From Planosporangium thailandense (GTDB taxonomy: Bacteria > Actinomycetota > Actinomycetes > Mycobacteriales > Micromonosporaceae), in NCBI RefSeq assembly GCF_011947195.1, contig NZ_JAATVY010000011.1:1-64000 (forward strand): DNA of 64,000 nucleotides, given 5' to 3'. A program made the translations under genes and the position numbers. Below are positions 1 to 64,000 of this stretch, piece after piece. Position 1 is the first letter of the stretch. Each line of letters starts with the position of its first letter. Below the pieces are notes generated by a model. It had not been told where the DNA came from. It saw only the letters and a program-made list of their open reading frames with translations, and did not search any database.

Positions 1-67
1 ATACACCCGAATCATGCGTCGTTTCTATCCCACGGGACGGACCGGTTACGAGCTGACACCGGGTAAA

Positions 68-83
68 AGGGGCTTAGGCCCCT
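68..83. promoter_or_regulatory. DosR/DevR-like palindromic box at the left edge
   Basis: A perfect 16-bp palindrome, AGGGGCTTAGGCCCCT. It resembles the mycobacterial DosR core GGGACTWWAGTCCC and the GGGACCTTCGGCCC boxes further right in this window. No gene starts rightwards from it. It sits about 55-70 bp upstream of a leftward ATG at position 15, whose frame runs out of the window, so it probably controls an unseen leftward gene. Positions 1-264 otherwise contain no convincing gene. Assignment to DosR is by similarity only. Confidence 0.5.
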
Positions 84-181
84 ACCGACAGGTGACGGAT
101 TACCTGGTCCGAATGAGGCGGTTGATCGATGCCAGACCGCTTGCCCCGGTGTCTTGTCACGCCGGTGGACCCGGTACGCCG

Positions 182-195
182 GAGATATTCGGCCC
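182..195. promoter_or_regulatory. Weak DosR-like half-conserved box
   Basis: GAGATATTCGGCCC matches GGGACCTTCGGCCC at 11 of 14 positions; the right half TTCGGCCC is intact. It lies in the gap between the end of the nitroreductase gene and the left window edge, about 100 bp from the stronger palindrome at 68-83. A pair of boxes in front of one promoter is common in DosR regulons, but this one alone would be weak evidence. Confidence 0.3.
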
Positions 196-264
196 TCAGC
201 GTCGCTTGGTCGGCTGACCACGCTGCCGCGCGGTCGTGAGCGCGCTGACCTGCCCGGTCGTGTT

Positions 265-1290
265 CTACGCATCCGCACTGGTGGTGGTGATGAGCGCGGT
301 GCCGGAGTGGCGGGGAGCGGTCGGCGCCGGTTGGGTGGCGTCGGCGGGTATCCCGATGCGTAGCGCGATCATCGGGTGTCCGGTGTGGCCGGTGAGGTCG
401 CGCAGGAGGTGTCGGGTGGCGGGTACCTCGATGACGTCGCTCATCGGTGAGGTGGCGAGTCGGTCGGCGGTGGCGGTGAGCAGGACGGCCGACAGGGCCT
501 CGCCGGCGGTCAGCCAGGCGGCGGGGTCGTCGCCGTCGGTGGACAGGATGGCGTAGCGGGCGTGCCGGTCGGTGGCCTCGGTGTGGACCGGTCGGTGGGG
601 CGCGTCGGGGGCGAAGTCGCGGACCGGCACCGGGCGTGGGCCGGTCGGGGCGGCGGTGTGGAGCGGTACGCCGTCGCCGGTGTCGGCGCCGCGGTGGGTC
701 CAGGTCGCCAGCTCGGTGCGGTAGTCGGGGTTGGCCAGTTCGGAGATGGCGGCGGCGTAGGCCGCCGCGCCCAGCACCGCCGTCTGGTCGGGCCGCAGCA
801 GGTGCAGGCGTGCTCCCTGTTGGTGGGCGGCGGCGCGGAGCCGGGTGAGGGTGGTTTCGGGGACCGGCTGGTCGGCGAAGGGTCGCCGGTCGGTATGGCG
901 CAGTGCGATCGCCTGGTGCAGGCGGGCGAGGGCGGCTGGGGCGGGGGTGAACGACGCGACGCGGAGGGTGGCGAGCAGGTCGGGGTCGTGCGGGTCGGGC
1001 AGGCGGGTCGCTTCGGGGACGTGTCCGGTGGCCGAGAGCGCGATGCGGGCGTGGTGCAGCGCCACTCCGCAGCTGAGTATGAGCATCCGTGCCTCGGGGT
1101 CGACGGCCGCGAGCTGGTGGTCGTGGTCGGCGCGGAGCTCGGCGATATCGTCGTGGATGTTCCAGCGCCACGGTTGGGTGTTGAAGATCGAGGGGGCGCG
1201 TTGGGCGGCGACCGCGGCCTGGATCAGTGCCCGGGTGGCGGGGCGGCTGCGCCCGGTGGGGGTGCGGTCGGTGAGTCGGATCGTCGCCAT
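265..1290 (-). CDS. Acg-family FMN-binding nitroreductase-like protein
   Basis: A 341-residue protein of the Acg family (Mycobacterium tuberculosis Rv2032-like), a double nitroreductase fold that binds flavin. An early motif, PSIFNTQPWRW (about residues 33-43), is the family's phosphate/FMN-contacting NxQPW signature, and a C-terminal block GHPMIALRIG is also typical. Many Acg proteins lack enzymatic nitroreduction and are thought to sequester or store flavin during dormancy. The start was placed at the ATG at 1290, not the longer frame from 1314, because AAGGAG lies about 9 nt upstream. It is divergent from the acetyl-CoA hydrolase gene, with a strong DosR-like box at 1449-1462 and a weaker one at 1346-1359 between them. 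Dormancy-linked regulation is inferred from that box and from the family. Exact substrate unknown. Confidence 0.85.
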   Translation of the reverse strand: MATIRLTDRTPTGRSRPATRALIQAAVAAQRAPSIFNTQPWRWNIHDDIAELRADHDHQLAAVDPEARMLILSCGVALHHARIALSATGHVPEATRLPDPHDPDLLATLRVASFTPAPAALARLHQAIALRHTDRRPFADQPVPETTLTRLRAAAHQQGARLHLLRPDQTAVLGAAAYAAAISELANPDYRTELATWTHRGADTGDGVPLHTAAPTGPRPVPVRDFAPDAPHRPVHTEATDRHARYAILSTDGDDPAAWLTAGEALSAVLLTATADRLATSPMSDVIEVPATRHLLRDLTGHTGHPMIALRIGIPADATQPAPTAPRHSGTALITTTSADA

Positions 1291-1345
1291 GCTCCCTCTC
1301 CTTCTGGTACTCACCTACCGTGCCGGCCCGCCGTGCGGTTCACTA

Positions 1346-1359
1346 AGGTCATTCGGCCT
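1346..1359. promoter_or_regulatory. Weaker DosR-like box upstream of acg
   Basis: AGGTCATTCGGCCT matches the local 14-mer GGGACCTTCGGCCC at 10 positions and lies 56 bp upstream of the nitroreductase start. It may be a secondary site to the stronger one at 1449. Confidence 0.35.
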
Positions 1360-1448
1360 GTTTTCGCGGGTGGGTTGCCCGGCCCGGCGGCCTGGACCGG
1401 GCTCGCTGGCCCCAGGGAACGAGTACGGGCCTGTGGCCGCGTCCGGCA

Positions 1449-1462
1449 TGGACCTTCGGCCC
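1449..1462. promoter_or_regulatory. DosR/DevR-like box in the acg / acetyl-CoA hydrolase divergent promoter
   Basis: TGGACCTTCGGCCC, 13 of 14 positions identical to the boxes before cydA (3011-3024) and the alcohol dehydrogenase (5660-5673). It lies about 160 bp upstream of the leftward nitroreductase start and 120 bp upstream of the rightward acetyl-CoA hydrolase start, so it could serve both. The recurrence in three neighbouring intergenic regions argues for one regulon; DosR/DevR is inferred from the motif and from the gene types. Confidence 0.7.
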
Positions 1463-1582
1463 TGGGTGGCAACGGGTGACACGGCGGATCTTGGTGGGGT
1501 GGCGCAGGGGAGGCGGCACACACGTTCCTGCCCACGGCACTGACCCTGACTGATGGAGTCGGGGAGAGGACGGTAGAGCGCG

Positions 1583-2815
1583 ATGCGAGTGGTGACCGAG
1601 GCCGAGCTCGGCCGGGTGTTGGGCAACGTTCCCGGTACGCCCCGGGTGGTGGCCAGCGGCAACTACGCCGCCCCGCGGCGGGCCCTGACGGTGCTCGACG
1701 GTGCGCTGGCGGAGTACCGGCTGCACATGCTCAACGCCCAGCCCGGCATTCCCGACCGGGACGGGGTCATCTACGAGACCGCCTTCGTGGGGCCGGCCAT
1801 GCGGGCGCACCCCCGGTTGGCCTACTTTCCGTGTCGGCTGTCGCTGGTGCCGTACCTGCTGCGCGACCGGTTGCAGCCCGACATCGTGGTGCTGCACACC
1901 TCCCGGCCGTTCGGTGGGGCGGTGAGCCTCGGCGTCGAGGTGAACATCCTGCCGGCCGCGATCGAGGCGGTCCGGGCGCGGGGCGGGCTGGTGATCGCCC
2001 AGGCCAACGCGGCGATGCCGGTGACCTACGGGGACGCGCTCGTCGGCCTGGACACCGTCGACTACCTGGTCGAGGTCGACGAGCCCCTCGCCGCGCACAC
2101 CCCGACACCGGTCGATGACATCGGTGCGGCGATCGGCGAGCGGGTCGCCGGCCTCATTCCGCAGCGCGCGACGCTGCAGTTGGGCATCGGCGCGATCCCG
2201 GACGCCACGCTGCACGCGCTGCGGGAGCGTCGCGGTCTTCGGGTGTGGTCGGAGATGTTCAGCGACGGCGTGCTGGAGCTGGAGAAGGCCGGCTGCCTGG
2301 ACCCGGACACGCCGGTGACCGCCTCCTTCTGCTTCGGCTCCGCGGAGCTCTACGACTGGATCGACCGCAACCAGCGGGTGCGCATGCTGCGCACCGAGAA
2401 GACCAACGACCCCGGTGCCATCGCGGCGCACCCGAATCTGATGTCGGTCAACAGCGCCCTACAGGTGGACCTGTTCGCGCAGGCCAACGCGAGCCGGGTC
2501 GGCGGGCGGGTGCATTCGGGCTTCGGCGGGCAGACCGACTTCATCGTCGGGGCCATGCACTCCCCGGGGGGGCACGCCATCATCGCGTTGCGCTCGTGGC
2601 ACCCGAAGGCCGACGTGTCGGCGGTCGTGCCGCTGCTGTCCGGGCCGGTCACCTCGTTCCAGCACAGCTACATCGTCACCGAGCAGGGCGTGGCCGAGAT
2701 CTGGGGCCACGACGCGTTCGACCAGGCGCAGAACATCCTCGACCACGCCGCGCACCCGGCCGCCCGGGACAGCCTGCGCGAAGCCGGACGAGAGCTGGGC
2801 CTGGCGCTGCACTGA
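1583..2815 (+). CDS. Acetyl-CoA hydrolase/transferase (4-hydroxybutyrate CoA-transferase type)
   Basis: A 410-residue cytoplasmic CoA-transferase/hydrolase. The segment WSEMFSDGVLELEKAG (around residues 220-236) corresponds to the region carrying the catalytic glutamate that forms the glutamyl-CoA intermediate in 4-hydroxybutyrate CoA-transferases, and HSGFGGQTDF (about 310-320) is the glycine-rich loop of the C-terminal domain. Length agrees with the family (about 430). It probably moves CoA between acetyl-CoA and a short acid, or hydrolyses acetyl-CoA to acetate; the acceptor cannot be read from sequence. The start ATG is preceded only by a weak GAGAGGA. It shares the divergent promoter and DosR-like box with the nitroreductase, suggesting induction under low oxygen, where acetate formation would help redox or energy balance. 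Confidence 0.85.
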   Translation: MRVVTEAELGRVLGNVPGTPRVVASGNYAAPRRALTVLDGALAEYRLHMLNAQPGIPDRDGVIYETAFVGPAMRAHPRLAYFPCRLSLVPYLLRDRLQPDIVVLHTSRPFGGAVSLGVEVNILPAAIEAVRARGGLVIAQANAAMPVTYGDALVGLDTVDYLVEVDEPLAAHTPTPVDDIGAAIGERVAGLIPQRATLQLGIGAIPDATLHALRERRGLRVWSEMFSDGVLELEKAGCLDPDTPVTASFCFGSAELYDWIDRNQRVRMLRTEKTNDPGAIAAHPNLMSVNSALQVDLFAQANASRVGGRVHSGFGGQTDFIVGAMHSPGGHAIIALRSWHPKADVSAVVPLLSGPVTSFQHSYIVTEQGVAEIWGHDAFDQAQNILDHAAHPAARDSLREAGRELGLALH

Positions 2816-3010
2816 CACCAGGCGGGCAGGTCACGCCGGGACCGGCGGGCGAGGACTCCGTTGGTTCGGGGCGTATCCGGTCAGCCGTGGGCCGAGCAGA
2901 TCGCGGTAACGCAGGCGTTCGTGGAGCTGGTCCGGGGTGACCGCTGCCACACGCGTACCCGCACCGCGCCGGCATCGGTCCATATCGGAGTCCGCAGGCC
3001 CGACGTGGGC

Positions 3011-3024
3011 GGGACCTTCGGCCC
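3011..3024. promoter_or_regulatory. DosR/DevR-like box upstream of cydAB
   Basis: GGGACCTTCGGCCC, the best example in the window, 85 bp upstream of the cydA start. Cytochrome bd oxidase is a classic low-oxygen gene, which fits a DosR/DevR target. No Rex-type TTGTGAA-N4-TTCACAA site was seen in the same interval. Confidence 0.7.
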
Positions 3025-3060
3025 TGATCGCGGTCGCGGTGCCGAGGAGATGCTGGCGGC

Positions 3061-3086
3061 AGCCCCGCGACGTCGTCCGCGGGGCT
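3061..3086 (+). promoter_or_regulatory. Leader hairpin immediately before cydA
   Basis: AGCCCCGCG, an 8-nt loop, then CGCGGGGCT: a perfect 9-bp stem lying between the DosR-like box and the cydA Shine-Dalgarno (GGGAAAGGA, 3091-3099). It has no following T-run, so it could be an mRNA-stabilising or translation-tuning leader element, or a terminator remnant. Function not determined. Confidence 0.5.
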
Positions 3087-3108
3087 GCCGCGGGAAAGGA
3101 CTCGGCCG

Positions 3109-4512
3109 GTGCACGCTTTAGACCTGGCGCGATGGCAGTTCGCCGTCACCACCATCTACCACTTCCTGTTCGTACCCCTGACGATCGGCCTGTCCGGGTT
3201 GGTCGCCGTCCTGCAGACCGCCTGGGTGCGTACCGGCAAGGAACACTATCTGCGGGCCACCAGGTTCTGGGGCAAGCTCTTCGGAATCAACTTCGCGATG
3301 GGCGTCGTCACCGGCATCGTGCAGGAGTTCCAGTTCGGCATGAACTGGAGCGCGTACTCGCGCTACGTCGGTGACATCTTCGGCGCGCCGCTGGCGATCG
3401 AGGGGCTGCTGGCGTTCTTCCTCGAGTCGACGTTCCTCGGTCTGTGGATCTTCGGCTGGGACCGGCTGCCGAAGAAGCTCCACCTGGCGAGCATCTGGCT
3501 GGCCGCGATCGGCACGCTCCTGTCGGCGTACTTCATCCTCGCGGCGAACTCGTGGATGCAGCACCCGGTCGGGTCCCGGTTCAACCCGGTGACCGTAAGG
3601 GCCGAGCTGACCGACTTCGGCGCCGTGCTCACCAACTCCACGACGCTGGTGACGTTCCCGCACACCGTCGCCGCGGCGTACCTCACCGCCGCCGTGCTGA
3701 TGCTGAGCGTCTGCGCCTGGCACCTGGTACGTCACAACGAGGCCGCGGTGTTCCGGCCGAGCCTCAAGCTGGCACTGTGGACGGTCGTCGTGTCGGGAGT
3801 GCTCGTGGCCGGAACCGGCGACCTCCAAGCCAAGATCATGACCAGGCAGCAGCCGATGAAGATGGCCGCCGCCGAGGCGCTCTACGAGACCTCCCAGCCG
3901 GCGTCGTTCTCGCTGTTCACCATCGGCCCGCTCGACGGCAGCCGGGAGATCGCGAGCCTACGCGTACCCGACGCCCTGTCGTTCCTGGCCACCGGCGACC
4001 CGCACGGCAAGGTCGAGGGCGTCAACGACATCCAACGCCAGTACGAGCAGCGCTACGGCCCCGGCGACTACAAGCCCTACATCCCGCTGACGTACTGGTC
4101 GTTCCGACTGATGATCGGCTTCGGGGTGCTGCCCATCCTGATCGGTCTGCTCGGCCTGTGGTTGACCCGCCGCGGCCGGATGCCCACGGGCACGGCGTTC
4201 TGGCGGGCGGCCATCTGGGCGCTGCCGACCCCGCTCCTGGCCAACTCGTTCGGCTGGATCTTCACCGAGATGGGTCGCCAGCCGTGGACGGTGTTCGGGT
4301 TGTTCAAGACCGCGGACAGCGTCTCACCGTCGGTCGGTGCCGGCCAGGTGGCCACCTCGCTGACGGTCTTCACGCTCCTGTACGGCGGCCTGGCTGTGGT
4401 GGAGCTGTTTCTGATGCTGCGCTTCGCGAAGGCCGGGCCGCCCAAGCCGTCCACCGGGACCCCGCCCGCCGACGACGAATCCGCCGAGCGCCCGCTCGTG
4501 TTCGCGTACTGA
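3109..4512 (+). CDS. cydA: Cytochrome bd ubiquinol oxidase subunit I
   Basis: A 467-residue multi-pass membrane protein, the quinol-oxidising haem-bearing subunit of the high-affinity terminal oxidase. Haem ligands are visible: His18 (b595), His185 in FPHTVAAAY (b558) and the Met in YWSFRLMIGFG (b558). Acidic residues E98 and E106 of the proton path lie in IEGLLAFFLES. The motif GRQPW after the Q loop is intact. It is shorter than the E. coli protein (about 520), consistent with the short-Q-loop form common in Gram-positive bacteria. The start is GTG at 3109, chosen for the GGGAAAGGA just upstream. cydB follows after 15 bp, so the two form an operon. No cydCD genes for the assembly ABC transporter are adjacent. 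Probably low-oxygen induced through the box at 3011. Confidence 0.97.
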   Translation: MHALDLARWQFAVTTIYHFLFVPLTIGLSGLVAVLQTAWVRTGKEHYLRATRFWGKLFGINFAMGVVTGIVQEFQFGMNWSAYSRYVGDIFGAPLAIEGLLAFFLESTFLGLWIFGWDRLPKKLHLASIWLAAIGTLLSAYFILAANSWMQHPVGSRFNPVTVRAELTDFGAVLTNSTTLVTFPHTVAAAYLTAAVLMLSVCAWHLVRHNEAAVFRPSLKLALWTVVVSGVLVAGTGDLQAKIMTRQQPMKMAAAEALYETSQPASFSLFTIGPLDGSREIASLRVPDALSFLATGDPHGKVEGVNDIQRQYEQRYGPGDYKPYIPLTYWSFRLMIGFGVLPILIGLLGLWLTRRGRMPTGTAFWRAAIWALPTPLLANSFGWIFTEMGRQPWTVFGLFKTADSVSPSVGAGQVATSLTVFTLLYGGLAVVELFLMLRFAKAGPPKPSTGTPPADDESAERPLVFAY

Positions 4513-4527
4513 AACCGGAGTGCGACC

Positions 4528-5568
4528 GTGACTCTCAACGACGTGTGGTTCCTGCTCATCGCGGTGCTGTGGACCGGCTACTTCCTGCTGGAGGGCTTCG
4601 ACTTCGGCGTGGGCATCCTGCTGCCGATCCTGAGCCGCTCGGAGTCGGAGCGGCGGGTGCTGCTCAACACCATCGGCCCGGTCTGGGACGGCAACGAGGT
4701 GTGGCTGCTGGTCGCCGGTGGCGCCACCTTCGCGGCGTTCCCCGAGTGGTACGCCAGCCTGTTCTCCGGCTTCTACCTGCCGCTGTTGATCATCCTGGTG
4801 GCGCTCATCGTGCGCGGGGTGGCGTTCGAGTACCGCGGCAAGGTCGACAGCGACCGGTGGCGACGCAACTGGGACCGGGCCATCTTCGTCGGCAGTCTCG
4901 TACCCGCGCTGCTGTGGGGCGTGGCGTTCGGCAACATCGTGCGCGGGGTCGCGCTCGACTCCGGGCACCACTACGTGGGCGGATTATTCGCCCTGCTCAA
5001 CCCGTACGCCCTGCTGGGCGGCCTGACCACCCTGCTGCTGTTCGTCACCCACGGCGCGGTGTTCCTGGCCTTGAAGACCACCGGCGACATCCGGTACTTC
5101 GCCCGCGACCTGACCAAACGGATCGGTGTGGTCACGCTGGTGGTCGCCGGCGGGTTCCTGCTGTGGACCCAGCTCTCCCGGGGCGACGCCGTCACCGCAG
5201 CCACGGCGCTGGTCGCGGCGGCCGCGCTCGTCGGCGCGCTGCTGGCCAACTGGCGGGAGCGCGAGGGCTGGGCGTTCCTGGCCACCGCCGGCACCATCGT
5301 CGCGGCCACCGCCACGCTGTTTCTCGCGCTCTACCCGAACGTGCTGCCGTCCACGCTCGACCCGGTGTACAGCCTGACGGTCACGAACGCCTCGTCCACT
5401 CCGTACACCCTGAAGATCATGACCTGGGTGGCGGTGGCCTTCACCCCTGTCGTCCTGCTCTACCAGGGCTGGTCCTACTGGGTGTTCCGCAGGCGCATCG
5501 GCGTGCAGCACATCCCGCAGGCGACTCCCACGCCCCAGCCAGCACCGGCTCCCGCGGGACAGCGCTGA
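4528..5568 (+). CDS. cydB: Cytochrome bd ubiquinol oxidase subunit II
   Basis: A 346-residue integral membrane protein, the second subunit of cytochrome bd, which supports haem binding by CydA and the assembled oxidase. The N-terminal segment WTGYFLLEGFDFGVG and the following WDGNEVWLL are hallmark CydB sequences, and the length matches the family. It begins with GTG 15 bp after the cydA stop, so both come from one transcript. The C-terminal tail (PTPQPAPAPAGQR) is a short Pro/Ala-rich cytoplasmic extension. Confidence 0.96.
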   Translation: MTLNDVWFLLIAVLWTGYFLLEGFDFGVGILLPILSRSESERRVLLNTIGPVWDGNEVWLLVAGGATFAAFPEWYASLFSGFYLPLLIILVALIVRGVAFEYRGKVDSDRWRRNWDRAIFVGSLVPALLWGVAFGNIVRGVALDSGHHYVGGLFALLNPYALLGGLTTLLLFVTHGAVFLALKTTGDIRYFARDLTKRIGVVTLVVAGGFLLWTQLSRGDAVTAATALVAAAALVGALLANWREREGWAFLATAGTIVAATATLFLALYPNVLPSTLDPVYSLTVTNASSTPYTLKIMTWVAVAFTPVVLLYQGWSYWVFRRRIGVQHIPQATPTPQPAPAPAGQR

Positions 5569-5659
5569 CCCGGCGGGGAAAGGAACGAACCGGCGGGCGA
5601 GGCCGAGACCGGGACCGGTGACGCGCAGGCCGCCGGTCGACATACCCGCCGACGGTCGC

Positions 5660-5673
5660 AGGACCTTCGGCCC
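5660..5673. promoter_or_regulatory. DosR/DevR-like box upstream of the alcohol dehydrogenase
   Basis: AGGACCTTCGGCCC, 13 of 14 positions identical to the cydA box, 87 bp upstream of the dehydrogenase start. It partly overlaps a second inverted repeat, CGGCCG-AAG-CGGCCG (5673-5687). The interval between cydB and the dehydrogenase is otherwise empty. Confidence 0.7.
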
Positions 5674-5759
5674 GGCCGAAGCGGCCGTTGGCCACTCATC
5701 GGCGTCGCCGGCCGGAATGCATGGTGAGCGAGGACATCAGCGGCGTCAGGGAGGCAGTC

Positions 5760-6800
5760 ATGAAGGCACTGGTGTACGGCGGGCCCGGGCGCAACTCCTG
5801 GGGTGAGACACCCGACCCCCGGGTCATCGATCCGCGCGACGCGATCGTCAGGGTCGACGCGGTGACCATCTGCGGCACCGATCTGCACATCCTGGGCGGA
5901 GACGTGCCGGCGGTGCGGCCGGGACGGATCCTGGGCCATGAGGCCGTCGGGACCGTGCAAGAGGTGGGCAGCGCCGTCAGCGGGCTCCAGGTGGGTGACC
6001 GGGTGCTCGCCTCGTGCATCTCCGCCTGCGGGACCTGCGTCTACTGCCGGCAGGGCAGGTACGGGCAGTGCCTGGGCGGCGGCGGCTGGATCCTCGGCCA
6101 CACGATCGACGGCGTGCAGGCGCAGTACGCCCGGATCCCGTTCGCCGACCTGTCCACGTACCAGCTGCCGGCGTCGATCAGCGACGAGGCGGCGGTGCTG
6201 CTGGCCGACATTCTGCCCACGTCGTTCGAGGTCGGCGTCCTCAACGGGCAGGTCCAGCCGGGCGACACCGTAGTCGTGGTAGGCGCAGGGCCGATCGGCC
6301 TGGCCGCGATCCTCACCGCCCGGCTGTACTCGCCCTCGCACCTCATCGCGATCGACAAGGCCGACAGCCGGCTGCAGGCGGCCAAGCAGTTCGGCGCCGA
6401 CATCACCATCCGGCCCGACGACGATCCACTGGAGGTCGTCCGATCGGTGACCGACGGCCTCGGCGCCCATGCGGTGCTCGAGGCGGTGGGCATCCCGGAG
6501 ACGTTCGAGCTGTGCACCACGCTGGTACGTCCGGGTGGGCGGGTGGCCAACATCGGCGTGCACGGCCGCCCGGCGACGCTGCACCTGGAGGAGCTGTGGA
6601 TCCGGGACGTCACCATCACCACCGGTCTGGTCGACACGTACTCCACACCGAGACTGTTGAACATGGTCGCCGCGGGGCAGTTGGACACCGGCCGCATGGT
6701 CACCCACCGGTTCGCCCTCGACGACATCATCGAGGCCTACGACATCTTCGCCCGGCCGGCACAGACCGGGGCGCTCAAGGTTGTGCTGACGCGGAGTTGA
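5760..6800 (+). CDS. Zinc-dependent medium-chain alcohol dehydrogenase
   Basis: A 346-residue NAD(P)-dependent dehydrogenase of the zinc MDR family. Catalytic zinc ligands are Cys38 (in CGTD), His60 and Glu61 (GHE); the structural zinc lobe is C90-x2-C93-x2-C96-x7-C104. The Rossmann motif is GAGPIG, just past residue 175. The start is the ATG at 5760 with GGAGG upstream, trimming a 24-residue in-frame extension. Its promoter carries a DosR-like box, so it may reoxidise NAD(P)H by reducing aldehydes or ketones when oxygen is scarce. The family covers ethanol, isopropanol and butanediol dehydrogenases, and the substrate cannot be assigned from sequence. Confidence 0.88.
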   Translation: MKALVYGGPGRNSWGETPDPRVIDPRDAIVRVDAVTICGTDLHILGGDVPAVRPGRILGHEAVGTVQEVGSAVSGLQVGDRVLASCISACGTCVYCRQGRYGQCLGGGGWILGHTIDGVQAQYARIPFADLSTYQLPASISDEAAVLLADILPTSFEVGVLNGQVQPGDTVVVVGAGPIGLAAILTARLYSPSHLIAIDKADSRLQAAKQFGADITIRPDDDPLEVVRSVTDGLGAHAVLEAVGIPETFELCTTLVRPGGRVANIGVHGRPATLHLEELWIRDVTITTGLVDTYSTPRLLNMVAAGQLDTGRMVTHRFALDDIIEAYDIFARPAQTGALKVVLTRS

Positions 6801-6826
6801 GTCGATGAACCGCCGGTTGCCTGCCG

Positions 6827-8989
6827 TCAGGTGGCCGGGTACACGGTGCCGCTGTGTGGGGTGGCGTCGATGTTCCATCGCGTGCCGAATGCCGTCAGCC
6901 CGGTGATCTGGACGTGGCCGGTGGATTCGTAGTAGTCCGGGTTGATGGTGAGCCGGCCGTCGTGGGGCTCGACACCGAGCAGCGCGCGGCTGATCAGCAG
7001 TGGCGCCCCCGAGGCCCAGGCCTGGGGGTCGCAGGCGGTCGGGTAGGTGATGGGGATGTGGGTGTCGGCGCGAGGGTAGCCGCAGATGGCTTCCGGCAGG
7101 CGCTGCCCGAAGTGGTCCGCCGCCTCGGTGATGGCCCGCGACAGGCGCTTGACCTGCTCGCGGTAGCCGTAGCGGGCCAGGCCGGCAATGATGATGGAGT
7201 TGTCGTGCGGCCAGACCGTGCCGCGGTGGTAGCCGATCGGGTTGTACCCGCCGTCGGTGGTGGCCATGGTGCGTACGCCCCAGCCGGAGAACAGCTGCTC
7301 GGACATGAGCTGGTCGACGACGACGGCGGCGCGGTCGTCGGGGATGATGCCCGACCACAGCAGGTGGCCCATGTTCGAGGTCATCGCGTCGATGCGGCGT
7401 TTGTCGCCGTCGAGGCCGAGAGCGTAGTAGCCGCCCCGGGCGTCGAGCCAGAAGTCGGCGTTGAACCTGTCCCGCAACCGGGCGGCCTCGCCGCGCAGCC
7501 GGCGGGCGAGCGTGCGGTTGTCGAGCGGGCCGTCGGCGAGTTCGGCCATGCGCAGCTTGGCGTCGTAGACGTAGCCCTGGATCTCGCAGGTGGCGATCGG
7601 CAGCGGTGGCATGCCGCCGTCGGCGTACAGCACCCCGTCCCACGAGTCGCGCCAGCACTGGTTACCCAGGCCTTCCGGGGAGTGGGTCTGGTACTCGACG
7701 AAGCAGTCGCCGTCGCGGTCGCCGTAGTGGTCGATCCACTCCATCGCGGCCATCGCGTTGCCGTACAGCTGCTGGACCAGCTTGTCGTCGCCGGTCCAGC
7801 GCCAGTACTCCGACAGCAGGATCAGCCACAGCGGGGTGGCGTCCGCGCTGCCGTAGTACGGGTTGTGCGGGCGCAGCCCGAGCTTGGTCAGCTCGCCGGT
7901 GCGCACCTCGTGCAGGATCTTGCCCGGCTCCTCGTCGTTCATGTCGTTGCGCCGGGTGCCCTGGTAGTCGGCGAGGGCGATCAGTGCGCCGCGGGCGAGG
8001 TCCGGGCCGAACATCAACGTCTGGTAGGCGGTGAAGATCGTGTCACGACCGAATATCGTCAGGAACCAGGGAAGACCGGCAGCCGGCAGCAGCACGTCTT
8101 CACCGCCGACCCGCATCGTGATCCGCAGCGCGGTCAGGTCGCGTACCGCCTGGGCGCGCATCTGCTCGATCTGGCGGTCGTCGCTGGTGAACCGGGCGAG
8201 GCGATCCCGCCAGGCGGTTACCGGGTCGGGTGACATGGTCATGGCCGGATGAGGGTGGTACACCGGCGCGGTGATCTCGTCGTCGGCGGTCGGCAGCGGC
8301 ACGTACAGGTCACACATCCAGGTGGTGCCCGCCGGCAGCTCCACCTCCCACACCATGCTGTCGCCGTCGATGCGGTCGGCCGCCGGCACCGCGCGTACCT
8401 CGGTGGCCGCGCTGAAGATGTCATAGCGGTAGGAAAAGCACAGCCGGGAGCCGTCGCGGGCGTGGGAGCGGCGGATGCGCGACGATCGGTCGCCCACCTG
8501 CGCTTTGATCTCGAACAGGTCGGCGAAGTCGCTGCCGGCGGCCAGCCGGACGGCCACGTGCAGGTCCTGGTTGTCGTGGTTGGTCATCTCGATGCGCTCG
8601 CCGAACCCGCCGTCGATCATGCGCCGACGGCCCACCCCGAGCGCGTTCGCGGGCAGCCCGGGCAGCGCCGGGTTGGTCAGGTAGAAGGTGGCCTGGCAGT
8701 GCGTGGGCAGGTCGGTGTCCAGCTCCAGCAGGCGGGCGCCGTTGACCGTGAGCACCCACTCGTCGAGGTAGCGGGTGTCGGCGTGCACCAGGCCGCCGAC
8801 GGAACCTTTCGGGATGTCGCCGACCGCGTCGGAGTACATGAACGTCCGACCGTTGAGTACCGCGAGGGCGCCGCACCCCAGCTCCGGCGGCAAGTTCCGC
8901 AGATCCGACTCGAGCCGGCACATCCGGTCGGCTGAACCCGGGTACGGATCGGCCGGCGTCGCCCGCCGCGTCCGTGTTCGCTCCGGCAT
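6827..8989 (-). CDS. Glycogen-debranching-type glycosidase (amylo-alpha-1,6-glucosidase family)
   Basis: A 720-residue protein with an N-terminal beta-sandwich of the glycogen-debranching N-terminal (GDE_N_bis-like) type, followed by an (alpha/alpha)6 catalytic barrel related to GH63/GH15 and archaeal debranching enzymes. Visible blocks include LPWFLTIFGRDTIF, the QCWRDSWDGVLYADG segment and the late GYNPIGYHRGTVWPHDNSII, typical of this barrel. The predicted role is hydrolysis of alpha-glucan branch or terminal glucose residues in glycogen or trehalose-type reserves; the exact bond is not provable here. The start was set at ATG 8989, preceded by GGAAAGGG, dropping 16 residues from the longest frame. 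It converges on the alcohol dehydrogenase. Two imperfect DosR-like or palindromic elements lie upstream (9075-9090, 9112-9128). No signal peptide, so a cytoplasmic role. Confidence 0.85.
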   Translation of the reverse strand: MPERTRTRRATPADPYPGSADRMCRLESDLRNLPPELGCGALAVLNGRTFMYSDAVGDIPKGSVGGLVHADTRYLDEWVLTVNGARLLELDTDLPTHCQATFYLTNPALPGLPANALGVGRRRMIDGGFGERIEMTNHDNQDLHVAVRLAAGSDFADLFEIKAQVGDRSSRIRRSHARDGSRLCFSYRYDIFSAATEVRAVPAADRIDGDSMVWEVELPAGTTWMCDLYVPLPTADDEITAPVYHPHPAMTMSPDPVTAWRDRLARFTSDDRQIEQMRAQAVRDLTALRITMRVGGEDVLLPAAGLPWFLTIFGRDTIFTAYQTLMFGPDLARGALIALADYQGTRRNDMNDEEPGKILHEVRTGELTKLGLRPHNPYYGSADATPLWLILLSEYWRWTGDDKLVQQLYGNAMAAMEWIDHYGDRDGDCFVEYQTHSPEGLGNQCWRDSWDGVLYADGGMPPLPIATCEIQGYVYDAKLRMAELADGPLDNRTLARRLRGEAARLRDRFNADFWLDARGGYYALGLDGDKRRIDAMTSNMGHLLWSGIIPDDRAAVVVDQLMSEQLFSGWGVRTMATTDGGYNPIGYHRGTVWPHDNSIIIAGLARYGYREQVKRLSRAITEAADHFGQRLPEAICGYPRADTHIPITYPTACDPQAWASGAPLLISRALLGVEPHDGRLTINPDYYESTGHVQITGLTAFGTRWNIDATPHSGTVYPAT

Positions 8990-9074
8990 TACGGCGCCCT
9001 TTCCTACAACCGGCCGCCTGCCCGACGCGGTGGTCATAGCGGCTGAACAGGCACTCAGCTACCGGTTCCTGAAC

Positions 9075-9128
9075 GGGTCCGAAGGATGCCACCGACCCCG
9101 ACGACCCGCCCTCACCCGAAAGGGGTGA
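9075..9128 (-). promoter_or_regulatory. Candidate operators upstream of the debranching-enzyme gene
   Basis: Two elements: GGGTCCGAAGGATGCC (9075-9090), whose CCGAAGG core is the reverse complement of the CCTTCGG centre of the local DosR-like boxes, and a perfect inverted repeat TCACCC-GAAAG-GGGTGA (9112-9128). They lie 86-140 bp upstream of the gene start. The first would extend the DosR-like set to reserve-glucan use; both are less well conserved than the three main boxes. Confidence 0.35.
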
Positions 9129-9220
9129 AACACCCTGGAAGGCGAGTGGGTGACCGGGGCAGGCGCTGGCCCCCGGGCCCCGCGCCAGCAGACCCGTACC
9201 CGCGGCCAGCCTCCGCTCCG

Positions 9221-9535
9221 TCAGTGATACAGCTTGAGCCCGACGACCCCGGCGACCACCAGCAGCAGGGACAGGACCCGCGGGAGGCTCGCCGACTCCC
9301 CGAGGAACAGCATGCCGACAATGGCTGTGCCTGCCGCGCCGATGCCGACCCACACCGCGTAGCCGGTGCCGACCGGGATGGTGCGCAGGGCGTAGCCGAG
9401 GCCGACCATGCTCATGACCAGGGCGACGAGGAAGACCGCCGAGGGGAGCGGACGGGTGAAGCCGGCTGCCTTGCTGAGCGCCACGGCCCAGACCGACTCC
9501 AGCACTCCGGACAGGACGAGAACCAACCACGACAT
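9221..9535 (-). CDS. SMR-family guanidinium exporter (SugE/Gdx)
   Basis: A 104-residue, four-helix small multidrug resistance protein. Glu13 in the first helix (GVLESVWAVALSKAAGF) is the proton/substrate-binding residue, and this WAVALSK segment is the signature of the SugE/Gdx branch rather than EmrE. Gdx proteins work as dual-topology dimers exchanging guanidinium for protons. The assignment is strongly supported by the guanidine-III riboswitch in its leader (9556-9598), which would turn on synthesis when guanidine accumulates. The start at 9535 has GAAGGTGA (9546-9553) about 10 nt upstream. It could serve detoxification of guanidine arising from guanidino compounds; the neighbouring creatine module makes that thematically sensible, though creatinase itself releases urea. 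Confidence 0.93.
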   Translation of the reverse strand: MSWLVLVLSGVLESVWAVALSKAAGFTRPLPSAVFLVALVMSMVGLGYALRTIPVGTGYAVWVGIGAAGTAIVGMLFLGESASLPRVLSLLLVVAGVVGLKLYH

Positions 9536-9555
9536 GATGATCGAGTCACCTTCGA

Positions 9556-9598
9556 CACGGTCGTCTTAGCTGGCCGGGTACGACACGCACTCGTCCGG
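9556..9598 (-). promoter_or_regulatory. Guanidine-III riboswitch (ykkC-III class)
   Basis: Read on the minus strand from 9598, the RNA begins CCGGACGAGTGCG, continues GTCGTACCCGGCCAG and then AAGACGACCG. This follows the published ykkC-III consensus almost base for base: GGACGAG with a GTGCG-type segment, the invariant GUACCCGG, CAG, and AAGACG. The aptamer is a compact pseudoknot that binds guanidinium. Its 3' end is 2 nt from the Shine-Dalgarno of the exporter gene and 20 nt from its start codon, so ligand binding probably controls access to the ribosome-binding site. Basis: direct sequence match to a known class plus the matching downstream gene. Confidence 0.9.
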
Positions 9599-9669
9599 GA
9601 TGTCCGCGACTGCGGCATCGGGTACAGGTTAGCCGCCCTCCTGTGCGATACGCCGGCGGCTGCGGTACA

Positions 9670-11208
9670 TCACGATCGTCCGTTCAGCCGCGCGGTGTCG
9701 ACCACGCCGCTGATGTACAGACGAGCGGCCAGGTGGACGGAGGCGGCTCGTGGGGTTCCCGTCGGATCCCCGCCCAGCGCTTCGAAGGCGCGTGTCAGTC
9801 GCTGGTAGAGCGCCTGACGATGAAGATGAAGTTGGCGGGCGGCTTCGGTCTTGCTGCACCCGGTACGGAAGTAGGCTTCGAGCGTCGTCACCAGGGTCTT
9901 GGCCCGGTCCGGCCCGAGGGCGAGCACCCCTCCCAGATGGTCCTCGACGAAGTCGCGCAACACCGCTGTCGGGCCGACTCGTTCCAGGAGCGTTTCCACG
10001 CCGACCGCCTCGGCGTCGACGACCCGCTCCGGCCAGGCGAACTCGTCGGCCAGCGACAGGCACCGCTGCGCCTCGGCGAGGGTGTGCGCGAGCCGATGGA
10101 GTCCCTGCACGATCGGACCTACTCCCAGCCGGACACGTCCGGACAGGCTGGGGTCGTTCAGGTCGGTGATCAGGCGGGCCCGGTCGGTGCGGCTGAGGAC
10201 GACGATGCCGACGAGCTCGCCGTCCACCACGTTGGTGAACACCCTGCGTTTGCGCCGCCGAAGGATCGCGTCCACCGTGCCGATGCCCCGGACATCGCCC
10301 GAGCTCTGCGCCACCACGCCCACCGCCGACGCGGAGTCCGCGAGGCGGAGAGCGTGCGCCATGCGGGTCACCCGCTCCGGGTCCGGCTGCGGAGCGCGGA
10401 GCAGTCGTAACAGCTCGCGTACGGCCCGGTCTTCCGGCGGTACGACGCCGGTGCGGATGAGGGCGAGACCGAAGGCCTCCGGTGCGCGGTCCAGGGCGGC
10501 ATCGAGAACCGTCGGGTCGGTGTCGGCGCCCGGTTTGACGACCAGACGGGCGATTCTCATCCCGTGTGCGATCACCGGCACCGACCAGCCGCCGCTCTCC
10601 GCGAGCAGCCTCCCCGCATTCTCCGGGTCCGGCTCCGGACTGGTCGAGCCGAGCACGCGCCCGGCCCCGTCGAGCAGTAGCGCATCGCAGGCCAGGGCCC
10701 GAGCCAGGACATCGAGGAGCTCCTGTGGCCCGCCGCCGCGCATCAGCTCACCGGAGAGGGCGTGCAGGAGCGAGTCCGCGGCGCGCAGCCTTCGGACCGA
10801 ATCGTTGATCAGCGCGCCGTTGATGTCCTCGGTGACAGCCACGAACGGAACCACGCGCTGCAGTTCGATCACCGGAAACCGCAGCGCAGCCGCCTCGGCG
10901 ATCAGCTCAGCGGGTATCCCGGGGAGGTGTGAACCGGTCTCGATCGCCACTCCGGTGACGCCTCGAGCGGCCAGTTCGCGTACGTACTGCCGGCGACGGG
11001 ACTGATCGCAGGAGGCGAGCACCACACCGCCGGTCAGGAGCAGTTCGCCACCCTGCAGCAGCGGCGCGATCTCAAGGACCTCGCTGGAGTGCACCCAGCG
11101 TACGAATTGTCCCAGTGACTCATCGCCTGTCCGGACCACGGGATCGGCCGGCGCCAGACTCGGGTGTGACAGCACCTCGCGCAGCGACATCATCCGACAT
11201 TCCGTCAC
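9670..11208 (-). CDS. PucR-family transcriptional regulator
   Basis: A 512-residue regulator with the PucR N-terminal domain (LREVLSHPSLAPADPVVRTG through the LLLTGGVVL block, residues 9-130), a middle GGDEF-like/CdaR domain and a C-terminal helix-turn-helix of the PucR type (YFRTGCSKTEAARQLHLHRQ, about residues 455-474). PucR proteins usually activate purine-ring or other nitrogen-heterocycle catabolism in response to an intermediate. It is divergent from an NCS1 permease and a PuuE-like hydrolase, which are its likely targets. The -10 hexamer TATACT (minus strand, 11228-11223) lies 15 nt upstream of the ATG, and an inverted repeat ACCTAG-N10-CTAGGT (11239-11260) is a candidate site. An alternative ATG lies at 11193. 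Confidence 0.88.
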   Translation of the reverse strand: MTECRMMSLREVLSHPSLAPADPVVRTGDESLGQFVRWVHSSEVLEIAPLLQGGELLLTGGVVLASCDQSRRRQYVRELAARGVTGVAIETGSHLPGIPAELIAEAAALRFPVIELQRVVPFVAVTEDINGALINDSVRRLRAADSLLHALSGELMRGGGPQELLDVLARALACDALLLDGAGRVLGSTSPEPDPENAGRLLAESGGWSVPVIAHGMRIARLVVKPGADTDPTVLDAALDRAPEAFGLALIRTGVVPPEDRAVRELLRLLRAPQPDPERVTRMAHALRLADSASAVGVVAQSSGDVRGIGTVDAILRRRKRRVFTNVVDGELVGIVVLSRTDRARLITDLNDPSLSGRVRLGVGPIVQGLHRLAHTLAEAQRCLSLADEFAWPERVVDAEAVGVETLLERVGPTAVLRDFVEDHLGGVLALGPDRAKTLVTTLEAYFRTGCSKTEAARQLHLHRQALYQRLTRAFEALGGDPTGTPRAASVHLAARLYISGVVDTARLNGRS

Positions 11209-11238
11209 CTTCAGGCGGCCAAAGTATAGACAGATTGT

Positions 11239-11260
11239 ACCTAGTAAACGTGTGCTAGGT
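11239..11260. promoter_or_regulatory. Inverted repeat in the pucR / NCS1-permease divergent promoter
   Basis: ACCTAG, 10 nt, CTAGGT: a perfect 6-bp dyad spaced about two helical half-turns, centred between the divergent PucR-type regulator and the permease. It lies just upstream of the regulator's TATACT -10 element. It is the best candidate for the PucR binding site, inferred from position and symmetry alone. Confidence 0.45.
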
Positions 11261-11307
11261 CACTGATGCTTGCGGGAACTTCGCTCCCTACCCAAGGAGG
11301 CCGGCAG

Positions 11308-12795
11308 ATGGCCAACACCGGAGTCGATACGCAGCACGTCAATATGCACGATGTCGAGCAGGTTCTGCAGCCGATTCCCGAAGAGGCGCGCACCCACCGG
11401 GTCTCCGGCCAGTTCTGGATCTGGGCGGGCGCCAACATCGCCCCGGTCAACTGGGTGCTCGGTGCGCTCGGCGTCAGCCTCGGGCTCGGATTGAGCGACA
11501 CCCTCATCGCCCTCGTCGCGGGCAACGTCGTCGGCATGGCGTTGTTCGGGCTGTTCGTGCTGATGGGCCAGCGTACGGGCGTCACCGGGATGGTGCTGTC
11601 CCGGGCCGCGTTCGGACGGCGGGGCAACTACCTTCCGGCGGGCATCCAGGCGACCCTGGCCATCGGCTGGTGCGCGGTCAACACCTGGGTCATCCTCGAT
11701 CTCGTCATGGCGCTGCTCGGGAAGCTGGGCATCGTCGACGCCTCGGCGCGCAACCTGGGCGCGCGGATACTCGTCGCCGCCCTGATCATGGGCGTGCAGG
11801 TGGCGATCTCCTGGTTCGGCTACCGCTCCATCGCCGCGTTCGAGCGATGGACGGTACCTCCCACGATCGTCGTTCTGATCGGTATGTCGGTGGTGGCATG
11901 GTTCCACCTCCACCTCAACTGGTCCTACGCTGGGCCGCCCGGTCATGTCCTGCACGGCAGTGCCCGATTCGCCGCGATCTCTGCCGTGATGACCGTGATC
12001 GGGATCGGCTGGGGCATCACCTGGTTCCCCTACGCCGCGGACTATTCCCGCTTCGTCAGTCGCGCGGTACCCGGCCGGAAGCTCTACCTCGCCAGCGTCC
12101 TCGGCCAGTTCCTCCCGGTCGTATGGCTGGGTTTGCTGGGCGCCAGCCTGGCGACCACGAACGGATCCGTCGACCCCGGCAAACTGATCGTCGACAACTA
12201 CGGCGCGCTCGCCCTCCCGGTGCTGTTCCTGGTGATCCACGGTCCGATCGCCACCAACGTCCTCAACATCTACACGTTCTCCGTTGCCGCCCAGGCGCTC
12301 GACATCAAGGTCAAGCGGCGGGGGTTGAACCTGTTCGTCGGCGTGTTCGCCTTCCTCGCGGTGATCGCGTTCCTGTTCGCGCAGAACCTGGGCACCGTGC
12401 TGGACACCTGGCTCGGCGGGATCGTCGCCTGGATCTCCTCCTGGGGCGCGATCATGCTCGTGCACTACTACCGCGTCGAACGCCGCAAGATTCAGGCTGA
12501 CCGTCTGTTCGACCCGGTCGGCAGCAGGCGACTGCCTGACGTCAACTGGTCCACGATGCTCTGCTTCGCGGCAGGAATCTTCGCCACCTGGGTCTTCATG
12601 TACGGGGCGACCGGGGCGTTACAGGGCTTCGCAGCCCGGGCCTTCGGCGGCGTCGATCTGTCCTGGCTCGTCGGCGGCGGGGTGGCCGGGGCCTGCTACG
12701 CCGTACTCGGCCCGAAGGCGCATCGCCAGTACGAGCAGGCGACCGAGGCCCCGTCCCTGCAGCCACTTCCGCTCGACGCCATTCAGGAGGCATGA
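11308..12795 (+). CDS. NCS1-family nucleobase/cyclic-amide permease
   Basis: A 495-residue, about 12-helix transporter of the nucleobase:cation symporter-1 family (cytosine, uracil, allantoin, hydantoin permeases). The N-terminal FWIWAGANIAPVNWVLGALG and the GMVLSRAAFGRRGNYLPAGIQ block are characteristic. The start was put at ATG 11308 because AAGGAGG lies 9 nt upstream, trimming 14 residues. It is followed within 1 bp by the PuuE-like hydrolase, so uptake and hydrolysis are coupled. In this setting (divergent PucR regulator, downstream creatine degradation) the substrate may be a cyclic guanidino or imide compound such as creatinine, N-methylhydantoin or allantoin; this is inference. Confidence 0.9.
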   Translation: MANTGVDTQHVNMHDVEQVLQPIPEEARTHRVSGQFWIWAGANIAPVNWVLGALGVSLGLGLSDTLIALVAGNVVGMALFGLFVLMGQRTGVTGMVLSRAAFGRRGNYLPAGIQATLAIGWCAVNTWVILDLVMALLGKLGIVDASARNLGARILVAALIMGVQVAISWFGYRSIAAFERWTVPPTIVVLIGMSVVAWFHLHLNWSYAGPPGHVLHGSARFAAISAVMTVIGIGWGITWFPYAADYSRFVSRAVPGRKLYLASVLGQFLPVVWLGLLGASLATTNGSVDPGKLIVDNYGALALPVLFLVIHGPIATNVLNIYTFSVAAQALDIKVKRRGLNLFVGVFAFLAVIAFLFAQNLGTVLDTWLGGIVAWISSWGAIMLVHYYRVERRKIQADRLFDPVGSRRLPDVNWSTMLCFAAGIFATWVFMYGATGALQGFAARAFGGVDLSWLVGGGVAGACYAVLGPKAHRQYEQATEAPSLQPLPLDAIQEA

Positions 12796-12796
12796 G

Positions 12797-13744
12797 ATGA
12801 CCGAACAAGGCGCCCGTACACCTTTCCAGCTGTTCAGCTGGCCGCACGGTTACCGGGCCGCCGCCGCCTTCACCTTCGATGTGGACGCCGAGTCCTGCGT
12901 GCTGTCGCACGATCCGCGCTTGATCCGCCGGATGTCGTTGATGACCCACCAGTCCTACGGGCCGAAGGTCGGCGTACCGCGGCTGCTGCGCATCCTGGAG
13001 CGGCAGAACGTACGCGGCACCTTCTTCGTGCCCGGCTTCACCGCGGAGTGCTACCCCGACACCGTGCGCGCGATCGTCGACGCCGGCCACGAGGTGGCTC
13101 ACCACGGCTACCTGCACGAGCCCATGCAGGGCATCGACGCCACGACAGAGGCCCGCTACATCGACCGCGGGCTCGACGCGCTCGAGCGGGTGGCCGGCGT
13201 TCGCCCGACCGGCTACCGCGCGCCGTGGTGGGAGCTGAACTGGCACTCGCCCAGGCTGCTCGCGGAGCGCGGCTTCCGGTACGACTCCAGCCTGCTGGAC
13301 GGCGACGCACCGTACCGGTTCGCCGTCGACGAGGAGGACGCGAGAACGCTCATCGAGATCCCGGTCGACTGGGCGCTCGATGACTGGGAACAGTACGCGT
13401 TCTACCCCGGATGGACCGGCAGCGGTGTCATCGAGAGCCCGGCGAAGGTCGAGGAGATGTGGACGCTGGAAGCCCGTGCCCATCACAGTGAGAGCGGCTG
13501 CTTCGTCCTGACCAACCATCCGTTCATCTCCGGCCGGCCGTCCAAGGCGGCCGCCCTCGAGCGGCTCATCGAGACCGTCAAGGGGCTCGACGGCATGTGG
13601 GTCACGACGCTCGGTGAGATCGCCGAGCATGCCGAGCGGGTGTGCACCGAGACCGTCGTTCACACCCGGTTCGAGGTTCCCGCCTTCCCGGACGTGGAGA
13701 TCAGGCGGACTCCGAAGGCCCACGACCAGGTGCGTCTTCAGTAG
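12797..13744 (+). CDS. PuuE-like polysaccharide deacetylase-fold hydrolase
   Basis: A 315-residue protein with a NodB homology domain. Metal-site features are the Asp pair in AFTFDVDAE (about residues 28-36), the histidines of AHHGYLHE (about residues 97-104) and the RAPWWE segment. No signal peptide is present, so it is cytoplasmic. That points to the PuuE (allantoinase)/HP0310 branch, which acts on cyclic amides or small substrates, rather than to a secreted chitin or peptidoglycan deacetylase. It starts 1 bp after the NCS1 permease stop. Because creatinase is present nearby and no classic creatininase is visible, this could be the enzyme that opens the imported ring. Allantoinase is the main alternative. 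Two strong hairpins follow the stop. Confidence 0.8.
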   Translation: MTEQGARTPFQLFSWPHGYRAAAAFTFDVDAESCVLSHDPRLIRRMSLMTHQSYGPKVGVPRLLRILERQNVRGTFFVPGFTAECYPDTVRAIVDAGHEVAHHGYLHEPMQGIDATTEARYIDRGLDALERVAGVRPTGYRAPWWELNWHSPRLLAERGFRYDSSLLDGDAPYRFAVDEEDARTLIEIPVDWALDDWEQYAFYPGWTGSGVIESPAKVEEMWTLEARAHHSESGCFVLTNHPFISGRPSKAAALERLIETVKGLDGMWVTTLGEIAEHAERVCTETVVHTRFEVPAFPDVEIRRTPKAHDQVRLQ

Positions 13745-13767
13745 ACCGTCAGTACGAGAGACGAAGA

Positions 13768-13796
13768 GTCCGGCCGCGAACCTGACGCGGCCGGAC
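13768..13796. terminator. Strong hairpin 1 between convergent genes
   Basis: GTCCGGCCGCG, 7-nt loop, CGCGGCCGGAC: a perfect 11-bp GC stem 23 bp past the NodB-fold hydrolase stop. As part of a tandem pair with the hairpin at 13821-13855 it should stop transcription from the left. Confidence 0.75.
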
Positions 13797-13820
13797 GACA
13801 CCCACAGCGGCACCATCTTG

Positions 13821-13855
13821 ACCCCGTCCGTCTCCGCCGAGGATACGGACGGGGT
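13821..13855. terminator. Strong hairpin 2 between convergent genes
   Basis: ACCCCGTCCGT, 13-nt loop, ACGGACGGGGT: a perfect 11-bp stem 33 bp from the IclR gene's stop codon. It can terminate in both directions between the convergent hydrolase and IclR genes. Confidence 0.75.
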
Positions 13856-13888
13856 GTCGCTTCTGCGCGGGATGCCGCCCGTGCGGTA

Positions 13889-14695
13889 CTAGTCGGTCGC
13901 GGCGGCGCCCCCCAGGCGGGCGGTGATCTCCCGCGCCGCTTGGGCGACGGCCTCGCCGATGACCGGGACCTGGTCGGAAGACACGCGGTAGCGCGGGGCG
14001 GACAGCAGTACCGAGGCGACCAACTTCCCGCGGTGGTCCACGACCGGGGCGGCCACGCCGACCTCGTCCAGGGACGTCTCGCCGTAGTTGACGGCGTACC
14101 CGCGGTCGGCCACCTCGCCGAGCCGGACCAGGTAGGCGTCGAGCCCGGCCTGGTCGAGCCCGGGATAGGTGATGGCGCCACTCATCAGGAGACTGCGGGC
14201 GGTGAACTCGTCCTGACCGGCGAGGAACGCCTGGACCGACGCGCTCGCGGCGTCGCGGTAGCGGGTGCCGAGCGGGGTGGTGTGCTTGACCTGGTGGCGG
14301 CTCGGGACCTGCTCGACGCAGACGGCTTCGCTGCCGTCCCACATCATCAGCGCGGCGGTCTCGGCCGTGCGCTGGCTCAGCTCCACCAGGACCGGGTACG
14401 CGACGCGGCGTACGTCGAGATTCGCCAGCAGCGGGCCGGCCAGCGCGATCACACCGAGGCCCAGACGAAAGCGCCGGGTCGCGGGATCACGCTCGACGAG
14501 CTCCTCGGTCTCGAGGAACGCGAGGATCCGAGACACGGTGCTCTTGTGGAGGCCGACCTTGCTTGCGATCTCGGACACGCCCTGCAGGGGCTCCTCCACG
14601 GTGAAGGAGCGGAGCACGGCCAGGCCGTTCTGGAGCGCGGACATCGCGCGGGATTCGCGGCCCGCGTCGTCAGTGTTCTTCGAATTCGGCGTCAT
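13889..14695 (-). CDS. IclR-family transcriptional regulator
   Basis: A 268-residue regulator with an N-terminal winged helix (LQGVSEIASKVGLHKSTVSRILAFLE, about residues 37-62) and the C-terminal effector domain, ending in a segment around VVDHRGKLVASVLLSAP. IclR proteins are typically repressors released by a small catabolic metabolite. It lies downstream of creatinase on the same strand, separated by a perfect palindrome, and is the nearest regulator to the creatinase/glyA divergent promoter, which is full of TTGC-based dyads. It is therefore the likely controller of creatine and sarcosine breakdown. No clear Shine-Dalgarno precedes ATG 14695; a later ATG at 14644 is also possible. Confidence 0.87.
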   Translation of the reverse strand: MTPNSKNTDDAGRESRAMSALQNGLAVLRSFTVEEPLQGVSEIASKVGLHKSTVSRILAFLETEELVERDPATRRFRLGLGVIALAGPLLANLDVRRVAYPVLVELSQRTAETAALMMWDGSEAVCVEQVPSRHQVKHTTPLGTRYRDAASASVQAFLAGQDEFTARSLLMSGAITYPGLDQAGLDAYLVRLGEVADRGYAVNYGETSLDEVGVAAPVVDHRGKLVASVLLSAPRYRVSSDQVPVIGEAVAQAAREITARLGGAAATD

Positions 14696-14712
14696 CGTCG
14701 ATCATTCTGGCT

Positions 14713-14752
14713 GATCGGGGGGCACGGCAGCATGCTGCCGTGCCCCCCGATC
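14713..14752. terminator. Perfect 40-nt palindrome between creatinase and the IclR gene
   Basis: Two 20-nt arms beginning GATCGGGGGGCACGG and ending CCGTGCCCCCCGATC are exactly self-complementary with no spacer. It begins 3 bp past the creatinase stop and ends 18 bp before the IclR start. It is probably the creatinase terminator. Because both genes are read in the same direction it may also throttle read-through into the regulator gene. Confidence 0.8.
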
Positions 14753-14755
14753 GCG

Positions 14756-15985
14756 TCAGGCACCCAGAATGTTGTGCTCCGGACCGAACGGGAACTTCGT
14801 GATGTTCTCCGCTCCGCCTTCCTGGACCACCAGGATGTCGTGTTCGCGGTAGCCGCCGGCACCGGGCTGGCCGTCCGGGATCATGATCATCGGTTCCATC
14901 GAGACCACCATGCCCGGCTCGAGTACGGTCTCGATGTCCTCCCGCAGCTCCAGCCCCGCCTCGCGGCCGTAGTAGTGGCTGAGCACGCCGAAGGAGTGAC
15001 CGTAGCCGAACGTCCGGTTCGGCAGCAGACCGTAGCCGATGTAGATCTCGTTGAGCCGGTGCGCGATCTCCGCACACGAGATGCCGGGCTTGATCAGCTC
15101 AAGGCCGGCCCGGTGCACCTCGACGTTGATGTTCCACAGCTCCAGGGACCGTGCGTCGGGCTCGCCGTAGAACAGGGTCCGCTCCAGCGCCGTGTAGTAG
15201 CCGGAGATCATCGGGAAGCAGTTCAGGGAGAGGATGTCTCCGCGCTGCACCCGGCGCGTGGTGGGCCAGTTGTGCGCCCCGTCGGTGTTGATGCCTGACT
15301 GGAACCACACCCAGGTGTCCCGGATCTCGGTGTGCGGGAACGTCCGGGCGATCTCACGCACCATGGCGTTGGTGCCGGCCAGGGCCACCTCGTACTCGGG
15401 CACGCCCTCGGAGATCGCTTCGCGGATGGCCTCGCCGCCGAGATCGGCGGTCCGGGCGCCGTGCTTGATGAGCTCGATCTCCTCTGCGGACTTGACCATC
15501 CGCTGGCGCATGGCGGGCTTGGCGACGTCCACGAGCGTGGCGTCCGGGAACGCGGCCTGGAACTTCTCCCGCATCTCGAGCGGCAGGGTGTCGTTCTCGA
15601 CGCCGATCCGGGCGGTGTTGACGCCCCGGCTGCGCAGGCTCTCGCGGATCACCCAGATGTAGTTGTCGCGGTGCCAGTCGGTGTAGACGACGTTGTCGCC
15701 GTACGTGCGCCGCCACGGCATGCCGGCGTCGATGTTCGCCGAGACGGTGAACTGGTCGTCGGCGGTGACCACGTAGGCGTACGGGCGGCCGAACGAGGTG
15801 TAGAGGAAGTCCGAGTAGTACTTGATGTTGTGGTACGACGTGAGCAGGGCGACGTCGATCCCGGCATCGGCCATGATCTTGCGTAGGCCGGCGAGCCGGC
15901 GCTCCATCTCGGCCGCGGAGAAGGTCTGCTGCTCCTTCTCGCCGTTGTGGATCAGCTTCAGTCGCTCAAGGTCGGCGACGGACAT
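14756..15985 (-). CDS. Creatinase (creatine amidinohydrolase)
   Basis: A 409-residue cytoplasmic enzyme that hydrolyses creatine to sarcosine and urea. It has the pita-bread M24 fold of creatinase/aminopeptidase P but without the metal site. Characteristic creatinase segments are SYHNIKYYSDFLYTSFGRPY, NIDAGMPWRRT, WFQSGINTDGAHNWPTTR (carrying the catalytic-site His of GAHN), GYYTALERTLF and GYGHSFGVLSHYYGREAGLE. These track the Pseudomonas enzyme closely over the full length, so this is a confident call rather than a generic peptidase. AAAGGAG precedes the ATG. It is divergent from glyA-soxBDAG-sdaA, which consumes its product sarcosine, and the urease cluster downstream consumes its urea. 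Probably controlled by the adjacent IclR protein. Confidence 0.95.
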   Translation of the reverse strand: MSVADLERLKLIHNGEKEQQTFSAAEMERRLAGLRKIMADAGIDVALLTSYHNIKYYSDFLYTSFGRPYAYVVTADDQFTVSANIDAGMPWRRTYGDNVVYTDWHRDNYIWVIRESLRSRGVNTARIGVENDTLPLEMREKFQAAFPDATLVDVAKPAMRQRMVKSAEEIELIKHGARTADLGGEAIREAISEGVPEYEVALAGTNAMVREIARTFPHTEIRDTWVWFQSGINTDGAHNWPTTRRVQRGDILSLNCFPMISGYYTALERTLFYGEPDARSLELWNINVEVHRAGLELIKPGISCAEIAHRLNEIYIGYGLLPNRTFGYGHSFGVLSHYYGREAGLELREDIETVLEPGMVVSMEPMIMIPDGQPGAGGYREHDILVVQEGGAENITKFPFGPEHNILGA

Positions 15986-16078
15986 GGGCGGCTCCTTTCG
16001 TTCCTTGGCGGTGCGGGCTGAGGGTCAGCTCTCGGGACGGGGCTGACGCGAGGCCTCTCTGCCGGCCAGGACGGGTGC

Positions 16079-16108
16079 GTTGCAATATCGGCAACTTGGT
16101 TGCACCAA
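16079..16108. promoter_or_regulatory. TTGC-type operator dyads near the creatinase side
   Basis: GTTGC-N7-GCAAC (16079-16095) followed directly by TTGGT-TGC-ACCAA (16096-16108). They lie about 95-120 bp upstream of the creatinase start and share the TTGC/GCAA half-sites of the cluster beside glyA. Likely binding sites for the neighbouring IclR-type regulator; inferred. Confidence 0.5.
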
Positions 16109-16173
16109 CGTAGGCATGGTGTAGATCACTGTCAAGAGGGCGTATGTGCTGCGAATTCGCCGGGCCTTAGTTC

Positions 16174-16202
16174 TTGACCGCGAAGGTGCACGAGCCTATG
16201 TT
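16174..16202 (+). promoter_or_regulatory. Sigma70-like promoter for the glyA-sox-sdaA operon
   Basis: TTGACC (16174-16179), exactly 17 nt, then TATGTT (16197-16202). The -35 matches the consensus at 5 of 6 positions and the -10 keeps the TAT..T pattern. A predicted start point near 16209 falls inside the GTTGCA-N5-TGCAAC dyad, an arrangement expected for repression. Confidence 0.55.
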
Positions 16203-16229
16203 GCAAGCACTGCAACCGCGTTGCGGCAA
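16200..16229 (+). promoter_or_regulatory. TTGC-type operator cluster overlapping the glyA promoter
   Basis: GTTGCA-N5-TGCAAC (16200-16216), a perfect 6-bp dyad overlapping the -10 element, followed by TTGC-G-GCAA (16221-16229). The same half-sites recur at 16079-16108 in this divergent region. Position over the -10 and start point suggests a repressor, most simply the IclR-family protein encoded beyond creatinase. Confidence 0.55.
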
Positions 16230-16251
16230 TCATTGCGAAAGGACTCGGCGC

Positions 16252-17547
16252 ATGACCGACACCCTCGACCTGCCGTTGGCCGGCCTCGACCCCGAAATCA
16301 GCGACGCCATCGACGCCGAGCTGCGCCGGCAGCAGTCGACGCTGGAGATGATCGCGTCGGAGAACTTCGCCCCAGCCGCTGTCATGCAGGCGCAGGGCTC
16401 CGTGCTGACGAACAAGTACGCCGAGGGCTACCCGGGGCGCCGCTACTACGGCGGCTGCGAGCACGTCGACGTCGTCGAACAGCTCGCCATCGACCGGGTG
16501 AAGGCGCTCTTCGGCGCGGAGGCCGCCAACGTGCAGCCGCACTCCGGCGCGCAGGCGAACGCGGCGGCGATGTTCGCCCTGCTCGACCCGGGCGACACGA
16601 TCCTGGGCCTCGACCTCGCGCACGGCGGTCACCTCACCCACGGCATGCGGATCAACTTCTCCGGCAAGCTGTACGACGTCGTGCCCTACCACGTGCGCGA
16701 GTCCGACCTCCGGGTCGACATGGCCGAGGTCGAGCGACTCGCGCGCGAGCACCGGCCCCGGATGATCGTCGCCGGCTGGTCGGCGTACCCCCGCCACCTC
16801 GACTTCGCCGAGTTCCGGCGGATCGCCGACCTGGTCGGGGCGTACCTCATGGTCGACATGGCCCACTTCGCCGGTCTCGTCGCCGCCGGGCTGCACCCGA
16901 ACCCGGTCCCGTACGCGGACGTGGTGACGACGACGACCCACAAGACCTTGGGCGGTCCGCGTGGCGGGGTGATCCTCAGCCGCGCCGACCTGGCGAAGAA
17001 GATCAACAGTGCGGTCTTCCCCGGACAGCAGGGTGGCCCGCTCGAGCACGTGATCGCGGCGAAGGCGGTGGCCTTCAAGGTCGCCGCGAGCGACGCGTTC
17101 CGCGAACGCCAGCAGCGCGGCCTCGACGGCGCCCGTACGCTCGCCGCCCGGCTGTCGGCAGACGACGTACGCCGGGCCGGCATCTCCGTGCTGACCGGCG
17201 GCACGGACGTCCACCTGGTCCTGGTCGACCTGCGCGACTCCGAGCTGGACGGCCAGCAGGCCGAGGACCAGCTGCACCGCATCGGGATCACCGTCAACCG
17301 CAACGCGGTGCCGTTCGATCCCCGGCCGCCGATGGTCTCGTCGGGCCTGCGGATCGGCACCCCGGCCCTGGCGACGCGCGGCTTCGACCTGGCCGCGTTC
17401 GCCGAGGTGGCCGACATCATCGCCGGCGCCCTCGCCGCACCAATGTCCGACGACCGGGCGGCCGAGCTCCGCGGCCGGGTCGACAACCTGGCCGGCAAGT
17501 TCCCGCTCTACCCGCACCTGACCCGCGCGAACGGAGCGTCGGCATGA
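16252..17547 (+). CDS. glyA: Serine hydroxymethyltransferase
   Basis: A 431-residue PLP enzyme that interconverts glycine plus 5,10-methylene-THF and serine. The PLP-lysine lies in [14 protein letters not shown] (about residues 225-238) and the N-terminal block [18 protein letters not shown] is typical. Heading the sarcosine oxidase operon, it consumes the two products of sarcosine oxidation, glycine and methylene-THF, to give serine for the terminal gene sdaA. The start ATG 16252 follows GAAAGGA; upstream TTGC dyads overlap the promoter. The stop overlaps the soxB start by 4 bases. It is probably a dedicated catabolic copy alongside a housekeeping glyA elsewhere. Confidence 0.96.
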
Positions 17548-18764
17548 GCGCCAAGAAGCTCCCCGAGCACCCCGACTGGCTGTGGCGCAACCCAGACCCG
17601 AAGCCGACGTACGACGCGATCGTGGTCGGCGGCGGCGGCCACGGCATCGCCACCGCGTACTACCTGGCCCGCAACCACGGCATCACCAACGTCGCCGTCC
17701 TGGAAAAGGGTTGGCTCGCCGGCGGCAACATGGCCCGCAACACCACGATCATCCGCTCGAACTACCTGTGGGACGAGAGCGCCGCGATCTACGAGTTCGC
17801 CCTCAAGCAGTGGGAGCTGCTGCCCGCGGAGCTGGACTACGACTTCCTGTTCAGCCAGCGCGGCGTGCTCAACCTGGCGCACACGCTGCAGGACGTGCGC
17901 GAGGGCAACCGCCGGGTCAACGCGAACAAGCTCAACGGCGTGGACGCGGAGTGGCTGGAGCCCGACGAGGTGGCCAAGGTCTGCCCGATCGTCAACATCT
18001 CCCGCGACGTGCGGTACCCCGTGCTCGGCGCCACCTTCCAGCCGCGCGCGGGCATCGCCAAACATGACCACGTCGCCTGGGCGTTCGCCCGCGCCGCGGA
18101 CCGCCTCGGCGTGGACTTCATCCAGAACTGCGAGGTCGTCGACTTCCTCACCGACGGCGACCGCGTCGTCGGCGTCCGGACCACCCGGGGCGACATCCAC
18201 TCCGGCACCGTCGGGCTCGCGGCCGCCGGCCACAGCAGCGTGCTGGCCGCGAAGGCCGGGTTCCGGCTGCCGGTGCAGTCCCACCCGCTGCAGGCCCTGG
18301 TCTCCGAGCTGCACGAGCCGGTCCACCCGACCGTGGTGATGTCCAACCACGTGCACGTCTACGTGTCCCAGGCACACAAGGGCGAGCTGGTGATGGGCGC
18401 CGGTATCGACGCCTACAACGGCTACGGCCAGCGCGGATCGTTCCATGTCATCGAGCACCAGATGGCGGCCGCGCTGGAGCTGTTCCCGATCTTCGCGCGG
18501 GCCCACGTCCTGCGGACGTGGGGCGGCATCGTGGACGTCTCCCCGGACGCCTCGCCGATCATCGGCTGCACCCCGGTGGAGGGCCTGTACGTCAACTGCG
18601 GTTGGGGCACCGGCGGCTTCAAGGCCACCCCGGCCTCCGGCTGGACGATGGCGCACACGATGGCCACCGGCGAGCCGCACCCCCTCAACAAGCCCTTCGC
18701 CCTGGAGCGCTTCATCTCCGGCGCCCTGATCGACGAGCACGGCGCCGCCGCCGTCGCCCACTAG
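17544..18764 (+). CDS. soxB: Sarcosine oxidase subunit beta
   Basis: A 406-residue flavoprotein subunit of heterotetrameric sarcosine oxidase, the site of sarcosine oxidation. The FAD dinucleotide motif is [12 protein letters not shown] (29-40). His174 in [10 protein letters not shown] aligns with the histidine that covalently carries FMN at the beta/alpha interface in characterised enzymes. A late [14 protein letters not shown] block closes the FAD site. It overlaps glyA by 4 bases and is followed by soxD after 17 bp. Products, in the presence of THF, are glycine, methylene-THF and hydrogen peroxide. Confidence 0.95.
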
Positions 18765-18781
18765 AGGCACGAGGAGTCCCC

Positions 18782-19075
18782 ATGCTGCTGCTGACCTGCC
18801 CCTGGTGCGGGCCCCGTGACGAGACCGAGTACCACTACGGCGGCCAGGCGCACGTGGCCTACCCCGCGAACCCCGCCGAACTGAGCGACGAGGAGTGGGC
18901 CGAGTACCTCTTCTTCCGCGACAACCCCAAGGGCCCGTTCGCCGAGCGCTGGGTACACAGCACCGGTTGTCGCCGCTGGTTCAACGTCGTCCGGGACACC
19001 GTGACGTACGAGGTTCTCGCGGTCTACGGGCCGCACGATCCCCGCCCCGAACTCGCCGCAGGAGACCCGCGATGA
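18782..19075 (+). CDS. soxD: Sarcosine oxidase subunit delta
   Basis: A 97-residue small subunit of heterotetrameric sarcosine oxidase. Cysteines in CPWCG (residues 6-10) and near STGCRRWF form the zinc site typical of SoxD. The segment [14 protein letters not shown] is strongly conserved in the family. It sits between soxB and soxA, overlapping the soxA start by 4 bases. Confidence 0.94.
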
Positions 19076-21936
19076 CCGTCCCATCACACCGGCTGCCGTC
19101 CGGTGGCCGCATCGACCGTGGACGCGGAGTCCGCATCGTCGTCGACGGACAGGAGCTGCTCGCCCACCCCGGCGACACCGTGGCCTCGGCGCTGCTCGCC
19201 CACGGCCGGGTGGAGGTCGGCCCGTCACTGTACGAGCAGCGGCCGCGCGGGATCGTCGCGTCCGGTGTCGAGGAGCCCAACGCGCTGCTCCAGGTGCTCG
19301 GGCCGTACACGGCGACGATGCTCCCGGCGACCGCCGTGCCCGTCCACGAAGGACTGTCGGTGGCGACGCTGTCCGGCCTGGGTCGGCTGGACCCCGAGCC
19401 CGACCAGGCCCGCTACGACAAGGTGTTCGTCCACACCGACGTGCTCGTCGTCGGCGCCGGGCCGGCGGGGCTCGCCGCGGCGTCCGCGGCAGCCCGCAGC
19501 GGGGCGCGGGTGATCCTGGTCGACGACCAGTCCGAGCCCGGCGGCTCGTTGCTGTCAGCCAGCCACGAGCGCGTCGACGGCCGCCCGGCCGCCGACTGGG
19601 TGGCCGAGGTCGCGGCCGAGCTGGCGGCCGCCGAGGAGACCACGGTGCTGACCCGCACGTCGGCCTTCGGCTCCTACGACGACAACTACGTACTGGCCGT
19701 GGAGGACCGTACCGACCACCTCGGCGACGCTCCCGCGACAGCCGCCCGGCAGCGGCTGTGGCACATCCGCGCCGGCCAGGTCATCCTGGCGACCGGAGCC
19801 CACGAACGGCCGCTCGTCTTCGCCGGCAACGACCGCCCCGGCGTGATGCTGGCGGGCGCCGTGCGCACCTACCTCAACCGGTACGCCGTCCGTGCCGGCG
19901 ACCGGGTCGTCGTGGCCACCACCAACGACAGCGCCTACGACCTCGTCGCCGACCTGGTGGCTGCCGGGGTGGAGGTGCCCGCCGTGGTCGACGCCCGGCC
20001 GGATCGGTCGGCGCGGGCGCACGCCGCGCGGGTACCCGTCCTGGCCGGCAGCGTCGTGTGCGGCACCAGCGGCGACGGCCGGCTCACCGCCGTCGAGGTG
20101 TCCGCCATCGACACCCACGGACTGCTCACCGGGGACCGGGCGACGATCGCCTGCGACACGCTCGCCGTCTCCGGCGGCTGGAGCCCCGTGGTACACCTGC
20201 ACAGCCAGCGCCAGGGCCGGCTGGTCTGGAGCGACGAGATCGCCGCCTTCGCGCCGTCCGGCGCGGTACGCAACCAGTTCGTGGTCGGCGCGGCGGCCGG
20301 CGAGTTCACGCTCGACGGCGCGCTGGCGGCCGGCACCGCCGCCGGGGTCACGGCGGCGACCCGCAGCGGCTTCCCGGTCGAGGCCACCGCGCCCCGGGGC
20401 GAGGGCGGCGGCCTCGGGCGTATCCGACCGGTGTGGCTGGTCCCCGGCACCGACGGGGAGCCGGGGGAGTGGCGCGAACACTTCGTCGACCTCCAGCGGG
20501 ACCAGACCGTCGCCGACGTGTGGCGGGCGGTCGGCGCGGGGATGCGCAGCGTGGAGCACGTCAAGCGGTACACCTCGATCAGCACCGCCAACGACCAGGG
20601 CAAGACGTCAGCGGTCAACGCCATCGGGGTCATCGCCGAAGCGCTGGGCGCCGCGCCGGGCGCCGTCGGCACCACGACGTTCCGTGCCCCGTACACGTCG
20701 GTGGCGTTCGCCGCGCTGGCCGGCCGCGAGCGCGGCGACCTGTTCGACCCGGAGCGGACCACGCCGGTACACCCGTGGCACGTCGCGCACGGCGCCGAGT
20801 TCGAGGTGGTCGGGCAGTGGCAGCGGCCGTGGTACTTCCCGCAGCCGGGGGAGACCATGGACGAGGCGGTCGCCCGCGAGTGCCGCGCCGCCCGCAACGG
20901 CGTGGCGATGATGGATGCCTCCACCCTCGGCAAGATCGAGATCGTCGGTGCCGACGCGGGTGAGTTCCTCGACCGCATCTACACCAACGGCTTCAAGAAG
21001 CTAGCCGTCGGCTCGGCGCGGTACGGCGTGATGTGCACCGCCGACGGCATGATCTTCGACGACGGCGTGACCCTGCGGCTGGCCGACGACCGCTACTTCA
21101 TGACCACGACGACGGGTGGGGCGGCACGGGTCCTCGACTGGCTCGAGGAGTGGCTGCAGACCGAGTGGCCGGAGCTCGACGTGTACTGCACGTCGGTGAC
21201 CGAGCAGTGGACGACCATCGCCGTGGTCGGGCCGCGGTCGCGCGAGGTGGTCGGCCGGGTGGCCCCGGATCTGGACGTCAGCAACGACGCCTTCCCGTTC
21301 ATGACCTTCCGTGAGACGACGCTCGCCTCGGGCGTGCCGGCCCGCATCTGCCGGATCTCGTTCTCCGGCGAGCTCGCCTACGAGATCAACGTCGCCGGCT
21401 GGTACGGACGCGCGGTCTGGGAGCAGGTGTACGCCGCCGGCCAGGACCTCGGCATCACGCCCTACGGCACCGAGACCATGCACGTGCTCCGCGCCGAGAA
21501 GGGATACGTGATCGTCGGCCAGGACACCGACGGCACGGTCACCCCACAGGACGCCGGCATGGGCTGGGCGGTCTCGAAGCTCAAGTACTTCGTCGGCAAG
21601 CGCTCCTTCGACCGGGTCGACACCGCCCGCGGCGACCGCAAGCACCTCGTGGGACTGCTGCCGGTCGACAAACGGACCAGGCTGCCGGAGGGCACGCAGA
21701 TCATCGCCGAGGGCGTACCCGTCACGCCGGCCGACGGTCCGGTCCCGATGCTCGGACACGTCACGTCGAGCTACCACAGCGAGGCGCTCGGCCGACCGTT
21801 CGCCCTCGGCCTCGTCGCCGACGGCCGCAACCGCATCGGCCAGACCGTGATCGCCCCGGTGGGCGACGCGCTGGTGCCGGTCCTGGTGGCCGACCCCGTC
21901 CTCTACGACCCCGAAGGGAGCAGGCGCGATGGCTGA
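19072..21936 (+). CDS. soxA: Sarcosine oxidase subunit alpha
   Basis: A 954-residue subunit. The N-terminal part carries a ferredoxin-like 2Fe-2S-type domain, then an NAD-binding dinucleotide fold ([22 protein letters not shown], about residues 124-145). The C-terminal third is a GcvT-like aminomethyltransferase domain that transfers the oxidised methyl group to tetrahydrofolate. Length matches the family (about 960-1000). It starts at ATG 19072, overlapping soxD, and its stop overlaps soxG. It works with GlyA so that formaldehyde is captured as methylene-THF rather than released. Confidence 0.95.
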
Positions 21937-22524
21937 CCTGGCGATACTGCGCGAAAGCCCACTCGTCCACCTCCACGAGCGGATGCGCGCCGGTCACGAC
22001 CGGCCGGTCGCGCTCCGCGAGACGGCGTTTCTGACCATGGCCAGCGTACGGGTCCGGCCCGGTAGCGCGGCGGCGCGGCGGATCGGCGAGGTGCTCGGCG
22101 GCCCGCTGCCCACGGCGTGCGGGGAGACGACGGCGGCGGGCGGGCGCACCGCGCTGTGGCTCGGCCCCGACGAGTGGCTGGTCGTGTCATCCGCGGACGA
22201 ACCGGCGGCGCTGACGGCCGCTCTCCACGAGGCGCTGGGAGGCGACCCGGGCTCGATCGTGGACGTCTCGGCCAACCGGACCGTTCTCGAGCTCAGCGGG
22301 GCCAGGGCGCGGGCCGTCCTGGAAAAGGGCTGCCCGGTGGACCTGCACCCCCGGCGTTTTACGCCCGGCCGGGCGGTCACGACCACGGTCGGTCCGGTTC
22401 CCGTGGTGCTCTGGCAGACCGCGGCGACGGCCTACCGGCTGCTGCCCCGGTCCTCGTTCGCCGACTACCTGGCCCGCTGGCTGCTTGACGCCATGGCCGA
22501 GTACACGGCGCCCGGGGAGCCCTG

Positions 22525-22525
<1 letters not shown>
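21929..22525 (+). CDS. soxG: Sarcosine oxidase subunit gamma
   Basis: A 198-residue gamma subunit of heterotetrameric sarcosine oxidase, related to a GcvT lobe. The segments [12 protein letters not shown] and [14 protein letters not shown] fit SoxG. It overlaps soxA by 8 bases and its stop overlaps the sdaA start by one base, completing the tight operon. Confidence 0.92.
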
Positions 22526-23898
<1,373 letters not shown>

Positions 23899-23923
23899 GC
23901 CGTCTCCGCTTTCGACGGCGCTG

Positions 23924-25171
23924 TCACGACCGGGCGACCGGGCGGTGTACGGCGCCGTCGTGCATGACGAAGTCGACATCGCGGGTGGCGCCGATGTCGT
24001 CGAAGGGGTTGCCGGTCAGCGCGATCAGGTCCGCGGTGGCGCCGGGCTGGATCCGGCCGAGGTCGGGCCGTCGCAGCAGGTCGGCGGCGGTGCTGGTGGC
24101 GGCACGCAGCGCCCGTAGCGGGGTGATGCCGGTGTGCGCCATGGCGGGGAACTCTTTCCAGTTCTGGTGATGAGGGAACATGCCGGCGTCGGTGCCGAAG
24201 GCGACGCGCACGTCGCTGGCGGCGACGTTGTGGGCGCTGTCCCGTAGCTGATCGGCATAGCGGTGGAACTTCTCCCGCTCGGCGGGGTCTTTGCCCTGCC
24301 AGTAGTCCTCGTCGTCGAGGTGGTCCAGCGCGTCGAGGACCATGAACTGGGTGGGCACGAGGAACACTCCGCGCTGCTGCATCAGGGACAAGGTCTCGGC
24401 GGAGGCGAGGTTGCCGTGCTCGATGGAGCGCACGCCGGCGTGCACGGCGCGGGCGACGCCGTCGTCGCCGTAGGCGTGCGGGGTGCACGGCACGCCCAGG
24501 TCGGTGGCGGCGGCCACCAGGGCGTCCATCTCCTGCTGGGTGTAGGTCGTCTCCCCGGGGTCGTCGGTGGGTGTGCCGAACCCGCCGGTGGCACCGAACT
24601 TGATCCAGTTCGCGCCGGCGCGGATCTCCTCGCGCACCGCGCGGGTGACCGCGGCGGGACCGTCGGCGAGTACGCCGATCTCGCGCCCGTATTCGGGTGC
24701 GAGCAGGGTGGAGATGTCCCCGTGGGCGCCGCGGGCCGAGATCAGGTGCGGGGCCACGAGCATGCGCGGCCCGGTGACCAGGCCGTGGGCCAGGGCGTCG
24801 CGGAGGTAGATCGTGATCGGTTCGGCGGCGAAGGTGGCCAGGTCGCGCACCGTGGTGAACCCGCGGTCGAGCAGATCCCGCAGTACCGGCAGGGCCCGCA
24901 GGGCGATGACCGGGGCCGGGTCGGCCACGAACGCGGCGAGCAGGGCGGACGGGTCCACCGTGGTGTGGATGTGGCAGTCGATGAAGCCGGGCAGCAGCAT
25001 GCGGTCGCCGAGGTCGACCACCGGCCCCGCGCCGCGCTCGACCCGGTCGCCGACCTCGGCGATCCGCCCGCCGCGAACCAGGACCTCAGTGTGGCCGGAC
25101 GGTGTTTCGGCCAGCCCGTCCCAACACCGCTGCGCCACCACCACGGTTTCGGTCGAGGTGTTCGCGGTCAT
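23924..25171 (-). CDS. Amidohydrolase-superfamily metal-dependent hydrolase
   Basis: A 415-residue enzyme of the imidazolonepropionase/Xaa-Pro dipeptidase-like amidohydrolase group. Metal ligands are H67 and H69 (HIHT), a bridging lysine in NWIKFGATGG, His in CTPHAYGDD, His in SIEHGN and Asp in FGTDAGMF. The start ATG 25171 was chosen for GGAGAGG upstream; an inverted repeat covers that site (25174-25201). It converges on sdaA with a 25-bp gap. Substrate unknown. Proline dipeptides and cyclic amides are both plausible in this family, so it is a second candidate, after the NodB-fold protein, for opening a creatine-related ring. No signal peptide. Confidence 0.85.
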   Translation of the reverse strand: MTANTSTETVVVAQRCWDGLAETPSGHTEVLVRGGRIAEVGDRVERGAGPVVDLGDRMLLPGFIDCHIHTTVDPSALLAAFVADPAPVIALRALPVLRDLLDRGFTTVRDLATFAAEPITIYLRDALAHGLVTGPRMLVAPHLISARGAHGDISTLLAPEYGREIGVLADGPAAVTRAVREEIRAGANWIKFGATGGFGTPTDDPGETTYTQQEMDALVAAATDLGVPCTPHAYGDDGVARAVHAGVRSIEHGNLASAETLSLMQQRGVFLVPTQFMVLDALDHLDDEDYWQGKDPAEREKFHRYADQLRDSAHNVAASDVRVAFGTDAGMFPHHQNWKEFPAMAHTGITPLRALRAATSTAADLLRRPDLGRIQPGATADLIALTGNPFDDIGATRDVDFVMHDGAVHRPVARS

Positions 25172-25173
25172 GG

Positions 25174-25201
25174 CCTCTCCAGGGTTCGTACGCTGGAGAG
25201 G
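25174..25201 (-). promoter_or_regulatory. Inverted repeat enclosing the amidohydrolase ribosome-binding site
   Basis: CCTCTCCAG, 10 nt, CTGGAGAGG: a perfect 9-bp stem ending 2 bp before the start codon. On the mRNA the 3' arm contains the Shine-Dalgarno GGAGAGG, so folding would hide it. It could act as a translational switch, or the DNA dyad could be an operator. Confidence 0.5.
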
Positions 25202-25279
25202 TACTTCCCGCTTACGGTTTGATCCAACCTGGCGCCGGGTGCGCGGCACGTCCCGCGACACTGCTGCGCCCGGTAGGGT

Positions 25280-25954
25280 ATGCAGGCCGATGTGACTTCT
25301 GAACCGCCGCTGTTGCTCGCCCTGGATCTGACCGGCACCTTTGCCTTCGGGCTCAATGGAGCGCTGACGGCGGTACGCGCCGCCCGGCTCGACGTGGTCG
25401 GCGTCGTCGCCCTCGGCATGATCACCGCGCTGGGTGGCGGCGTCATCCGCGATGTCCTCATCGGCTCGATCCCACCCGCCACGTTCCGCGACTGGCGCTA
25501 CTTCGCCCTCGCCGCCGGCGGCGGGCTGATCGCGTTCGCCCTCAGCAAGCGGCTGCAGCGGCTGGAGACACCGATCACGGTGCTCGACGCGATCGGGTTG
25601 AGCGTGTTCGCGGTCATCGGCGCGAGCAAGGCACTGGCCTTCGGGCTCGGGATCGGGCCCGCGGTCCTGCTGGGGGCGGTCACCGGGGTGGGCGGAGGCA
25701 CGATCCGCGACACCCTCGTCCGGCGGATCCCGTCGGTGCTGCACAGTGACCTGTACGCCATCCCCGCCCTGGTGGGCGCCGCGATCACCGTCGCCACCGC
25801 CCGGCTCGGCGTCTACAGCCTGCCGGCCGCGCTGGGAGCCGCGACGGTCTGTTTCCTGATCCGCATGCTCGGCGTGCGCTACGGCCTCGACGCACCCAAA
25901 CCGCCCGGGACGTCCGGGCAGGACTCGCCCGGCGACGGCGCACAGGAGGAGTGA
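25280..25954 (+). CDS. TRIC-type trimeric intracellular cation channel family protein (UPF0126/YadS)
   Basis: A 224-residue membrane protein with two repeated three-helix units, each carrying the family's glycine-rich block: ALGGGVIRDVLIG (about residues 52-64) and GVGGGTIRDTLVRRIP (about 139-154). Bacterial homologues conduct cations such as potassium, but some relatives have been linked to glycine transport; the role here is open. It starts at ATG 25280 with no obvious Shine-Dalgarno; an in-frame GTG at 25292 is an alternative. Divergent from the amidohydrolase. Confidence 0.85.
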   Translation: MQADVTSEPPLLLALDLTGTFAFGLNGALTAVRAARLDVVGVVALGMITALGGGVIRDVLIGSIPPATFRDWRYFALAAGGGLIAFALSKRLQRLETPITVLDAIGLSVFAVIGASKALAFGLGIGPAVLLGAVTGVGGGTIRDTLVRRIPSVLHSDLYAIPALVGAAITVATARLGVYSLPAALGAATVCFLIRMLGVRYGLDAPKPPGTSGQDSPGDGAQEE

Positions 25955-26053
25955 CCCGATGCTCAACCCATGAGCCGACGACCCGCCGAGTCCGCGGCTT
26001 CTGCCAACAGAAACCCGGTAGACCGGTGCGCCCTCCGAGGGCAGGGTGGTCGC

Positions 26054-26443
26054 ATGGAACTTCGCATCCAATGCTTATGCGTCGACACGACCGACCCGGC
26101 GCGGCTGGCGAGCTTCTGGCAGTCAGCCCTGGGGTGGCGCCGCACGTACGAGCGCGCCGACCAGGTCGTGCTCGAGCCGCCGGACGGCACCCCCGAAGAC
26201 GGCGTTGTGCCGGACCTCGTGTTCGTACGTGTCCCGGAGGACAAGCTGGGCAAGAATCGCCTGCACCTTGAGCTACGACCGCGAGATCAAGCCGCTGAGG
26301 TGGTTCGGCTCGAGGGGCTCGGTGCGCGTCGGGCCGACGTGGGGCAGGGTGCCGACGCCCACTGGGTGGTGATGGCCGACCCGGACGGCAACGAGTTCTG
26401 TGTGCTTCGACCGCTCACGCCCGAGGAGCTCGCCGCGGGCTGA
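26054..26443 (+). CDS. VOC-superfamily (glyoxalase-like) protein
   Basis: A 129-residue protein of the glyoxalase/bleomycin-resistance/dioxygenase superfamily, actinobacterial 'glyoxalase-like domain' type. It opens with CVDTTDPARLASFWQSALGW and ends in VMADPDGNEFCVLRP, both typical. The start ATG 26054 leaves out a 28-residue non-conserved extension. A short palindrome GCCCTC-C-GAGGGC (26030-26042) precedes it. No substrate can be assigned; these proteins are common stand-alone genes in actinomycetes. Confidence 0.8.
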   Translation: MELRIQCLCVDTTDPARLASFWQSALGWRRTYERADQVVLEPPDGTPEDGVVPDLVFVRVPEDKLGKNRLHLELRPRDQAAEVVRLEGLGARRADVGQGADAHWVVMADPDGNEFCVLRPLTPEELAAG

Positions 26444-26518
26444 CCGCCCACAGGGCACGGACACCGCAAGCCCTTCCGCCGGCCGCTGGCACCCTTGCCG
26501 ACCCTCGCGTTCCGAACC

Positions 26519-27457
26519 CTAGCCTTTGCGGAGGTCCGGAGCTGGCGACCCCGTCAGGTGTCGACGTGCGGTGTCCCACGCGGCGTGCAGGGCGCGCCGC
26601 ACGGGAATCGACGACGGCCCGAGGATTCGCGTGAGGAGGCCGGCGTCGAAGGGCAGGGCGCTGACCCCGGCGACGACGTCCTCGCTCTCGTCGAGGCACG
26701 CCAGCAGGGCCGCGTGCAGGCCGCGCGTCCGCTCGTGGGGTGCCAGCGCGAAGAAGGCCGCATGTACTCCGTGCACACCCAGACGGGCGGGAGTGTCGGC
26801 CCGGTCGTACCCGCCGCCGAACGACAACGTGTCGGCGGCTACCTGTCGGCCGTCGGGGCGGCGGATGCGCGTCGTCGCGTGGTACAGGTCGTACGCGTGC
26901 CACTCTCCCCGGGCCACCCGCCCAGGCAGCAGGGTCTCGGCGAGCAGCACCGTCGCCTGCGGATGCGCCGTGAGGTCGAGCTGGCCGACGAACCGCGAGT
27001 GACGGTACGGGATGACGGGGTCGGGGAGGTACTCCACGAGACTGCCCGCCCCGGCGGTGAGGTTGACCAGCTGCGCGGCGTAGCCGGACTCCATGCGGTA
27101 GATCTTCGTCGCGGCCTGGGTGGTCAGGTGGACCTCCGCGCCCGCACCCACCTCGAAGTCCATCCGGTACCGGTCGCCGGAGAGCATGCCGTCGCCTTGG
27201 TGCTGCAGGTAGACGAAGGCCATGCCGGGTCGCCCCGGATCCAGGTAGATGGGGTGGAAGATGTACAGCGGCGTCCGCTGGAACTGCCGGGTCACCCGCG
27301 TCGCCCCGGATATCGGCGCGAAGCGCAGGTCGAGCAGCCCGACAGTACGTGGTGGTCCGTCGTCGGCGGCCTCGAGCTGTCGCGTGAGCGCGGCCGGTGG
27401 CTGCGGGGCCCATCGGTCGGTGTCGTCGCGTTGCGCGGCTGTCGCGGGGGTCAGCAT
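26519..27457 (-). CDS. ureD: Urease accessory protein UreD
   Basis: A 312-residue accessory protein of the UreD/UreH family, which scaffolds nickel delivery to apo-urease with UreF and UreG. Recognisable blocks are the [14 protein letters not shown] strand region and the [17 protein letters not shown] segment near the middle. It is the last gene of ureABCFGD and overlaps ureG by 7 bases. Confidence 0.92.
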
Positions 27458-28188
27458 CGGGACCTGGTCGTCGCCGGCTGCGACAGCATGCCCGCGATGT
27501 AGAGGTGTGCGATCACCTCGGCGATCCCGTCGCCGGAGAAGCAGTCGGTGAACACGAACGGGCGTCCGGCCCGGACCGCCCGGGCGTCCCGTTCCAGAAC
27601 CGACAGGTCCGAGTGGACGTACGGTGCGATGTCGATCTTGTTGATCACCAGGAGATCCGACGCGGTGATGCCGGGCCCACGCTTGCGCGGGATCTTGTCG
27701 CCCTCGCCCACGTCGATCACGAAGATGAAGAAGTCCGCCAGCGCTCTGCTGTAGGTCAGGGTCAGGTTGTCCCCGCCCGATTCGAGCAGCACCACGTCGG
27801 TGTCCGGGAAGCGGCCGGTCAGTTGGCGGACCGCCTCCAGGTTCATCGTGGGGTCGTCGCGGACGGCGGTGTGGGGGCAGGAACCGGTCTCCACGCCGAC
27901 GACCTTCTCCGGTGGCAGTACGCCCGACAGCGTCGCCCGCACGTGCTGTGCGTCCTCCTGGGTGAAGATGTCGTTGGTCACCACGACGGGCCGGTGGCCG
28001 CTGCCGACGAGGCGGGGCACCAGGGCCTCGATCAGCGCCGTCTTGCCCGAACCGACCGGCCCGCCGATGCCGACCCGTGGCACGGGCCCGCCGAGCCGCC
28101 CCAGGCCGGGTGCGCCCAGGTCGGGGTCGGTCGTGTGGTCGTGCCCGGGGTGGCCGGGCCCCGCTCCGCCGAGATCCTGCGCGGTCAT
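27451..28188 (-). CDS. ureG: Urease accessory GTPase UreG
   Basis: A 245-residue SIMIBI-class GTPase that powers nickel insertion into urease. The P-loop is [17 protein letters not shown] (about residues 40-56), the Ni-site CPH motif appears in [13 protein letters not shown], and NKID gives guanine specificity. A short N-terminal His-containing stretch (GHPGHDHTT) may store nickel, which would partly compensate for the absence of a UreE gene in this cluster. Overlaps ureD; follows ureF after a 25-bp gap. Confidence 0.95.
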
Positions 28189-28213
28189 CCCGCTTCCCTC
28201 TGCCTGTCGTCGG

Positions 28214-28960
28214 TCAGCTCATGAACAGCCGCAGCGTGGCCTGTTCGTGCCGCATGCTCATGACATCCGCCAGTGGTGTGGAGCTGGACAGGCCATCCAG
28301 TCCCGTTTCGCAGGCGCGGCGCACAGTACGGTCGATCACCGGCCCGCACCGGTGCAGTACGGCCTGGGCCACCCGATGGTCAGCCACTCCCAGGCGTACC
28401 GCGGCGTTGAGCCAGCCCGCCGTGAACGCGTACAGCTCGGTCGCCACCGAGTGCGGGAGGGGTACCGCGAGCTCGGCGGCGAGGATTCCGGTCACCACCG
28501 CGCCGTTGCCCGGCGCCGCGCCGCGGTCCACCAGGCGGGCGTACGCGGTGAGCGCCGGTCCCGCGAACGACCCTACGGTGGTGCCGAGCACGCCGCGTCC
28601 GGTCCGCGCGGAGGCCTCGCGCGCCTCCCGGCTCAGCTTCACCGAGCTCAATCGGAGGTCGGCCGTGAGCGCCAACTGTTCGTCGTACCTGTCCGGATCG
28701 GGGGATTCGGAGACGGCGCGGTGTGCCCACGCCGAGGCGACGCCGTCCGCGGTGGCGATGCCGTGTTCGAGCTGGTCGGTCAGCAGTGACCACAGGCCGC
28801 GAACGCCGCTGCGGGCTGTCACCTCGCCGGACTGGACGAAGGACTCCAGGCCGTGCGAGAGGGTGTAGCGGCCGCTGGGGAACGCCGAGTCCGCCAGCTG
28901 CAGGGCCGCGAGGAAGGGCGGGAGGGCGAACCCCTCACCCGGCGCCGCCGGTGCTGCCAC
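28214..28960 (-). CDS. ureF: Urease accessory protein UreF
   Basis: A 248-residue, all-helical urease chaperone that bridges UreD and UreG. The segment [20 protein letters not shown] near the start is the UreF signature. The start was set at GTG 28960, 7 bp past the ureC stop with GAGG upstream; no ATG fits, and the longest open frame runs back into ureC. Confidence 0.9.
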
Positions 28961-28967
28961 GGTCGCC

Positions 28968-30686
28968 TCACACGATGTAGTACAGCTGGGCCAGCGAAAC
29001 ATGGTCGGCGGGGGGAACGCTGGCCAGCTCCCCGTCGACGTACACCTGGTAGGTCTCCGGGTCGATTTTGATGTCGGGCGTGGCGTTGTTGCGTACCATC
29101 TGCTGCTTGCCGATCTCGCGGCAGTTGTGGACGGGCTCGATCCAGCGGTCGAGCTCCAGGGCCTCGGGTACGCCCGCGTCGACGGCCGCCTGCGACATGA
29201 AGGTGAGGGAGGTGCGGCCGACCGCCTTGCCCTGGCTTCCGAACACGGGCCGCAGCAGCACCGGCTCGGGCGTCGGGATCGAGGCGTTGGGATCACCCAT
29301 GATCGACCAGGCGATGAACCCTCCCTTGAGGACGTACTTCGGCTTCACGCCGAAGGTGTTGGACGGCCAGAGCACGATGTCGGCGACCTTGCCTGGCACC
29401 AGCGAGCCGACCAGGTGGGCGATCCCATGGGTGATCGCCGGGTTGATCGTGTACTTCGCCAGATAGCGGAGAATCCGGTTGTTGTCGTGCTCCTGCGGGT
29501 CCCCGGGTAGCTTCCCGCGCTGTTGCTTCATCTTGTCGGCGGTACGCCACACGGTCGACACCGTCTCACCGATGCGCCCCATGGCCTGCGCATCCGAGGA
29601 GTACATCGACAGCACACCCAGGTCCTGCAGCACATCTTCGGCCGCCTCCGTCTCGCCGCGGATCCGTGACTGGGTGAACGCGACGTCCTCGGGGTTCTGC
29701 GGGTTCAGGTGGTGCGTGACAGTGATCATGTAGAACAGGTTGTCCGTGGTGTCCGTCGTGTAGGGCCGGGTCGGATTCGTCGAGGACGGGAGGACGTTCG
29801 GAAGTGCGGCGATCGCCATGATGTCGGGAGCGTGGCCGCCACCGGCGCCCTCGGTGTGGTACGTGTGGATCGCGCGGCCGTTGATCGCGTCGATGGTGTC
29901 CGCCAGGTAGCCGCTCTCGTTGAGCGTGTCGGTGTGGATGGCGACCTGCACCCCGTACATGTCGGCGACGGTCAGCGCGCAGTCGATCACCGACGGGGTG
30001 GAGCCCCAGTCCTCGTGCACCTTCAGCCCGCACGTACCCGCCTCGAGCTGCTCCCTCAACGTTCCCGGCCGGCTGCTGTTGCCCTTGGCCAGCAGGCCGA
30101 TGTTCACCGGCAACGTGGCGGTGGCCTCGAGCATCCGGGCGATGTTGAACGGCCCGGGGGTGCAGGTGGTGCCCTTGGATCCGTCGGCCGGCCCGGTGCC
30201 CCCGCCCAGCAGCGTGGTGATCCCGTTGGACAGGGCGTGGGGTATCTGGCCGGGGGTGAGGAAGTGCACGTGCGGGTCGATGCCGCCGGCGGTCGCGATC
30301 AGCCCTTCACCCGAGATGACCTCCGTGCCGGCCCCGACGATGAGGCGGGGGTCCACGCCATCCTGGATATGGGGGTTGCCGGAATGGCCGATCCCGGCGA
30401 TGCGGCCGTCCTTGATGCCGATGTCCGCCTTGACGATGCCGAGGATCGGGTCCATCACCACCGCGGACGTGATCACGGTGTCGAGGGCGCCGTCGTCGTT
30501 GCGCACACCGGGTGTCTGGCCCATGCCGTCGCGGGCCGTCTTCCCGCCGCCGTAGACGACCTCTTCGCCCGGGGTAATGAGGTCGTTCTCGACCTGCGCG
30601 ATGAGCTCCGTGTCGGCCAGGCGGAAGCGGTCGCCGGTGGTCGGTCCGTAGAGCGAGGCGTACGTGCGGCGCGGAATACTGCTCAT
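28968..30686 (-). CDS. ureC: Urease subunit alpha
   Basis: A 572-residue catalytic subunit of urease, which hydrolyses urea to ammonia and carbamate. Nickel ligands lie in GIDPHVHF, the carbamylated lysine in [12 protein letters not shown], and histidines in [10 protein letters not shown] and [12 protein letters not shown]. The catalytic flap reads [10 protein letters not shown], so the usual flap cysteine (VCHHL) is threonine. The start is ATG 30686, overlapping the ureB stop by 4 bases (GGGGGA upstream), which removes a 16-residue extension. Part of ureABCFGD; likely fed by creatinase-derived urea and the UT transporter downstream. Confidence 0.97.
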
Positions 30687-31105
30687 CGGGAGTCCCCCTG
30701 CCGCCCACCCGGGTCGCCCCGGGGCGCTTGCCATTCCCGAGCCCCCCGGTATCCGCGTTCCACGGCTCGACGCATCGCCTGCCGGACGGTGCGTTCGGCG
30801 GCGAAGGAGCCGTCGACGATATTGTCGAAGCCGAAGATGCGTTTCATCCCGCCGACCTCCACGAGATCGACGTCCTTCTCGTCGCCGGGCTCGAACCGGA
30901 TGGCGTTGCCCGCCGGGACGTTCAACCGCATACCGAACGCCCGCGTCCGGTCGAAGTCCAAGGCACGGTTCGCTTCAAAGAAGTGGTAGTGCGAGCCGAC
31001 CTGGATCGGCCGGTCACCGGTGTTACGCACGCGCAGCGTCACCGTCCGGCGCCCGGCGTTGATCTCGACCGGCTCCTCGGACAACAGCCACTCACCAGGA
31101 ACCAT
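30683..31105 (-). CDS. ureB: Urease subunit beta
   Basis: A 140-residue beta subunit of urease. The start ATG 31105 gives MVPGEWLL, which matches the MIPGE start of the family; an in-frame TTG at 31135 would add ten residues and overlap ureA. The core block [20 protein letters not shown] is diagnostic. The C-terminal 20 residues are Arg/Gly-rich and extend past the usual end. Confidence 0.95.
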
Positions 31106-31127
31106 GACGAGGATCCCTTTCCGCGGC

Positions 31128-31520
31128 TCACGCAATGGGGTTGGACACGGAGATCAGCTGAGTGCCGGTCCGGAACGTCGCCTCGACCTGCACCAACGTC
31201 ACCATGGCGGGGACTTCCGGCATCACGTCGTCGCGGGTGAGCACCTGCTTGCCGAGCTCCTGCACCTCCGCCAGGGAACGCCCGTCGCGCGCGGCCTCCA
31301 GCAACGCCTCACAGATCAGCGCGATCGACTCCGGAAAGTTGAGCTTGACGCCTCGCTCCTTGCGCCGCCGGGCCAGGTCCGCCACCTGGTAGATCACCAG
31401 CTTCTGGATCTCACGCGGGGTGAGCATCATCGAGGAGATCCACGTTTCGGTGCCGGGAGCCGACGTAGTCAGTACGTCCGATCCGTTGTCTCGGTTGGCG
31501 GAGCTCTGCTCTTGGCTCAT
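31128..31520 (-). CDS. ureA: Urease subunit gamma
   Basis: A 130-residue gamma subunit. The canonical domain begins at [10 protein letters not shown] (residue 32) and ends in QLISVSNPI. About 30 extra N-terminal residues (Ser/Thr/Asp-rich) precede it. The longer start at 31520 is supported by a perfect GAAGGAGG, while the internal ATG at 31430 has none. First gene of the urease operon. The Shine-Dalgarno lies in a potential hairpin (31524-31540). Confidence 0.93.
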
Positions 31521-31592
31521 CGAGGCCTCCTTCGAAGGCCAGGCGGCGGACCGGCAGTCCCTCATGCGTCACCCCATCTACCCCTGCCCCGG

Positions 31593-31604
31593 GTGGTTAA
31601 CCAC
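31593..31604. promoter_or_regulatory. Palindrome between the urease operon and the AI-2E-type gene
   Basis: GTGGTTAACCAC, a perfect 12-bp palindrome 73 bp upstream of ureA and 117 bp upstream of the divergent membrane-protein gene. It is the only symmetric element in this 200-bp divergent promoter and does not match a GlnR box. Candidate operator of unknown partner. Confidence 0.35.
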
Positions 31605-31720
31605 GCCCGCGTCATGGCAGGCAGCCGCTCGGAGCGGTACGCACCGTCACACCTGGCGTGGCGCGACGGCGTGACGGTCACCAGCGGGTTGAACCGACGG
31701 TGGGTGGGTAGCGGAGCCGG

Positions 31721-32968
31721 ATGGAACTGCGGCCGTCCCGGGCCGGCTGGATCGTGCCAACGGGGCTGCTGCGCGCGGCGACGGCGGTCGCCTGCCTGAT
31801 GGTGCTGGCGGTCGGCGCCTACCTGGTGACCCGGGTGCTCGGCATGATCATGCCGGTGACCATGGCGGTCGTGGCCGCGCTCCTGCTGGCCGCGCTGATC
31901 GGGCCGGGTACCGAACGGCTCAAGCGCGCCGGCGTACCGCCGTGGCTGGCCGCGCTCGGCGGAGTGCTGGGGTTGCTCGTCGCGGTCGGCGGCGCGGTTT
32001 TCCTGGTGGGGCAGCGGGCCGTCGCCCAGTTCGGCAGCCTGGGCCGCGAGGTCAGTGCGGGCGTTGTCCGGCTGCGGCAGATGCTCACCCACGGGCCGCT
32101 GTCGTTGAGTCAGGAGCAGCTCCACCGGTACACCACCGAACTGTTCACGGCGCTCCGCCGGGGCCTGCCCAGCCCGATCACCGGTGCCGTCACCGCCGTC
32201 GAGGTGGCCGGCGCGCTGGTGCTGGCGCTGCTGCTGCTGTTCTTCGGCCTGCGCGACGGTCCGCAGATGTGGTGCTGGCTGGTCGGGCGGCTGCCGCTCG
32301 GCGGCCGGCAGCGGGTGGACCGGGCCGGCCGGGCGGGCTGGCACAGCCTCTCGTCGTACATGCGCGGGATCGTCCTGATCGCGGCCGTCGACGCCGCCGG
32401 CATCGGGGCCGCCCTGTTCGCGCTGCGAGTGCCGCTCGCGCTGTCGCTGATGCTGCTGACGTTCCTGTCCGCGTTCGTGCCGATCGTGGGCGCGACGGTC
32501 GCGGGCGCCGCGGCGACGCTCGTGACGTTCGTGACCAATGGGACCACCGACGCGCTGCTCGTGCTCGCCGCGGTGATCGGTGTGCAGCAGGCCGAGGGGC
32601 ATCTGCTGCACCCGATCGTGATGCGTCGGGCGGTGCGGCTGCATCCGGTGGTGACGCTGCTGGCGGTCGGCGCCGGCAGCCTGTTCGCCGGGGTGGCGGG
32701 GGCGCTCATCGCGGTGCCGGTGTGCGCCTTCGCCTTCCACGCGGTGCGCGGGTACGCAGCCGGACCGGAGGCCGGGGTAGACGTCGGGAGAGAAGCGGCG
32801 GACCGAGCGGAGAAGGAGTCGAGGACCGGGCTCGACCGGCGCACCGGCCGAGCCGCCGGTGCCACGGCGCCGGTGCCGCGGCAGCGCGCCGGACCGATCG
32901 AACCCACACCCGGTGGGTCCGGCACCGCCGAGCCCCGACAGCCGGCGCACGACCCGCCCAAAGATTGA
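31721..32968 (+). CDS. AI-2E-family (PerM-like) membrane transporter
   Basis: A 415-residue multi-pass protein of the AI-2 exporter/PerM family. N-terminal helices (LMVLAVGAYLVTRVLGMIMPVTMAVVAALLLAAL) and the later LSLMLLTFLSAFVPIVGATVAG block are typical. A 60-residue hydrophilic, Pro/Arg-rich tail follows the last helix. Family members export small signals or act as Na+/H+ antiporters; no specific substrate is evident. Divergent from urease and upstream of the urea transporter, but not clearly in the same transcript. Confidence 0.83.
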   Translation: MELRPSRAGWIVPTGLLRAATAVACLMVLAVGAYLVTRVLGMIMPVTMAVVAALLLAALIGPGTERLKRAGVPPWLAALGGVLGLLVAVGGAVFLVGQRAVAQFGSLGREVSAGVVRLRQMLTHGPLSLSQEQLHRYTTELFTALRRGLPSPITGAVTAVEVAGALVLALLLLFFGLRDGPQMWCWLVGRLPLGGRQRVDRAGRAGWHSLSSYMRGIVLIAAVDAAGIGAALFALRVPLALSLMLLTFLSAFVPIVGATVAGAAATLVTFVTNGTTDALLVLAAVIGVQQAEGHLLHPIVMRRAVRLHPVVTLLAVGAGSLFAGVAGALIAVPVCAFAFHAVRGYAAGPEAGVDVGREAADRAEKESRTGLDRRTGRAAGATAPVPRQRAGPIEPTPGGSGTAEPRQPAHDPPKD

Positions 32969-33207
32969 GCCCCCATTTCCAACCAGGCGACTTCTCCCGG
33001 ACGCGTCGGCCACCGAGGCGTAATCGCTGGCTGATCGGGCACGGAACTGACAACGCGAGGACGAATTCCGGAAACGGTCATGCTCCTGCCCTCCAGAGAT
33101 CCTGAACGTGTTGCCGATCCACTCGACGGCGCAGCGCGCGTCGGCCCGGCGAGTATCGACCACGCCTCGCGAGCGGCGGCGTGCCGTAGTAAGCGGGAAG
33201 GCGGGCG

Positions 33208-34236
33208 GTGAACACGGTGGATGTCCGGCTCTCCTGGCGCCACGCCACGAAGCGGTACTTTCTGGTCGGCTTCATCGACGCGAACCTGCGGGGTGCGTCC
33301 CAGGTCTTTCTGCAGAACAACCCGGTGACCGGTTTGATCATCCTCGTGGCCGTCTGCTGGGGAGCGGTCAACGCCCAGACGCCACGGGCCGCCATCGGCG
33401 CCGCCGTCGGGCTGGTCGTGGGCACCGCCACCGCGTTGGTGCTCAGAGTTCCGCACGCTTCTGTCGGCGACGGGCTGTTCGGCTTCAACCCGCTGCTGAC
33501 GGGGCTCGCCATCTCGATCTATCTGCGACCCGGCGCGCTCATGTGGATCTACGTGGTGATCGGCGCGGTCGTCACCACCGTGGTGACGCTGGCGATAGGC
33601 ACGGTCCTCAAGACCTGGAATGTCCCGTCATTGACCTTCCCGTTCGTCCTGACGACCTGGTTTCTGCTGCTGGCCACCTATCAGTTCGCCTGGCTCAGGA
33701 ACGGCGCGCTCGGCCAGCCGGTCCTGCCGCACAGCCTTGACCCGAGAGCCACCCGGGTCCATGTGACCGGCGCCTTCCTGACACCGAGCATGCTCAAAGA
33801 CGTCTCCGAGGTGTTCCTGATCGGAAACTGGGTGACCGGCGTGCTCATCCTGGTCGCGCTGGCGGTCAATTCGCTATGGGCGGCCGGCGCGGCCATCGCG
33901 GGCGCCGTGGTGAGCACGCTCCTCGCGCTGTGGTTCGGCGCCAGCGCCGGTGTTGTCGCCGGCGGCCTGTACGGGTTCAGCGCGGTGCTCACCGCCGTCG
34001 CGTTGGGGGGCGTCTTCTACCACCCGTCCCGACGGCTCGTGCTGTACGCGCTGTTCGGCATCGTCTTCACCGTCGTCATCCAGGCGGCGCTCGGCACCGC
34101 GCTGGCACCGGTCGGCATTCCCGCGCTCACGGCGCCGTTCGTGTTCGCGACCTGGCTGTTCCTGTTGCCCAAACGTGACCTGGTCCCGACCGCGCACCGC
34201 GAGCTGCCCGAGCACGACGTGATCAAGACCAGGTGA
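33208..34236 (+). CDS. Urea transporter (UT family)
   Basis: A 342-residue protein of the urea channel family related to Desulfovibrio dvUT and vertebrate UT-B. The pseudo-symmetric UT signatures are clear: GASQVFLQNNPVTGLIIL with VPSLTFPFVLTTW in the first half, and VSEVFLIGNWVTGVLIL with IPALTAPFVFATWLFL in the second. These LPxxTxPF-type loops line the urea-selective pore. It begins with GTG 33208. With urease next door it should supply external urea, or retain or release urea from creatinase, depending on gradient. Confidence 0.9.
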   Translation: MNTVDVRLSWRHATKRYFLVGFIDANLRGASQVFLQNNPVTGLIILVAVCWGAVNAQTPRAAIGAAVGLVVGTATALVLRVPHASVGDGLFGFNPLLTGLAISIYLRPGALMWIYVVIGAVVTTVVTLAIGTVLKTWNVPSLTFPFVLTTWFLLLATYQFAWLRNGALGQPVLPHSLDPRATRVHVTGAFLTPSMLKDVSEVFLIGNWVTGVLILVALAVNSLWAAGAAIAGAVVSTLLALWFGASAGVVAGGLYGFSAVLTAVALGGVFYHPSRRLVLYALFGIVFTVVIQAALGTALAPVGIPALTAPFVFATWLFLLPKRDLVPTAHRELPEHDVIKTR

Positions 34237-34274
34237 CCCACTGCCGCTGCACAGGGGTGCGGACGTACCGACGA

Positions 34275-34311
34275 AGCCCGACCGGCCGGCGGACGCGACA
34301 CCGGCCGGGCT
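34275..34311. terminator. Terminator between the urea transporter and trpS
   Basis: AGCCCGACCGG pairs with CCGGCCGGGCT across a 15-nt loop with one A-C mismatch, giving a GC-rich stem in the 84-bp gap between convergent genes. Confidence 0.55.
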
Positions 34312-34320
34312 CGGCCGGGA

Positions 34321-35388
34321 CTAGTAGATCATCTGCATGACGTCGCGGACCCTGGTCAGGGTCTGGTCGGCGATCCCGCCCGCGCGGGCATTGCCGTCGG
34401 CCAGGACGCCACGCAGATACTCGGGGTCGCGGGCCAGTTCGGCGCGGCGCCGCCGCAGCGGCCGCAGGTGCTCGTTGACCGCTTCGGTGACGACCGCCTT
34501 GAGCGCTCCGGCTCCCCGGTCACCGATCTCGTCGGCCAGGTCAACAGGGGAGCGACCGGCGCAGAGGGCGGCGGTGAGCAGCAGGCTGGCGACCTCCGGG
34601 CGGTTGTCGGGGTCGTAGGTGACGGTCCGCTGGCTGTCGGTCTTGGCCCGGCGGATGAGCGCGGCCGTGCGGTCTTCGGTGTCGCGCAGTTCGATGGCGT
34701 TGCCGCGGCTCTTGCTCATCTTGGTGCCGTCGGTGCCGAGCAGCAGCGGGGCCGGGCTCAGCAACGCCTCCGGCTCCCGGAAGACCTGCTGCCCGGCGGC
34801 GTAGCGCTGGTTGAAGCGGCGGGCGATGAGCCGGGTCAGCTCCAGGTGGGGGAGCTGGTCGCGGCCGACCGGTACCAGGTTGCCGCCGCAGAACAGGATG
34901 TCGGCGGCCTGGTGCACGGGGTACGTGAGCAGCAGGCCGCTGGTCGACCGGCCGCCGGTGGCCTCCGCCTCGGCCTTGACGGTCGGGTTGCGCTGGAGCT
35001 CGGCGACGGTGACCAGGCTCAGAAACGGCAGCAGCAACTGGTTGAGGGCCGGCACCGCGCTGTGGGTGAAGATGGTCGCCCGCGCCGGGTCGATGCCGGC
35101 GGCGAGGTAGTCCAGCAGCAGCTCCCGGACGTTGCCGGTCAGGTTGCCGACGCTGTCGCGGTCGGTGATGACCTGGTAGTCGGCGATCAGGACGAACACG
35201 TCGACCCCGGCGGTCTGCAGGCGCACGCGGTTGGCGAGGGTGCCGAGGTAGTGCCCGAGGTGCAGGGCACCGGTGGGCCGGTCGCCGGTCAGCACCCGAA
35301 ACCGCTCCGGGTGTTCGAGGATCTCGGTTTCGAGCTGCGCGCTGCGCGCGGCGGCCGTGGTGAAGGGTTCGTCGACGGTGCTGGTCAC
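34321..35388 (-). CDS. trpS: Auxiliary tryptophanyl-tRNA synthetase
   Basis: A 355-residue class I aminoacyl-tRNA synthetase charging tRNA-Trp. The ATP-binding HIGH-like motif is TGALHLGHYLG (about residues 39-49) and KMSKS is intact in GTDGTKMSKSRGN. The long N-terminal start (GTG 35388) and sequence resemble the second, indolmycin-resistant TrpRS of streptomycetes more than the housekeeping enzyme. The leader encodes a Trp-rich peptide followed by a stem-loop, matching the ribosome-mediated attenuation known for that auxiliary gene. It may protect against a TrpRS inhibitor or respond to Trp starvation. Resistance is inferred, not shown. Confidence 0.9.
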   Translation of the reverse strand: MTSTVDEPFTTAAARSAQLETEILEHPERFRVLTGDRPTGALHLGHYLGTLANRVRLQTAGVDVFVLIADYQVITDRDSVGNLTGNVRELLLDYLAAGIDPARATIFTHSAVPALNQLLLPFLSLVTVAELQRNPTVKAEAEATGGRSTSGLLLTYPVHQAADILFCGGNLVPVGRDQLPHLELTRLIARRFNQRYAAGQQVFREPEALLSPAPLLLGTDGTKMSKSRGNAIELRDTEDRTAALIRRAKTDSQRTVTYDPDNRPEVASLLLTAALCAGRSPVDLADEIGDRGAGALKAVVTEAVNEHLRPLRRRRAELARDPEYLRGVLADGNARAGGIADQTLTRVRDVMQMIY

Positions 35389-35462
35389 GGTGGGTCTCCA
35401 CAGGGTTGGAGAGCCGCCTTCAGCGCCGCCCGCGACGAACGATCAGGTGTGTCCTTCGCTGC

Positions 35463-35484
35463 CGAGCTGCCCGAAGGCAGCTCG
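35463..35484 (-). terminator. Attenuator stem-loop in the trpS leader
   Basis: A perfect 9-bp stem, CGAGCTGCC/GGCAGCTCG, closed by a 4-nt loop. It begins 13 nt after the leader-peptide stop and ends 75 nt before the trpS start. It is the likely terminator or regulatory hairpin of ribosome-mediated attenuation: ribosomes stalled at the Trp codons would favour an alternative fold. Confidence 0.7.
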
Positions 35485-35497
35485 AGACAGGGTCAGG

Positions 35498-35548
35498 TCA
35501 CGGCCGCCAGACGGGCGACCGCCACCAGGTGCGCGAAGAGAGCAACAC
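35498..35548 (-). CDS. Trp-rich leader peptide of trpS
   Basis: A 16-codon frame starting GTG at 35548 and ending TGA at 35498; the peptide is MLLSSRTWWRSPVWRP. Three of sixteen codons are Trp, including a TGG TGG pair. The -10 element TATACT (35561-35556) lies 7 nt before the GTG, so the mRNA would start at or next to this codon and be leaderless. With the hairpin at 35463-35484 this is a textbook attenuator arrangement. Too short for routine gene finding. Confidence 0.8.
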   Translation of the reverse strand: MLLSSRTWWRSPVWRP

Positions 35549-35555
35549 GGAGTCG

Positions 35556-35561
35556 AGTATA
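35556..35561 (-). promoter_or_regulatory. -10 element of the trpS leader
   Basis: TATACT on the minus strand, one mismatch from TATAAT, ending 7 nt before the leader-peptide GTG. No good -35 hexamer is visible 16-18 nt upstream. Confidence 0.6.
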
Positions 35562-35599
35562 TCGGCGCGACTAGGTCTCGTCTCGGTGCTGCCGCGACG

Positions 35600-37381
35600 T
35601 CAGGGGCCCTTGTCGAGGCCGAAGTTGTGGTACCAGTGGCCGCCGGAGGGCGCGGTGTCGAACAGGACCGGTGCGACACCGTTGCCTTCCAGATCGTTTT
35701 CGTACACCCGTCCGGACTCGCAGGTGCCGCTGCCGGTGACGTGCAGGCCGTGGGTCTGGGTCTGGTGGGGCTGGCTGTCCCAGACCCGGTTGCTGTGGAT
35801 GGTGGGGCGGTAGGTGGCCGCCGCCAGTGTGATGCCGGCCCTGACGGTGGGGGAGTCGGGTATCCGGTACCGGGCGCCCGGTACCGGGGTGCCTTCCGGC
35901 CAGGCCGTCGTCGCGCCGGGACGGCGCGGCGCGAGGGTGAGCTCGGTGGCGCTGTTGCCCATGACGATGGCCTGCTGGCCGCCGGCTGTGATCCACTTGC
36001 CGCGATGGCCGTCGGGCCGCCAGTCGGCGGCGGTGTCGACCAGCGACCGCGGGGTGTAGGACACCGTCCGCCCGCCGCCGGCCGATCTGGGCTCGGCGCG
36101 CCGGCCGTTGTCGCGCACCCGGTTGTCGGTCACCGACGGGTCGGACAACAAGGAGTCGATGAGGATGCCGTCGAGGGCGTTGTCCCAGAACTCGTTGCAT
36201 TCGACGACCAGGTTGGCGGCGGATACCTGGGCGCCCCCGGCGAGGTTGTGCTGCCAGTACCCGTAGCGGCCGTTGCGGCTGATCCGGTTGCCGAAGAAGT
36301 TGTACGGGCCGGGGGTGTTGCCGACCGCGACCCCGTCCCAGCAGTTGTCCTCGATCACGCAGCCGGTCACGATACCGCCGCGCCCGGCGACGTGGGTGGT
36401 GCCGAGCGCCGAGACGTCGTAGCCGGCCTGATGGTTGGCGATCATGGTGCAGGCGGAGACGACGAGCCCGTCGGCGCCCCAGTCGGAGATGCCGAATCGG
36501 TTGCCTTCGGCGTGGCAGCCGATGACGCGGATGCCGCTGGGCGGAGCCCAGTCCCGTTGCTGCAGTTCGAAGAAGACCCCGTTGGTGCCGTTGCGCACGG
36601 CGGTGCAGGCGGTGATGGTCAGCCGCTCGGTGGCTCCCCAGCCGCCGATGCCGATGCCGAGGCCGGCGCCGCCCATCCACTCGTAGTTCTCCAGCCGCCC
36701 GCAGTGCACGACGAGCAGGTTGTCGACGAACGTGTCCTGCAGGAAGTCGCAGCCGAAGCCGGTGGCGGGAGTGTCGTGGATGTACAGGTCGTGGAAGCGG
36801 CCGCGCAGCACGTACTGCAGCCCGAGCCCCTTGGCGAGCACGTTGTAGGAGGGCAGGATGACGCCCGAGCCGTCGATCTCGAAGTGCGCGAAGGTGCAGT
36901 CGGCGAGGTGATTGTCACGATCGGCCCCGTGCTCGCGCGCGGTGAAGTAGGCCAGCGGTGTGGGGGACGTGATCCTTCCCGGGTTGGACAGCGCAAACCG
37001 GGTGGCGCGGGCGCCGGCGCCGATCAGCGACACGCCGCTTCGCCAGACGGTGCCTTCGTCGCGGATCGAGTACGCCCCCGACGGGCAGTAGATGGTGCGG
37101 GGCTGACCGTCGGCGGCGTAGGCGGCGCCGAGCCGATCGACCAGCCGCTGCAGCGCCGGCTGGTCGTTGGTGGTCCCGTCACCGGCCAGACCGTGCGCGC
37201 GGGCGTTGTAGACGAACGGGTCCGCGGCCCAGACATCGGCAACCGCCGCCGCCCGGTTCGTTCTTGGGGTCGTAATGGCGTCATGGCGGGCAGGATTAGC
37301 GGGCGGTTCCTGGCTGTTCACCGTCCCCGGAGAGCCCGCGGTGGCGCGGCCCGTTGGATCCATGCCTTGAGGCGAACGCAT
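35600..37381 (-). CDS. Right-handed parallel beta-helix repeat protein (pectate-lyase superfamily)
   Basis: A 593-residue protein. It opens, after a polar N-terminus, with YNARAHGLAGDGTTNDQPALQ (about residues 58-78), the pectate-lyase/tail-spike-like N-terminal block. Then come many short turns of the form NRISRNGRYGYW, VVECNEFWDNALDGILID and SVTDNRVRDNG, typical of parallel beta-helices. No signal peptide or membrane segment is evident, so it may be cytoplasmic, tail-like, or exported by a non-Sec route. Possible roles include polysaccharide lyase, epimerase or structural spike; no catalytic residues can be named. The start at 37381 follows GGAGA. Confidence 0.75.
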   Translation of the reverse strand: MRSPQGMDPTGRATAGSPGTVNSQEPPANPARHDAITTPRTNRAAAVADVWAADPFVYNARAHGLAGDGTTNDQPALQRLVDRLGAAYAADGQPRTIYCPSGAYSIRDEGTVWRSGVSLIGAGARATRFALSNPGRITSPTPLAYFTAREHGADRDNHLADCTFAHFEIDGSGVILPSYNVLAKGLGLQYVLRGRFHDLYIHDTPATGFGCDFLQDTFVDNLLVVHCGRLENYEWMGGAGLGIGIGGWGATERLTITACTAVRNGTNGVFFELQQRDWAPPSGIRVIGCHAEGNRFGISDWGADGLVVSACTMIANHQAGYDVSALGTTHVAGRGGIVTGCVIEDNCWDGVAVGNTPGPYNFFGNRISRNGRYGYWQHNLAGGAQVSAANLVVECNEFWDNALDGILIDSLLSDPSVTDNRVRDNGRRAEPRSAGGGRTVSYTPRSLVDTAADWRPDGHRGKWITAGGQQAIVMGNSATELTLAPRRPGATTAWPEGTPVPGARYRIPDSPTVRAGITLAAATYRPTIHSNRVWDSQPHQTQTHGLHVTGSGTCESGRVYENDLEGNGVAPVLFDTAPSGGHWYHNFGLDKGP

Positions 37382-37810
37382 CAGGTTCTCCTACGTACGG
37401 AGCCGGCCAGCGCTGGCCGTGGTGACTTCCGCATCAGCGCGTCAACCGGCCCGTCCGAGAAACGTGCCGTCGGAAGACGCGGCGTCTTCGGTAGCCGACG
37501 ACCTTCGACGGCAGCGACAGCACAGGCCGAACAACGCAATCGGCACGCCGCGCTGAGGCCGTTGTCGATCGGGTAAACCGCTGCTGTGTGTGATTCCCCC
37601 GTGGGCGGGTTGAGAACGCAGATCAACGGCCTGATTTGGATGGGCAGCCGACCTGAGGCTGAGCAGCGCGGGCGCAGAGGTTGTCTGCGCGCACGGGAGT
37701 AGCGTGGGGGCGAGTGCTCATCATCAAGGCCGGGAGGCGGTGAGCGCGTCGGCCAACGGCCTGCGAACGCGCCGGAGCGGCGACGTGCCGGGAACCGTAG
37801 CGGGGCCGGC
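37382..37810. other. Intergenic region without a gene
   Basis: A 429-bp gap between divergent beta-helix and FUSC-type genes. No convincing coding frame, RNA gene or repeat array was seen. It holds the palindrome at 37473-37489 and, just beyond it, GACCTTCGAC (37499-37508), which shares only the core of the DosR-like boxes. It presumably contains both promoters. Confidence 0.6.
37473..37489. promoter_or_regulatory. Palindrome in the beta-helix / FUSC intergenic region
   Basis: GAAGACGC-G-GCGTCTTC, a perfect 8-bp dyad with a single central base, 92 bp upstream of the beta-helix gene start. Symmetry suggests an operator; a short hairpin is also possible. Confidence 0.4.
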
Positions 37811-38989
37811 GTGAACCTGCGCTACCCGGCGGTGCGCACGTACGCCGGCCCGTTGCGGCGGCTGGCCGGCGCCGGGCGTCGGGCGCTGCGGACACTGGCC
37901 GCCGGTGCGTGGCCGTTGCTGCACCAGACCGCCGCCGCTACGGTGGCGTGGATCATCGCCCGGCACCTCGTGCTCCACCACCAGCCGTTCTTCGCGCCGA
38001 TCGCGGCCGTCGTCGCGCTCAACGCGGCGCTGGGCGAACGCGGACTGAACGCGCTGCGGCTGCTGCTCGGGGTGGTCGTCGGGATCGTGACAGCCGAGCT
38101 GGCGATCGGTGTGCTGGGCGGCGGCTACGGAACCCTGGCGCTCGCCACCTTCGTCGCCATGGCGATCGCCCGGGCGCTGGGCGGCGCCCGCATCGTGATG
38201 GCCCAGGCGGCCGCCAGCGCGATCCTCACCGTCGCCGTCGCGAACGGCGAGGTCGGCGCGCAGCGGCTGGTGGATGCGCTGATCGGTGCCGGCGTGGCGC
38301 TGGTGTTCAGTCAGCTGCTGTTCTCCCCGGAGCCGGTCGCGCTGGTGCGCCGCGCCGAGGCGGCGGCGCTGGCCGAAATGGCCGACGGACTCGAGCTCAC
38401 CGCCCGGGCGCTCGACCGCAACGACGACACGGTGGGGGAGCAGGCGTTGGGCCGGCTACGTGACCTGCGCGACCACCTGTCCGAACTCGGCCGGACAAGA
38501 CATGCCAGCAGCCGGGTGGTCCGGCACTCCGTGGTGTGGCGTTCGCGGAAGGCGCCCGTCGTACGCGAGAACGAGAACGCCGGACACCTCGACCTGCTCG
38601 GCGGCAGCTGCCTGATGCTCACCCGTACCGCCATGGGCGTCGGCCCGGGTGAGCGCCGCAGGCTGGTGCCGAGCGTGCGGGAACTGGCCGGGGCGCTCGC
38701 CGCGCTGGCGAAGAAGCCGGGCGATCGCTCGACCCGCCAGCACGCGGCCGATCGCGCGCTCGAAGCCTCCCGCCACCTCGTCGACCACGACACGCCATCG
38801 GGCTCGGCGCTCGCCGCCGCGACCGTGGCGGTGCGGATGGTCGCCGCCGACGTCATGGTGTTCGCCGGTGTCGAACCGGAACGGGCCGGCGAGGCGTCCA
38901 GGGAGGGCGCCGGGGACCTGAAAGTCCCCGCCCCGCCGTCGACCCCCGGTACGCCGTTCGGCGTGAACCGCTGGAGGTCAACGAGGTGA
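37811..38989 (+). CDS. FUSC-family (aromatic acid exporter-like) membrane protein
   Basis: A 392-residue protein with an N-terminal block of about six helices (ATVAWIIARHLV and PFFAPIAAVVALNAALGERGLNALRLLLGVVVG) and a long cytoplasmic helical domain rich in Arg/Glu. This is the layout of the FUSC/YgaE-type transporters related to aromatic acid and fusaric acid exporters. A second protein with the same plan lies at 44446-45639. Substrate unknown. Converges on zwf with a 39-bp gap. Confidence 0.75.
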   Translation: MNLRYPAVRTYAGPLRRLAGAGRRALRTLAAGAWPLLHQTAAATVAWIIARHLVLHHQPFFAPIAAVVALNAALGERGLNALRLLLGVVVGIVTAELAIGVLGGGYGTLALATFVAMAIARALGGARIVMAQAAASAILTVAVANGEVGAQRLVDALIGAGVALVFSQLLFSPEPVALVRRAEAAALAEMADGLELTARALDRNDDTVGEQALGRLRDLRDHLSELGRTRHASSRVVRHSVVWRSRKAPVVRENENAGHLDLLGGSCLMLTRTAMGVGPGERRRLVPSVRELAGALAALAKKPGDRSTRQHAADRALEASRHLVDHDTPSGSALAAATVAVRMVAADVMVFAGVEPERAGEASREGAGDLKVPAPPSTPGTPFGVNRWRSTR

Positions 38990-39028
38990 GCGTGCCCTGC
39001 CGGCGATGGTCCACACCGGCCCGCGCGA

Positions 39029-40453
39029 TCATGCGGTCCGCTGTGGAAGTCCGGACGGCGGCCAGCCCCCGGGACCGGAACTGCCGGCCGGGTACGTCAG
39101 CAGCGGCACCTCGTCGGCGTGCCAGGCGGCGAGCACCGGTTCGATGATGCGCCAGCAGTCCACGGCGGTGTCCCCGCGTACCGACAGCGTCGGGTCGCCC
39201 TCGAGGACCCCCTTGAGCACCTCGCCGTACTCCGGCAACTCCCCGGGGCCGAACTCCGCCTCCAACGTCACCAGGTCGATGCGCCTCGGGTCGCCGGGGC
39301 CGTTGATGTTGAGGTCGAGGCGGAGCCGGTCCGGGCCGAATCCGATGCCGAAGCGCAGCCGGTCCGGCCGGTCGCAGCCGGCCAGGCCGGTGGGTACCCG
39401 CGGCGGCGGCTGGAAGGTGATCCCGATCTCCTTGCGTGGCGGGCTGAGCGCCTTGCCCGACCGCACCCGGAACGGCACCCCGGCCCACCGCCAGGTGTCG
39501 ACCGTGAGTACCACCTCGGCGAGCGTCTCGGTCCGGCTGTCGGACGGGACGCCCGCCTCGTCGGCGTAGGACGGCAGCCGGTGGCCGTCGATCTCACCCG
39601 CGGTGTACCGCGCCCGGCGGCTGTAGGCGACCGGGTCGTCGCGCCACACCCGGGTGGCGCGCAGCGTCTGCGCCTTGCGGTCGCGCAGGTCGCGAGCCTG
39701 CAGCGTCGGCGGGGGCTCCATCGCCACCAGCGACAGCACCTGCAACAGGTGGCTCTGGACCATGTCGACCAGCGCGCCCGCGCCGTCGTAGTAGCCGGCC
39801 CGGCCCTCCAGCCCGAGGCTCTCGTCGAAGACGATGTCGACGCTCGCGACGTGCTGGTTGCCGAGCACGGGCTCGAGGATCCGGTTGGCGAACCGCGCGC
39901 CCACCACGTTGAGCACCGTCGACATGCCCAGGAAGTGGTCGACCCGGTACACCTGGTCTTCGGGTACCAGCCGGGTCAGCAGGTCGTTGAGCGCCCGCGC
40001 GCTGGCCGCGTCGGTGCCGAACGGCTTTTCCATCACCAGCCGGGTGCCCTCGGGCAGGCCGATACCGGTCAGCACGTGGCAGGCCCGCTCGGTCACCGGT
40101 GGCGGCAGTGCGAAGTAGATGATCGGCCGGCCGCGGCAGGCGCCCAGCAGCCGCCGCAGGTCGGTCTCCGCGGTGACGTCGGCGCGCAGGTAGCGGGCGC
40201 CCGTCGCGACGGCCTCAACCTCGGGGCCGGTGGCGCGTGCGGCCGCGAACGAGTCGGCGACGCGTTTGCGCCAGCGGTCGTCGCTCCAGTCGTCCATGCC
40301 GCTGCCCAGCAGCGACAGCCCCTTACCCCGGCCGGTGGCCAGCAGCCCGCCGAGGCCGGGCAGCAGCAGTCGCGCGGTCAGGTCACCGCTCGCGCCGAAG
40401 ATCAGCAGCGTCTGCTCAGCGGAGCCACCGGTCGGCGGGTGCGGCACGGTCAT
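39029..40453 (-). CDS. zwf: Glucose-6-phosphate 1-dehydrogenase
   Basis: A 474-residue NAD(P)-dependent enzyme making 6-phosphogluconolactone from glucose 6-phosphate. The nucleotide motif is LIFGASGDLTARLLLPGL (residues 16-33); MEKPFGTD and the substrate/catalytic DHFLGM are intact. Transcribed 44 bp behind a DUF421 gene. It would feed the same 6-phosphogluconate pool as the gluconokinase further right. No opcA or gnd gene adjoins it, so this may be a second, non-operonic zwf. Confidence 0.94.
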   Translation of the reverse strand: MTVPHPPTGGSAEQTLLIFGASGDLTARLLLPGLGGLLATGRGKGLSLLGSGMDDWSDDRWRKRVADSFAAARATGPEVEAVATGARYLRADVTAETDLRRLLGACRGRPIIYFALPPPVTERACHVLTGIGLPEGTRLVMEKPFGTDAASARALNDLLTRLVPEDQVYRVDHFLGMSTVLNVVGARFANRILEPVLGNQHVASVDIVFDESLGLEGRAGYYDGAGALVDMVQSHLLQVLSLVAMEPPPTLQARDLRDRKAQTLRATRVWRDDPVAYSRRARYTAGEIDGHRLPSYADEAGVPSDSRTETLAEVVLTVDTWRWAGVPFRVRSGKALSPPRKEIGITFQPPPRVPTGLAGCDRPDRLRFGIGFGPDRLRLDLNINGPGDPRRIDLVTLEAEFGPGELPEYGEVLKGVLEGDPTLSVRGDTAVDCWRIIEPVLAAWHADEVPLLTYPAGSSGPGGWPPSGLPQRTA

Positions 40454-40497
40454 GCGGGCGTTATGCCCCGGCGGTACGCCCCGTATGCGGCCGGCGG

Positions 40498-41070
40498 CTA
40501 TCGGGCGCGGTTGTGTTCGGCGGCGATCCGGGTCTCGAGCCTGGTGAGGCGGTCGAGCACGTCCTCGATGTCGTGCCTGGTCGCGGTGCGCTCGGCGGGT
40601 TTGAGCGTGACCATCAATTGGCCGCTCGGCTCGATGACCCCGGTGGCCACGTCGGCGAGGTCGTCGCCGTGCTGCATCCGGACCGCGTGCGCGATCTCCT
40701 CCGGCCGCAGCGCGAGCCGCCGCATCTCCCGCATGACCGGTCTGCCATCGGCGATCACGGTCGTCGGGGTGCCCTCGAGCACCCTGGCCGCCCGACCGCT
40801 GTGCGCGATCAACCAGTTGAGGGCGTTGCTGGTGGCGACGAGCGTGACGGCGCCGATCGCCCCTCCGGAGAAGCTGGTGTCGTTGCCGATCACCGCGTTC
40901 TGCACGACGTTGGACAGCAGGAAGAGGACCGTGAAGTCGAGCGTGTTGAGCTGGGCGAGGCCCCGCTTTCCCGTCAGCCGGAACAACAGCACGATCGTCG
41001 CGTACACCAGGATCGTGCGCAGGACCTTCTCGAGTACGGGAACCTGGACGGCAAACATGTCACGCCACAT
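40498..41070 (-). CDS. DUF421 (YetF/YcaP-type) membrane protein
   Basis: A 190-residue protein with about three N-terminal helices (ILVYATIVLLFRLTGKRGLAQLNTLDFTVLFLL) followed by a soluble DUF421 domain (VLEGTPTTVIADGRPV and LRPEEIAHAVRMQ). The start ATG 41070 is backed by GGAGGG; a longer frame from 41148 has no support. Function is not established for the family; homologues are tied to envelope or spore physiology. Upstream of zwf on the same strand. Confidence 0.85.
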   Translation of the reverse strand: MWRDMFAVQVPVLEKVLRTILVYATIVLLFRLTGKRGLAQLNTLDFTVLFLLSNVVQNAVIGNDTSFSGGAIGAVTLVATSNALNWLIAHSGRAARVLEGTPTTVIADGRPVMREMRRLALRPEEIAHAVRMQHGDDLADVATGVIEPSGQLMVTLKPAERTATRHDIEDVLDRLTRLETRIAAEHNRAR

Positions 41071-41246
41071 GCGGTGCCCTCCGCGACAGGTCGGTGCGCT
41101 CCGTGGGTACGCGTACAAGTTTGACTCTGTGGCAGGCGTCTGCGGCACGTCGGCCCACCCTCCCGTCGCGGTGGTGAGGGGCGCCGCCGTCGGTTCGATG
41201 CCATCGCCGTAGGGAATGGATCGGTTGTCGCACTCAGGAGGCGAGA

Positions 41247-41405
41247 ATGCGGGCGTTTCTGATCGCCGTGGGCGTCGTCGGGGTTGTGTTGATCCTGCTG
41301 GGTCTGTTCCTCGAGGCCGTCAAGTGGCTGATCATCATCGGTTTGGTGGCGTTGGCGGTGTCGATCGTGTTGGGCGTGGTCAAGGTCCGTCGTTCCGTTG
41401 ATTAG
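41247..41405 (+). CDS. Small two-helix membrane protein
   Basis: A 52-residue frame starting ATG 41247 behind a perfect AGGAGG, ending TAG 41405. The sequence MRAFLIAVGVVGVVLILLGLFLEAVKWLIII and a second hydrophobic stretch, ending VKVRRSVD, give two helices and a positively charged C-terminus. Short hydrophobic proteins of this kind are frequent in actinomycetes. No function assigned. Confidence 0.7.
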   Translation: MRAFLIAVGVVGVVLILLGLFLEAVKWLIIIGLVALAVSIVLGVVKVRRSVD

Positions 41406-41567
41406 CCGGCACAGTTCAACGGTTTGCCGGAGAGTACTCGCCGGCTGCGTCGGGCGGCCGGCTTCTCGCCCGGGCCGTCGTGCGGTTGTGGACGGCGACC
41501 GGGATCCCGTGCCGAGCCATGTCGTGGGCCAGGTCGGGGCACGTCACCGCCAGACCCCCGGCAGTGC

Positions 41568-42800
41568 TCAGGTGGCGTGCCGGCGCTCGGGCATTCGGCC
41601 CGTGTCGCTGCCGTCCGCGCGACCGTCTTCGCAAACCGGCGCGGGCGTACCGGCCGGCGGATGGTGGACGAGTGCGCGGGCCCGCTCCGCCACGATCCGC
41701 AGCGGCAGTCCGAGCGCTGTCGCAGCCGCGGCGACGTCGTCGTGTTCGGGTTTGGCGCCCCACGGACCGTGTTTGATGCGGATCGGGTGCCCGTCGAGGT
41801 CGACCGTGCTGGTACGCCGGGACAGCGCGAGCCGCTCGACCGGGAGGCGGCGCAGACCCAGGCTGCCGGTCTCCTCCAGGACGATGCGCTCGCACGCGGC
41901 GGCCCGGTCCGGGCCGACCAGCACCTGCACGGTATGGGCGGGTCGGCCCTTCTTCATCACGATCGGTACCAGCCAGGCATCGGCGGCGCCGGCGGCGAGC
42001 AGTCGGTCGACCAGGTGGCCGAGCACCTCGCCGGTGACGTCGTCGACATTCGTCGCCAGCAGGTGCAGCGCGTCGACCGCCCCGATGGGGTCGCCCAGCA
42101 GCGCCTGCAGCACGTTGGGCCGGCCCTCGACCTCCCGGCTGCCCGCGCCGTACCCGACGGTGTGCACGGTCATCGGCGCAACCGGCCCGAATCGGGCGCG
42201 TGCGGCCAGCAGAAGTGCCGCGCCGGTCGGTGTGACCGTCTCCCCGGCCGTGCCGGCCGGAACGACCGGGGCGCCGGCTCGCGCCAGCAGCGCCGCGGTC
42301 GCGGGCGCCGGTACGGGGAGCGTGCCGTGCCGGGTCCGTACCGTCCCGGCGCCGAGGCCGAGCGGGCCACTGTGCACGTCAGTGATCCCGAGCAGGTGCA
42401 GCGCCGCGGCCACGCCGACGGTATCGACGACGGTGTCGGTTCCGCCGACCTCGTGCAGGCGCACCCTGTCAACCTCGACGCCGTGCACATCCGCCTCCAC
42501 GTCGGCGATGGCCCGCACAGCCCGCGTGGCGAGGGCCGCCACGGGCTCGGGCCGGGCCCGCCCGACGATCTCCAACAGCTCGACGGCCCGGCGGCCGGTC
42601 GCGTTGTCGCAGACGGTGACCACCGCCCGCGTCGCGGCCAGACCGCCCCGCGTGACCTCGATCCGTGCCAGGTCCCACCCGTCAATGCCGGCGCTGCGTA
42701 TCGCGGCGCGTACGCCGTCCAGTGGGGCGCCCAGCCTCAGCAGCGCGCCCAGGAACATGTCGCCGGAGATACCGCTGAACGGGTTGAGCCAACAGATCAT
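41568..42800 (-). CDS. larC: Nickel pincer cofactor biosynthesis protein LarC
   Basis: A 410-residue CTP-dependent nickel insertase completing the nickel-pincer nucleotide used by LarA-family enzymes. It begins MICWLNPFSGISGDMFLGALL, the canonical LarC N-terminus, and continues through LHEVGGTDTVVDTVGVAAAL and the C-terminal TNVDDVTGEVLGHLVDRLL. Unlike Lactiplantibacillus, where LarC needs a programmed frameshift, the two halves are one open frame here. The ATG at 42800 overlaps the larB stop. Confidence 0.93.
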   Translation of the reverse strand: MICWLNPFSGISGDMFLGALLRLGAPLDGVRAAIRSAGIDGWDLARIEVTRGGLAATRAVVTVCDNATGRRAVELLEIVGRARPEPVAALATRAVRAIADVEADVHGVEVDRVRLHEVGGTDTVVDTVGVAAALHLLGITDVHSGPLGLGAGTVRTRHGTLPVPAPATAALLARAGAPVVPAGTAGETVTPTGAALLLAARARFGPVAPMTVHTVGYGAGSREVEGRPNVLQALLGDPIGAVDALHLLATNVDDVTGEVLGHLVDRLLAAGAADAWLVPIVMKKGRPAHTVQVLVGPDRAAACERIVLEETGSLGLRRLPVERLALSRRTSTVDLDGHPIRIKHGPWGAKPEHDDVAAAATALGLPLRIVAERARALVHHPPAGTPAPVCEDGRADGSDTGRMPERRHAT

Positions 42801-43507
42801 CGGCGGGCCGCCATCCGGTAGGCGGCGATCGCGGCGCCGAACCCCGAGTCGATATTGACGACGACCACCCCCGGTGCGCACGAGGACAACATCGCCAGCA
42901 GCGCCGTCACCCCGTCCAGGGCCGCGCCGTACCCCACCGAGGTCGGCACGGCGATGACCGGGCACGCCACGAGGCCGCCGATGACGCTGGGCAGCGCGCC
43001 TTCCATCCCCGCGATGCAGATCACCGCGCCTGCGCCGGACAGCGGCCCGCGTTCGGCCATCAGCCGGTGCAGCCCGGCGACCCCGACGTCGCTGATGCGG
43101 TGCACCGACAGCCCGACCGCGCCGGCCACGCCGGTCGCCTCGGCGGCTACCCCGCCGTCCGCGGTCCCGGCCGAGACGACGGCCACGTCGAACCCCACCG
43201 GCTCGGCCCGGTGCCAGACCAGCAGCCGGGCAGCGGCATCGTATTCAGCGTCCGGGACCGCCCGGCACACCTCGCTCGCCACCGGTTGCTCGATCCGGGT
43301 CACCAGTACCGGGCCGGTGTTGGCTCGCAGCAGGCTGCGTACGACGCCGGTGATCTGCTCCGGGGTCTTGCCCGGTCCGTAGACGACCTCCGGTAGGCCC
43401 AGCCGCGCCTCCCGGTCGGTGTCCGGGCGGGCCCAGCCCAGGTCGTCGAAGCCTCGTCCGTTGCTGATCAACCCCGCGCGGGCGTAGCTGTCCGTGGAGT
43501 GATTCAC
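42797..43507 (-). CDS. larB: Nickel pincer cofactor biosynthesis protein LarB
   Basis: A 236-residue carboxylase/hydrolase of the PurE-like fold that acts on nicotinic acid adenine dinucleotide at the start of nickel-pincer synthesis. Typical segments are VVYGPGKTPEQI, VVSAGTADGGVAAEA and the closing VNIDSGFGAAIAAYR. The start is GTG 43507, overlapping the larE stop by 4 bases. Confidence 0.93.
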   Translation of the reverse strand: MNHSTDSYARAGLISNGRGFDDLGWARPDTDREARLGLPEVVYGPGKTPEQITGVVRSLLRANTGPVLVTRIEQPVASEVCRAVPDAEYDAAARLLVWHRAEPVGFDVAVVSAGTADGGVAAEATGVAGAVGLSVHRISDVGVAGLHRLMAERGPLSGAGAVICIAGMEGALPSVIGGLVACPVIAVPTSVGYGAALDGVTALLAMLSSCAPGVVVVNIDSGFGAAIAAYRMAARR

Positions 43508-44373
43508 GCTCGGTCCAGGTAGGTCATCGAGAAGGCGCCCGACTGGATGCCGGCCAGATCGACCGCCGCGTACCGGAACCCGGCTGACGTGACGGCTCGC
43601 TGTACCGCCTGGCGCAGCGGCTCGGTGACGGCTCGCGGCAGATCGGCGGGCGGAAGCTCGATCCGGGCGACGTCGCCGTGGTGGCGCACCCGAAGGTCGG
43701 CGAAGCCGAGCCGGCGCAGCGCCGCCTCGGCGGCCTCGATCTGGCCCAGCTTCTCCGGCGTCACCTCGTCGAAGTGGGGAATCCGGGAAGCGAGGCAGGG
43801 ACTGGCCGGCTTGTCCGCGCACGGCAGCCCGAACGCCCGGGCGATGCTGCGCACCGCGGCCTTGTCCAGGCCGGCGTCCGCGAGCGGGCGCAGCACCGCG
43901 TGGGCCGCGGCGGCCCGCGCGCCGGGACGGTCGGGCCGCCGCGCGTCGTCGGCGTTCTCCCCGTAGGCGACCGCGGCGAGGCCGTAGCGGTTCACCAGGT
44001 CGTCGGCGATCCGGGTGAACAGCTCGTCCTTGCAGTGGAAGCAGCGGTCGGGATGGTTGCGGCGGTACTCGGGGCGCTCGCCTTCCCGGGTGACCACTTC
44101 CCGCACGCGTACCCCGAGGCCGGCGGCGATGTCGTGCGCGGCGGAACGTTCGGCGGCGGCGAGGCTGGGCGAGACCCCGAGGATCCCCAGTACCTGGTCG
44201 GGCCCCAGCGTCCGGGCGGCCAGTGCGAGCAGAGTCGAGGAGTCGACCCCGCCGGAGAAGGCCACGCCGAGCGGCGCGGTGCCGGCCAGCAGCGCCGCCA
44301 CCCGGTCGGCCGCCTCCCGGTCGGCTCCCGACAGTTCGGGGTCCGGGCGGATCGAGGTTTGCGGCGGGGTCAT
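43504..44373 (-). CDS. larE: Nickel pincer cofactor biosynthesis protein LarE
   Basis: A 289-residue ATP-pyrophosphatase-type sulfur transferase that converts the LarB product to its dithiocarboxylate. The PP-loop is GVAFSGGVDSSTLL (residues 36-49). Four cysteines occur as RCFHC and, later, PCADKPASPC; the last, in SPCLASRI, lies where the sacrificial sulfur-donor Cys sits in the Lactiplantibacillus enzyme. First gene of larEBC, with 4-base overlaps to larB and larC. The cofactor made should serve the LarA-like protein at 55268-56635. Confidence 0.93.
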   Translation of the reverse strand: MTPPQTSIRPDPELSGADREAADRVAALLAGTAPLGVAFSGGVDSSTLLALAARTLGPDQVLGILGVSPSLAAAERSAAHDIAAGLGVRVREVVTREGERPEYRRNHPDRCFHCKDELFTRIADDLVNRYGLAAVAYGENADDARRPDRPGARAAAAHAVLRPLADAGLDKAAVRSIARAFGLPCADKPASPCLASRIPHFDEVTPEKLGQIEAAEAALRRLGFADLRVRHHGDVARIELPPADLPRAVTEPLRQAVQRAVTSAGFRYAAVDLAGIQSGAFSMTYLDRA

Positions 44374-44445
44374 GTCGTCCCCCTCAGCGGCCGCGCCGGC
44401 AGGGCTTCCTCCAAGTGTGCACCTGTCGCGCGGGGGCGGCGGGGC

Positions 44446-45639
44446 TCACCGTGCGGCTTCACGGACCATGCGGTTGGCGTCGGTGCGCGTGATCGCCGTT
44501 GCTTGGAGGAGTTCACCGGCGATGGTGCGCACGACGGCGACGACCGCGGTGCCGGACAGCCCGAGCCCCGCCCGGCATGCGTCGCCGGCCTGGCAGACGG
44601 CGGTCAGGGTTCGGTGGCGCGCCCGGTGCGGCTCTCGGCCGGCGATGAAGTCTTCGTCCAGCTCGCGGAGCGCCAGGCCGAGGTTGTGTACCGCTTCGGG
44701 TAGCAGGGGCGGAAGTTTCTCGCCGTCGACGATGAGGGAGATCGACCTGCGGGTGAGACCGCGGCTGGCCAGCACCGCCCGGTCGAGATGCTCCGCGCCC
44801 TCGCTGTACTGCTGAAGCGAGTCGCGCCAGTGACGCCGTTGCGGGGAGAACCGCACCACCTCCTGGGCGCCCTGCACGGCGTCGGAGAGCCGCGCCAGCT
44901 CATCACCCATGTCCCGCAGCTCCTGCAGCGCCTTCTCGGCCCCGGAGGCGTCGTGGTCTGCCAGCGCTCGTCCCGTCGCGGTCAGCTGCGCCGCCAGCTG
45001 TTTCAAGGCGGGAGCGGCGGCCTTGTGCACGATCCGTAGCGGGTTCAGCGGGAAAAGTACGATCACCACCAGCAGCCCGATCATGCCGCCGGTCACGGCA
45101 TTGGCCAGCTGGGTCGCGGCCACCCCGGACGCGGTCGTCGGCGCTACCGCGGAGACCAGCACCGCCGTTCCGCCGGCCTGTGTGACGAGACCGCCGTGGC
45201 CGGTCAGCGCGATGGCGAGCAGGATCGTGGCGGTGACGATGAGACCGGTCTGCGCCGCTCCGTGTCCGACGAGCGCGAGGAACGCGTTCGCGATCGCGAT
45301 GCCGAGCCCCACGCCGGCGATGAGTTCGACGACCCGGCGGAGCCGCTGGCCCACCGCGCCGGCCACGGTACCGACGGCGGCGATCGGCGCGAAGACCGGA
45401 TTGTGGGTACTGATCCCGATCCTGCCCGCCACGATCCAGGCCAGGCCGGCCGCGATTCCCGCTTGAACGGCCAGCACCGAGTACATGGCCAGCTGTCGCC
45501 TTCGGTCCCGTTCGGTGGTCCGGGTCCGGTGCCGCCAGCTGTCGAGCACCTTCTCGACCCGCGTGGCGTACGGGCCGCCGGGGACTCTCGCCGCGGACTC
45601 CCGCCGCAATCGTTTCAGCTTGCCCATGGCAGATGGCAT
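44446..45639 (-). CDS. FUSC-family membrane protein (second copy)
   Basis: A 397-residue protein with helices AMYSVLAVQAGIAAGLAWIVAG and NPVFAPIAAVGTVAGAVGQRLRRVVELIAGVGLGIAIANAFLAL, then a helical cytoplasmic part. It shares its plan, including an xPxFAPIAAV block followed by a GxRxxR-type loop, with the protein at 37811. The start may be 45639 or the ATG at 45627; neither has a well-spaced Shine-Dalgarno. It lies 72 bp upstream of larE on the same strand. Substrate unknown. Confidence 0.7.
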   Translation of the reverse strand: MPSAMGKLKRLRRESAARVPGGPYATRVEKVLDSWRHRTRTTERDRRRQLAMYSVLAVQAGIAAGLAWIVAGRIGISTHNPVFAPIAAVGTVAGAVGQRLRRVVELIAGVGLGIAIANAFLALVGHGAAQTGLIVTATILLAIALTGHGGLVTQAGGTAVLVSAVAPTTASGVAATQLANAVTGGMIGLLVVIVLFPLNPLRIVHKAAAPALKQLAAQLTATGRALADHDASGAEKALQELRDMGDELARLSDAVQGAQEVVRFSPQRRHWRDSLQQYSEGAEHLDRAVLASRGLTRRSISLIVDGEKLPPLLPEAVHNLGLALRELDEDFIAGREPHRARHRTLTAVCQAGDACRAGLGLSGTAVVAVVRTIAGELLQATAITRTDANRMVREAAR

Positions 45640-45750
45640 CCCCCCGGCCGCGGCCGGCAAATCCGACCACTCCGCCGAATACGAGTGCGATGCGCAACCG
45701 CGCCCGGTGCGTCCCGGTGTCCGCGGTACGACAGCGGGTATCGGGCCGGC

Positions 45751-46722
45751 ATGAAACTCGGATACACCCTGTCCTGCGAGGAGTACGGGCCCGCCGAGCT
45801 GATCGAGCAGGCCAAGGCCGCCGAGCGGGCCGGCTTCGAGGCGCTGTGGATCTCCGACCACTTCCACCCCTGGTCCGATGCGCAGGGGCAGAGCCCGATG
45901 GTCTGGCCGATGATCGGTGCGCTCAGCCAGGTCTGCGCGCTGCCGATCACCACCGCGGTGACCTGCCCGATCATGCGGATCCACCCGGTGATCATCGCTC
46001 AGGCGGCGGCGACCAGCGCGGTGCTGACCGGCGGGAAGTTCGTCCTCGGCGTGGGTACCGGCGAGGCGCTCAACGAGCACATCCTCGGCGACCACTGGCC
46101 GTCGACCGATGTGCGCCTGGCCATGCTCGACGAGGCCGTCGACCTCATCCGTCGACTGTGGACCGGCGAGTTCGTCAACCACCACGGCGAGTACTACGTC
46201 GTCGAGCAGGCCAGGATCTACACGCTGCCGGACCAGCCGCCCAAGATCTACGTGTCCGGGTTCGGGCCCAAGTCGGTCGACGTGGCCGCGCGGATCGGTG
46301 ACGGGTACGTCTCCACCAAGCTCGAACCGCAACTGGTGCAACGGTTCCGCGACCACGGCGGTGGCGCGAAGCCCGCGCAGGGCGGCTTCAAGGCGTGCTA
46401 CGCGTCCTCCCGGGAGGACGCGCTGCGGATCGCCTTCGACAAGTGGCGCAAGCAGGGGCTGCCGGGCGAGCTGTCGCAGGTGCTGCCGTCGCCGCGACAC
46501 TTCGAGCAGGGGAGCACGCTCGTCGAGCCGGACATGGTCGCCGATCAGTTCGCGCTCGGCCCGGATCCGGCCGCGCACGTGGCGAAGATCGAACAGTTCG
46601 CCGACGCCGGCTACGACGAGGTGTACGTCGCGAGCATCGGCCCGCACCACCGCGAGCTGTGCGAGCTGTACGCCCGGGAGGTTGTGCCGCGGGTACGCCG
46701 CCGGGAGCCGGTCCGCGCCTGA
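45751..46722 (+). CDS. F420-dependent LLM-class oxidoreductase (FGD-like)
   Basis: A 323-residue luciferase-like (TIM-barrel) F420 enzyme. WISDHFHPW (about residues 33-41) and GVGTGEALNEHILG (about 100-113) match signatures of the FGD-like subgroup; the first is also found in mycobacterial F420-dependent glucose-6-phosphate dehydrogenase. Most relatives outside mycobacteria have no proven substrate, so the call is FGD-like only. The presence of a separate zwf nearby is compatible with either glucose-6-phosphate or another sugar/alcohol. Convergent with uidB. Confidence 0.85.
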   Translation: MKLGYTLSCEEYGPAELIEQAKAAERAGFEALWISDHFHPWSDAQGQSPMVWPMIGALSQVCALPITTAVTCPIMRIHPVIIAQAAATSAVLTGGKFVLGVGTGEALNEHILGDHWPSTDVRLAMLDEAVDLIRRLWTGEFVNHHGEYYVVEQARIYTLPDQPPKIYVSGFGPKSVDVAARIGDGYVSTKLEPQLVQRFRDHGGGAKPAQGGFKACYASSREDALRIAFDKWRKQGLPGELSQVLPSPRHFEQGSTLVEPDMVADQFALGPDPAAHVAKIEQFADAGYDEVYVASIGPHHRELCELYAREVVPRVRRREPVRA

Positions 46723-46736
46723 CAACGCGCGGCACC

Positions 46737-46750
46737 CGGGCGGCCGCCCG
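46737..46750. terminator. Palindrome between convergent FGD-like and uidB genes
   Basis: CGGGCGGCCGCCCG, a perfect 14-bp GC palindrome in the 36-bp gap, likely a bidirectional terminator. Confidence 0.4.
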
Positions 46751-46758
46751 TACGGGTC

Positions 46759-48155
46759 TCATCTCGGGCGCTGGGTGACCGGCTTCGCCGGCGTCGCGGC
46801 ACCGCCCGGAGCCGGCGGCACCTCGGCGGCGCGGCGCTGCGCCAGCTCGGTGACCATCCCGCGCAGCACCTTCTCGGTGATCGGGTAGGCGAGGATGATG
46901 AGGATCGCCAAGGCGACGAAGGCGGCGGTGAGCGCCCCGGCACCGAGCCTGATCGTGGTGATCGCGCCTCTGGGCTGGACCCTGGCTCCGGCGATGTAGC
47001 CGCCGAGCCCGAGGGCGTACGCCGCAGCGGCTCCGCCGACGCCCTGCCCGACCTTGCGGGTGAAGGAGAGCACCGAGTAGATCGTGCCCTCGGCGCGGAC
47101 GCCGGTCCGCCACTCGCCGTAGTCCACGGTGTCGGCTTCCATCGCCCAGATGATGGTGTTGATGGTGCCCAGGCCGAGGCCGAGCACGGCGAAGCACACG
47201 ATGCCGATCACCGGGACCGACCCCGGCGCAACGGCGAGAGCGACCCCGCCCACGACGGTTACGACGCCGCCCAGGATGTAGACGGTCTTCTTGCCGACCG
47301 ACTCCACGGCCTTCGGAGCGAGGGCCGCCGCCGCGATCATGCCGACCGTCTGCGCCACGGTCAGGACGACGTAGTAGCCGCCGCTGCCGAGCACGTCGCG
47401 GGCGTAGTACACGGCGAGCGTCTGCAGCGTGAACATCCCGCCGAGAAACAGCAGGCCCGACAGCGACAGCAGGATCAGCGGCCGGTTGTGCCCGAGCATG
47501 GCGAGGCTCTCGCGCAGACCGACCTTCTCCTCCTCGCGCTGCACCTGCTCGAGCGAGGTGAAGAAGCACCACAGGTACAGCCCGAACCCGACGACGAGGA
47601 AGATCGCCATGAGGATCGTCAGGGATCGTTGCAGGTTGTTCGAGGTCTGGATCAGCGGCGCGACGATCGCCGCCAGCGCCAGGATCGTCAGGTTCGAGCT
47701 GACGACCCGGGAACTGGACAGCCGGCTGCGCTCGTCCGGGTCCTGCGTCATCGCCGCGGCGAGCGACCCGTAGGGAATGTTGACGAAGCTGTAGGACAGC
47801 CCCCAGAGCGTGTAAGTGACGTAGGCGTAGACGAGCTTGCCGGTCGTGCTGAGCCCGCCGGGCACCGAGAACAGGGCCACGCCGAGAAACAGCAACGGTA
47901 GCGAGCCGAACAGCAGGTAGGGGCGGAACTTGCCCCACCGGGTCGAGGTCTTGTCGACCTCCGGCCGGCGAGCAGGTCGGTGACGCCGTCCCAGACCCGG
48001 ACCAGCAGGAACAGGGTGCCGACGGCAGCGGCGGAGATGCCGGCGACGTCGGTGTAGTAGAACAGCAGGAACATCGACGCCATCGAGAAGACGAGGTTGT
48101 TCGCGGCGTCACCGGCGCCGTAGCCGAGGTACTGATTCAGGCCGAGCTTCTTCAT
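46759..48155 (-). pseudogene. GPH-family glucuronide symporter (UidB-like), frameshifted
   Basis: Two halves in different frames. From ATG 48155 the frame encodes MKKLGLNQYLGYGAGDAANN through RVWDGVTDLLAGR. The rest (DKTSTRWGKFRPYLLFGSLP onward, ending near 46759) is in another frame. The two join at about 47961-47964, where one base appears missing in a GC-rich run (a single added G restores RVWDGVTDLLAGREVDKTSTRW, the family's motif order). Twelve-helix GPH sodium/proton:glucuronide symporter by sequence and by position behind uidA. Either a genuine recent pseudogene or a one-base sequencing/assembly error. If intact, it is the glucuronide importer of the operon. Confidence 0.85.
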
Positions 48156-48188
48156 TCCGGCTCCCGCGCGATTTCCGGCTCCCGCGCG
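48155..48188 (-). repeat. 16-bp direct repeat duplicating the uidB ribosome-binding site
   Basis: TTCCGGCTCCCGCGCG occurs at 48155-48170 and again at 48173-48188. On the mRNA each copy contains GGGAG, and the proximal copy is spaced as the uidB Shine-Dalgarno. A recent tandem duplication in the uidA-uidB gap. Confidence 0.75.
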
Positions 48189-48202
48189 CGACGGGCGGAT
48201 CG

Positions 48203-49993
48203 TCAGGGCGACCCGCGCCACCGCCGACGCAGCAGATGGGCGGCGGCCTTGGGGTGGCGGTCGCGGGTGAAGACGCCCTTCCGGTTGCCGCCGACGCGCA
48301 TGATCGTGACCGAGGTGGCGAAGTCGGCGAAGTTCCAGACGTGCTCGCCGACCACCGCGTCGACGCGGTCGAACACCCGGTGGTACATCGCGAGCAGTTC
48401 GACCTGGTACTCCTCGGTCCACGGCACCGCGACGACGCTGTGCAGGCCGGCCACCGTGTCGGCGCCGTACTCGGTCATGATGATCGGCTTGCCGTACCTG
48501 TCCGCCCAGGTGCTGAGCTCGACCTCCAGGTCGCGCTCGGCGGCGGGCAGGTCGCCGGTGTCGGTGTACCAGCCGTAGTAGCGGTTGAGCATGAGCACGT
48601 CGAACAGGTCGGAGAGCACGTCCCGGTCGGGGGTGGCGACCAGGACGTTGGCGAACGCCACCGGCCGGGTCGGATCCAACCGCCGGGCCTCGGCAACCAG
48701 CGGTTCGAAGTAGGCGCGGGACGCGGGAGTCCACGACTCGGGCTCGTTGGCGATGCTCCAGATCACGACACTGGGGTGGTTCTTGTCGCGGGCGACGAGC
48801 TCGCGGATCGCCTGCCGGTGCACCTCCCGCGTGGCGTCGTTGACCGTGTCCGGCGAGAACGTCGTGAACGACGTCTTGGCGAGGGTGGCGCCGAGTTGGG
48901 CGTTGAGCCCGACGGCGGCAGTCTCGTCGATGACGACGAGGCCGTGCCGGTCGGCGTAGTCGAGGACCTCCTCGGCGTACGGGTAGTGGGAGGTGCGGAA
49001 CGAGTTGGCGCCGATCCAGTCCAGCAGGGCGAAGTCGTGGACCAGGAACACGTCGTCGTGGCCCTTGCCGCGTACCGGGGTGTCCTCGTGCTTGCCGAAA
49101 CCCCGGAAGTAGAACGGCTCGCCGTTGATGAGGAACCGGGTGCCGGACACGTCGACGGTGCGGATGCCGACCGGCAGCGGGTACACGTCGACCGGCCCCT
49201 CGCCGTCGCGCCACAGCTCCACGGTGAAGGTGTAGAGGTAGCCCTCACCCGGCCGCCACGGGTGCACGTCGGCGACGGTCAGCTCACCCGCGGCTCCGGT
49301 GGCCCGCGCGACCTCGGTACCCGTGGCGTCGGCGAGCCCGACGCGCACCTCGGTCCCGTCGGCGCCCGCCGTCTCGACCTCGTAGCCGACGGTGCCTGCG
49401 GTACCGGACAGGCCGGTGACGACGGTGACATCTCGCACGTACGCGGTCGGGGTCGTGTACAGCCACACCGTCCGGTGGATACCGGCGTAGTTGAAGAAGT
49501 CGTGGAAGTACCACTGGCGCGGGCCCTCGGGAGTCTGATCGACGTAGCCCGGTGGGATCGACTGCCAGGTCAGCACGTTGTTGACGACGGCGGTGACCCG
49601 GTTGTCCGCGCCGAACTCCACGACGTCGGTCACGTCGGCCTCGAACGGGGTGTAGCCGCCCTCGTGCTCGACGACCTGCGTGTCGTTGACCCACACCACG
49701 GCCCGGTGGGTCGCCGATCCGAAGCGCAGCACGATCCGCTGGCCGGCCCACCGGTCCGGCACCCGCACCAGGGTCTGGTACCACACGTCGCCGACGTGGT
49801 CGTGAACGCGGGCATCGGCGAACAGGTCGTTGTAGCTCGCCGGCACGGGCGCTTCCCGGGCGCCGGGCAGTGGGCCGCGCCACCAGCCCTCGCCCCGGCC
49901 GACACCGTCGGCGTCGAGGGCGAATCGCCACAGCCCGTCGAGCGACCGGCGTTCCCGGGTGGGCGTCTCGCGGGGTTCGAGCATGTCGGTCAC
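48203..49993 (-). CDS. uidA: Beta-glucuronidase (GH2)
   Basis: A 596-residue glycoside hydrolase family 2 enzyme releasing D-glucuronate from beta-glucuronides. The acid/base is Glu417 in ANEP and the nucleophile Glu508 in TEYGAD; their spacing (91) equals that of E. coli GUS (413/504). The NRKGVFTRDRHPK motif near the C-terminus contains the N-x-K pair that reads the carboxylate in true glucuronidases, which excludes plain galactosidase. No signal peptide, so it acts on imported substrate. Overlaps the preceding kinase gene by 4 bases and feeds uxaC. Confidence 0.95.
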   Translation of the reverse strand: MTDMLEPRETPTRERRSLDGLWRFALDADGVGRGEGWWRGPLPGAREAPVPASYNDLFADARVHDHVGDVWYQTLVRVPDRWAGQRIVLRFGSATHRAVVWVNDTQVVEHEGGYTPFEADVTDVVEFGADNRVTAVVNNVLTWQSIPPGYVDQTPEGPRQWYFHDFFNYAGIHRTVWLYTTPTAYVRDVTVVTGLSGTAGTVGYEVETAGADGTEVRVGLADATGTEVARATGAAGELTVADVHPWRPGEGYLYTFTVELWRDGEGPVDVYPLPVGIRTVDVSGTRFLINGEPFYFRGFGKHEDTPVRGKGHDDVFLVHDFALLDWIGANSFRTSHYPYAEEVLDYADRHGLVVIDETAAVGLNAQLGATLAKTSFTTFSPDTVNDATREVHRQAIRELVARDKNHPSVVIWSIANEPESWTPASRAYFEPLVAEARRLDPTRPVAFANVLVATPDRDVLSDLFDVLMLNRYYGWYTDTGDLPAAERDLEVELSTWADRYGKPIIMTEYGADTVAGLHSVVAVPWTEEYQVELLAMYHRVFDRVDAVVGEHVWNFADFATSVTIMRVGGNRKGVFTRDRHPKAAAHLLRRRWRGSP

Positions 49994-50730
49994 CTCGTCA
50001 CGGGAGTGCTCGCCGCCCTCCGGGCCCGGCTGGCGGCCACGATGACGTCGACGCAGGCGTCGATGCTGAAAGCGGTGGACTCGATCATCAGGTGGTAGAG
50101 GCTCGGGTCCTCACCGTCGACGCCGTAGGCGTCGCGGACGTACCCGATCCGGGCCCGGTCGTTGAGCCGGATGCGCCGTTCGGCGGTGCGCCGGTCGACC
50201 CCCTCGACCTCCATCGTGCGCGCCACCCGGGCCGCGAACGGCCCGCCCAGGTGCACGTGCAGCGCGCCGGGCACGTCCCTGAGCACCACCGCGCCGCCGC
50301 GCCCGAGCACCACCCCACCGGTCCGGCGACTCTGGGCGAGGAACCGCGCGATCTCGGCCCGGATCCGACGCTCCTGTTCGTCAAGGTGCCTCGACGAGCC
50401 CGGGCCGTACGTCACCACGGGCACCCTCGCCAGCCACGCGAACAGTCGATCGGCGCGGCTGTGCGGCTGCTCGTCGACCGCGCCGATCGCCTCCGCCGGG
50501 ACGCCCATCCGTTCGGCGACCGCGGCCGGGATGGCGCGGTCCAGGTACGGCACTCCGAGTCGGTCGGCGACCCGCGGGGCGATCGTCGTCCCTCCGCTGC
50601 CGTAGCGCGAGGCCACGGTGACCACGGGCGGCAGCGCGGGCGGGGCCGGGGTAGGGGGACGGCCAGCGCCGGGGGCTCCGGCCGGGTTCGGGCCGTGCGG
50701 TGGCACGGCGACCGGATCAGGTGTGTTCAT
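49990..50730 (-). CDS. Cytidylate kinase-like protein within the hexuronide operon
   Basis: A 246-residue protein of the cytidylate-kinase-like family (PF13189 type). The P-loop region reads VASRYGSGGTTIAPRVADRLG, with glycines and serine but no Walker A lysine at the usual place, as in that family. A Pro-rich 35-residue N-terminus precedes it. It overlaps both gntK and uidA by 4 bases, so it is truly part of the operon, yet no hexuronate step needs it. Possibly a small-molecule kinase or a regulatory/tetracycline-type helper; unknown. Confidence 0.8.
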   Translation of the reverse strand: MNTPDPVAVPPHGPNPAGAPGAGRPPTPAPPALPPVVTVASRYGSGGTTIAPRVADRLGVPYLDRAIPAAVAERMGVPAEAIGAVDEQPHSRADRLFAWLARVPVVTYGPGSSRHLDEQERRIRAEIARFLAQSRRTGGVVLGRGGAVVLRDVPGALHVHLGGPFAARVARTMEVEGVDRRTAERRIRLNDRARIGYVRDAYGVDGEDPSLYHLMIESTAFSIDACVDVIVAASRARRAASTPVTR

Positions 50731-52349
50731 CCGCCACCTCCGGGCGGTGTGCCGGGGACCGTCCGCGGCGCCGGCGCCGGCGCCGAGCGGGTGGCGGCTG
50801 CCGCCGCGGGCGTGGTCGGGGCCAGTGCCCCGGCGGCGGACTCCAGCCCGCGTACGAGCCCGGGCAGCGAGGCGCGCAGCCGCGCGTAGGTGGCCACCAG
50901 GTCGGGGGGAGCCTCGACCGGGGACTCCGGCGCCGCGTCGGGCGGGGAGAGCCGGGCCGCGGCCGTACCGAGGCGGGTCGCGTGGCCGAGCGCGACCAGC
51001 CCCAACGCGGCCGCGCCGAGCGCGGTACCCTCCGCCTCGCCGACCACGGTGAGCGGCCGGGCGAGCACCGCGGCCATCGTCTCGCGCCACAGCGCCGCGC
51101 GGAAGGTGCCGCCGGTGGCCCGTACCGCGGTCACCGGCCAGAGCCGGTCGAGCTGATCGACGACGGCCCGCAGTTGCAGGCAGACCCCCTCGACGGCGGC
51201 GCGGATCAGGTGCGCGCGGGTGTGCTGGGCGCGTAGGCCGAGGATCGCGCCGGGCAGGTCCGGATCCCACAAGGGCGCGCGTTCGGCCACCAGGTAGGGC
51301 AGCACCACCAGGCCGTCGCTACCGGCGGGCGCGGTCGCGGCGAGGTCGAGCACCTCCTCGTCGTGGTGCTGCTCGGGCGGTCCGGTGAGCAGGTCCGGCG
51401 TCAGCGCCCGGCCGGCCCAGCGGACGACGAGCCCGCCGTTGCTGATCGCGCCACCGACCACCCACGCCGAATCGGTCAGCGCGTAGCAGAACAGCGTCCC
51501 CCGGTCGTCGACCTTCGGCTCCGGGATGACCATGCGCACCGCCCCGCTGGTGCCCAGCGACAGGCCCGCCACGCCGGGCGAGACCGCGCCGGTGCCGAGG
51601 TTGCCGAGCGGGCCGTCGGCGGCGCCGGCGACCACCGGTGTGCCGGCGGGCAGGCCGATCCGGGAGGCCGCCGTCGCCGCGAGTGTGAGCGTGGCGGTGG
51701 TGGGCAGGATCGATGGGAGCTGCTCGGCCGAGATCCCGGCGAGCTCGACCGCCGCCGGGCTCCAGGTACGCGTCGCCAGGTCGAGCATCCCGGTTCCGCC
51801 GGCCGATGACAGGTCGGTGGCGAGCGTGCCGGTCAGCCGCCAGAGCAGGTAGTCCTTGAGCCCGAACCACCAGCGGGCGGCCGCGCAGGTCCGCCGGTCG
51901 TGGCGGGCGAACCACATGAGCTTCGTCAGCGGTGTCATCGGGTGTACCGGGATGCCGGTGTGCCGGTGCAGCTCGGCGGCCTGACCATCGGTACGCAGCG
52001 CCCTCGCCTCGCCGTCGGCGCGCGAGTCCGCCCAGATCACGAGCCTGGTGACCGGGCGCATGACGGCGTCGAGGCCGATGAGCCCGTGCATCGCCGCGCT
52101 GACCGAGATGCCGAGCACCTCGGCGTCGCCGACGCCGGCGACGCACTCCGCGAGCGCTGCCGCCGCGCACTCCGCGATCCGCTCGGGGTCCTGCTCGTAC
52201 CAGCCGGGGACCGGCTCCACCACGGGGTACTCGCGCAGGGCCAGTCGGCGCCAGTCCGAGTCGAGCCCGAAGGCCACCGCCTTCGCGGCCGTCGTGCCGA
52301 CGTCGAGTCCGATCATCACCCGCGGAGGTGAGCGCTGCGGCGAGGTCAT
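50727..52349 (-). CDS. gntK: Gluconokinase (FGGY family)
   Basis: A 540-residue sugar kinase. The N-terminal phosphate loop is IGLDVGTTAAKAVAF and the catalytic Asp lies in GAADGPLGNLG. The block HTGIPVHPMTPLTKLMWF matches Bacillus gluconokinase GntK (TGTPIHPMSPLSK) rather than xylulokinase or glycerol kinase. It should phosphorylate D-gluconate to 6-phosphogluconate. In a classical hexuronate pathway the kinase would be KdgK, so its presence here points to gluconate as the operon's intermediate. A C-terminal Ala/Pro-rich tail of about 40 residues is extra. Overlaps uxuB and the next kinase. Confidence 0.87.
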   Translation of the reverse strand: MTSPQRSPPRVMIGLDVGTTAAKAVAFGLDSDWRRLALREYPVVEPVPGWYEQDPERIAECAAAALAECVAGVGDAEVLGISVSAAMHGLIGLDAVMRPVTRLVIWADSRADGEARALRTDGQAAELHRHTGIPVHPMTPLTKLMWFARHDRRTCAAARWWFGLKDYLLWRLTGTLATDLSSAGGTGMLDLATRTWSPAAVELAGISAEQLPSILPTTATLTLAATAASRIGLPAGTPVVAGAADGPLGNLGTGAVSPGVAGLSLGTSGAVRMVIPEPKVDDRGTLFCYALTDSAWVVGGAISNGGLVVRWAGRALTPDLLTGPPEQHHDEEVLDLAATAPAGSDGLVVLPYLVAERAPLWDPDLPGAILGLRAQHTRAHLIRAAVEGVCLQLRAVVDQLDRLWPVTAVRATGGTFRAALWRETMAAVLARPLTVVGEAEGTALGAAALGLVALGHATRLGTAAARLSPPDAAPESPVEAPPDLVATYARLRASLPGLVRGLESAAGALAPTTPAAAAATRSAPAPAPRTVPGTPPGGGG

Positions 52350-53734
52350 CGCACCCCTTGGCGCTGGAACCGGTCCACGTCGGCGAGGACCGCCGCCACC
52401 AGCGCGTCATCGTCGCCGAGCGCGCGGTCGAGGCTGGCCAGGACGCGGGGCACGGCGTCCCGCAGCGGACCGGACGCGCGGGGCACCACCTCATCGGCGC
52501 GTGCGTCGTGCACCGGCGCGCCCTGCCCGCGCAGGTGACACACCCACGCGGCCAACACGAGCACCGCGCCCCGGGGCATGCGCCCGGCCGACCGCTGTGC
52601 GCGCAGCACCGGCAGGATGCGTTCGGCCAGCTTCTGCGAGCCGTCCGCGGCGATCTGCTCGAGGCGGTGGTGCATCCGCGGGTTGGCGAAGCGCTCCACC
52701 AGCGCGTCGCAGTAGGCCTGAATGTCGGCGGCGGGCTGGTCCAGGTGCGGCGACGCGTCGGACCACCACTGCCGCACCCAGCGCCGGCAGGTGTCGTCGC
52801 CGATCGCCTCCGCGACGGTGGTGTGCCCCCGGATCGAGCCGGCGTACGCCAGCAGCGAGTGGGCGCCGTTGAGCAGCCAGAGCTTGCGGTGCTCGTACGG
52901 GGTGATGTCGGCGGTGAAGGTGGCGCCGGCCTCCTCCCAGCGGGGCCGCCCACCGGGGAAGGAGCCGCTGAGCACCCACTCGGAGAACGGCTCGGTGGCG
53001 ACCGGGGCGCGGTCGTCGCGGCCGGTGGCCTCCGCCACGACGCGCAGGTCGTGCGGGTCGGCGCGCGGGGTGATCCGGTCGACCTCCGTGGTGACGGTCG
53101 AGACGTGGTCGGACATCCAGTCGATGAGCCCGGGGTCGACCAGCTCGGCCACGTCGCGTACGACCCGGGCGGCGATCTGGCCGTTGCCGGCCAGGTTGTC
53201 GCACGGTACGAGGGTGAGCGGCCCGGCGTCGGCCCGGCGCCGGGCGGCGATCCCGGCGAGCAGGCGCGCCGGCGCGGTCTGCACCGACGCCGTCAGGTCG
53301 CGGCGCAGCGCCGCCACGTCGTCGCGGACCTCCGGGCGGTCGCGGTCGAGCCCGCCGTCGGGGCCGCGGAAGTACCCGGCCTCGGTGACGGTCACGGTGA
53401 CGGCGACGACCTCGGGGGAGCCGAGCAGGCGCAGCCAGGAGTCGTGGTCGACGCCCGGGCACGCCCGCGACAGGCTGCCGATCACCTCGAACCGGTCGCC
53501 GTCGGCGGCCCGCGTCACCAGCGTGTACAGGCCGTCCTGTGGGTCGAGCAGCTCCGGCAGGCGGCGGCTGCGGCCGGTGAACGCCGCGATGCCCCACTCC
53601 GGCGCGTCCGGGGCGTGCTCGGTGTACCAGGCCTGATGGGCCCGGAAGAAGTTGCCCAGCCCGAGGTGCACCAGCCGGACCGGCGCGGCTACCCGTCCCA
53701 CCCCGGCGCGCCGGGACAGCTCGTGGTCGTTCAT
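52346..53734 (-). CDS. uxuB: Mannitol dehydrogenase-family oxidoreductase, probable fructuronate reductase
   Basis: A 462-residue polyol-specific long-chain dehydrogenase. The N-terminal NAD site is RLVHLGLGNFFRAHQAWYT and the catalytic region contains KLWLLNGAHSLLAYAG, where K, N and H are the active-site set. The family includes mannitol dehydrogenase, UxuB and UxaB. Position directly behind uxaC and ahead of gntK makes fructuronate reductase (fructuronate to D-mannonate) the best call. 4-base overlaps with both neighbours. Confidence 0.87.
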   Translation of the reverse strand: MNDHELSRRAGVGRVAAPVRLVHLGLGNFFRAHQAWYTEHAPDAPEWGIAAFTGRSRRLPELLDPQDGLYTLVTRAADGDRFEVIGSLSRACPGVDHDSWLRLLGSPEVVAVTVTVTEAGYFRGPDGGLDRDRPEVRDDVAALRRDLTASVQTAPARLLAGIAARRRADAGPLTLVPCDNLAGNGQIAARVVRDVAELVDPGLIDWMSDHVSTVTTEVDRITPRADPHDLRVVAEATGRDDRAPVATEPFSEWVLSGSFPGGRPRWEEAGATFTADITPYEHRKLWLLNGAHSLLAYAGSIRGHTTVAEAIGDDTCRRWVRQWWSDASPHLDQPAADIQAYCDALVERFANPRMHHRLEQIAADGSQKLAERILPVLRAQRSAGRMPRGAVLVLAAWVCHLRGQGAPVHDARADEVVPRASGPLRDAVPRVLASLDRALGDDDALVAAVLADVDRFQRQGVR

Positions 53735-55155
53735 AGCTTGAAAACCCTCGTCGGCTGCGTGGAGACCAGGTCGACCGCGGTCTGCGCGGCCTCGTCCTCG
53801 GACAACCGGTAGTCGGCGACGAGGCGGGCCAGCACGCCGGCGTCGACGCGCCGCGACAGGTCGTGGCGGGCCGGGATCGAGCAGAAGGCCCGGGTGTCGT
53901 CCACGAACCCGGAGGTACGGGTGAAGCCCGCGGTCTCACTCACCGCCTCCCGGAACCGGCGCTGGGCCGCCGGCGCGTCCAGGAACCACCAGGGCGACCC
54001 GACGTACAGCGACGGGTAGAACCCGGCGAGCGGCGCCAGCTCCCGCGACCAGACCGTCTCGTCGACGGTGAACACGACCAGGTGGAATCCGGGGTACGTG
54101 CCGTACCGGTTGAGCAGCGGGCGCAGCGCGTCGGTGAACTCGATCCGGATCGGGATGTCGTGGCCGGTGTCGGGGCCGTACCGTTCGAAGGTCGGCAGGT
54201 GGTGGTTGCGCCGCACCCCCGGGTGCAGCGTCATCACCAGCCCGTCGTCGCACGACATCCGGGCCATCTCGGTCAGCATGTGCCGGCGGAACGCCACCGC
54301 CTCGTCGGGCGTGGCCGCGCCGGCAAGCGCCGCCCGGTAGATGCGGGCCGCCTCGGCCGGCCCGAGCGGATCGGTTCGCGCGTCGGGGTGGCTGTGGTCG
54401 GTCGACCGCGCGCCGTGGGCGATGAAGTACCGCCGGCGCTCCGCCAGGGCCTGCAGGTAGCCGGGGTAGTCGCCGGTGTCGACACCGGCCGCCACGCCGA
54501 GCCGGGCGACCGCGTCGGGCCATCCCGGCTGCGCCGGCTCCAGGTACGCGTCGGGCCGAAACGCCGGGATCACCCGCCCGTGCCAGGTCGGGTCGGCGGC
54601 GAGCGCGGCGTGCGCGGCCAGGTCGTCGCACGGGTCGCTGGTGGTGACCAGGACCGCGAGACGGAAGCGGGCGTACAGCGCGCGCGGCCGGTACGCGTCG
54701 TCGCGCAGCCGCGCGGACACCTGGTCGTAGATGGCGTCGGCAGTCGCCGCCGACGGGCGCTCGGTCACCCCGAAAATCTCCGCCAGCTCGGCCTCGAGCC
54801 AGTAGCGCACCGGGGTGCCGCGGAACACCGGCCAGTGTTCGCACAGCAGCCGCCATACCCGCCGCGCCGCGTCCGGCGACAGCGGCCCCTGGCCGACCCC
54901 GAGATCCGCCAGGTCGACTCCGTCGGCGTGCAGTAGCCGGGTGACGTAGTGGTCGGGCGTGACGAACAGGGTCGCGGGATCCGGGAACGGCTGGTTGTCG
55001 AGTAGCAGGTGCGGATCGACGTGACCGTGCGGGGAGATCAGCGGCGCGTCGCGTACCGCGTCGTAGAGCCGGCGGGCGATGTCCCGTACGTGCGGCTCGG
55101 CCGGCAGCAACCGGTCGGGGTGGAGTGCCAGTTCGACGGCGGTCTGGACACCCAT
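53731..55155 (-). CDS. uxaC: Glucuronate isomerase
   Basis: A 474-residue metal-dependent isomerase of the amidohydrolase-like fold converting D-glucuronate to D-fructuronate. The N-terminal block PLISPHGHVDPHLLLDNQPF and the mid-protein GIRRNHHLP-like region (PGVRRNHHLPTF) are UxaC signatures; length is standard. First gene of the operon uxaC-uxuB-gntK-kinase-uidA-uidB, each joined by 4-base overlaps up to uidA. Divergent from the larA-like gene over 112 bp. Confidence 0.94.
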   Translation of the reverse strand: MGVQTAVELALHPDRLLPAEPHVRDIARRLYDAVRDAPLISPHGHVDPHLLLDNQPFPDPATLFVTPDHYVTRLLHADGVDLADLGVGQGPLSPDAARRVWRLLCEHWPVFRGTPVRYWLEAELAEIFGVTERPSAATADAIYDQVSARLRDDAYRPRALYARFRLAVLVTTSDPCDDLAAHAALAADPTWHGRVIPAFRPDAYLEPAQPGWPDAVARLGVAAGVDTGDYPGYLQALAERRRYFIAHGARSTDHSHPDARTDPLGPAEAARIYRAALAGAATPDEAVAFRRHMLTEMARMSCDDGLVMTLHPGVRRNHHLPTFERYGPDTGHDIPIRIEFTDALRPLLNRYGTYPGFHLVVFTVDETVWSRELAPLAGFYPSLYVGSPWWFLDAPAAQRRFREAVSETAGFTRTSGFVDDTRAFCSIPARHDLSRRVDAGVLARLVADYRLSEDEAAQTAVDLVSTQPTRVFKL

Positions 55156-55221
55156 AGGTCAAGCATGGCCACGCCGGCTCCGGCCTCGCCAATCGGATTG
55201 TGCGTCCGCGGGTGGGGAAAT

Positions 55222-55232
55222 TGTCCTGGACA
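55222..55232. promoter_or_regulatory. Palindromic operator candidate in the uxaC / larA-like divergent promoter
   Basis: TGTCC-T-GGACA, a perfect 11-bp dyad lying 67 bp from the uxaC start and 36 bp from the larA-like start. GntR-type regulators of uronate genes bind short dyads of similar style. No regulator gene is in this cluster. Confidence 0.5.
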
Positions 55233-55267
55233 CACCCATCGGCGGGAGCTTCGCGAAGGAGCCGGCC

Positions 55268-56635
55268 ATGACCGAGACAGCGCCGCACACGCGGCAGGGG
55301 ACCGCTGTGGCGAGGATCGGTGGGCCCGGGGTGACGCTCTCCGACGAGCAGGTCCGCGCCTTCGTCCACGAACAGCTCCGGGAGGTCGACCTGGACGGGC
55401 GCAGCCTCTGCGTCCTGGTATCCGACGGCACCCGTACCTGCCCGCTGCCGCTGTTGCTGTCCGCGTTGCACGGCGCCGTCCACGGCCGCGTCAGCCGGCT
55501 GACCGTCCTGGTCGCGCTCGGCACCCATCCCGCGATGACCGAGGCGGCGCTCGCGATGCATCTGGGCTACCCCGAGGGCGGGCTGCGGGAGCGCTATCCG
55601 GACACCGCCGTGCGCAATCACGAGTGGTGGGACCCGGCCACCTTCGTCGATCTCGGCACGATCACGGCCGACCGCATCGCCGAGCTGTCCGACGGGATGC
55701 TGCGCCAGCGCGTGGACGTACGGATCAACCGGGCCGTGGTGGACCACGACCTCACGGTCATCGTCAGCCCCGTCTTCCCCCACGAGGTCGTCGGGTTCTC
55801 CGGTGGCAACAAGTACCTGTTCCCAGGGGTTTCCGGGCGGGAGCCCATCGACGTCTCGCACTGGTTGGGCGCGCTGATCACCAGCGCCAGGATCATCGGA
55901 ACTCGTGGCGTCACCCCGGTCCGGGCGCTCATCGACGAGGCCGCCGCGATGGTTCCCGGCGAGCGGCTCGCGCTGTGCATGGTGACGGGTGCGGGGAAGG
56001 CCCGCTCGGAGCCGGAGGAGATCGCACCCGCCAAGGCGGCCCAGACACCGGCGGACCTGCCACCGGCCGGCGAGACCGCGGTCCGCCTGCACGCCATGAC
56101 GTTCGGCGAGCCGCAGGCCGCCTGGGCGGCGGCCGCGGACGTCTCGGCCGCCACGCACATCCGCTACCTCGACGCCCCGGTGCACAGGGTGTTGTCGATC
56201 CTCCCGACCCGGTACGACGACCTGTGGACCGGAGCCAAGGGCTTCTACAAGGTCGAGCCGATCGTCGCCGACGGCGGCCAGGTCGTCATCTACGCCCCGC
56301 ACATCCACGAGATCAGCGCGACGCACCCCCAGATCGCCGAGATCGGGTACCACTGCCGCGACTACTACGTCAAACAGTGGGACCGGTTCTGCAACTACCA
56401 CTGGGGCGACCTGGCGCACTCCACCCACCTGCGTGGCGCCGGCACCTACGACCCCGAGCACGGCGAAGACGACCGCGTCACCGTCACCCTCGCCACGGGT
56501 ATCCCTGCCGACCAGGTCCGCGCGGTGAACCTCGACTACCTCGACCCCGCCTCGATCGACATCGGGGCCTGGGGCGCGGACCCGGACACCCTCGTCGTCC
56601 CCGACGCCGGTGAGGACCTGTTCCGCCTGCGCTGA
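55268..56635 (+). CDS. LarA-family nickel-pincer hydroxyacid racemase/epimerase, proposed mannonate/gluconate 2-epimerase
   Basis: A 455-residue member of the lactate racemase superfamily (DUF2088). Residues expected for nickel-pincer catalysis are all visible: D53 and R56 (SDGTR), the catalytic histidines H87 (GTHPAMT) and H172 (FPHEVVGFSGG), K182 (GGNKYLFPG) for covalent cofactor attachment, and nickel ligand H198 (DVSHW). Spacing H172-K182-H198 is identical to Lactiplantibacillus H174-K184-H200. It is a functional-looking enzyme, not just a DUF. AAGGAG precedes ATG 55268. It is divergent from uxaC-uxuB-gntK, and larEBC lies 11 kb away. D-mannonate and D-gluconate are C2 epimers, and the superfamily is reported to include aldonate 2-epimerases, so mannonate-gluconate epimerase is my proposed role. 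Lactate or another 2-hydroxyacid remains possible. Confidence 0.88.
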   Translation: MTETAPHTRQGTAVARIGGPGVTLSDEQVRAFVHEQLREVDLDGRSLCVLVSDGTRTCPLPLLLSALHGAVHGRVSRLTVLVALGTHPAMTEAALAMHLGYPEGGLRERYPDTAVRNHEWWDPATFVDLGTITADRIAELSDGMLRQRVDVRINRAVVDHDLTVIVSPVFPHEVVGFSGGNKYLFPGVSGREPIDVSHWLGALITSARIIGTRGVTPVRALIDEAAAMVPGERLALCMVTGAGKARSEPEEIAPAKAAQTPADLPPAGETAVRLHAMTFGEPQAAWAAAADVSAATHIRYLDAPVHRVLSILPTRYDDLWTGAKGFYKVEPIVADGGQVVIYAPHIHEISATHPQIAEIGYHCRDYYVKQWDRFCNYHWGDLAHSTHLRGAGTYDPEHGEDDRVTVTLATGIPADQVRAVNLDYLDPASIDIGAWGADPDTLVVPDAGEDLFRLR

Positions 56636-56701
56636 GCGGTCGGGTCCCCCGCGGCGTCCGGGCACTGCGCGGCAGACCGCAGGCGAGGCGATCGCCGCGG
56701 C

Positions 56702-57550
56702 TCACCCGGCATACTCCCGAACGGGCAGGCCGCGCACGCCGACCGCGGCCCGGAACAGCGAGCCGGCCACCGGATCGTCGCCGGCTTCGAGGCCTTCGCG
56801 TGACGTGGTGATGAACAACGTGTCCAGGTGTGGGCCGCCGAACGTGCAGGCGGTGACCATCCTGGTCGGTAGCTCGATCACCTCGTCGACCACGCCGTCC
56901 GGGGTGTAGCGGCGCACCGCACCGCCCTTGTGGAGCGCCACCCACACCCCTCCGTCGGCATCGACCGTCAGGCCGTCGGGGCGGCCAGCCTCGAGCGGGA
57001 TACTCACAAACGGGCGCCGGCCGGTCAGTCCGGAGCCTCGGTCGTAGTCGAACACGGCGACGCGCTGGGTGGCGGTGTCGTTGTAGTAAGCGCGGGTGCC
57101 GTCCGGGCTCCACTCCAGGCCGTTCGAGATGGTCACTCCGTCCAGCACCACCTGTACGGACCGGTCGGGGTCGAGCCGGTACAGCGCGCCGGCGCCCGGT
57201 CGCTGGTCGTACGCCATCGATCCGCAGTAGAAGCGGCCGTCCGGATCGCATCCGCCGTCGTTCATCCGCACGCTGTCGTCGGTCCACAGTTCGGGCAGGT
57301 GGGTGAGCGTGCCGTCGGCGTCCTCGACGGCAAAGCCCCGCTCGACGCCGATGACAGCACCGCCCCGGCGGCGCGGCCGAACGGCGGCGGCGACCCGGCC
57401 GACGTGGCGCCGGGTGATCGTCGCGTCCGTTGCCAGGGACAGCACATCGCCGGCAAGCATGTCGACCCAACGCAGCCCGCCCCAGAGCGAGGACCACACG
57501 GGCCCCTCGCCGTGGTAGGTCACCGGGCCGGTTACCTGGTCAGGACGCAC
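56702..57550 (-). CDS. SMP-30/gluconolactonase-like protein
   Basis: A 282-residue six-bladed beta-propeller lactonase of the SMP-30/regucalcin family. Metal-ligand positions are present in HGEGPVW (Glu), ISNGLEWSPDG (Asn) and RPDGLTVDADGG (Asp). The start is GTG 57550 with GGAGG upstream; a longer frame to 57940 is unsupported. It probably hydrolyses an aldono-lactone such as glucono-lactone to gluconate, which would enter at gluconokinase. Convergent with the LarA-like gene. Confidence 0.87.
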   Translation of the reverse strand: MRPDQVTGPVTYHGEGPVWSSLWGGLRWVDMLAGDVLSLATDATITRRHVGRVAAAVRPRRRGGAVIGVERGFAVEDADGTLTHLPELWTDDSVRMNDGGCDPDGRFYCGSMAYDQRPGAGALYRLDPDRSVQVVLDGVTISNGLEWSPDGTRAYYNDTATQRVAVFDYDRGSGLTGRRPFVSIPLEAGRPDGLTVDADGGVWVALHKGGAVRRYTPDGVVDEVIELPTRMVTACTFGGPHLDTLFITTSREGLEAGDDPVAGSLFRAAVGVRGLPVREYAG

Positions 57551-57627
57551 TCGTTCGCCTCCGACGGTACGTGCCAAAGCTACCAGCGAAGGGTGGTGCC
57601 GACCCTGTCGCCGTCGGCGGCCTCCTC

Positions 57628-57673
57628 GCCGTCGCCACTCGAGCCCCGCGGCCGTCGCCACTCGAGCCCCGCG
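57628..57673. repeat. Perfect tandem duplication of 23 bp
   Basis: A unit beginning GCCGTCGCCACTCGAG and ending CCCCGCG occurs at 57628-57650 and, identically, at 57651-57673, in the 289-bp gap between the divergent gluconolactonase and sugar porter genes. No other repeat copies seen. It may alter spacing of promoter elements. Confidence 0.85.
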
Positions 57674-57839
57674 CTCCGGCGGCATCCCGCCGAGAACGAC
57701 GTGTCCGGTCCCGGCATACCCGACCACCCGGCGGGCAGGTCGCCCGGTACGGGATCGCCCAGCGGCCCAGCCGGCGGGTTCGGTGCTCATCCGGTTGGTG
57801 CGCCGACCGCGCGAGCCCGGGACGACGCGGAGGAACCCC

Positions 57840-59279
57840 ATGACCACCGGTATCGCCACGACGTCGACGTCGAGTAGTCCCCTGGCCGAGGTCCCCGTCG
57901 AGGGCCAGCGCAAGGTCCGCCGCTGGGGAATCATCATCACACTGGGCAGCTTCCTGTTCGGCTACGACACCGGGGTCGTGTCCGGGGCGCTGCTGTTCAT
58001 CCGGCGCGACTTCGGCCTCAACGCCCTCGAACAGGGCTCGGTGGTGAGCGTGCTGCTGCTGGGCGCGATCGTCGGCGCGCTGGCCACCGGGCGGGTGGCC
58101 GACCGGATCGGGCGGCGCAAGACGCTGTTCGGCCTGGCGGTGGTGTTCGTGATCGGGATCGCGGTCGCGGCGCTCGCGACCGGCTACGGGATGCTGCTGG
58201 TGGGCCGGATCGTGATGGGCCTGGGAGTCGGCGGAGTGTCGGCGATCGTGCCGACGTACCTGTCGGAGATCTCGCCACCGCAGATCCGCGGCCGGGTACT
58301 GACCCTCAACCAGTTACTCATCACCGTCGGCCTGCTCGTCTCCTACCTGGTGGACCTGGCGTTCAGCGGCGCGCAGAACTGGCGGGCCATGTTCGCCGTC
58401 GGTGCGATCCCGGCGATCGCGCTGGCCCTCTGCTGCGCGCGGCTGCCCGAGTCGCCCGCCTGGCTGATCACGAACGGGCGAACCGCCCGGGCGAAGGCGA
58501 TGATCGAGTCGGTCGTCGACGCGCCGACCGCCGACGCTTACGTCGAGGGGTTCCAGCGGCAGGAGGCGCAGCGGCGGCGGGAGCGCGCGCCCGAGGAGAA
58601 GCAGGGGCTGCGCGTCCTGCTGGCGCCACGGGTTCGCGCCGCGCTGGTCGTGGGGCTCACCCTCGCCGCCATCCAGCAGTTCGGCGGGATCAACACGATC
58701 ATGTACTACGCGCCGACCATCATGGGGGAGACCGGCCTGAGCGCCTCGAACTCGATTGTCTACTCGGTGTTCATCGGGGTCATCAACCTGGCGATGACGG
58801 TCGTGTCGCTGCGGCTGATCGACCGGGTCGGGCGCCGGCCGCTGCTGCTCGCGTCGCTGGCGGGCATGCTCGTCACGGTGGCGCTGCTGGGGCTGTCGTT
58901 CGTGGTGCCGCTCGGCCCGGTCGTCACGCTGGTGTTCATGCTGCTGTACATCATGTCGTTCGCGATCGGCATGGGGCCGGTGTTCTGGGTGCTGCTGGGC
59001 GAGATCTTCCCGCCCCGGGAGCGCGCCGAGGGCGTCGGCGCCGGCTCGATGGTGAACTGGCTGTCGAACTTCGTGGTGTCGCTGGCGTTCCTGCCGGTGG
59101 TGACCGCGATCGGGCAGGGGCAGACGTTCTGGGTGTTCGCGGTCATCTGCGCGGTCGGGCTGTGGTTCGTCGCGCGCTACGTGCCCGAGACCCGCAACCG
59201 CAGGTTCGACCAGGTCAACGCCGACCTGCAAACGCGCTGGACCGGCCGGGCGCGAGGCACCGCGCCGCAGCCCGCGTGA
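57840..59279 (+). CDS. MFS sugar:proton symporter (sugar porter family)
   Basis: A 479-residue, 12-helix major facilitator of the sugar porter family. Signatures: LFGYDTGVVSGALLF, DRIGRRK, PESPAWL, QQFGGINTIMYYAPTI and the closing PETRNR. Relatives carry xylose, arabinose, myo-inositol or glucose. Placed beside gluconolactonase and the uronate genes, it may import a uronic or aldonic acid or a parent sugar. Start ATG 57840 with GGAGGA; trims a 19-residue leader. Confidence 0.92.
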   Translation: MTTGIATTSTSSSPLAEVPVEGQRKVRRWGIIITLGSFLFGYDTGVVSGALLFIRRDFGLNALEQGSVVSVLLLGAIVGALATGRVADRIGRRKTLFGLAVVFVIGIAVAALATGYGMLLVGRIVMGLGVGGVSAIVPTYLSEISPPQIRGRVLTLNQLLITVGLLVSYLVDLAFSGAQNWRAMFAVGAIPAIALALCCARLPESPAWLITNGRTARAKAMIESVVDAPTADAYVEGFQRQEAQRRRERAPEEKQGLRVLLAPRVRAALVVGLTLAAIQQFGGINTIMYYAPTIMGETGLSASNSIVYSVFIGVINLAMTVVSLRLIDRVGRRPLLLASLAGMLVTVALLGLSFVVPLGPVVTLVFMLLYIMSFAIGMGPVFWVLLGEIFPPRERAEGVGAGSMVNWLSNFVVSLAFLPVVTAIGQGQTFWVFAVICAVGLWFVARYVPETRNRRFDQVNADLQTRWTGRARGTAPQPA

Positions 59280-59290
59280 GCCCGACGTCG

Positions 59291-59315
59291 CGCGCGCCGG
59301 CTGAATGGGCGCGCG
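59291..59315 (+). terminator. Terminator after the sugar porter gene
   Basis: CGCGCGCC, 9-nt loop, GGCGCGCG: an 8-bp stem starting 12 bp past the stop codon. Confidence 0.6.
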
Positions 59316-59339
59316 GTGCGGCTGGGTAGGGAACCGGTC

Positions 59340-60290
59340 ATGACACGGCGGCGCGGCCGACACGACGGTCAGAGCGGAGCGAGTCTCCATACGGTGCTGA
59401 CGGCCGTGGGGGCGAACGTTCTCGTCGCGGTGGCCAAGGGCGTGGCCGCGCTGGTCACCGGATCCGCCGCCCTGTGGGCCGAGACCTTGCACTCGATCGC
59501 CGACACCGGCAATGAGCTGCTGTTGTTTGTCGGCCTGCGCCGGTCGAAGAAGAAGGAGGACTTGGAGCATCCGTTCGGGTACGGCCAGGAGCGCTACTTC
59601 TGGGCCTTCCTCGCTGCGCTCGGGATCTTCCTGATCGGTGGAGTGCTCTCGATCATCGAGGGTGTCCGCAGCCTGCTGCGACCGGAGCCACTGTCCTCGC
59701 CGTGGGTCGGCATCGCCGTGCTCGTCGCCGCAGCGTGCTTCGAGGGGTACTCGTGGGGCGTGGCGCGCCGGCAGCTTCGCGTCCGCGCCCGGGAACTGCA
59801 CCGTACCCTGGCCGAACATCTGATCCGGGCATCCGACCCGACCGCGACCACGGTGTACCTGGAGGACAGCGCCGCGCTGGTCGGTATCGCCCTCGCGCTG
59901 GCCGCGCTGGTCCTGCACCTTCTCACCGGTTGGGCTGGATGGGACGGGCTGGCGAGCATCTGCATCGGGCTGCTGCTGATAGCGGTGGCGGCGCTGCTCG
60001 CCCGCCGGTCGAAGGCGTTGCTCATCGACGAGTCGGCGCCCCAGGACGTGGTGCGACCGATCCGGGACGCCATCGTCCGGCCCGACTGGGTCGCTGACGT
60101 CCGAGCCCTCGACGTCATCTTCGTGGGCCCGGCGGAACTGTTGGTGATCGCCCGCGTCGTGCCGGTGCCCGACGCTGTCGAGGTGCCAGCGCGCGACCTG
60201 GTCAAGCGCGTCGACGGGTTGCGCCAGGAGTTGCTGCGCGCGCCGGCCATCACCGAGGCGGCCGTCACCGTCGAGGACGTCCCCCGGTGA
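59340..60290 (+). CDS. Cation diffusion facilitator (CDF) family exporter
   Basis: A 316-residue six-helix CDF transporter exporting divalent metals such as Zn, Fe, Mn or Ni in exchange for protons. Metal-site HSIAD-type motif (ETLHSIADTGNE, residues 45-56) and the second-half EDSAALVGI (about residues 174-182) are present, followed by a short cytoplasmic domain. The metal is not predictable here. Convergent with ackA. CDF genes appear in some DosR regulons, but no box was found before this one. Confidence 0.88.
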   Translation: MTRRRGRHDGQSGASLHTVLTAVGANVLVAVAKGVAALVTGSAALWAETLHSIADTGNELLLFVGLRRSKKKEDLEHPFGYGQERYFWAFLAALGIFLIGGVLSIIEGVRSLLRPEPLSSPWVGIAVLVAAACFEGYSWGVARRQLRVRARELHRTLAEHLIRASDPTATTVYLEDSAALVGIALALAALVLHLLTGWAGWDGLASICIGLLLIAVAALLARRSKALLIDESAPQDVVRPIRDAIVRPDWVADVRALDVIFVGPAELLVIARVVPVPDAVEVPARDLVKRVDGLRQELLRAPAITEAAVTVEDVPR

Positions 60291-60303
60291 GCGCTCCGCG
60301 TGC

Positions 60304-61422
60304 TCACTGGCGCGGGTGGTGGGGGACCAGTGCGACGAGGTCGACCACCTGGCGGGTGACTTCGAGGTCCTCCCGGGCGGTCACGACGACCGTGCGTACC
60401 CGTGCCCCGTCCGCGCTGATGTCGGCGTCCGCGTGCGCCGCCTCGTTGGCGTCCGGGGCGACGCCCACGCCCAGGTACGCCAGGCGGGTCGCGACGCGGG
60501 CCCGGACGACCGCCGCGCGCTCGCCGATGCCGCCGGTCATCACCAGCACGTCCAGCCCGCCCACGGCGGCCGTCATCGCCGCGATCTCCCGGCACAGCCG
60601 ATGGATGAACACGTCGAACGCCAGCGCGCAGTCAGGATCGCCGGCGGCCCGGCCGGCGAGCACGTCCCGCAGATCACCGGAGGTACCCGACAGGCCCTTC
60701 AACCCGGACCGGGTCTCCAGCGCCTCGTTGAGCTCCCCGACAGGTACGCCGCCGTGTTGCAGCAGCCACATCAGCAGCCCCGGATCCACGTCACCGGAGC
60801 GGGTCACCATCACCAACCCGGCCAGCGGGGTGAACCCCATCGTCGTGTCCAGGCAGACGCCGTCGCGGACCGCGGCCAGCGACGCCCCGGCGCCGAGGTG
60901 GCAGGAGACCATCCGGGTACCTGGCAGCGGGACACCGGCGAGCTCCGCGGCCCGCCGGGTGGCATAGGAGTGGGAGAGGCCGTGGAAGCCGTAGCGACGC
61001 AGTCCCCAACGCCCGTTCCACTCCCTCGGCAGCGCGTAGGTGTACGCCTCGGCGGGCAGCGAGGCGTGGAACGCTGTGTCGAAGCACGCCACCGCCGGGG
61101 TCTGCGGCAGCAGGTCGGCCACCACCCGGATAGCGGCGACCGCGCGCGGGTTGTGCAGCGGCGCGAGATCCGTGATCGAGTCCAGGTAGCCGAGCAGTTC
61201 GTCGTCGACGCGGGCGGGCGCCCGGTACCGCGGCCCGCCGTGCACGACCCGGTGGCCCACCGCGTCGATGTGGCCCACGCCCTCGACGAACTGCCGCACC
61301 GGCTCGATATGTGCCCGGCCCGTCCAGCGCTCCACCGTGGTGGCGGCGTGCACGGCGCCGTCCGGGGACACCAGCGACAGCTTCATGCTGCTGGAGCCCG
61401 TGTTGACCACCAGGACCCGCAT
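60304..61422 (-). CDS. ackA: Acetate kinase
   Basis: A 372-residue ASKHA-family kinase making ATP and acetate from acetyl phosphate. The N-terminal phosphate motif is VNTGSSSMKLSL, and HRVVHGG and GFHGLSH blocks follow. Slightly shorter than the usual 400. It begins 3 bp after the phosphoketolase stop, so the pair is one operon, and phosphoketolase-derived acetyl phosphate is its substrate. Confidence 0.95.
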   Translation of the reverse strand: MRVLVVNTGSSSMKLSLVSPDGAVHAATTVERWTGRAHIEPVRQFVEGVGHIDAVGHRVVHGGPRYRAPARVDDELLGYLDSITDLAPLHNPRAVAAIRVVADLLPQTPAVACFDTAFHASLPAEAYTYALPREWNGRWGLRRYGFHGLSHSYATRRAAELAGVPLPGTRMVSCHLGAGASLAAVRDGVCLDTTMGFTPLAGLVMVTRSGDVDPGLLMWLLQHGGVPVGELNEALETRSGLKGLSGTSGDLRDVLAGRAAGDPDCALAFDVFIHRLCREIAAMTAAVGGLDVLVMTGGIGERAAVVRARVATRLAYLGVGVAPDANEAAHADADISADGARVRTVVVTAREDLEVTRQVVDLVALVPHHPRQ

Positions 61423-61425
61423 CGG

Positions 61426-63873
61426 TTACACCGGCTCGGTCAACGGCGCGTTCGCCACCGCCGTGGCCGGCCCCGGGATCCCAGACCACTGCCAGTCGCG
61501 GATCTCGGGCATGTCCTCGCCGTGGGTGCGGACGTACTGGCGGTGCTCGATCAGCTTGTTGTGCAGCCACTCCCGGTGATGCCCGGCGACCGGCCAGAGC
61601 CGCGGCACCCGGTCGATGACGTCGATGGCCAGGTGGAACCGGTCGATGCGGTTCAGCACGCACATGTCGAACGGCGTCGTCGTCGTGCCCTCCTCGAGGT
61701 AACCGCGTACATGCAGGTTGTCGTGGTTGGTGCGCCGGTAGGTCAGCCGGTGGATGAGCCACGGGTACCCGTGGTAGTTGAAGATGATCGGCTTGTCGGT
61801 GGTGAACAGCGCGTCGAAGTCCCGGTCCGGCAGCCCGTGCGGGTGCTCGCGCTGGTCCTGCAGCCGCATCAGGTCCACCACGTTCACCACCCGCACCCGC
61901 AGGTCCGGGAAGAAGCCGCGGAGCAGCTCGGCGGCGGCGAGGACCTCCATCGTGGGTACGTCCCCGGCGCAGCCCAGCACCACGTCCGGCTCGGAGTTGC
62001 CGTCGGTGCTGGCCCACTCCCAGATCCCGATGCCCTTGGTGCAGTGCACGATCGCGTCCTGCATGTGCAGGTACTGCAGCTCCGGTTGCTTGCCGGCGAC
62101 GATCACGTTGATGTACTGCCGGCTGCGCAGGCAGTGGTCGGCCACGGACAGCAGCGTGTTCGCGTCCGGCGGCAGGTAGACCCGGATCACGTCGGCCTTC
62201 TTGTTGACCACGTGGTCGATGAAGCCCGGGTCCTGGTGGGAGAAGCCGTTGTGGTCCTGCCGCCACACGTGGCTGGTCAGCAGGTAGTTCAGCGACGGGA
62301 TGGGGTGCCGCCACTCGATGCCGTTGGTGGTCTTCAACCATTTGGCGTGCTGGTTGACCATCGAGTCGACGATGTGGATGAACGCCTCGTAGCAGGAGAA
62401 GAATCCGTGCCGGCCGGTCAGCAGGTACCCCTCCAGCCAGCCCTGGCAGGTGTGCTCGGACAGGATCTCCATCAGCCGCCCGTCGACGGCGAGACCCTCG
62501 TCGTACGGCTCGATGCGGGCCATCCAGGTCCGGGCGGTGGCCTCGAGGATGGCGGTCAACCGGTTGGAGTTGTTCTCGTCCGGGGCCAGCACCCGGAAGT
62601 CGCGCATGTTGTCGCGCATGACGTCGCGCAGGAAGGTGCCCAGCAGTCGGGTCGACTCCACCGCGCCGGTGCCCGGTGCGGTGACCGGTACGGCGTAGTC
62701 GCGGAAGTCCGGCATCCGCAGGTCGCGCGAGAGCGGGCCGTCGGGGTTGGTGTGCGGGTTGGCGCTCATCCGGCGCTCGCCCGCCGGATGGAGATCCCGG
62801 ATCGCGGCCACCGGCGCGCCCGAGTCGTCGAACAGCTCCTCCGGCCGGTAGCTGCGCATCCAGTGCTCCAGCACCGCCCGGTGGTGGGCGTCTCCCCGGG
62901 CGTTGCTGAACGGCACCTGGTGGGCGCGCCAGAACCCTTCCACCTTCAGCCCGTCGACCTCCGCCGGCCCGGTCCAGCCCTTCGGCGAGCGCAGCACGAT
63001 CATCGGCCAGCGTGGCCGTTCGGTGGTCCCCTCGGCCCGGGCCCGGCGCTGGATCAGGGCGATCTCGTCGAGGCACCGGTCCAGGGCGGCCGCGAAGTCC
63101 TGGTGCATCTGCGCCGGGTCGGAGCCTTCCACCAGGTACGGGGTGTACCCGTACCCGCGCAGCAGTTCATCGAGCTCCGTGGGCGTGATCCGGGCGAGGA
63201 TGGTCGGGCTGGCGATCTTGTAGCCGTTCAGGTGCAGGATCGGCAGCACCGCGCCGTCCCGGCACGGGTCGAGGAACTTGTTGCAGTGCCAGCTGGTCGC
63301 CAGCGGTCCAGTCTCGGCCTCCCCGTCGCCGACGATCGCGGCGACGATCAGGTCCGGGTTGTCGAAGGCCGCGCCGTAGGCGTGTGACAGGGAGTACCCG
63401 AGCTCGCCGCCCTCGTGGATCGACCCCGGTGTCTCGGGCGCCACATGGCTGGGGATCCCGCCCGGGAAGGAGAACTGGGTGAACAGCCGCTTCATCCCCT
63501 CGGCGTCCTGGGACACGTTGGGGTAGACCTCGCTGTAGGTGCCTTCCAGCCACGCCGCCGCCACGGCTGCCGGCCCGCCGTGGCCGGGGCCGATCACGTA
63601 CATCATGTCCAGGTCCCGCCGCATGATCGCGCGGTTGAGGTGGGCGTAGATGAAGTTGATGCCCGGGGTGGTGCCCCAGTGCCCGAGCAGCCGCGGCTTG
63701 ATGTGTTCCGGGCGCAGCGGCTCGCGCAGCAGCGGGTTGTCCATCAGGTAGATCTGTCCCACCGACAGGTAGTTCGCCGCCCGCCACCACGCGTGGATCC
63801 GATCCAGCTCCTCCCGGTCGAGCGGGCGCTCCAGCGTGGCGACCGGGGCCGCCGTCGTCTGCGTGTTGTTCAT
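61426..63873 (-). CDS. xfp: Phosphoketolase (xylulose-5-phosphate / fructose-6-phosphate)
   Basis: An 815-residue thiamine diphosphate enzyme cleaving xylulose 5-phosphate (and often fructose 6-phosphate) to acetyl phosphate and a triose or tetrose phosphate. Key segments are [26 protein letters not shown], the ThDP/Mg motif [20 protein letters not shown] and [12 protein letters not shown]. First visible gene of the xfp-ackA operon, possibly preceded by another gene ending at 63913. It could link pentose phosphate from 6-phosphogluconate to ATP through AckA. Confidence 0.96.
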
Positions 63874-63912
63874 GGCCGTCCAGGCCTTCCCTTCGGTACG
63901 GCGCGGCGGGCG

Positions 63913-64000
63913 TCACCCGCGACGGCCCACCTGCTCGCGTCGCCGGGTGAGTTCGTGGCGGCCCAGGCCGGCCACATCGACCTCGTCCAGTGAGGTGACG
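63913..64000 (-). CDS. Possible C-terminal end of an upstream gene, partial
   Basis: A 28-codon frame entering from the right edge and ending TGA at 63913, 39 bp before the phosphoketolase start. Third positions are mostly G/C, the peptide ends GRHELTRRREQVGRRG, and the gap fits an operon. Too little is present to name it. Confidence 0.35.
   Translation of the reverse strand, partial: VTSLDEVDVAGLGRHELTRRREQVGRRG

Follow-up and report, generated by a model that had tools for sequence, protein, structure and literature searches.

A gene cluster of the actinobacterium Planosporangium thailandense probably serves the breakdown of glucuronides to gluconate and 6-phosphogluconate, with a predicted nickel-dependent LarA homologue, whose substrate we infer, in place of the dehydratase of the classical route. 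This route is supported by the gene content of the cluster, the absence from the genome of UxuA, UxaA or an above-cut-off ManD, conservation in related loci, a negative control, the presence of neighbouring gnd genes and a fusion between a gluconokinase and a LarA domain. The pathway idea is not new, and the link from mannonate to gluconate is already in print: PMC7583248 and PMC6978723 report it as a proposal by Rodionova et al. in 2012 for Thermotoga maritima, and epimerase activity in vitro was published in 2020, GntE2 turning D-mannonate into D-gluconate (PMC7583248). A sequence-only reading of the same DNA had drawn the route from glucuronide through gluconate to 6-phosphogluconate and knew of no description of this linkage as a pathway, calling for the literature to be checked; gene content, conservation and controls now support the route, whereas its novelty falls to the 2012 and 2020 publications. 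No published description was found of an actinobacterial form of the route that brings a glucuronidase of its own and, in this genome, lacks UxuA.

Organization of the cluster and proposed route

The analyzed DNA, henceforth termed the window, comprises positions 1-64,000 of the forward strand of contig NZ_JAATVY010000011.1 (assembly GCF_011947195.1, 7.0 Mb genome), 64,000 nucleotides in all. The cluster occupies 41568..57550 and contains the following features:

41568..42965, minus strand: larC, nickel insertion protein for the nickel-pincer nucleotide (NPN) cofactor (Pfam PF01969, 376 bits; NCBIfam LarC1 and LarC2 above cut-off)
42797..43822, minus strand: larB, NPN cofactor biosynthesis (NCBIfam LarB, 255 bits, cut-off 175)
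43504..44373, minus strand: larE, sacrificial sulfur transferase (NCBIfam TIGR00268, 273 bits, cut-off 150)
about 46759..48155, minus strand: GPH-family glucuronide transporter gene (UidB-like), frame broken (NCBIfam and three-frame translation)
48203..49993, minus strand: uidA, beta-glucuronidase (NCBIfam PRK10150, 902 bits, cut-off 544)
about 49990..50700, minus strand: cytidylate-kinase-like P-loop protein (Pfam PF13189, 134 bits)
50727..52349, minus strand: FGGY-family kinase, a candidate gluconokinase (alternatively mannonate kinase)
52346..53734, minus strand: UxuB-like reductase of the mannitol dehydrogenase family, proposed fructuronate reductase (Pfam PF01232, PF08125)
53731..55155, minus strand: uxaC, glucuronate isomerase (NCBIfam PRK02925, 541 bits, cut-off 387)
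55156..55267, no strand: divergent gap of 112 bp between uxaC and the LarA homologue gene (from coordinates)
55268..56635, plus strand: LarA homologue, proposed D-gluconate/D-mannonate 2-epimerase (GntE) (Lar_N domain, PDB 4NAR, residues)
56702..57520, minus strand: SMP-30/gluconolactonase-like protein with an uncertain connection to the route (Pfam SGL PF08450, 251 bits)

The larEBC genes, uidA, the FGGY kinase gene, the UxuB-like reductase gene, uxaC, the LarA homologue with intact residues and the SMP-30/gluconolactonase gene are all present at or near the positions where they had been read from sequence alone; the GPH transporter and cytidylate-kinase-like genes are additions to that list. 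By gene family, uxaC, the UxuB-like reductase, the LarA homologue and the FGGY kinase stand side by side, and the UxuB-like gene overlaps both uxaC and the FGGY kinase gene by 4 bases. The LarB model spans residues 134-338 of its ORF, and the true start of larB probably lies downstream of the annotated one. A conserved operator in the gap between uxaC and larA was rejected: LacI-like palindromes occur there in some relatives only, and none is evident in the window.

In the proposed route, UidA would cleave beta-glucuronides, UxaC would convert D-glucuronate into D-fructuronate and the UxuB-like reductase would reduce the latter to D-mannonate. The LarA homologue, carrying a nickel-pincer nucleotide that LarE, LarB and LarC would build, is predicted to invert C2 by proton-coupled hydride transfer, giving D-gluconate, which the FGGY kinase would phosphorylate to 6-phosphogluconate. 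Gnd, encoded elsewhere in the genome, would then form ribulose 5-phosphate. Epimerase and kinase would thus substitute for UxuA and the KDG branch. The order of epimerization and phosphorylation given here is the one that seems to fit best.

Two of these enzymes are named after their nearest relatives and their context, since both miss curated cut-offs. The best NCBIfam model of the FGGY kinase is gntK_FGGY (TIGR01314; 352 bits, cut-off 649), and its nearest PDB sequence is the gluconate kinase 3GBT (E 2.7e-87; next E 2e-49). The UxuB-like protein scores 256 of 600 bits on D-arabinitol 4-dehydrogenase and 241 of 603 on fructuronate reductase, both below cut-off, its nearest PDB entries being 4IM7 (oxidoreductase ydfI) and 1LJ8 (mannitol dehydrogenase). 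For the reductase and gluconokinase of the sequence-only reading, the genes and their families therefore stand, the specific names provisionally; gluconate and fructuronate are presumed substrates. At the entry to the route, the ORF at 46759-47895 passes the gph subfamily model (268 bits, cut-off 231) and stays below the glucuronide transporter model (360 bits, cut-off 528). By eye, the frame is broken near 47960, and three-frame translation places the N-terminal part in another frame; uptake of glucuronides is presumed.

Identity of the LarA homologue

Conservation sets in at 55268, which makes this the probable start of the LarA homologue, rather than 55079 as first read. Its Lar_N domain (PF09861, 72.5 bits, cut-off 23.3) is the sole Lar_N match in the genome, so LarB, LarC and LarE presumably serve this protein. 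The closest PDB structure is 4NAR, GntE2 of T. maritima (E 1.9e-58, residues 110-517 of the 518-aa ORF), all remaining PDB LarA proteins giving E 1.3e-5 or worse. Residues D53, R56, H87, H172, K182, H198 and K324, which also align to 4NAR, are invariant in a 17-sequence alignment and are the equivalents of LarA D72, R75, H108, H174, K184, H200 and K298, described as catalytic or NPN-binding in PMC7583248. The same alignment shows an invariant E173-V174 loop after the catalytic histidine and an invariant W320 in helix 11; an E-V/S loop and a helix-11 tryptophan are the signature of LarA groups 18-20 (PMC7583248). An A or V in helix 14 is a further signature of GntE enzymes. Domain and residues place the protein in the LarA superfamily and predict binding of the nickel-pincer cofactor. 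The NCBIfam hexonate-epimerase model of group 18 gives 143 of 500 bits, below cut-off, which speaks against group 18, while this model says nothing on groups 19 and 20. Gluconate/mannonate 2-epimerase activity is the function that relatives and context suggest.

Search for classical-route genes in the genome

UxuA gave 0 matches in the 7.0 Mb genome, in a search that was positive in 5/14 control genomes including T. maritima, and UxaA likewise gave no match; both were rejected as enzymes encoded elsewhere. ManD was rejected at the curated cut-off, which 0/8 enolase-superfamily proteins exceed, with one of them, L037, kept as an uncertain candidate. The sequence-only reading had noted that mannonate dehydratase and KDG kinase were missing. 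For the former this was borne out, with none in the cluster and no UxuA type in the genome. The latter is missing locally, but its genome-wide absence was rejected: among the 10 of 15 PfkB matches scanned, L148 and L154 score best on an NCBIfam model for KDG/KDGal kinase, neither reaching the curated cut-off. Of the refuting condition set by the sequence-only reading, uxuA and kdgK elsewhere in the genome, the kdgK part alone thus applies, through these kinase-like genes, which could not serve the classical route unless a mannonate dehydratase were present. The genome also carries three KDPG-aldolase-family genes and, for the final step, a 6-phosphogluconate dehydrogenase gene (gnd; PF00393, 417.8 bits, G000:C1:426347-427210). 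Counterweights to the proposed route are the hexonate-epimerase score of the LarA homologue, the kinase and reductase scores below curated cut-offs, with D-arabinitol 4-dehydrogenase as best model of the reductase, the broken transporter frame, the fact that ManD is the best model of L037 and, as detailed below, the high KM of published GntE enzymes for D-mannonate, the 30 related loci showing neither uxaC nor uxuB, the general rarity of UxuA in the class, the uxaC genomes with neither UxuA nor a LarA homologue, the further genomes that combine UxuA-family genes with the LarA homologue and the mannonate dehydratase of Saccharobesus.

Conservation among related loci and genomes

Among 95 non-redundant related loci, uxaC occurs in 57, uxuB in 62 and either in 65; neither was found in the other 30, some of which lie on short contigs. 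In 16 loci of distant LarA relatives from the same class, the negative control, uxaC or uxuB is found in none. The linkage of these genes to the LarA homologue is more than chance (65/95 versus 0/16). A divergent arrangement of uxaC and larA recurs in 41/95 loci, with 34-249 bp between the matches, and uidA (24/95) and a lar maturation gene (39/95) are further neighbors. An FGGY kinase of 48% identity or more is present in 18/95 loci, 15 of which have uxuB on the same strand 6-189 bp away. gnd is present in 11/95 loci (one weak) and a GntK-type kinase in 5/95. In 24/95 loci, uxaC and/or uxuB occur alongside gnd or a gluconate kinase gene. UxuA is found in 0/95, versus 4/4 UxuA control loci, and a KDPG aldolase in 1/95. 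Outside this set, a plasmid of the marine bacterium Saccharobesus litoralis, from another phylum, encodes a 589-aa protein in which gluconokinase and LarA domains are fused, near larB, tagaturonate epimerase, gnd and uxaC; Saccharobesus also has a chromosomal mannonate dehydratase (PMC7953866).

Across 394 genomes of the class, with p values that ignore kinship, uxaC occurs in 15/18 GntE-like genomes versus 39/376 others (Fisher p 1e-11), and UxuA in 0/15 GntE-like versus 11/39 other genomes with uxaC (p 0.018). UxuA is rare class-wide (22/394 genomes, 20 over cut-off), and 28/54 uxaC genomes have neither UxuA nor a LarA homologue. Strict mutual exclusion was rejected, since UxuA-family genes and the LarA homologue occur together in 2/49 further genomes (drawn from 50 out of 80 named loci). 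Four UxuA-family proteins were scanned from these two genomes: two narrowly exceed the PRK03906 cut-off (215 and 208 versus 191), and none of the four reaches the TIGR00695 equivalog cut-off. Overall, the GntE-type route looks recurrent in actinobacteria.

The phosphoketolase and acetate kinase at 60304-63873 were rejected as route members and left out of the cluster, because these neighbors are not conserved: by gene-based count Xfp and AckA each occur in 0/97 loci, and tblastn gave an AckA-like match in a single locus, L070. Homologues of the SMP-30/gluconolactonase gene occur in 2/95 loci, with 70% identity in locus L091 of Knoellia sinensis.

Relation to known pathways

T. maritima GntE2 (LarAH20) is likewise encoded in a cluster that includes fructuronate reductase and gluconate kinase genes, and its catalytic and NPN residues are identical to those of the window protein. 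In contrast to the source genome, T. maritima has a UxuA match, and the 2012 proposal concerned hexuronate and pectin loci (PMC6978723), whereas the window cluster has a glucuronidase and UxaC as its front end and contains larEBC. Corynebacterium glutamicum GntE1 (LarAH19) is, by description, another actinobacterial LarA homologue, with gluconate 2-epimerase activity and a uronate-linked context (PMC7583248). The classical UxuA/KDG route of Escherichia coli shares the UxaC and UxuB steps as far as mannonate, which UxuA then dehydrates, ending in pyruvate and glyceraldehyde 3-phosphate; within the same class, loci L140 and L141 carry uxaC-uxuA pairs 75 and 36 bp apart.

Our results suggest a physiological role for an actinobacterial LarA branch, of which GntE1, the sole assayed actinobacterial GntE, was left in print with its native substrate open, and they suggest that nickel is tied to glucuronide use in actinobacteria. 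If true, the route would channel glucuronate into the pentose phosphate pathway through a single reduction, by UxuB, and a single oxidation, by Gnd; for the related case of galacturonate, the appeal of this to metabolic engineers has been pointed out (PMC6978723).

Order of steps and alternative readings

The FGGY kinase might instead act first, as a mannonate kinase yielding 6-phospho-D-mannonate, which the nickel enzyme of this actinobacterial clade would epimerize to 6-phosphogluconate. We consider this unlikely, though it is the foremost alternative. Extracts of Lactobacillus suebicus perform precisely this mannonate kinase and 6-phosphomannonate 2-epimerase chemistry, and without ATP form no gluconate from mannonate; this isomerase route also reaches 6-phosphogluconate without a dehydratase, but with phosphorylation first and an epimerase gene not identified (PMC6978723). 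The KM for free D-mannonate is high, at 120 for GntE1 and 17 for GntE2 (mM, as inferred from table arithmetic; PMC7583248). Against this order, GntE1, GntE2 and LarAH15 convert free mannonate in vitro (for GntE1 and GntE2, PMC7583248). The gluconokinase-LarA fusion is compatible with either order. Were phosphorylation first, the clade would supply a gene for the epimerase activity seen in L. suebicus and account for the poor KM of GntE enzymes on free mannonate. To our knowledge, its nickel enzyme would also be the first of the NPN type to act on a phosphorylated substrate. The choice between free and phosphorylated mannonate becomes directly testable.

Less probable still is epimerization of another hydroxy acid of uronate metabolism. 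The authors of GntE1 (group 19) doubted mannonate as its native substrate on account of the high KM and suggested a uronic or aldaric acid (PMC7583248); moreover, both uxaC and uxuB are missing from some of the related loci, and in locus L088 the LarA homologue is accompanied by a dehydratase of the enolase superfamily, a DgoD-like protein and a KDPG aldolase. However, uxuB, the expected source of mannonate, is a frequent neighbor, gluconate kinases and gnd occur in fewer loci, and, with no UxuA match in the genome, nothing evident would remain to consume mannonate.

Marginally weaker again is a role for an unrecognized enolase-superfamily dehydratase such as L037, which would act on mannonate and pass KDG to kinases and aldolases elsewhere, leaving the LarA homologue a side activity; this could hold alongside the main route. 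ManD is the top NCBIfam model of L037 at 173.5 of 550 bits, and the KDG-kinase-like PfkB proteins and KDPG-aldolase-family genes could follow. Yet L037 is nearer to 4DX3 and 2POD (259 and 257 bits), which carry only the family name mandelate racemase/muconate lactonizing, than to chains named mannonate dehydratase (at most 125 bits), and it lies on another contig, with a homologue in 1/95 related loci. Finally, an ordinary lactate racemase lying near uronate genes by chance, as the Pfam domain name would have it, is rejected as highly improbable, given 58 of 460 bits on the NCBIfam lactate racemase model, GntE2 as by far the nearest structure and the 0/16 control loci.

Organization of the cluster

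The window (71% G+C) is the initial 64 kb of contig C13 in a 7.01 Mb assembly of 114 contigs that is 98.5% complete. Its genes for the proposed route, which leads from glucuronide via glucuronate, fructuronate, mannonate and gluconate to 6-phosphogluconate, are arranged as follows.

Genes of the putative glucuronide cluster
55268-56635, plus strand: LarA homologue, 112 bp from uxaC
Following the LarA homologue and convergent to it: SMP-30/gluconolactonase gene
From 55155 downward, minus strand: uxaC, UxuB-like reductase, FGGY kinase, cytidylate-kinase-like gene, uidA and GPH transporter gene (first to sixth)
49990-50700, minus strand: cytidylate-kinase-like P-loop protein (PF13189), between FGGY kinase and uidA
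46759-48155, minus strand: GPH glucuronide transporter gene, reading frame broken near 47960
Down to 41568, minus strand: FUSC-domain protein, larE, larB and larC (seventh to tenth, after the GPH transporter)

By their coordinates, uxaC and uxuB overlap by 4 bases, as do uxuB and the FGGY gene. The frame break in the transporter gene may reflect either faulty assembly or a genuine lesion. The sequence-only reading had placed uidA, uxaC, larEBC, the LarA homologue and a gluconolactonase-like gene here, and all are present. Candidates for its UxuB-like reductase and gluconokinase are likewise encoded, but both proteins score below cut-off and the kinase belongs to the FGGY family.

A candidate gluconate/mannonate epimerase

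The LarA homologue is the sole Lar_N match in the genome. Its reading frame has a first ATG at 55079, yet conservation starts past the ATG at 55268, which yields a protein of 455 amino acids. The closest solved structure, spanning most of the protein, is 4NAR (E 1.9e-58), identified in the accessible text of PMC7583248 as GntE2 of Thermotoga maritima. As had been claimed, the pincer residues are intact: those for nickel-pincer nucleotide binding and for hydride-transfer catalysis are present, and the protein also has the signatures of groups 18-20 described in PMC7583248 for the loop (E-V) and for helix 11 (W). Window LarB is 63-66% identical to LarBs beside distant LarA relatives versus at most 57% to those in GntE-like loci, and the corresponding values for LarC are 52-56% versus at most 47%; larB and larC (41568-43822) may therefore have a separate origin.

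The accessible portions of PMC7583248 report demonstrated activity, with high KM values, for GntE2 and for GntE1 of Corynebacterium glutamicum, describe a uronate-linked gene context for GntE1, and regard entry of mannonate into the pentose phosphate pathway as the probable role of the reaction. They also note that the mannonate-to-gluconate role of GntE2 had been hypothesised earlier, citing Rodionova et al. 2012. An excerpt of PMC6978723 describes this 2012 proposal as well as a kinase-first version shown in L. suebicus, whose genes are unidentified there, and an excerpt of PMC11770544 adds a further GntE from an oomycete; sugar-acid content bearing on the route was not found in the accessible parts of PMC12611868 and PMC11796402. 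The chemistry and idea of the route are already known; the sequence-only reading knew of no description of the linkage as a pathway and had asked for a check of the literature. For an actinobacterial glucuronidase-LarA route we found no description in the open-access literature, and the version predicted here, in which a glucuronidase and the cofactor genes belong to the cluster and the genome shows no match to UxuA, would be a variant that we have not found described.

Mannonate dehydration and KDG metabolism

The sequence-only reading had listed mannonate dehydratase UxuA and KDG kinase as missing. For UxuA this holds genome-wide: neither PF03786 nor the altronate dehydratase (UxaA) model PF04295 has a match in the genome, each being positive in 5 of 14 control genomes. 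All eight matches to the enolase-superfamily model PF13378 were scanned; four exceed their own cut-off (one galactonate dehydratase, two o-succinylbenzoate synthases, one enolase) and the other four fall below every cut-off, the best candidate for the mannonate dehydratase ManD among these (L037) reaching 173.5 of 550 bits. By sequence comparison, no enzyme converting mannonate to KDG is evident in this genome.

The KDG kinase claim stands for the cluster, which has none, but not cleanly for the genome, where the top-scoring model for two of the 10 scanned PfkB proteins (15 matches in total) is KDG/KDGal kinase, with scores under the cut-off. The KDPG-aldolase family has three genes. On contig C40 one such aldolase and one KDG-kinase-like PfkB adjoin the galactonate dehydratase, so KDG-type intermediates from a different source are probably usable. 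A 6-phosphogluconate dehydrogenase was also found in the genome.

Co-occurrence with uronate genes

Across a draw of 394 genomes from the class, 33 contain any match to the LarA homologue. Two genomes of the class can be assigned to the actinobacteria Haloactinopolyspora alba and Microbacterium sp. K24, since their loci L048 and L056 are nearly identical to the named records L087 and L132. In 18 of these, including P. thailandense itself and one cut by a contig end (G015), matches run along the whole protein at 44% identity or more (GntE-like); the remaining 15 (16 places, two in G211) form a distant LarA group. Of the 394 genomes, 54 have uxaC and 22 have UxuA (20 above the family cut-off); GntE-like genomes have uxaC in 15 of 18 cases and UxuA in none. 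The 39 other uxaC genomes comprise 11 with UxuA and 28 with neither UxuA nor a LarA homologue. By a statistic that ignores kinship, the association of GntE-like genes with uxaC is strong (Fisher p 1e-11) and the shortage of UxuA in GntE-like uxaC genomes modest (p 0.018).

Gene neighbourhoods were compared in 95 loci, each spanning between 3 and 21 kb: 17 survey loci plus the best 80 of at least 581 confirmed relatives in named genomes, minus two duplicates.

Gene content of the 95 loci (including the best 80 of at least 581 relatives)
uxaC: 57; uxuB: 62; either: 65; both: 54; neither: 30
uxaC and larA as divergent neighbours, 34-249 bp separating the matches: 41
uidA: 24; lar maturation gene: 39
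FGGY kinase (at least 48% identity): 18, of which 15 lie 6-189 bp from uxuB on the same strand
GntK-type kinase: 5
Decarboxylating 6-phosphogluconate dehydrogenase (gnd): 11, of which 8 with uxaC or uxuB; the L058 match has only 34% identity and that in L101 only partial coverage
uxaC or uxuB together with a gluconate-type kinase or gnd: 24
UxuA: 0, versus 4 of 4 UxuA control loci
KDPG aldolase: 1, and 1 of 4 UxuA controls

As a negative control, all 16 distant-LarA places, some on short contigs, showed uxaC or uxuB in none and lar maturation genes in eight. For the co-occurrence of uxaC-uxuB-kinase clusters lacking UxuA with this LarA clade, which the sequence-only reading had proposed to survey, the locus and survey counts are supportive, but a whole-genome search of 49 genomes carrying a LarA homologue (from 50 of the 80 named loci, the best of at least 581) recovered UxuA-family genes in two, Nakamurella lactea (L079) and Actinopolymorpha rutila (L126). 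Replacement of UxuA is thus a tendency and not a rule. The main doubts on the predicted route concern whether epimerisation or phosphorylation comes first, the kinase and reductase scores below cut-off, and these genomes holding both enzymes; rival readings in part overlap one another and the main reading.

A gluconokinase-LarA fusion

A search of a plasmid collection uncovered distant LarA homologues (27% identity to the window protein) in two marine Alteromonadaceae. In Saccharobesus litoralis (NZ_CP026605.1, L168:11485-13254), a single 589-aa protein joins a GntK-type gluconokinase (residues 1-160, nearest PDB entries 3T61 and 1KNQ) to a LarA domain whose nearest LarA-type structure is again 4NAR, with larB, tagaturonate epimerase, gnd and uxaC as neighbours. 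In Catenovulum adriaticum the two proteins are encoded by separate genes with a one-base overlap, and larC, larB and uxaC are close by. The fusion argues that the LarA and gluconate-type kinase steps are consecutive, in either order. We found no description of a gluconokinase-lactate racemase fusion in the open-access literature; the accessible part of PMC7953866, on the uronate genes of the Saccharobesus strain, mentions neither racemase nor gluconokinase. According to that paper, the strain has a mannonate dehydratase gene on its chromosome and did not grow on galacturonate.

Further features of the loci

Several additional observations come from the 95 loci, which include the best 80 of at least 581 relatives. 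A clustered LacI-type regulator family occurs in 30, with a median distance to larA of 93 bp; LacI-like tblastn matches extend to 50 loci, yet also to 2 of 4 UxuA controls, the family being common. Divergent uxaC-larA gaps of L047 and L050 contain perfect LacI-like palindromes with the core GGCAATCGATTGCC, and the 8-mer GGTTGCCA appears in 18 of 42 such gaps looked at and is absent from the window. Proteins similar to the cytidylate-kinase-like P-loop protein are encoded in two loci. A flavin oxidase family is present in six, at a median of 189 bp from the LarA homologue, its L102 member combining FAD_binding_4 and BBE domains. The context differs in Geodermatophilaceae bacterium URHB0062 (L088): 84 bp separate the LarA homologue and an enolase-superfamily dehydratase, genes for a DgoD-like protein and a KDPG aldolase lie within 6 kb, and the substrate may be another hexonate.

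The Knoellia sinensis locus (L091) has lar, uxaC, uxuB and FGGY genes in common with the window. Three further shared genes, one zwf-like (41%), one FUSC-like (46%) and one for an SMP-30 lactonase (70%), hint that the gluconate/6-phosphogluconate set may extend beyond the core cluster. Near the window cluster, acetate kinase and phosphoketolase genes (60304-63873), a pairing without conservation, could draw xylulose 5-phosphate off the route.
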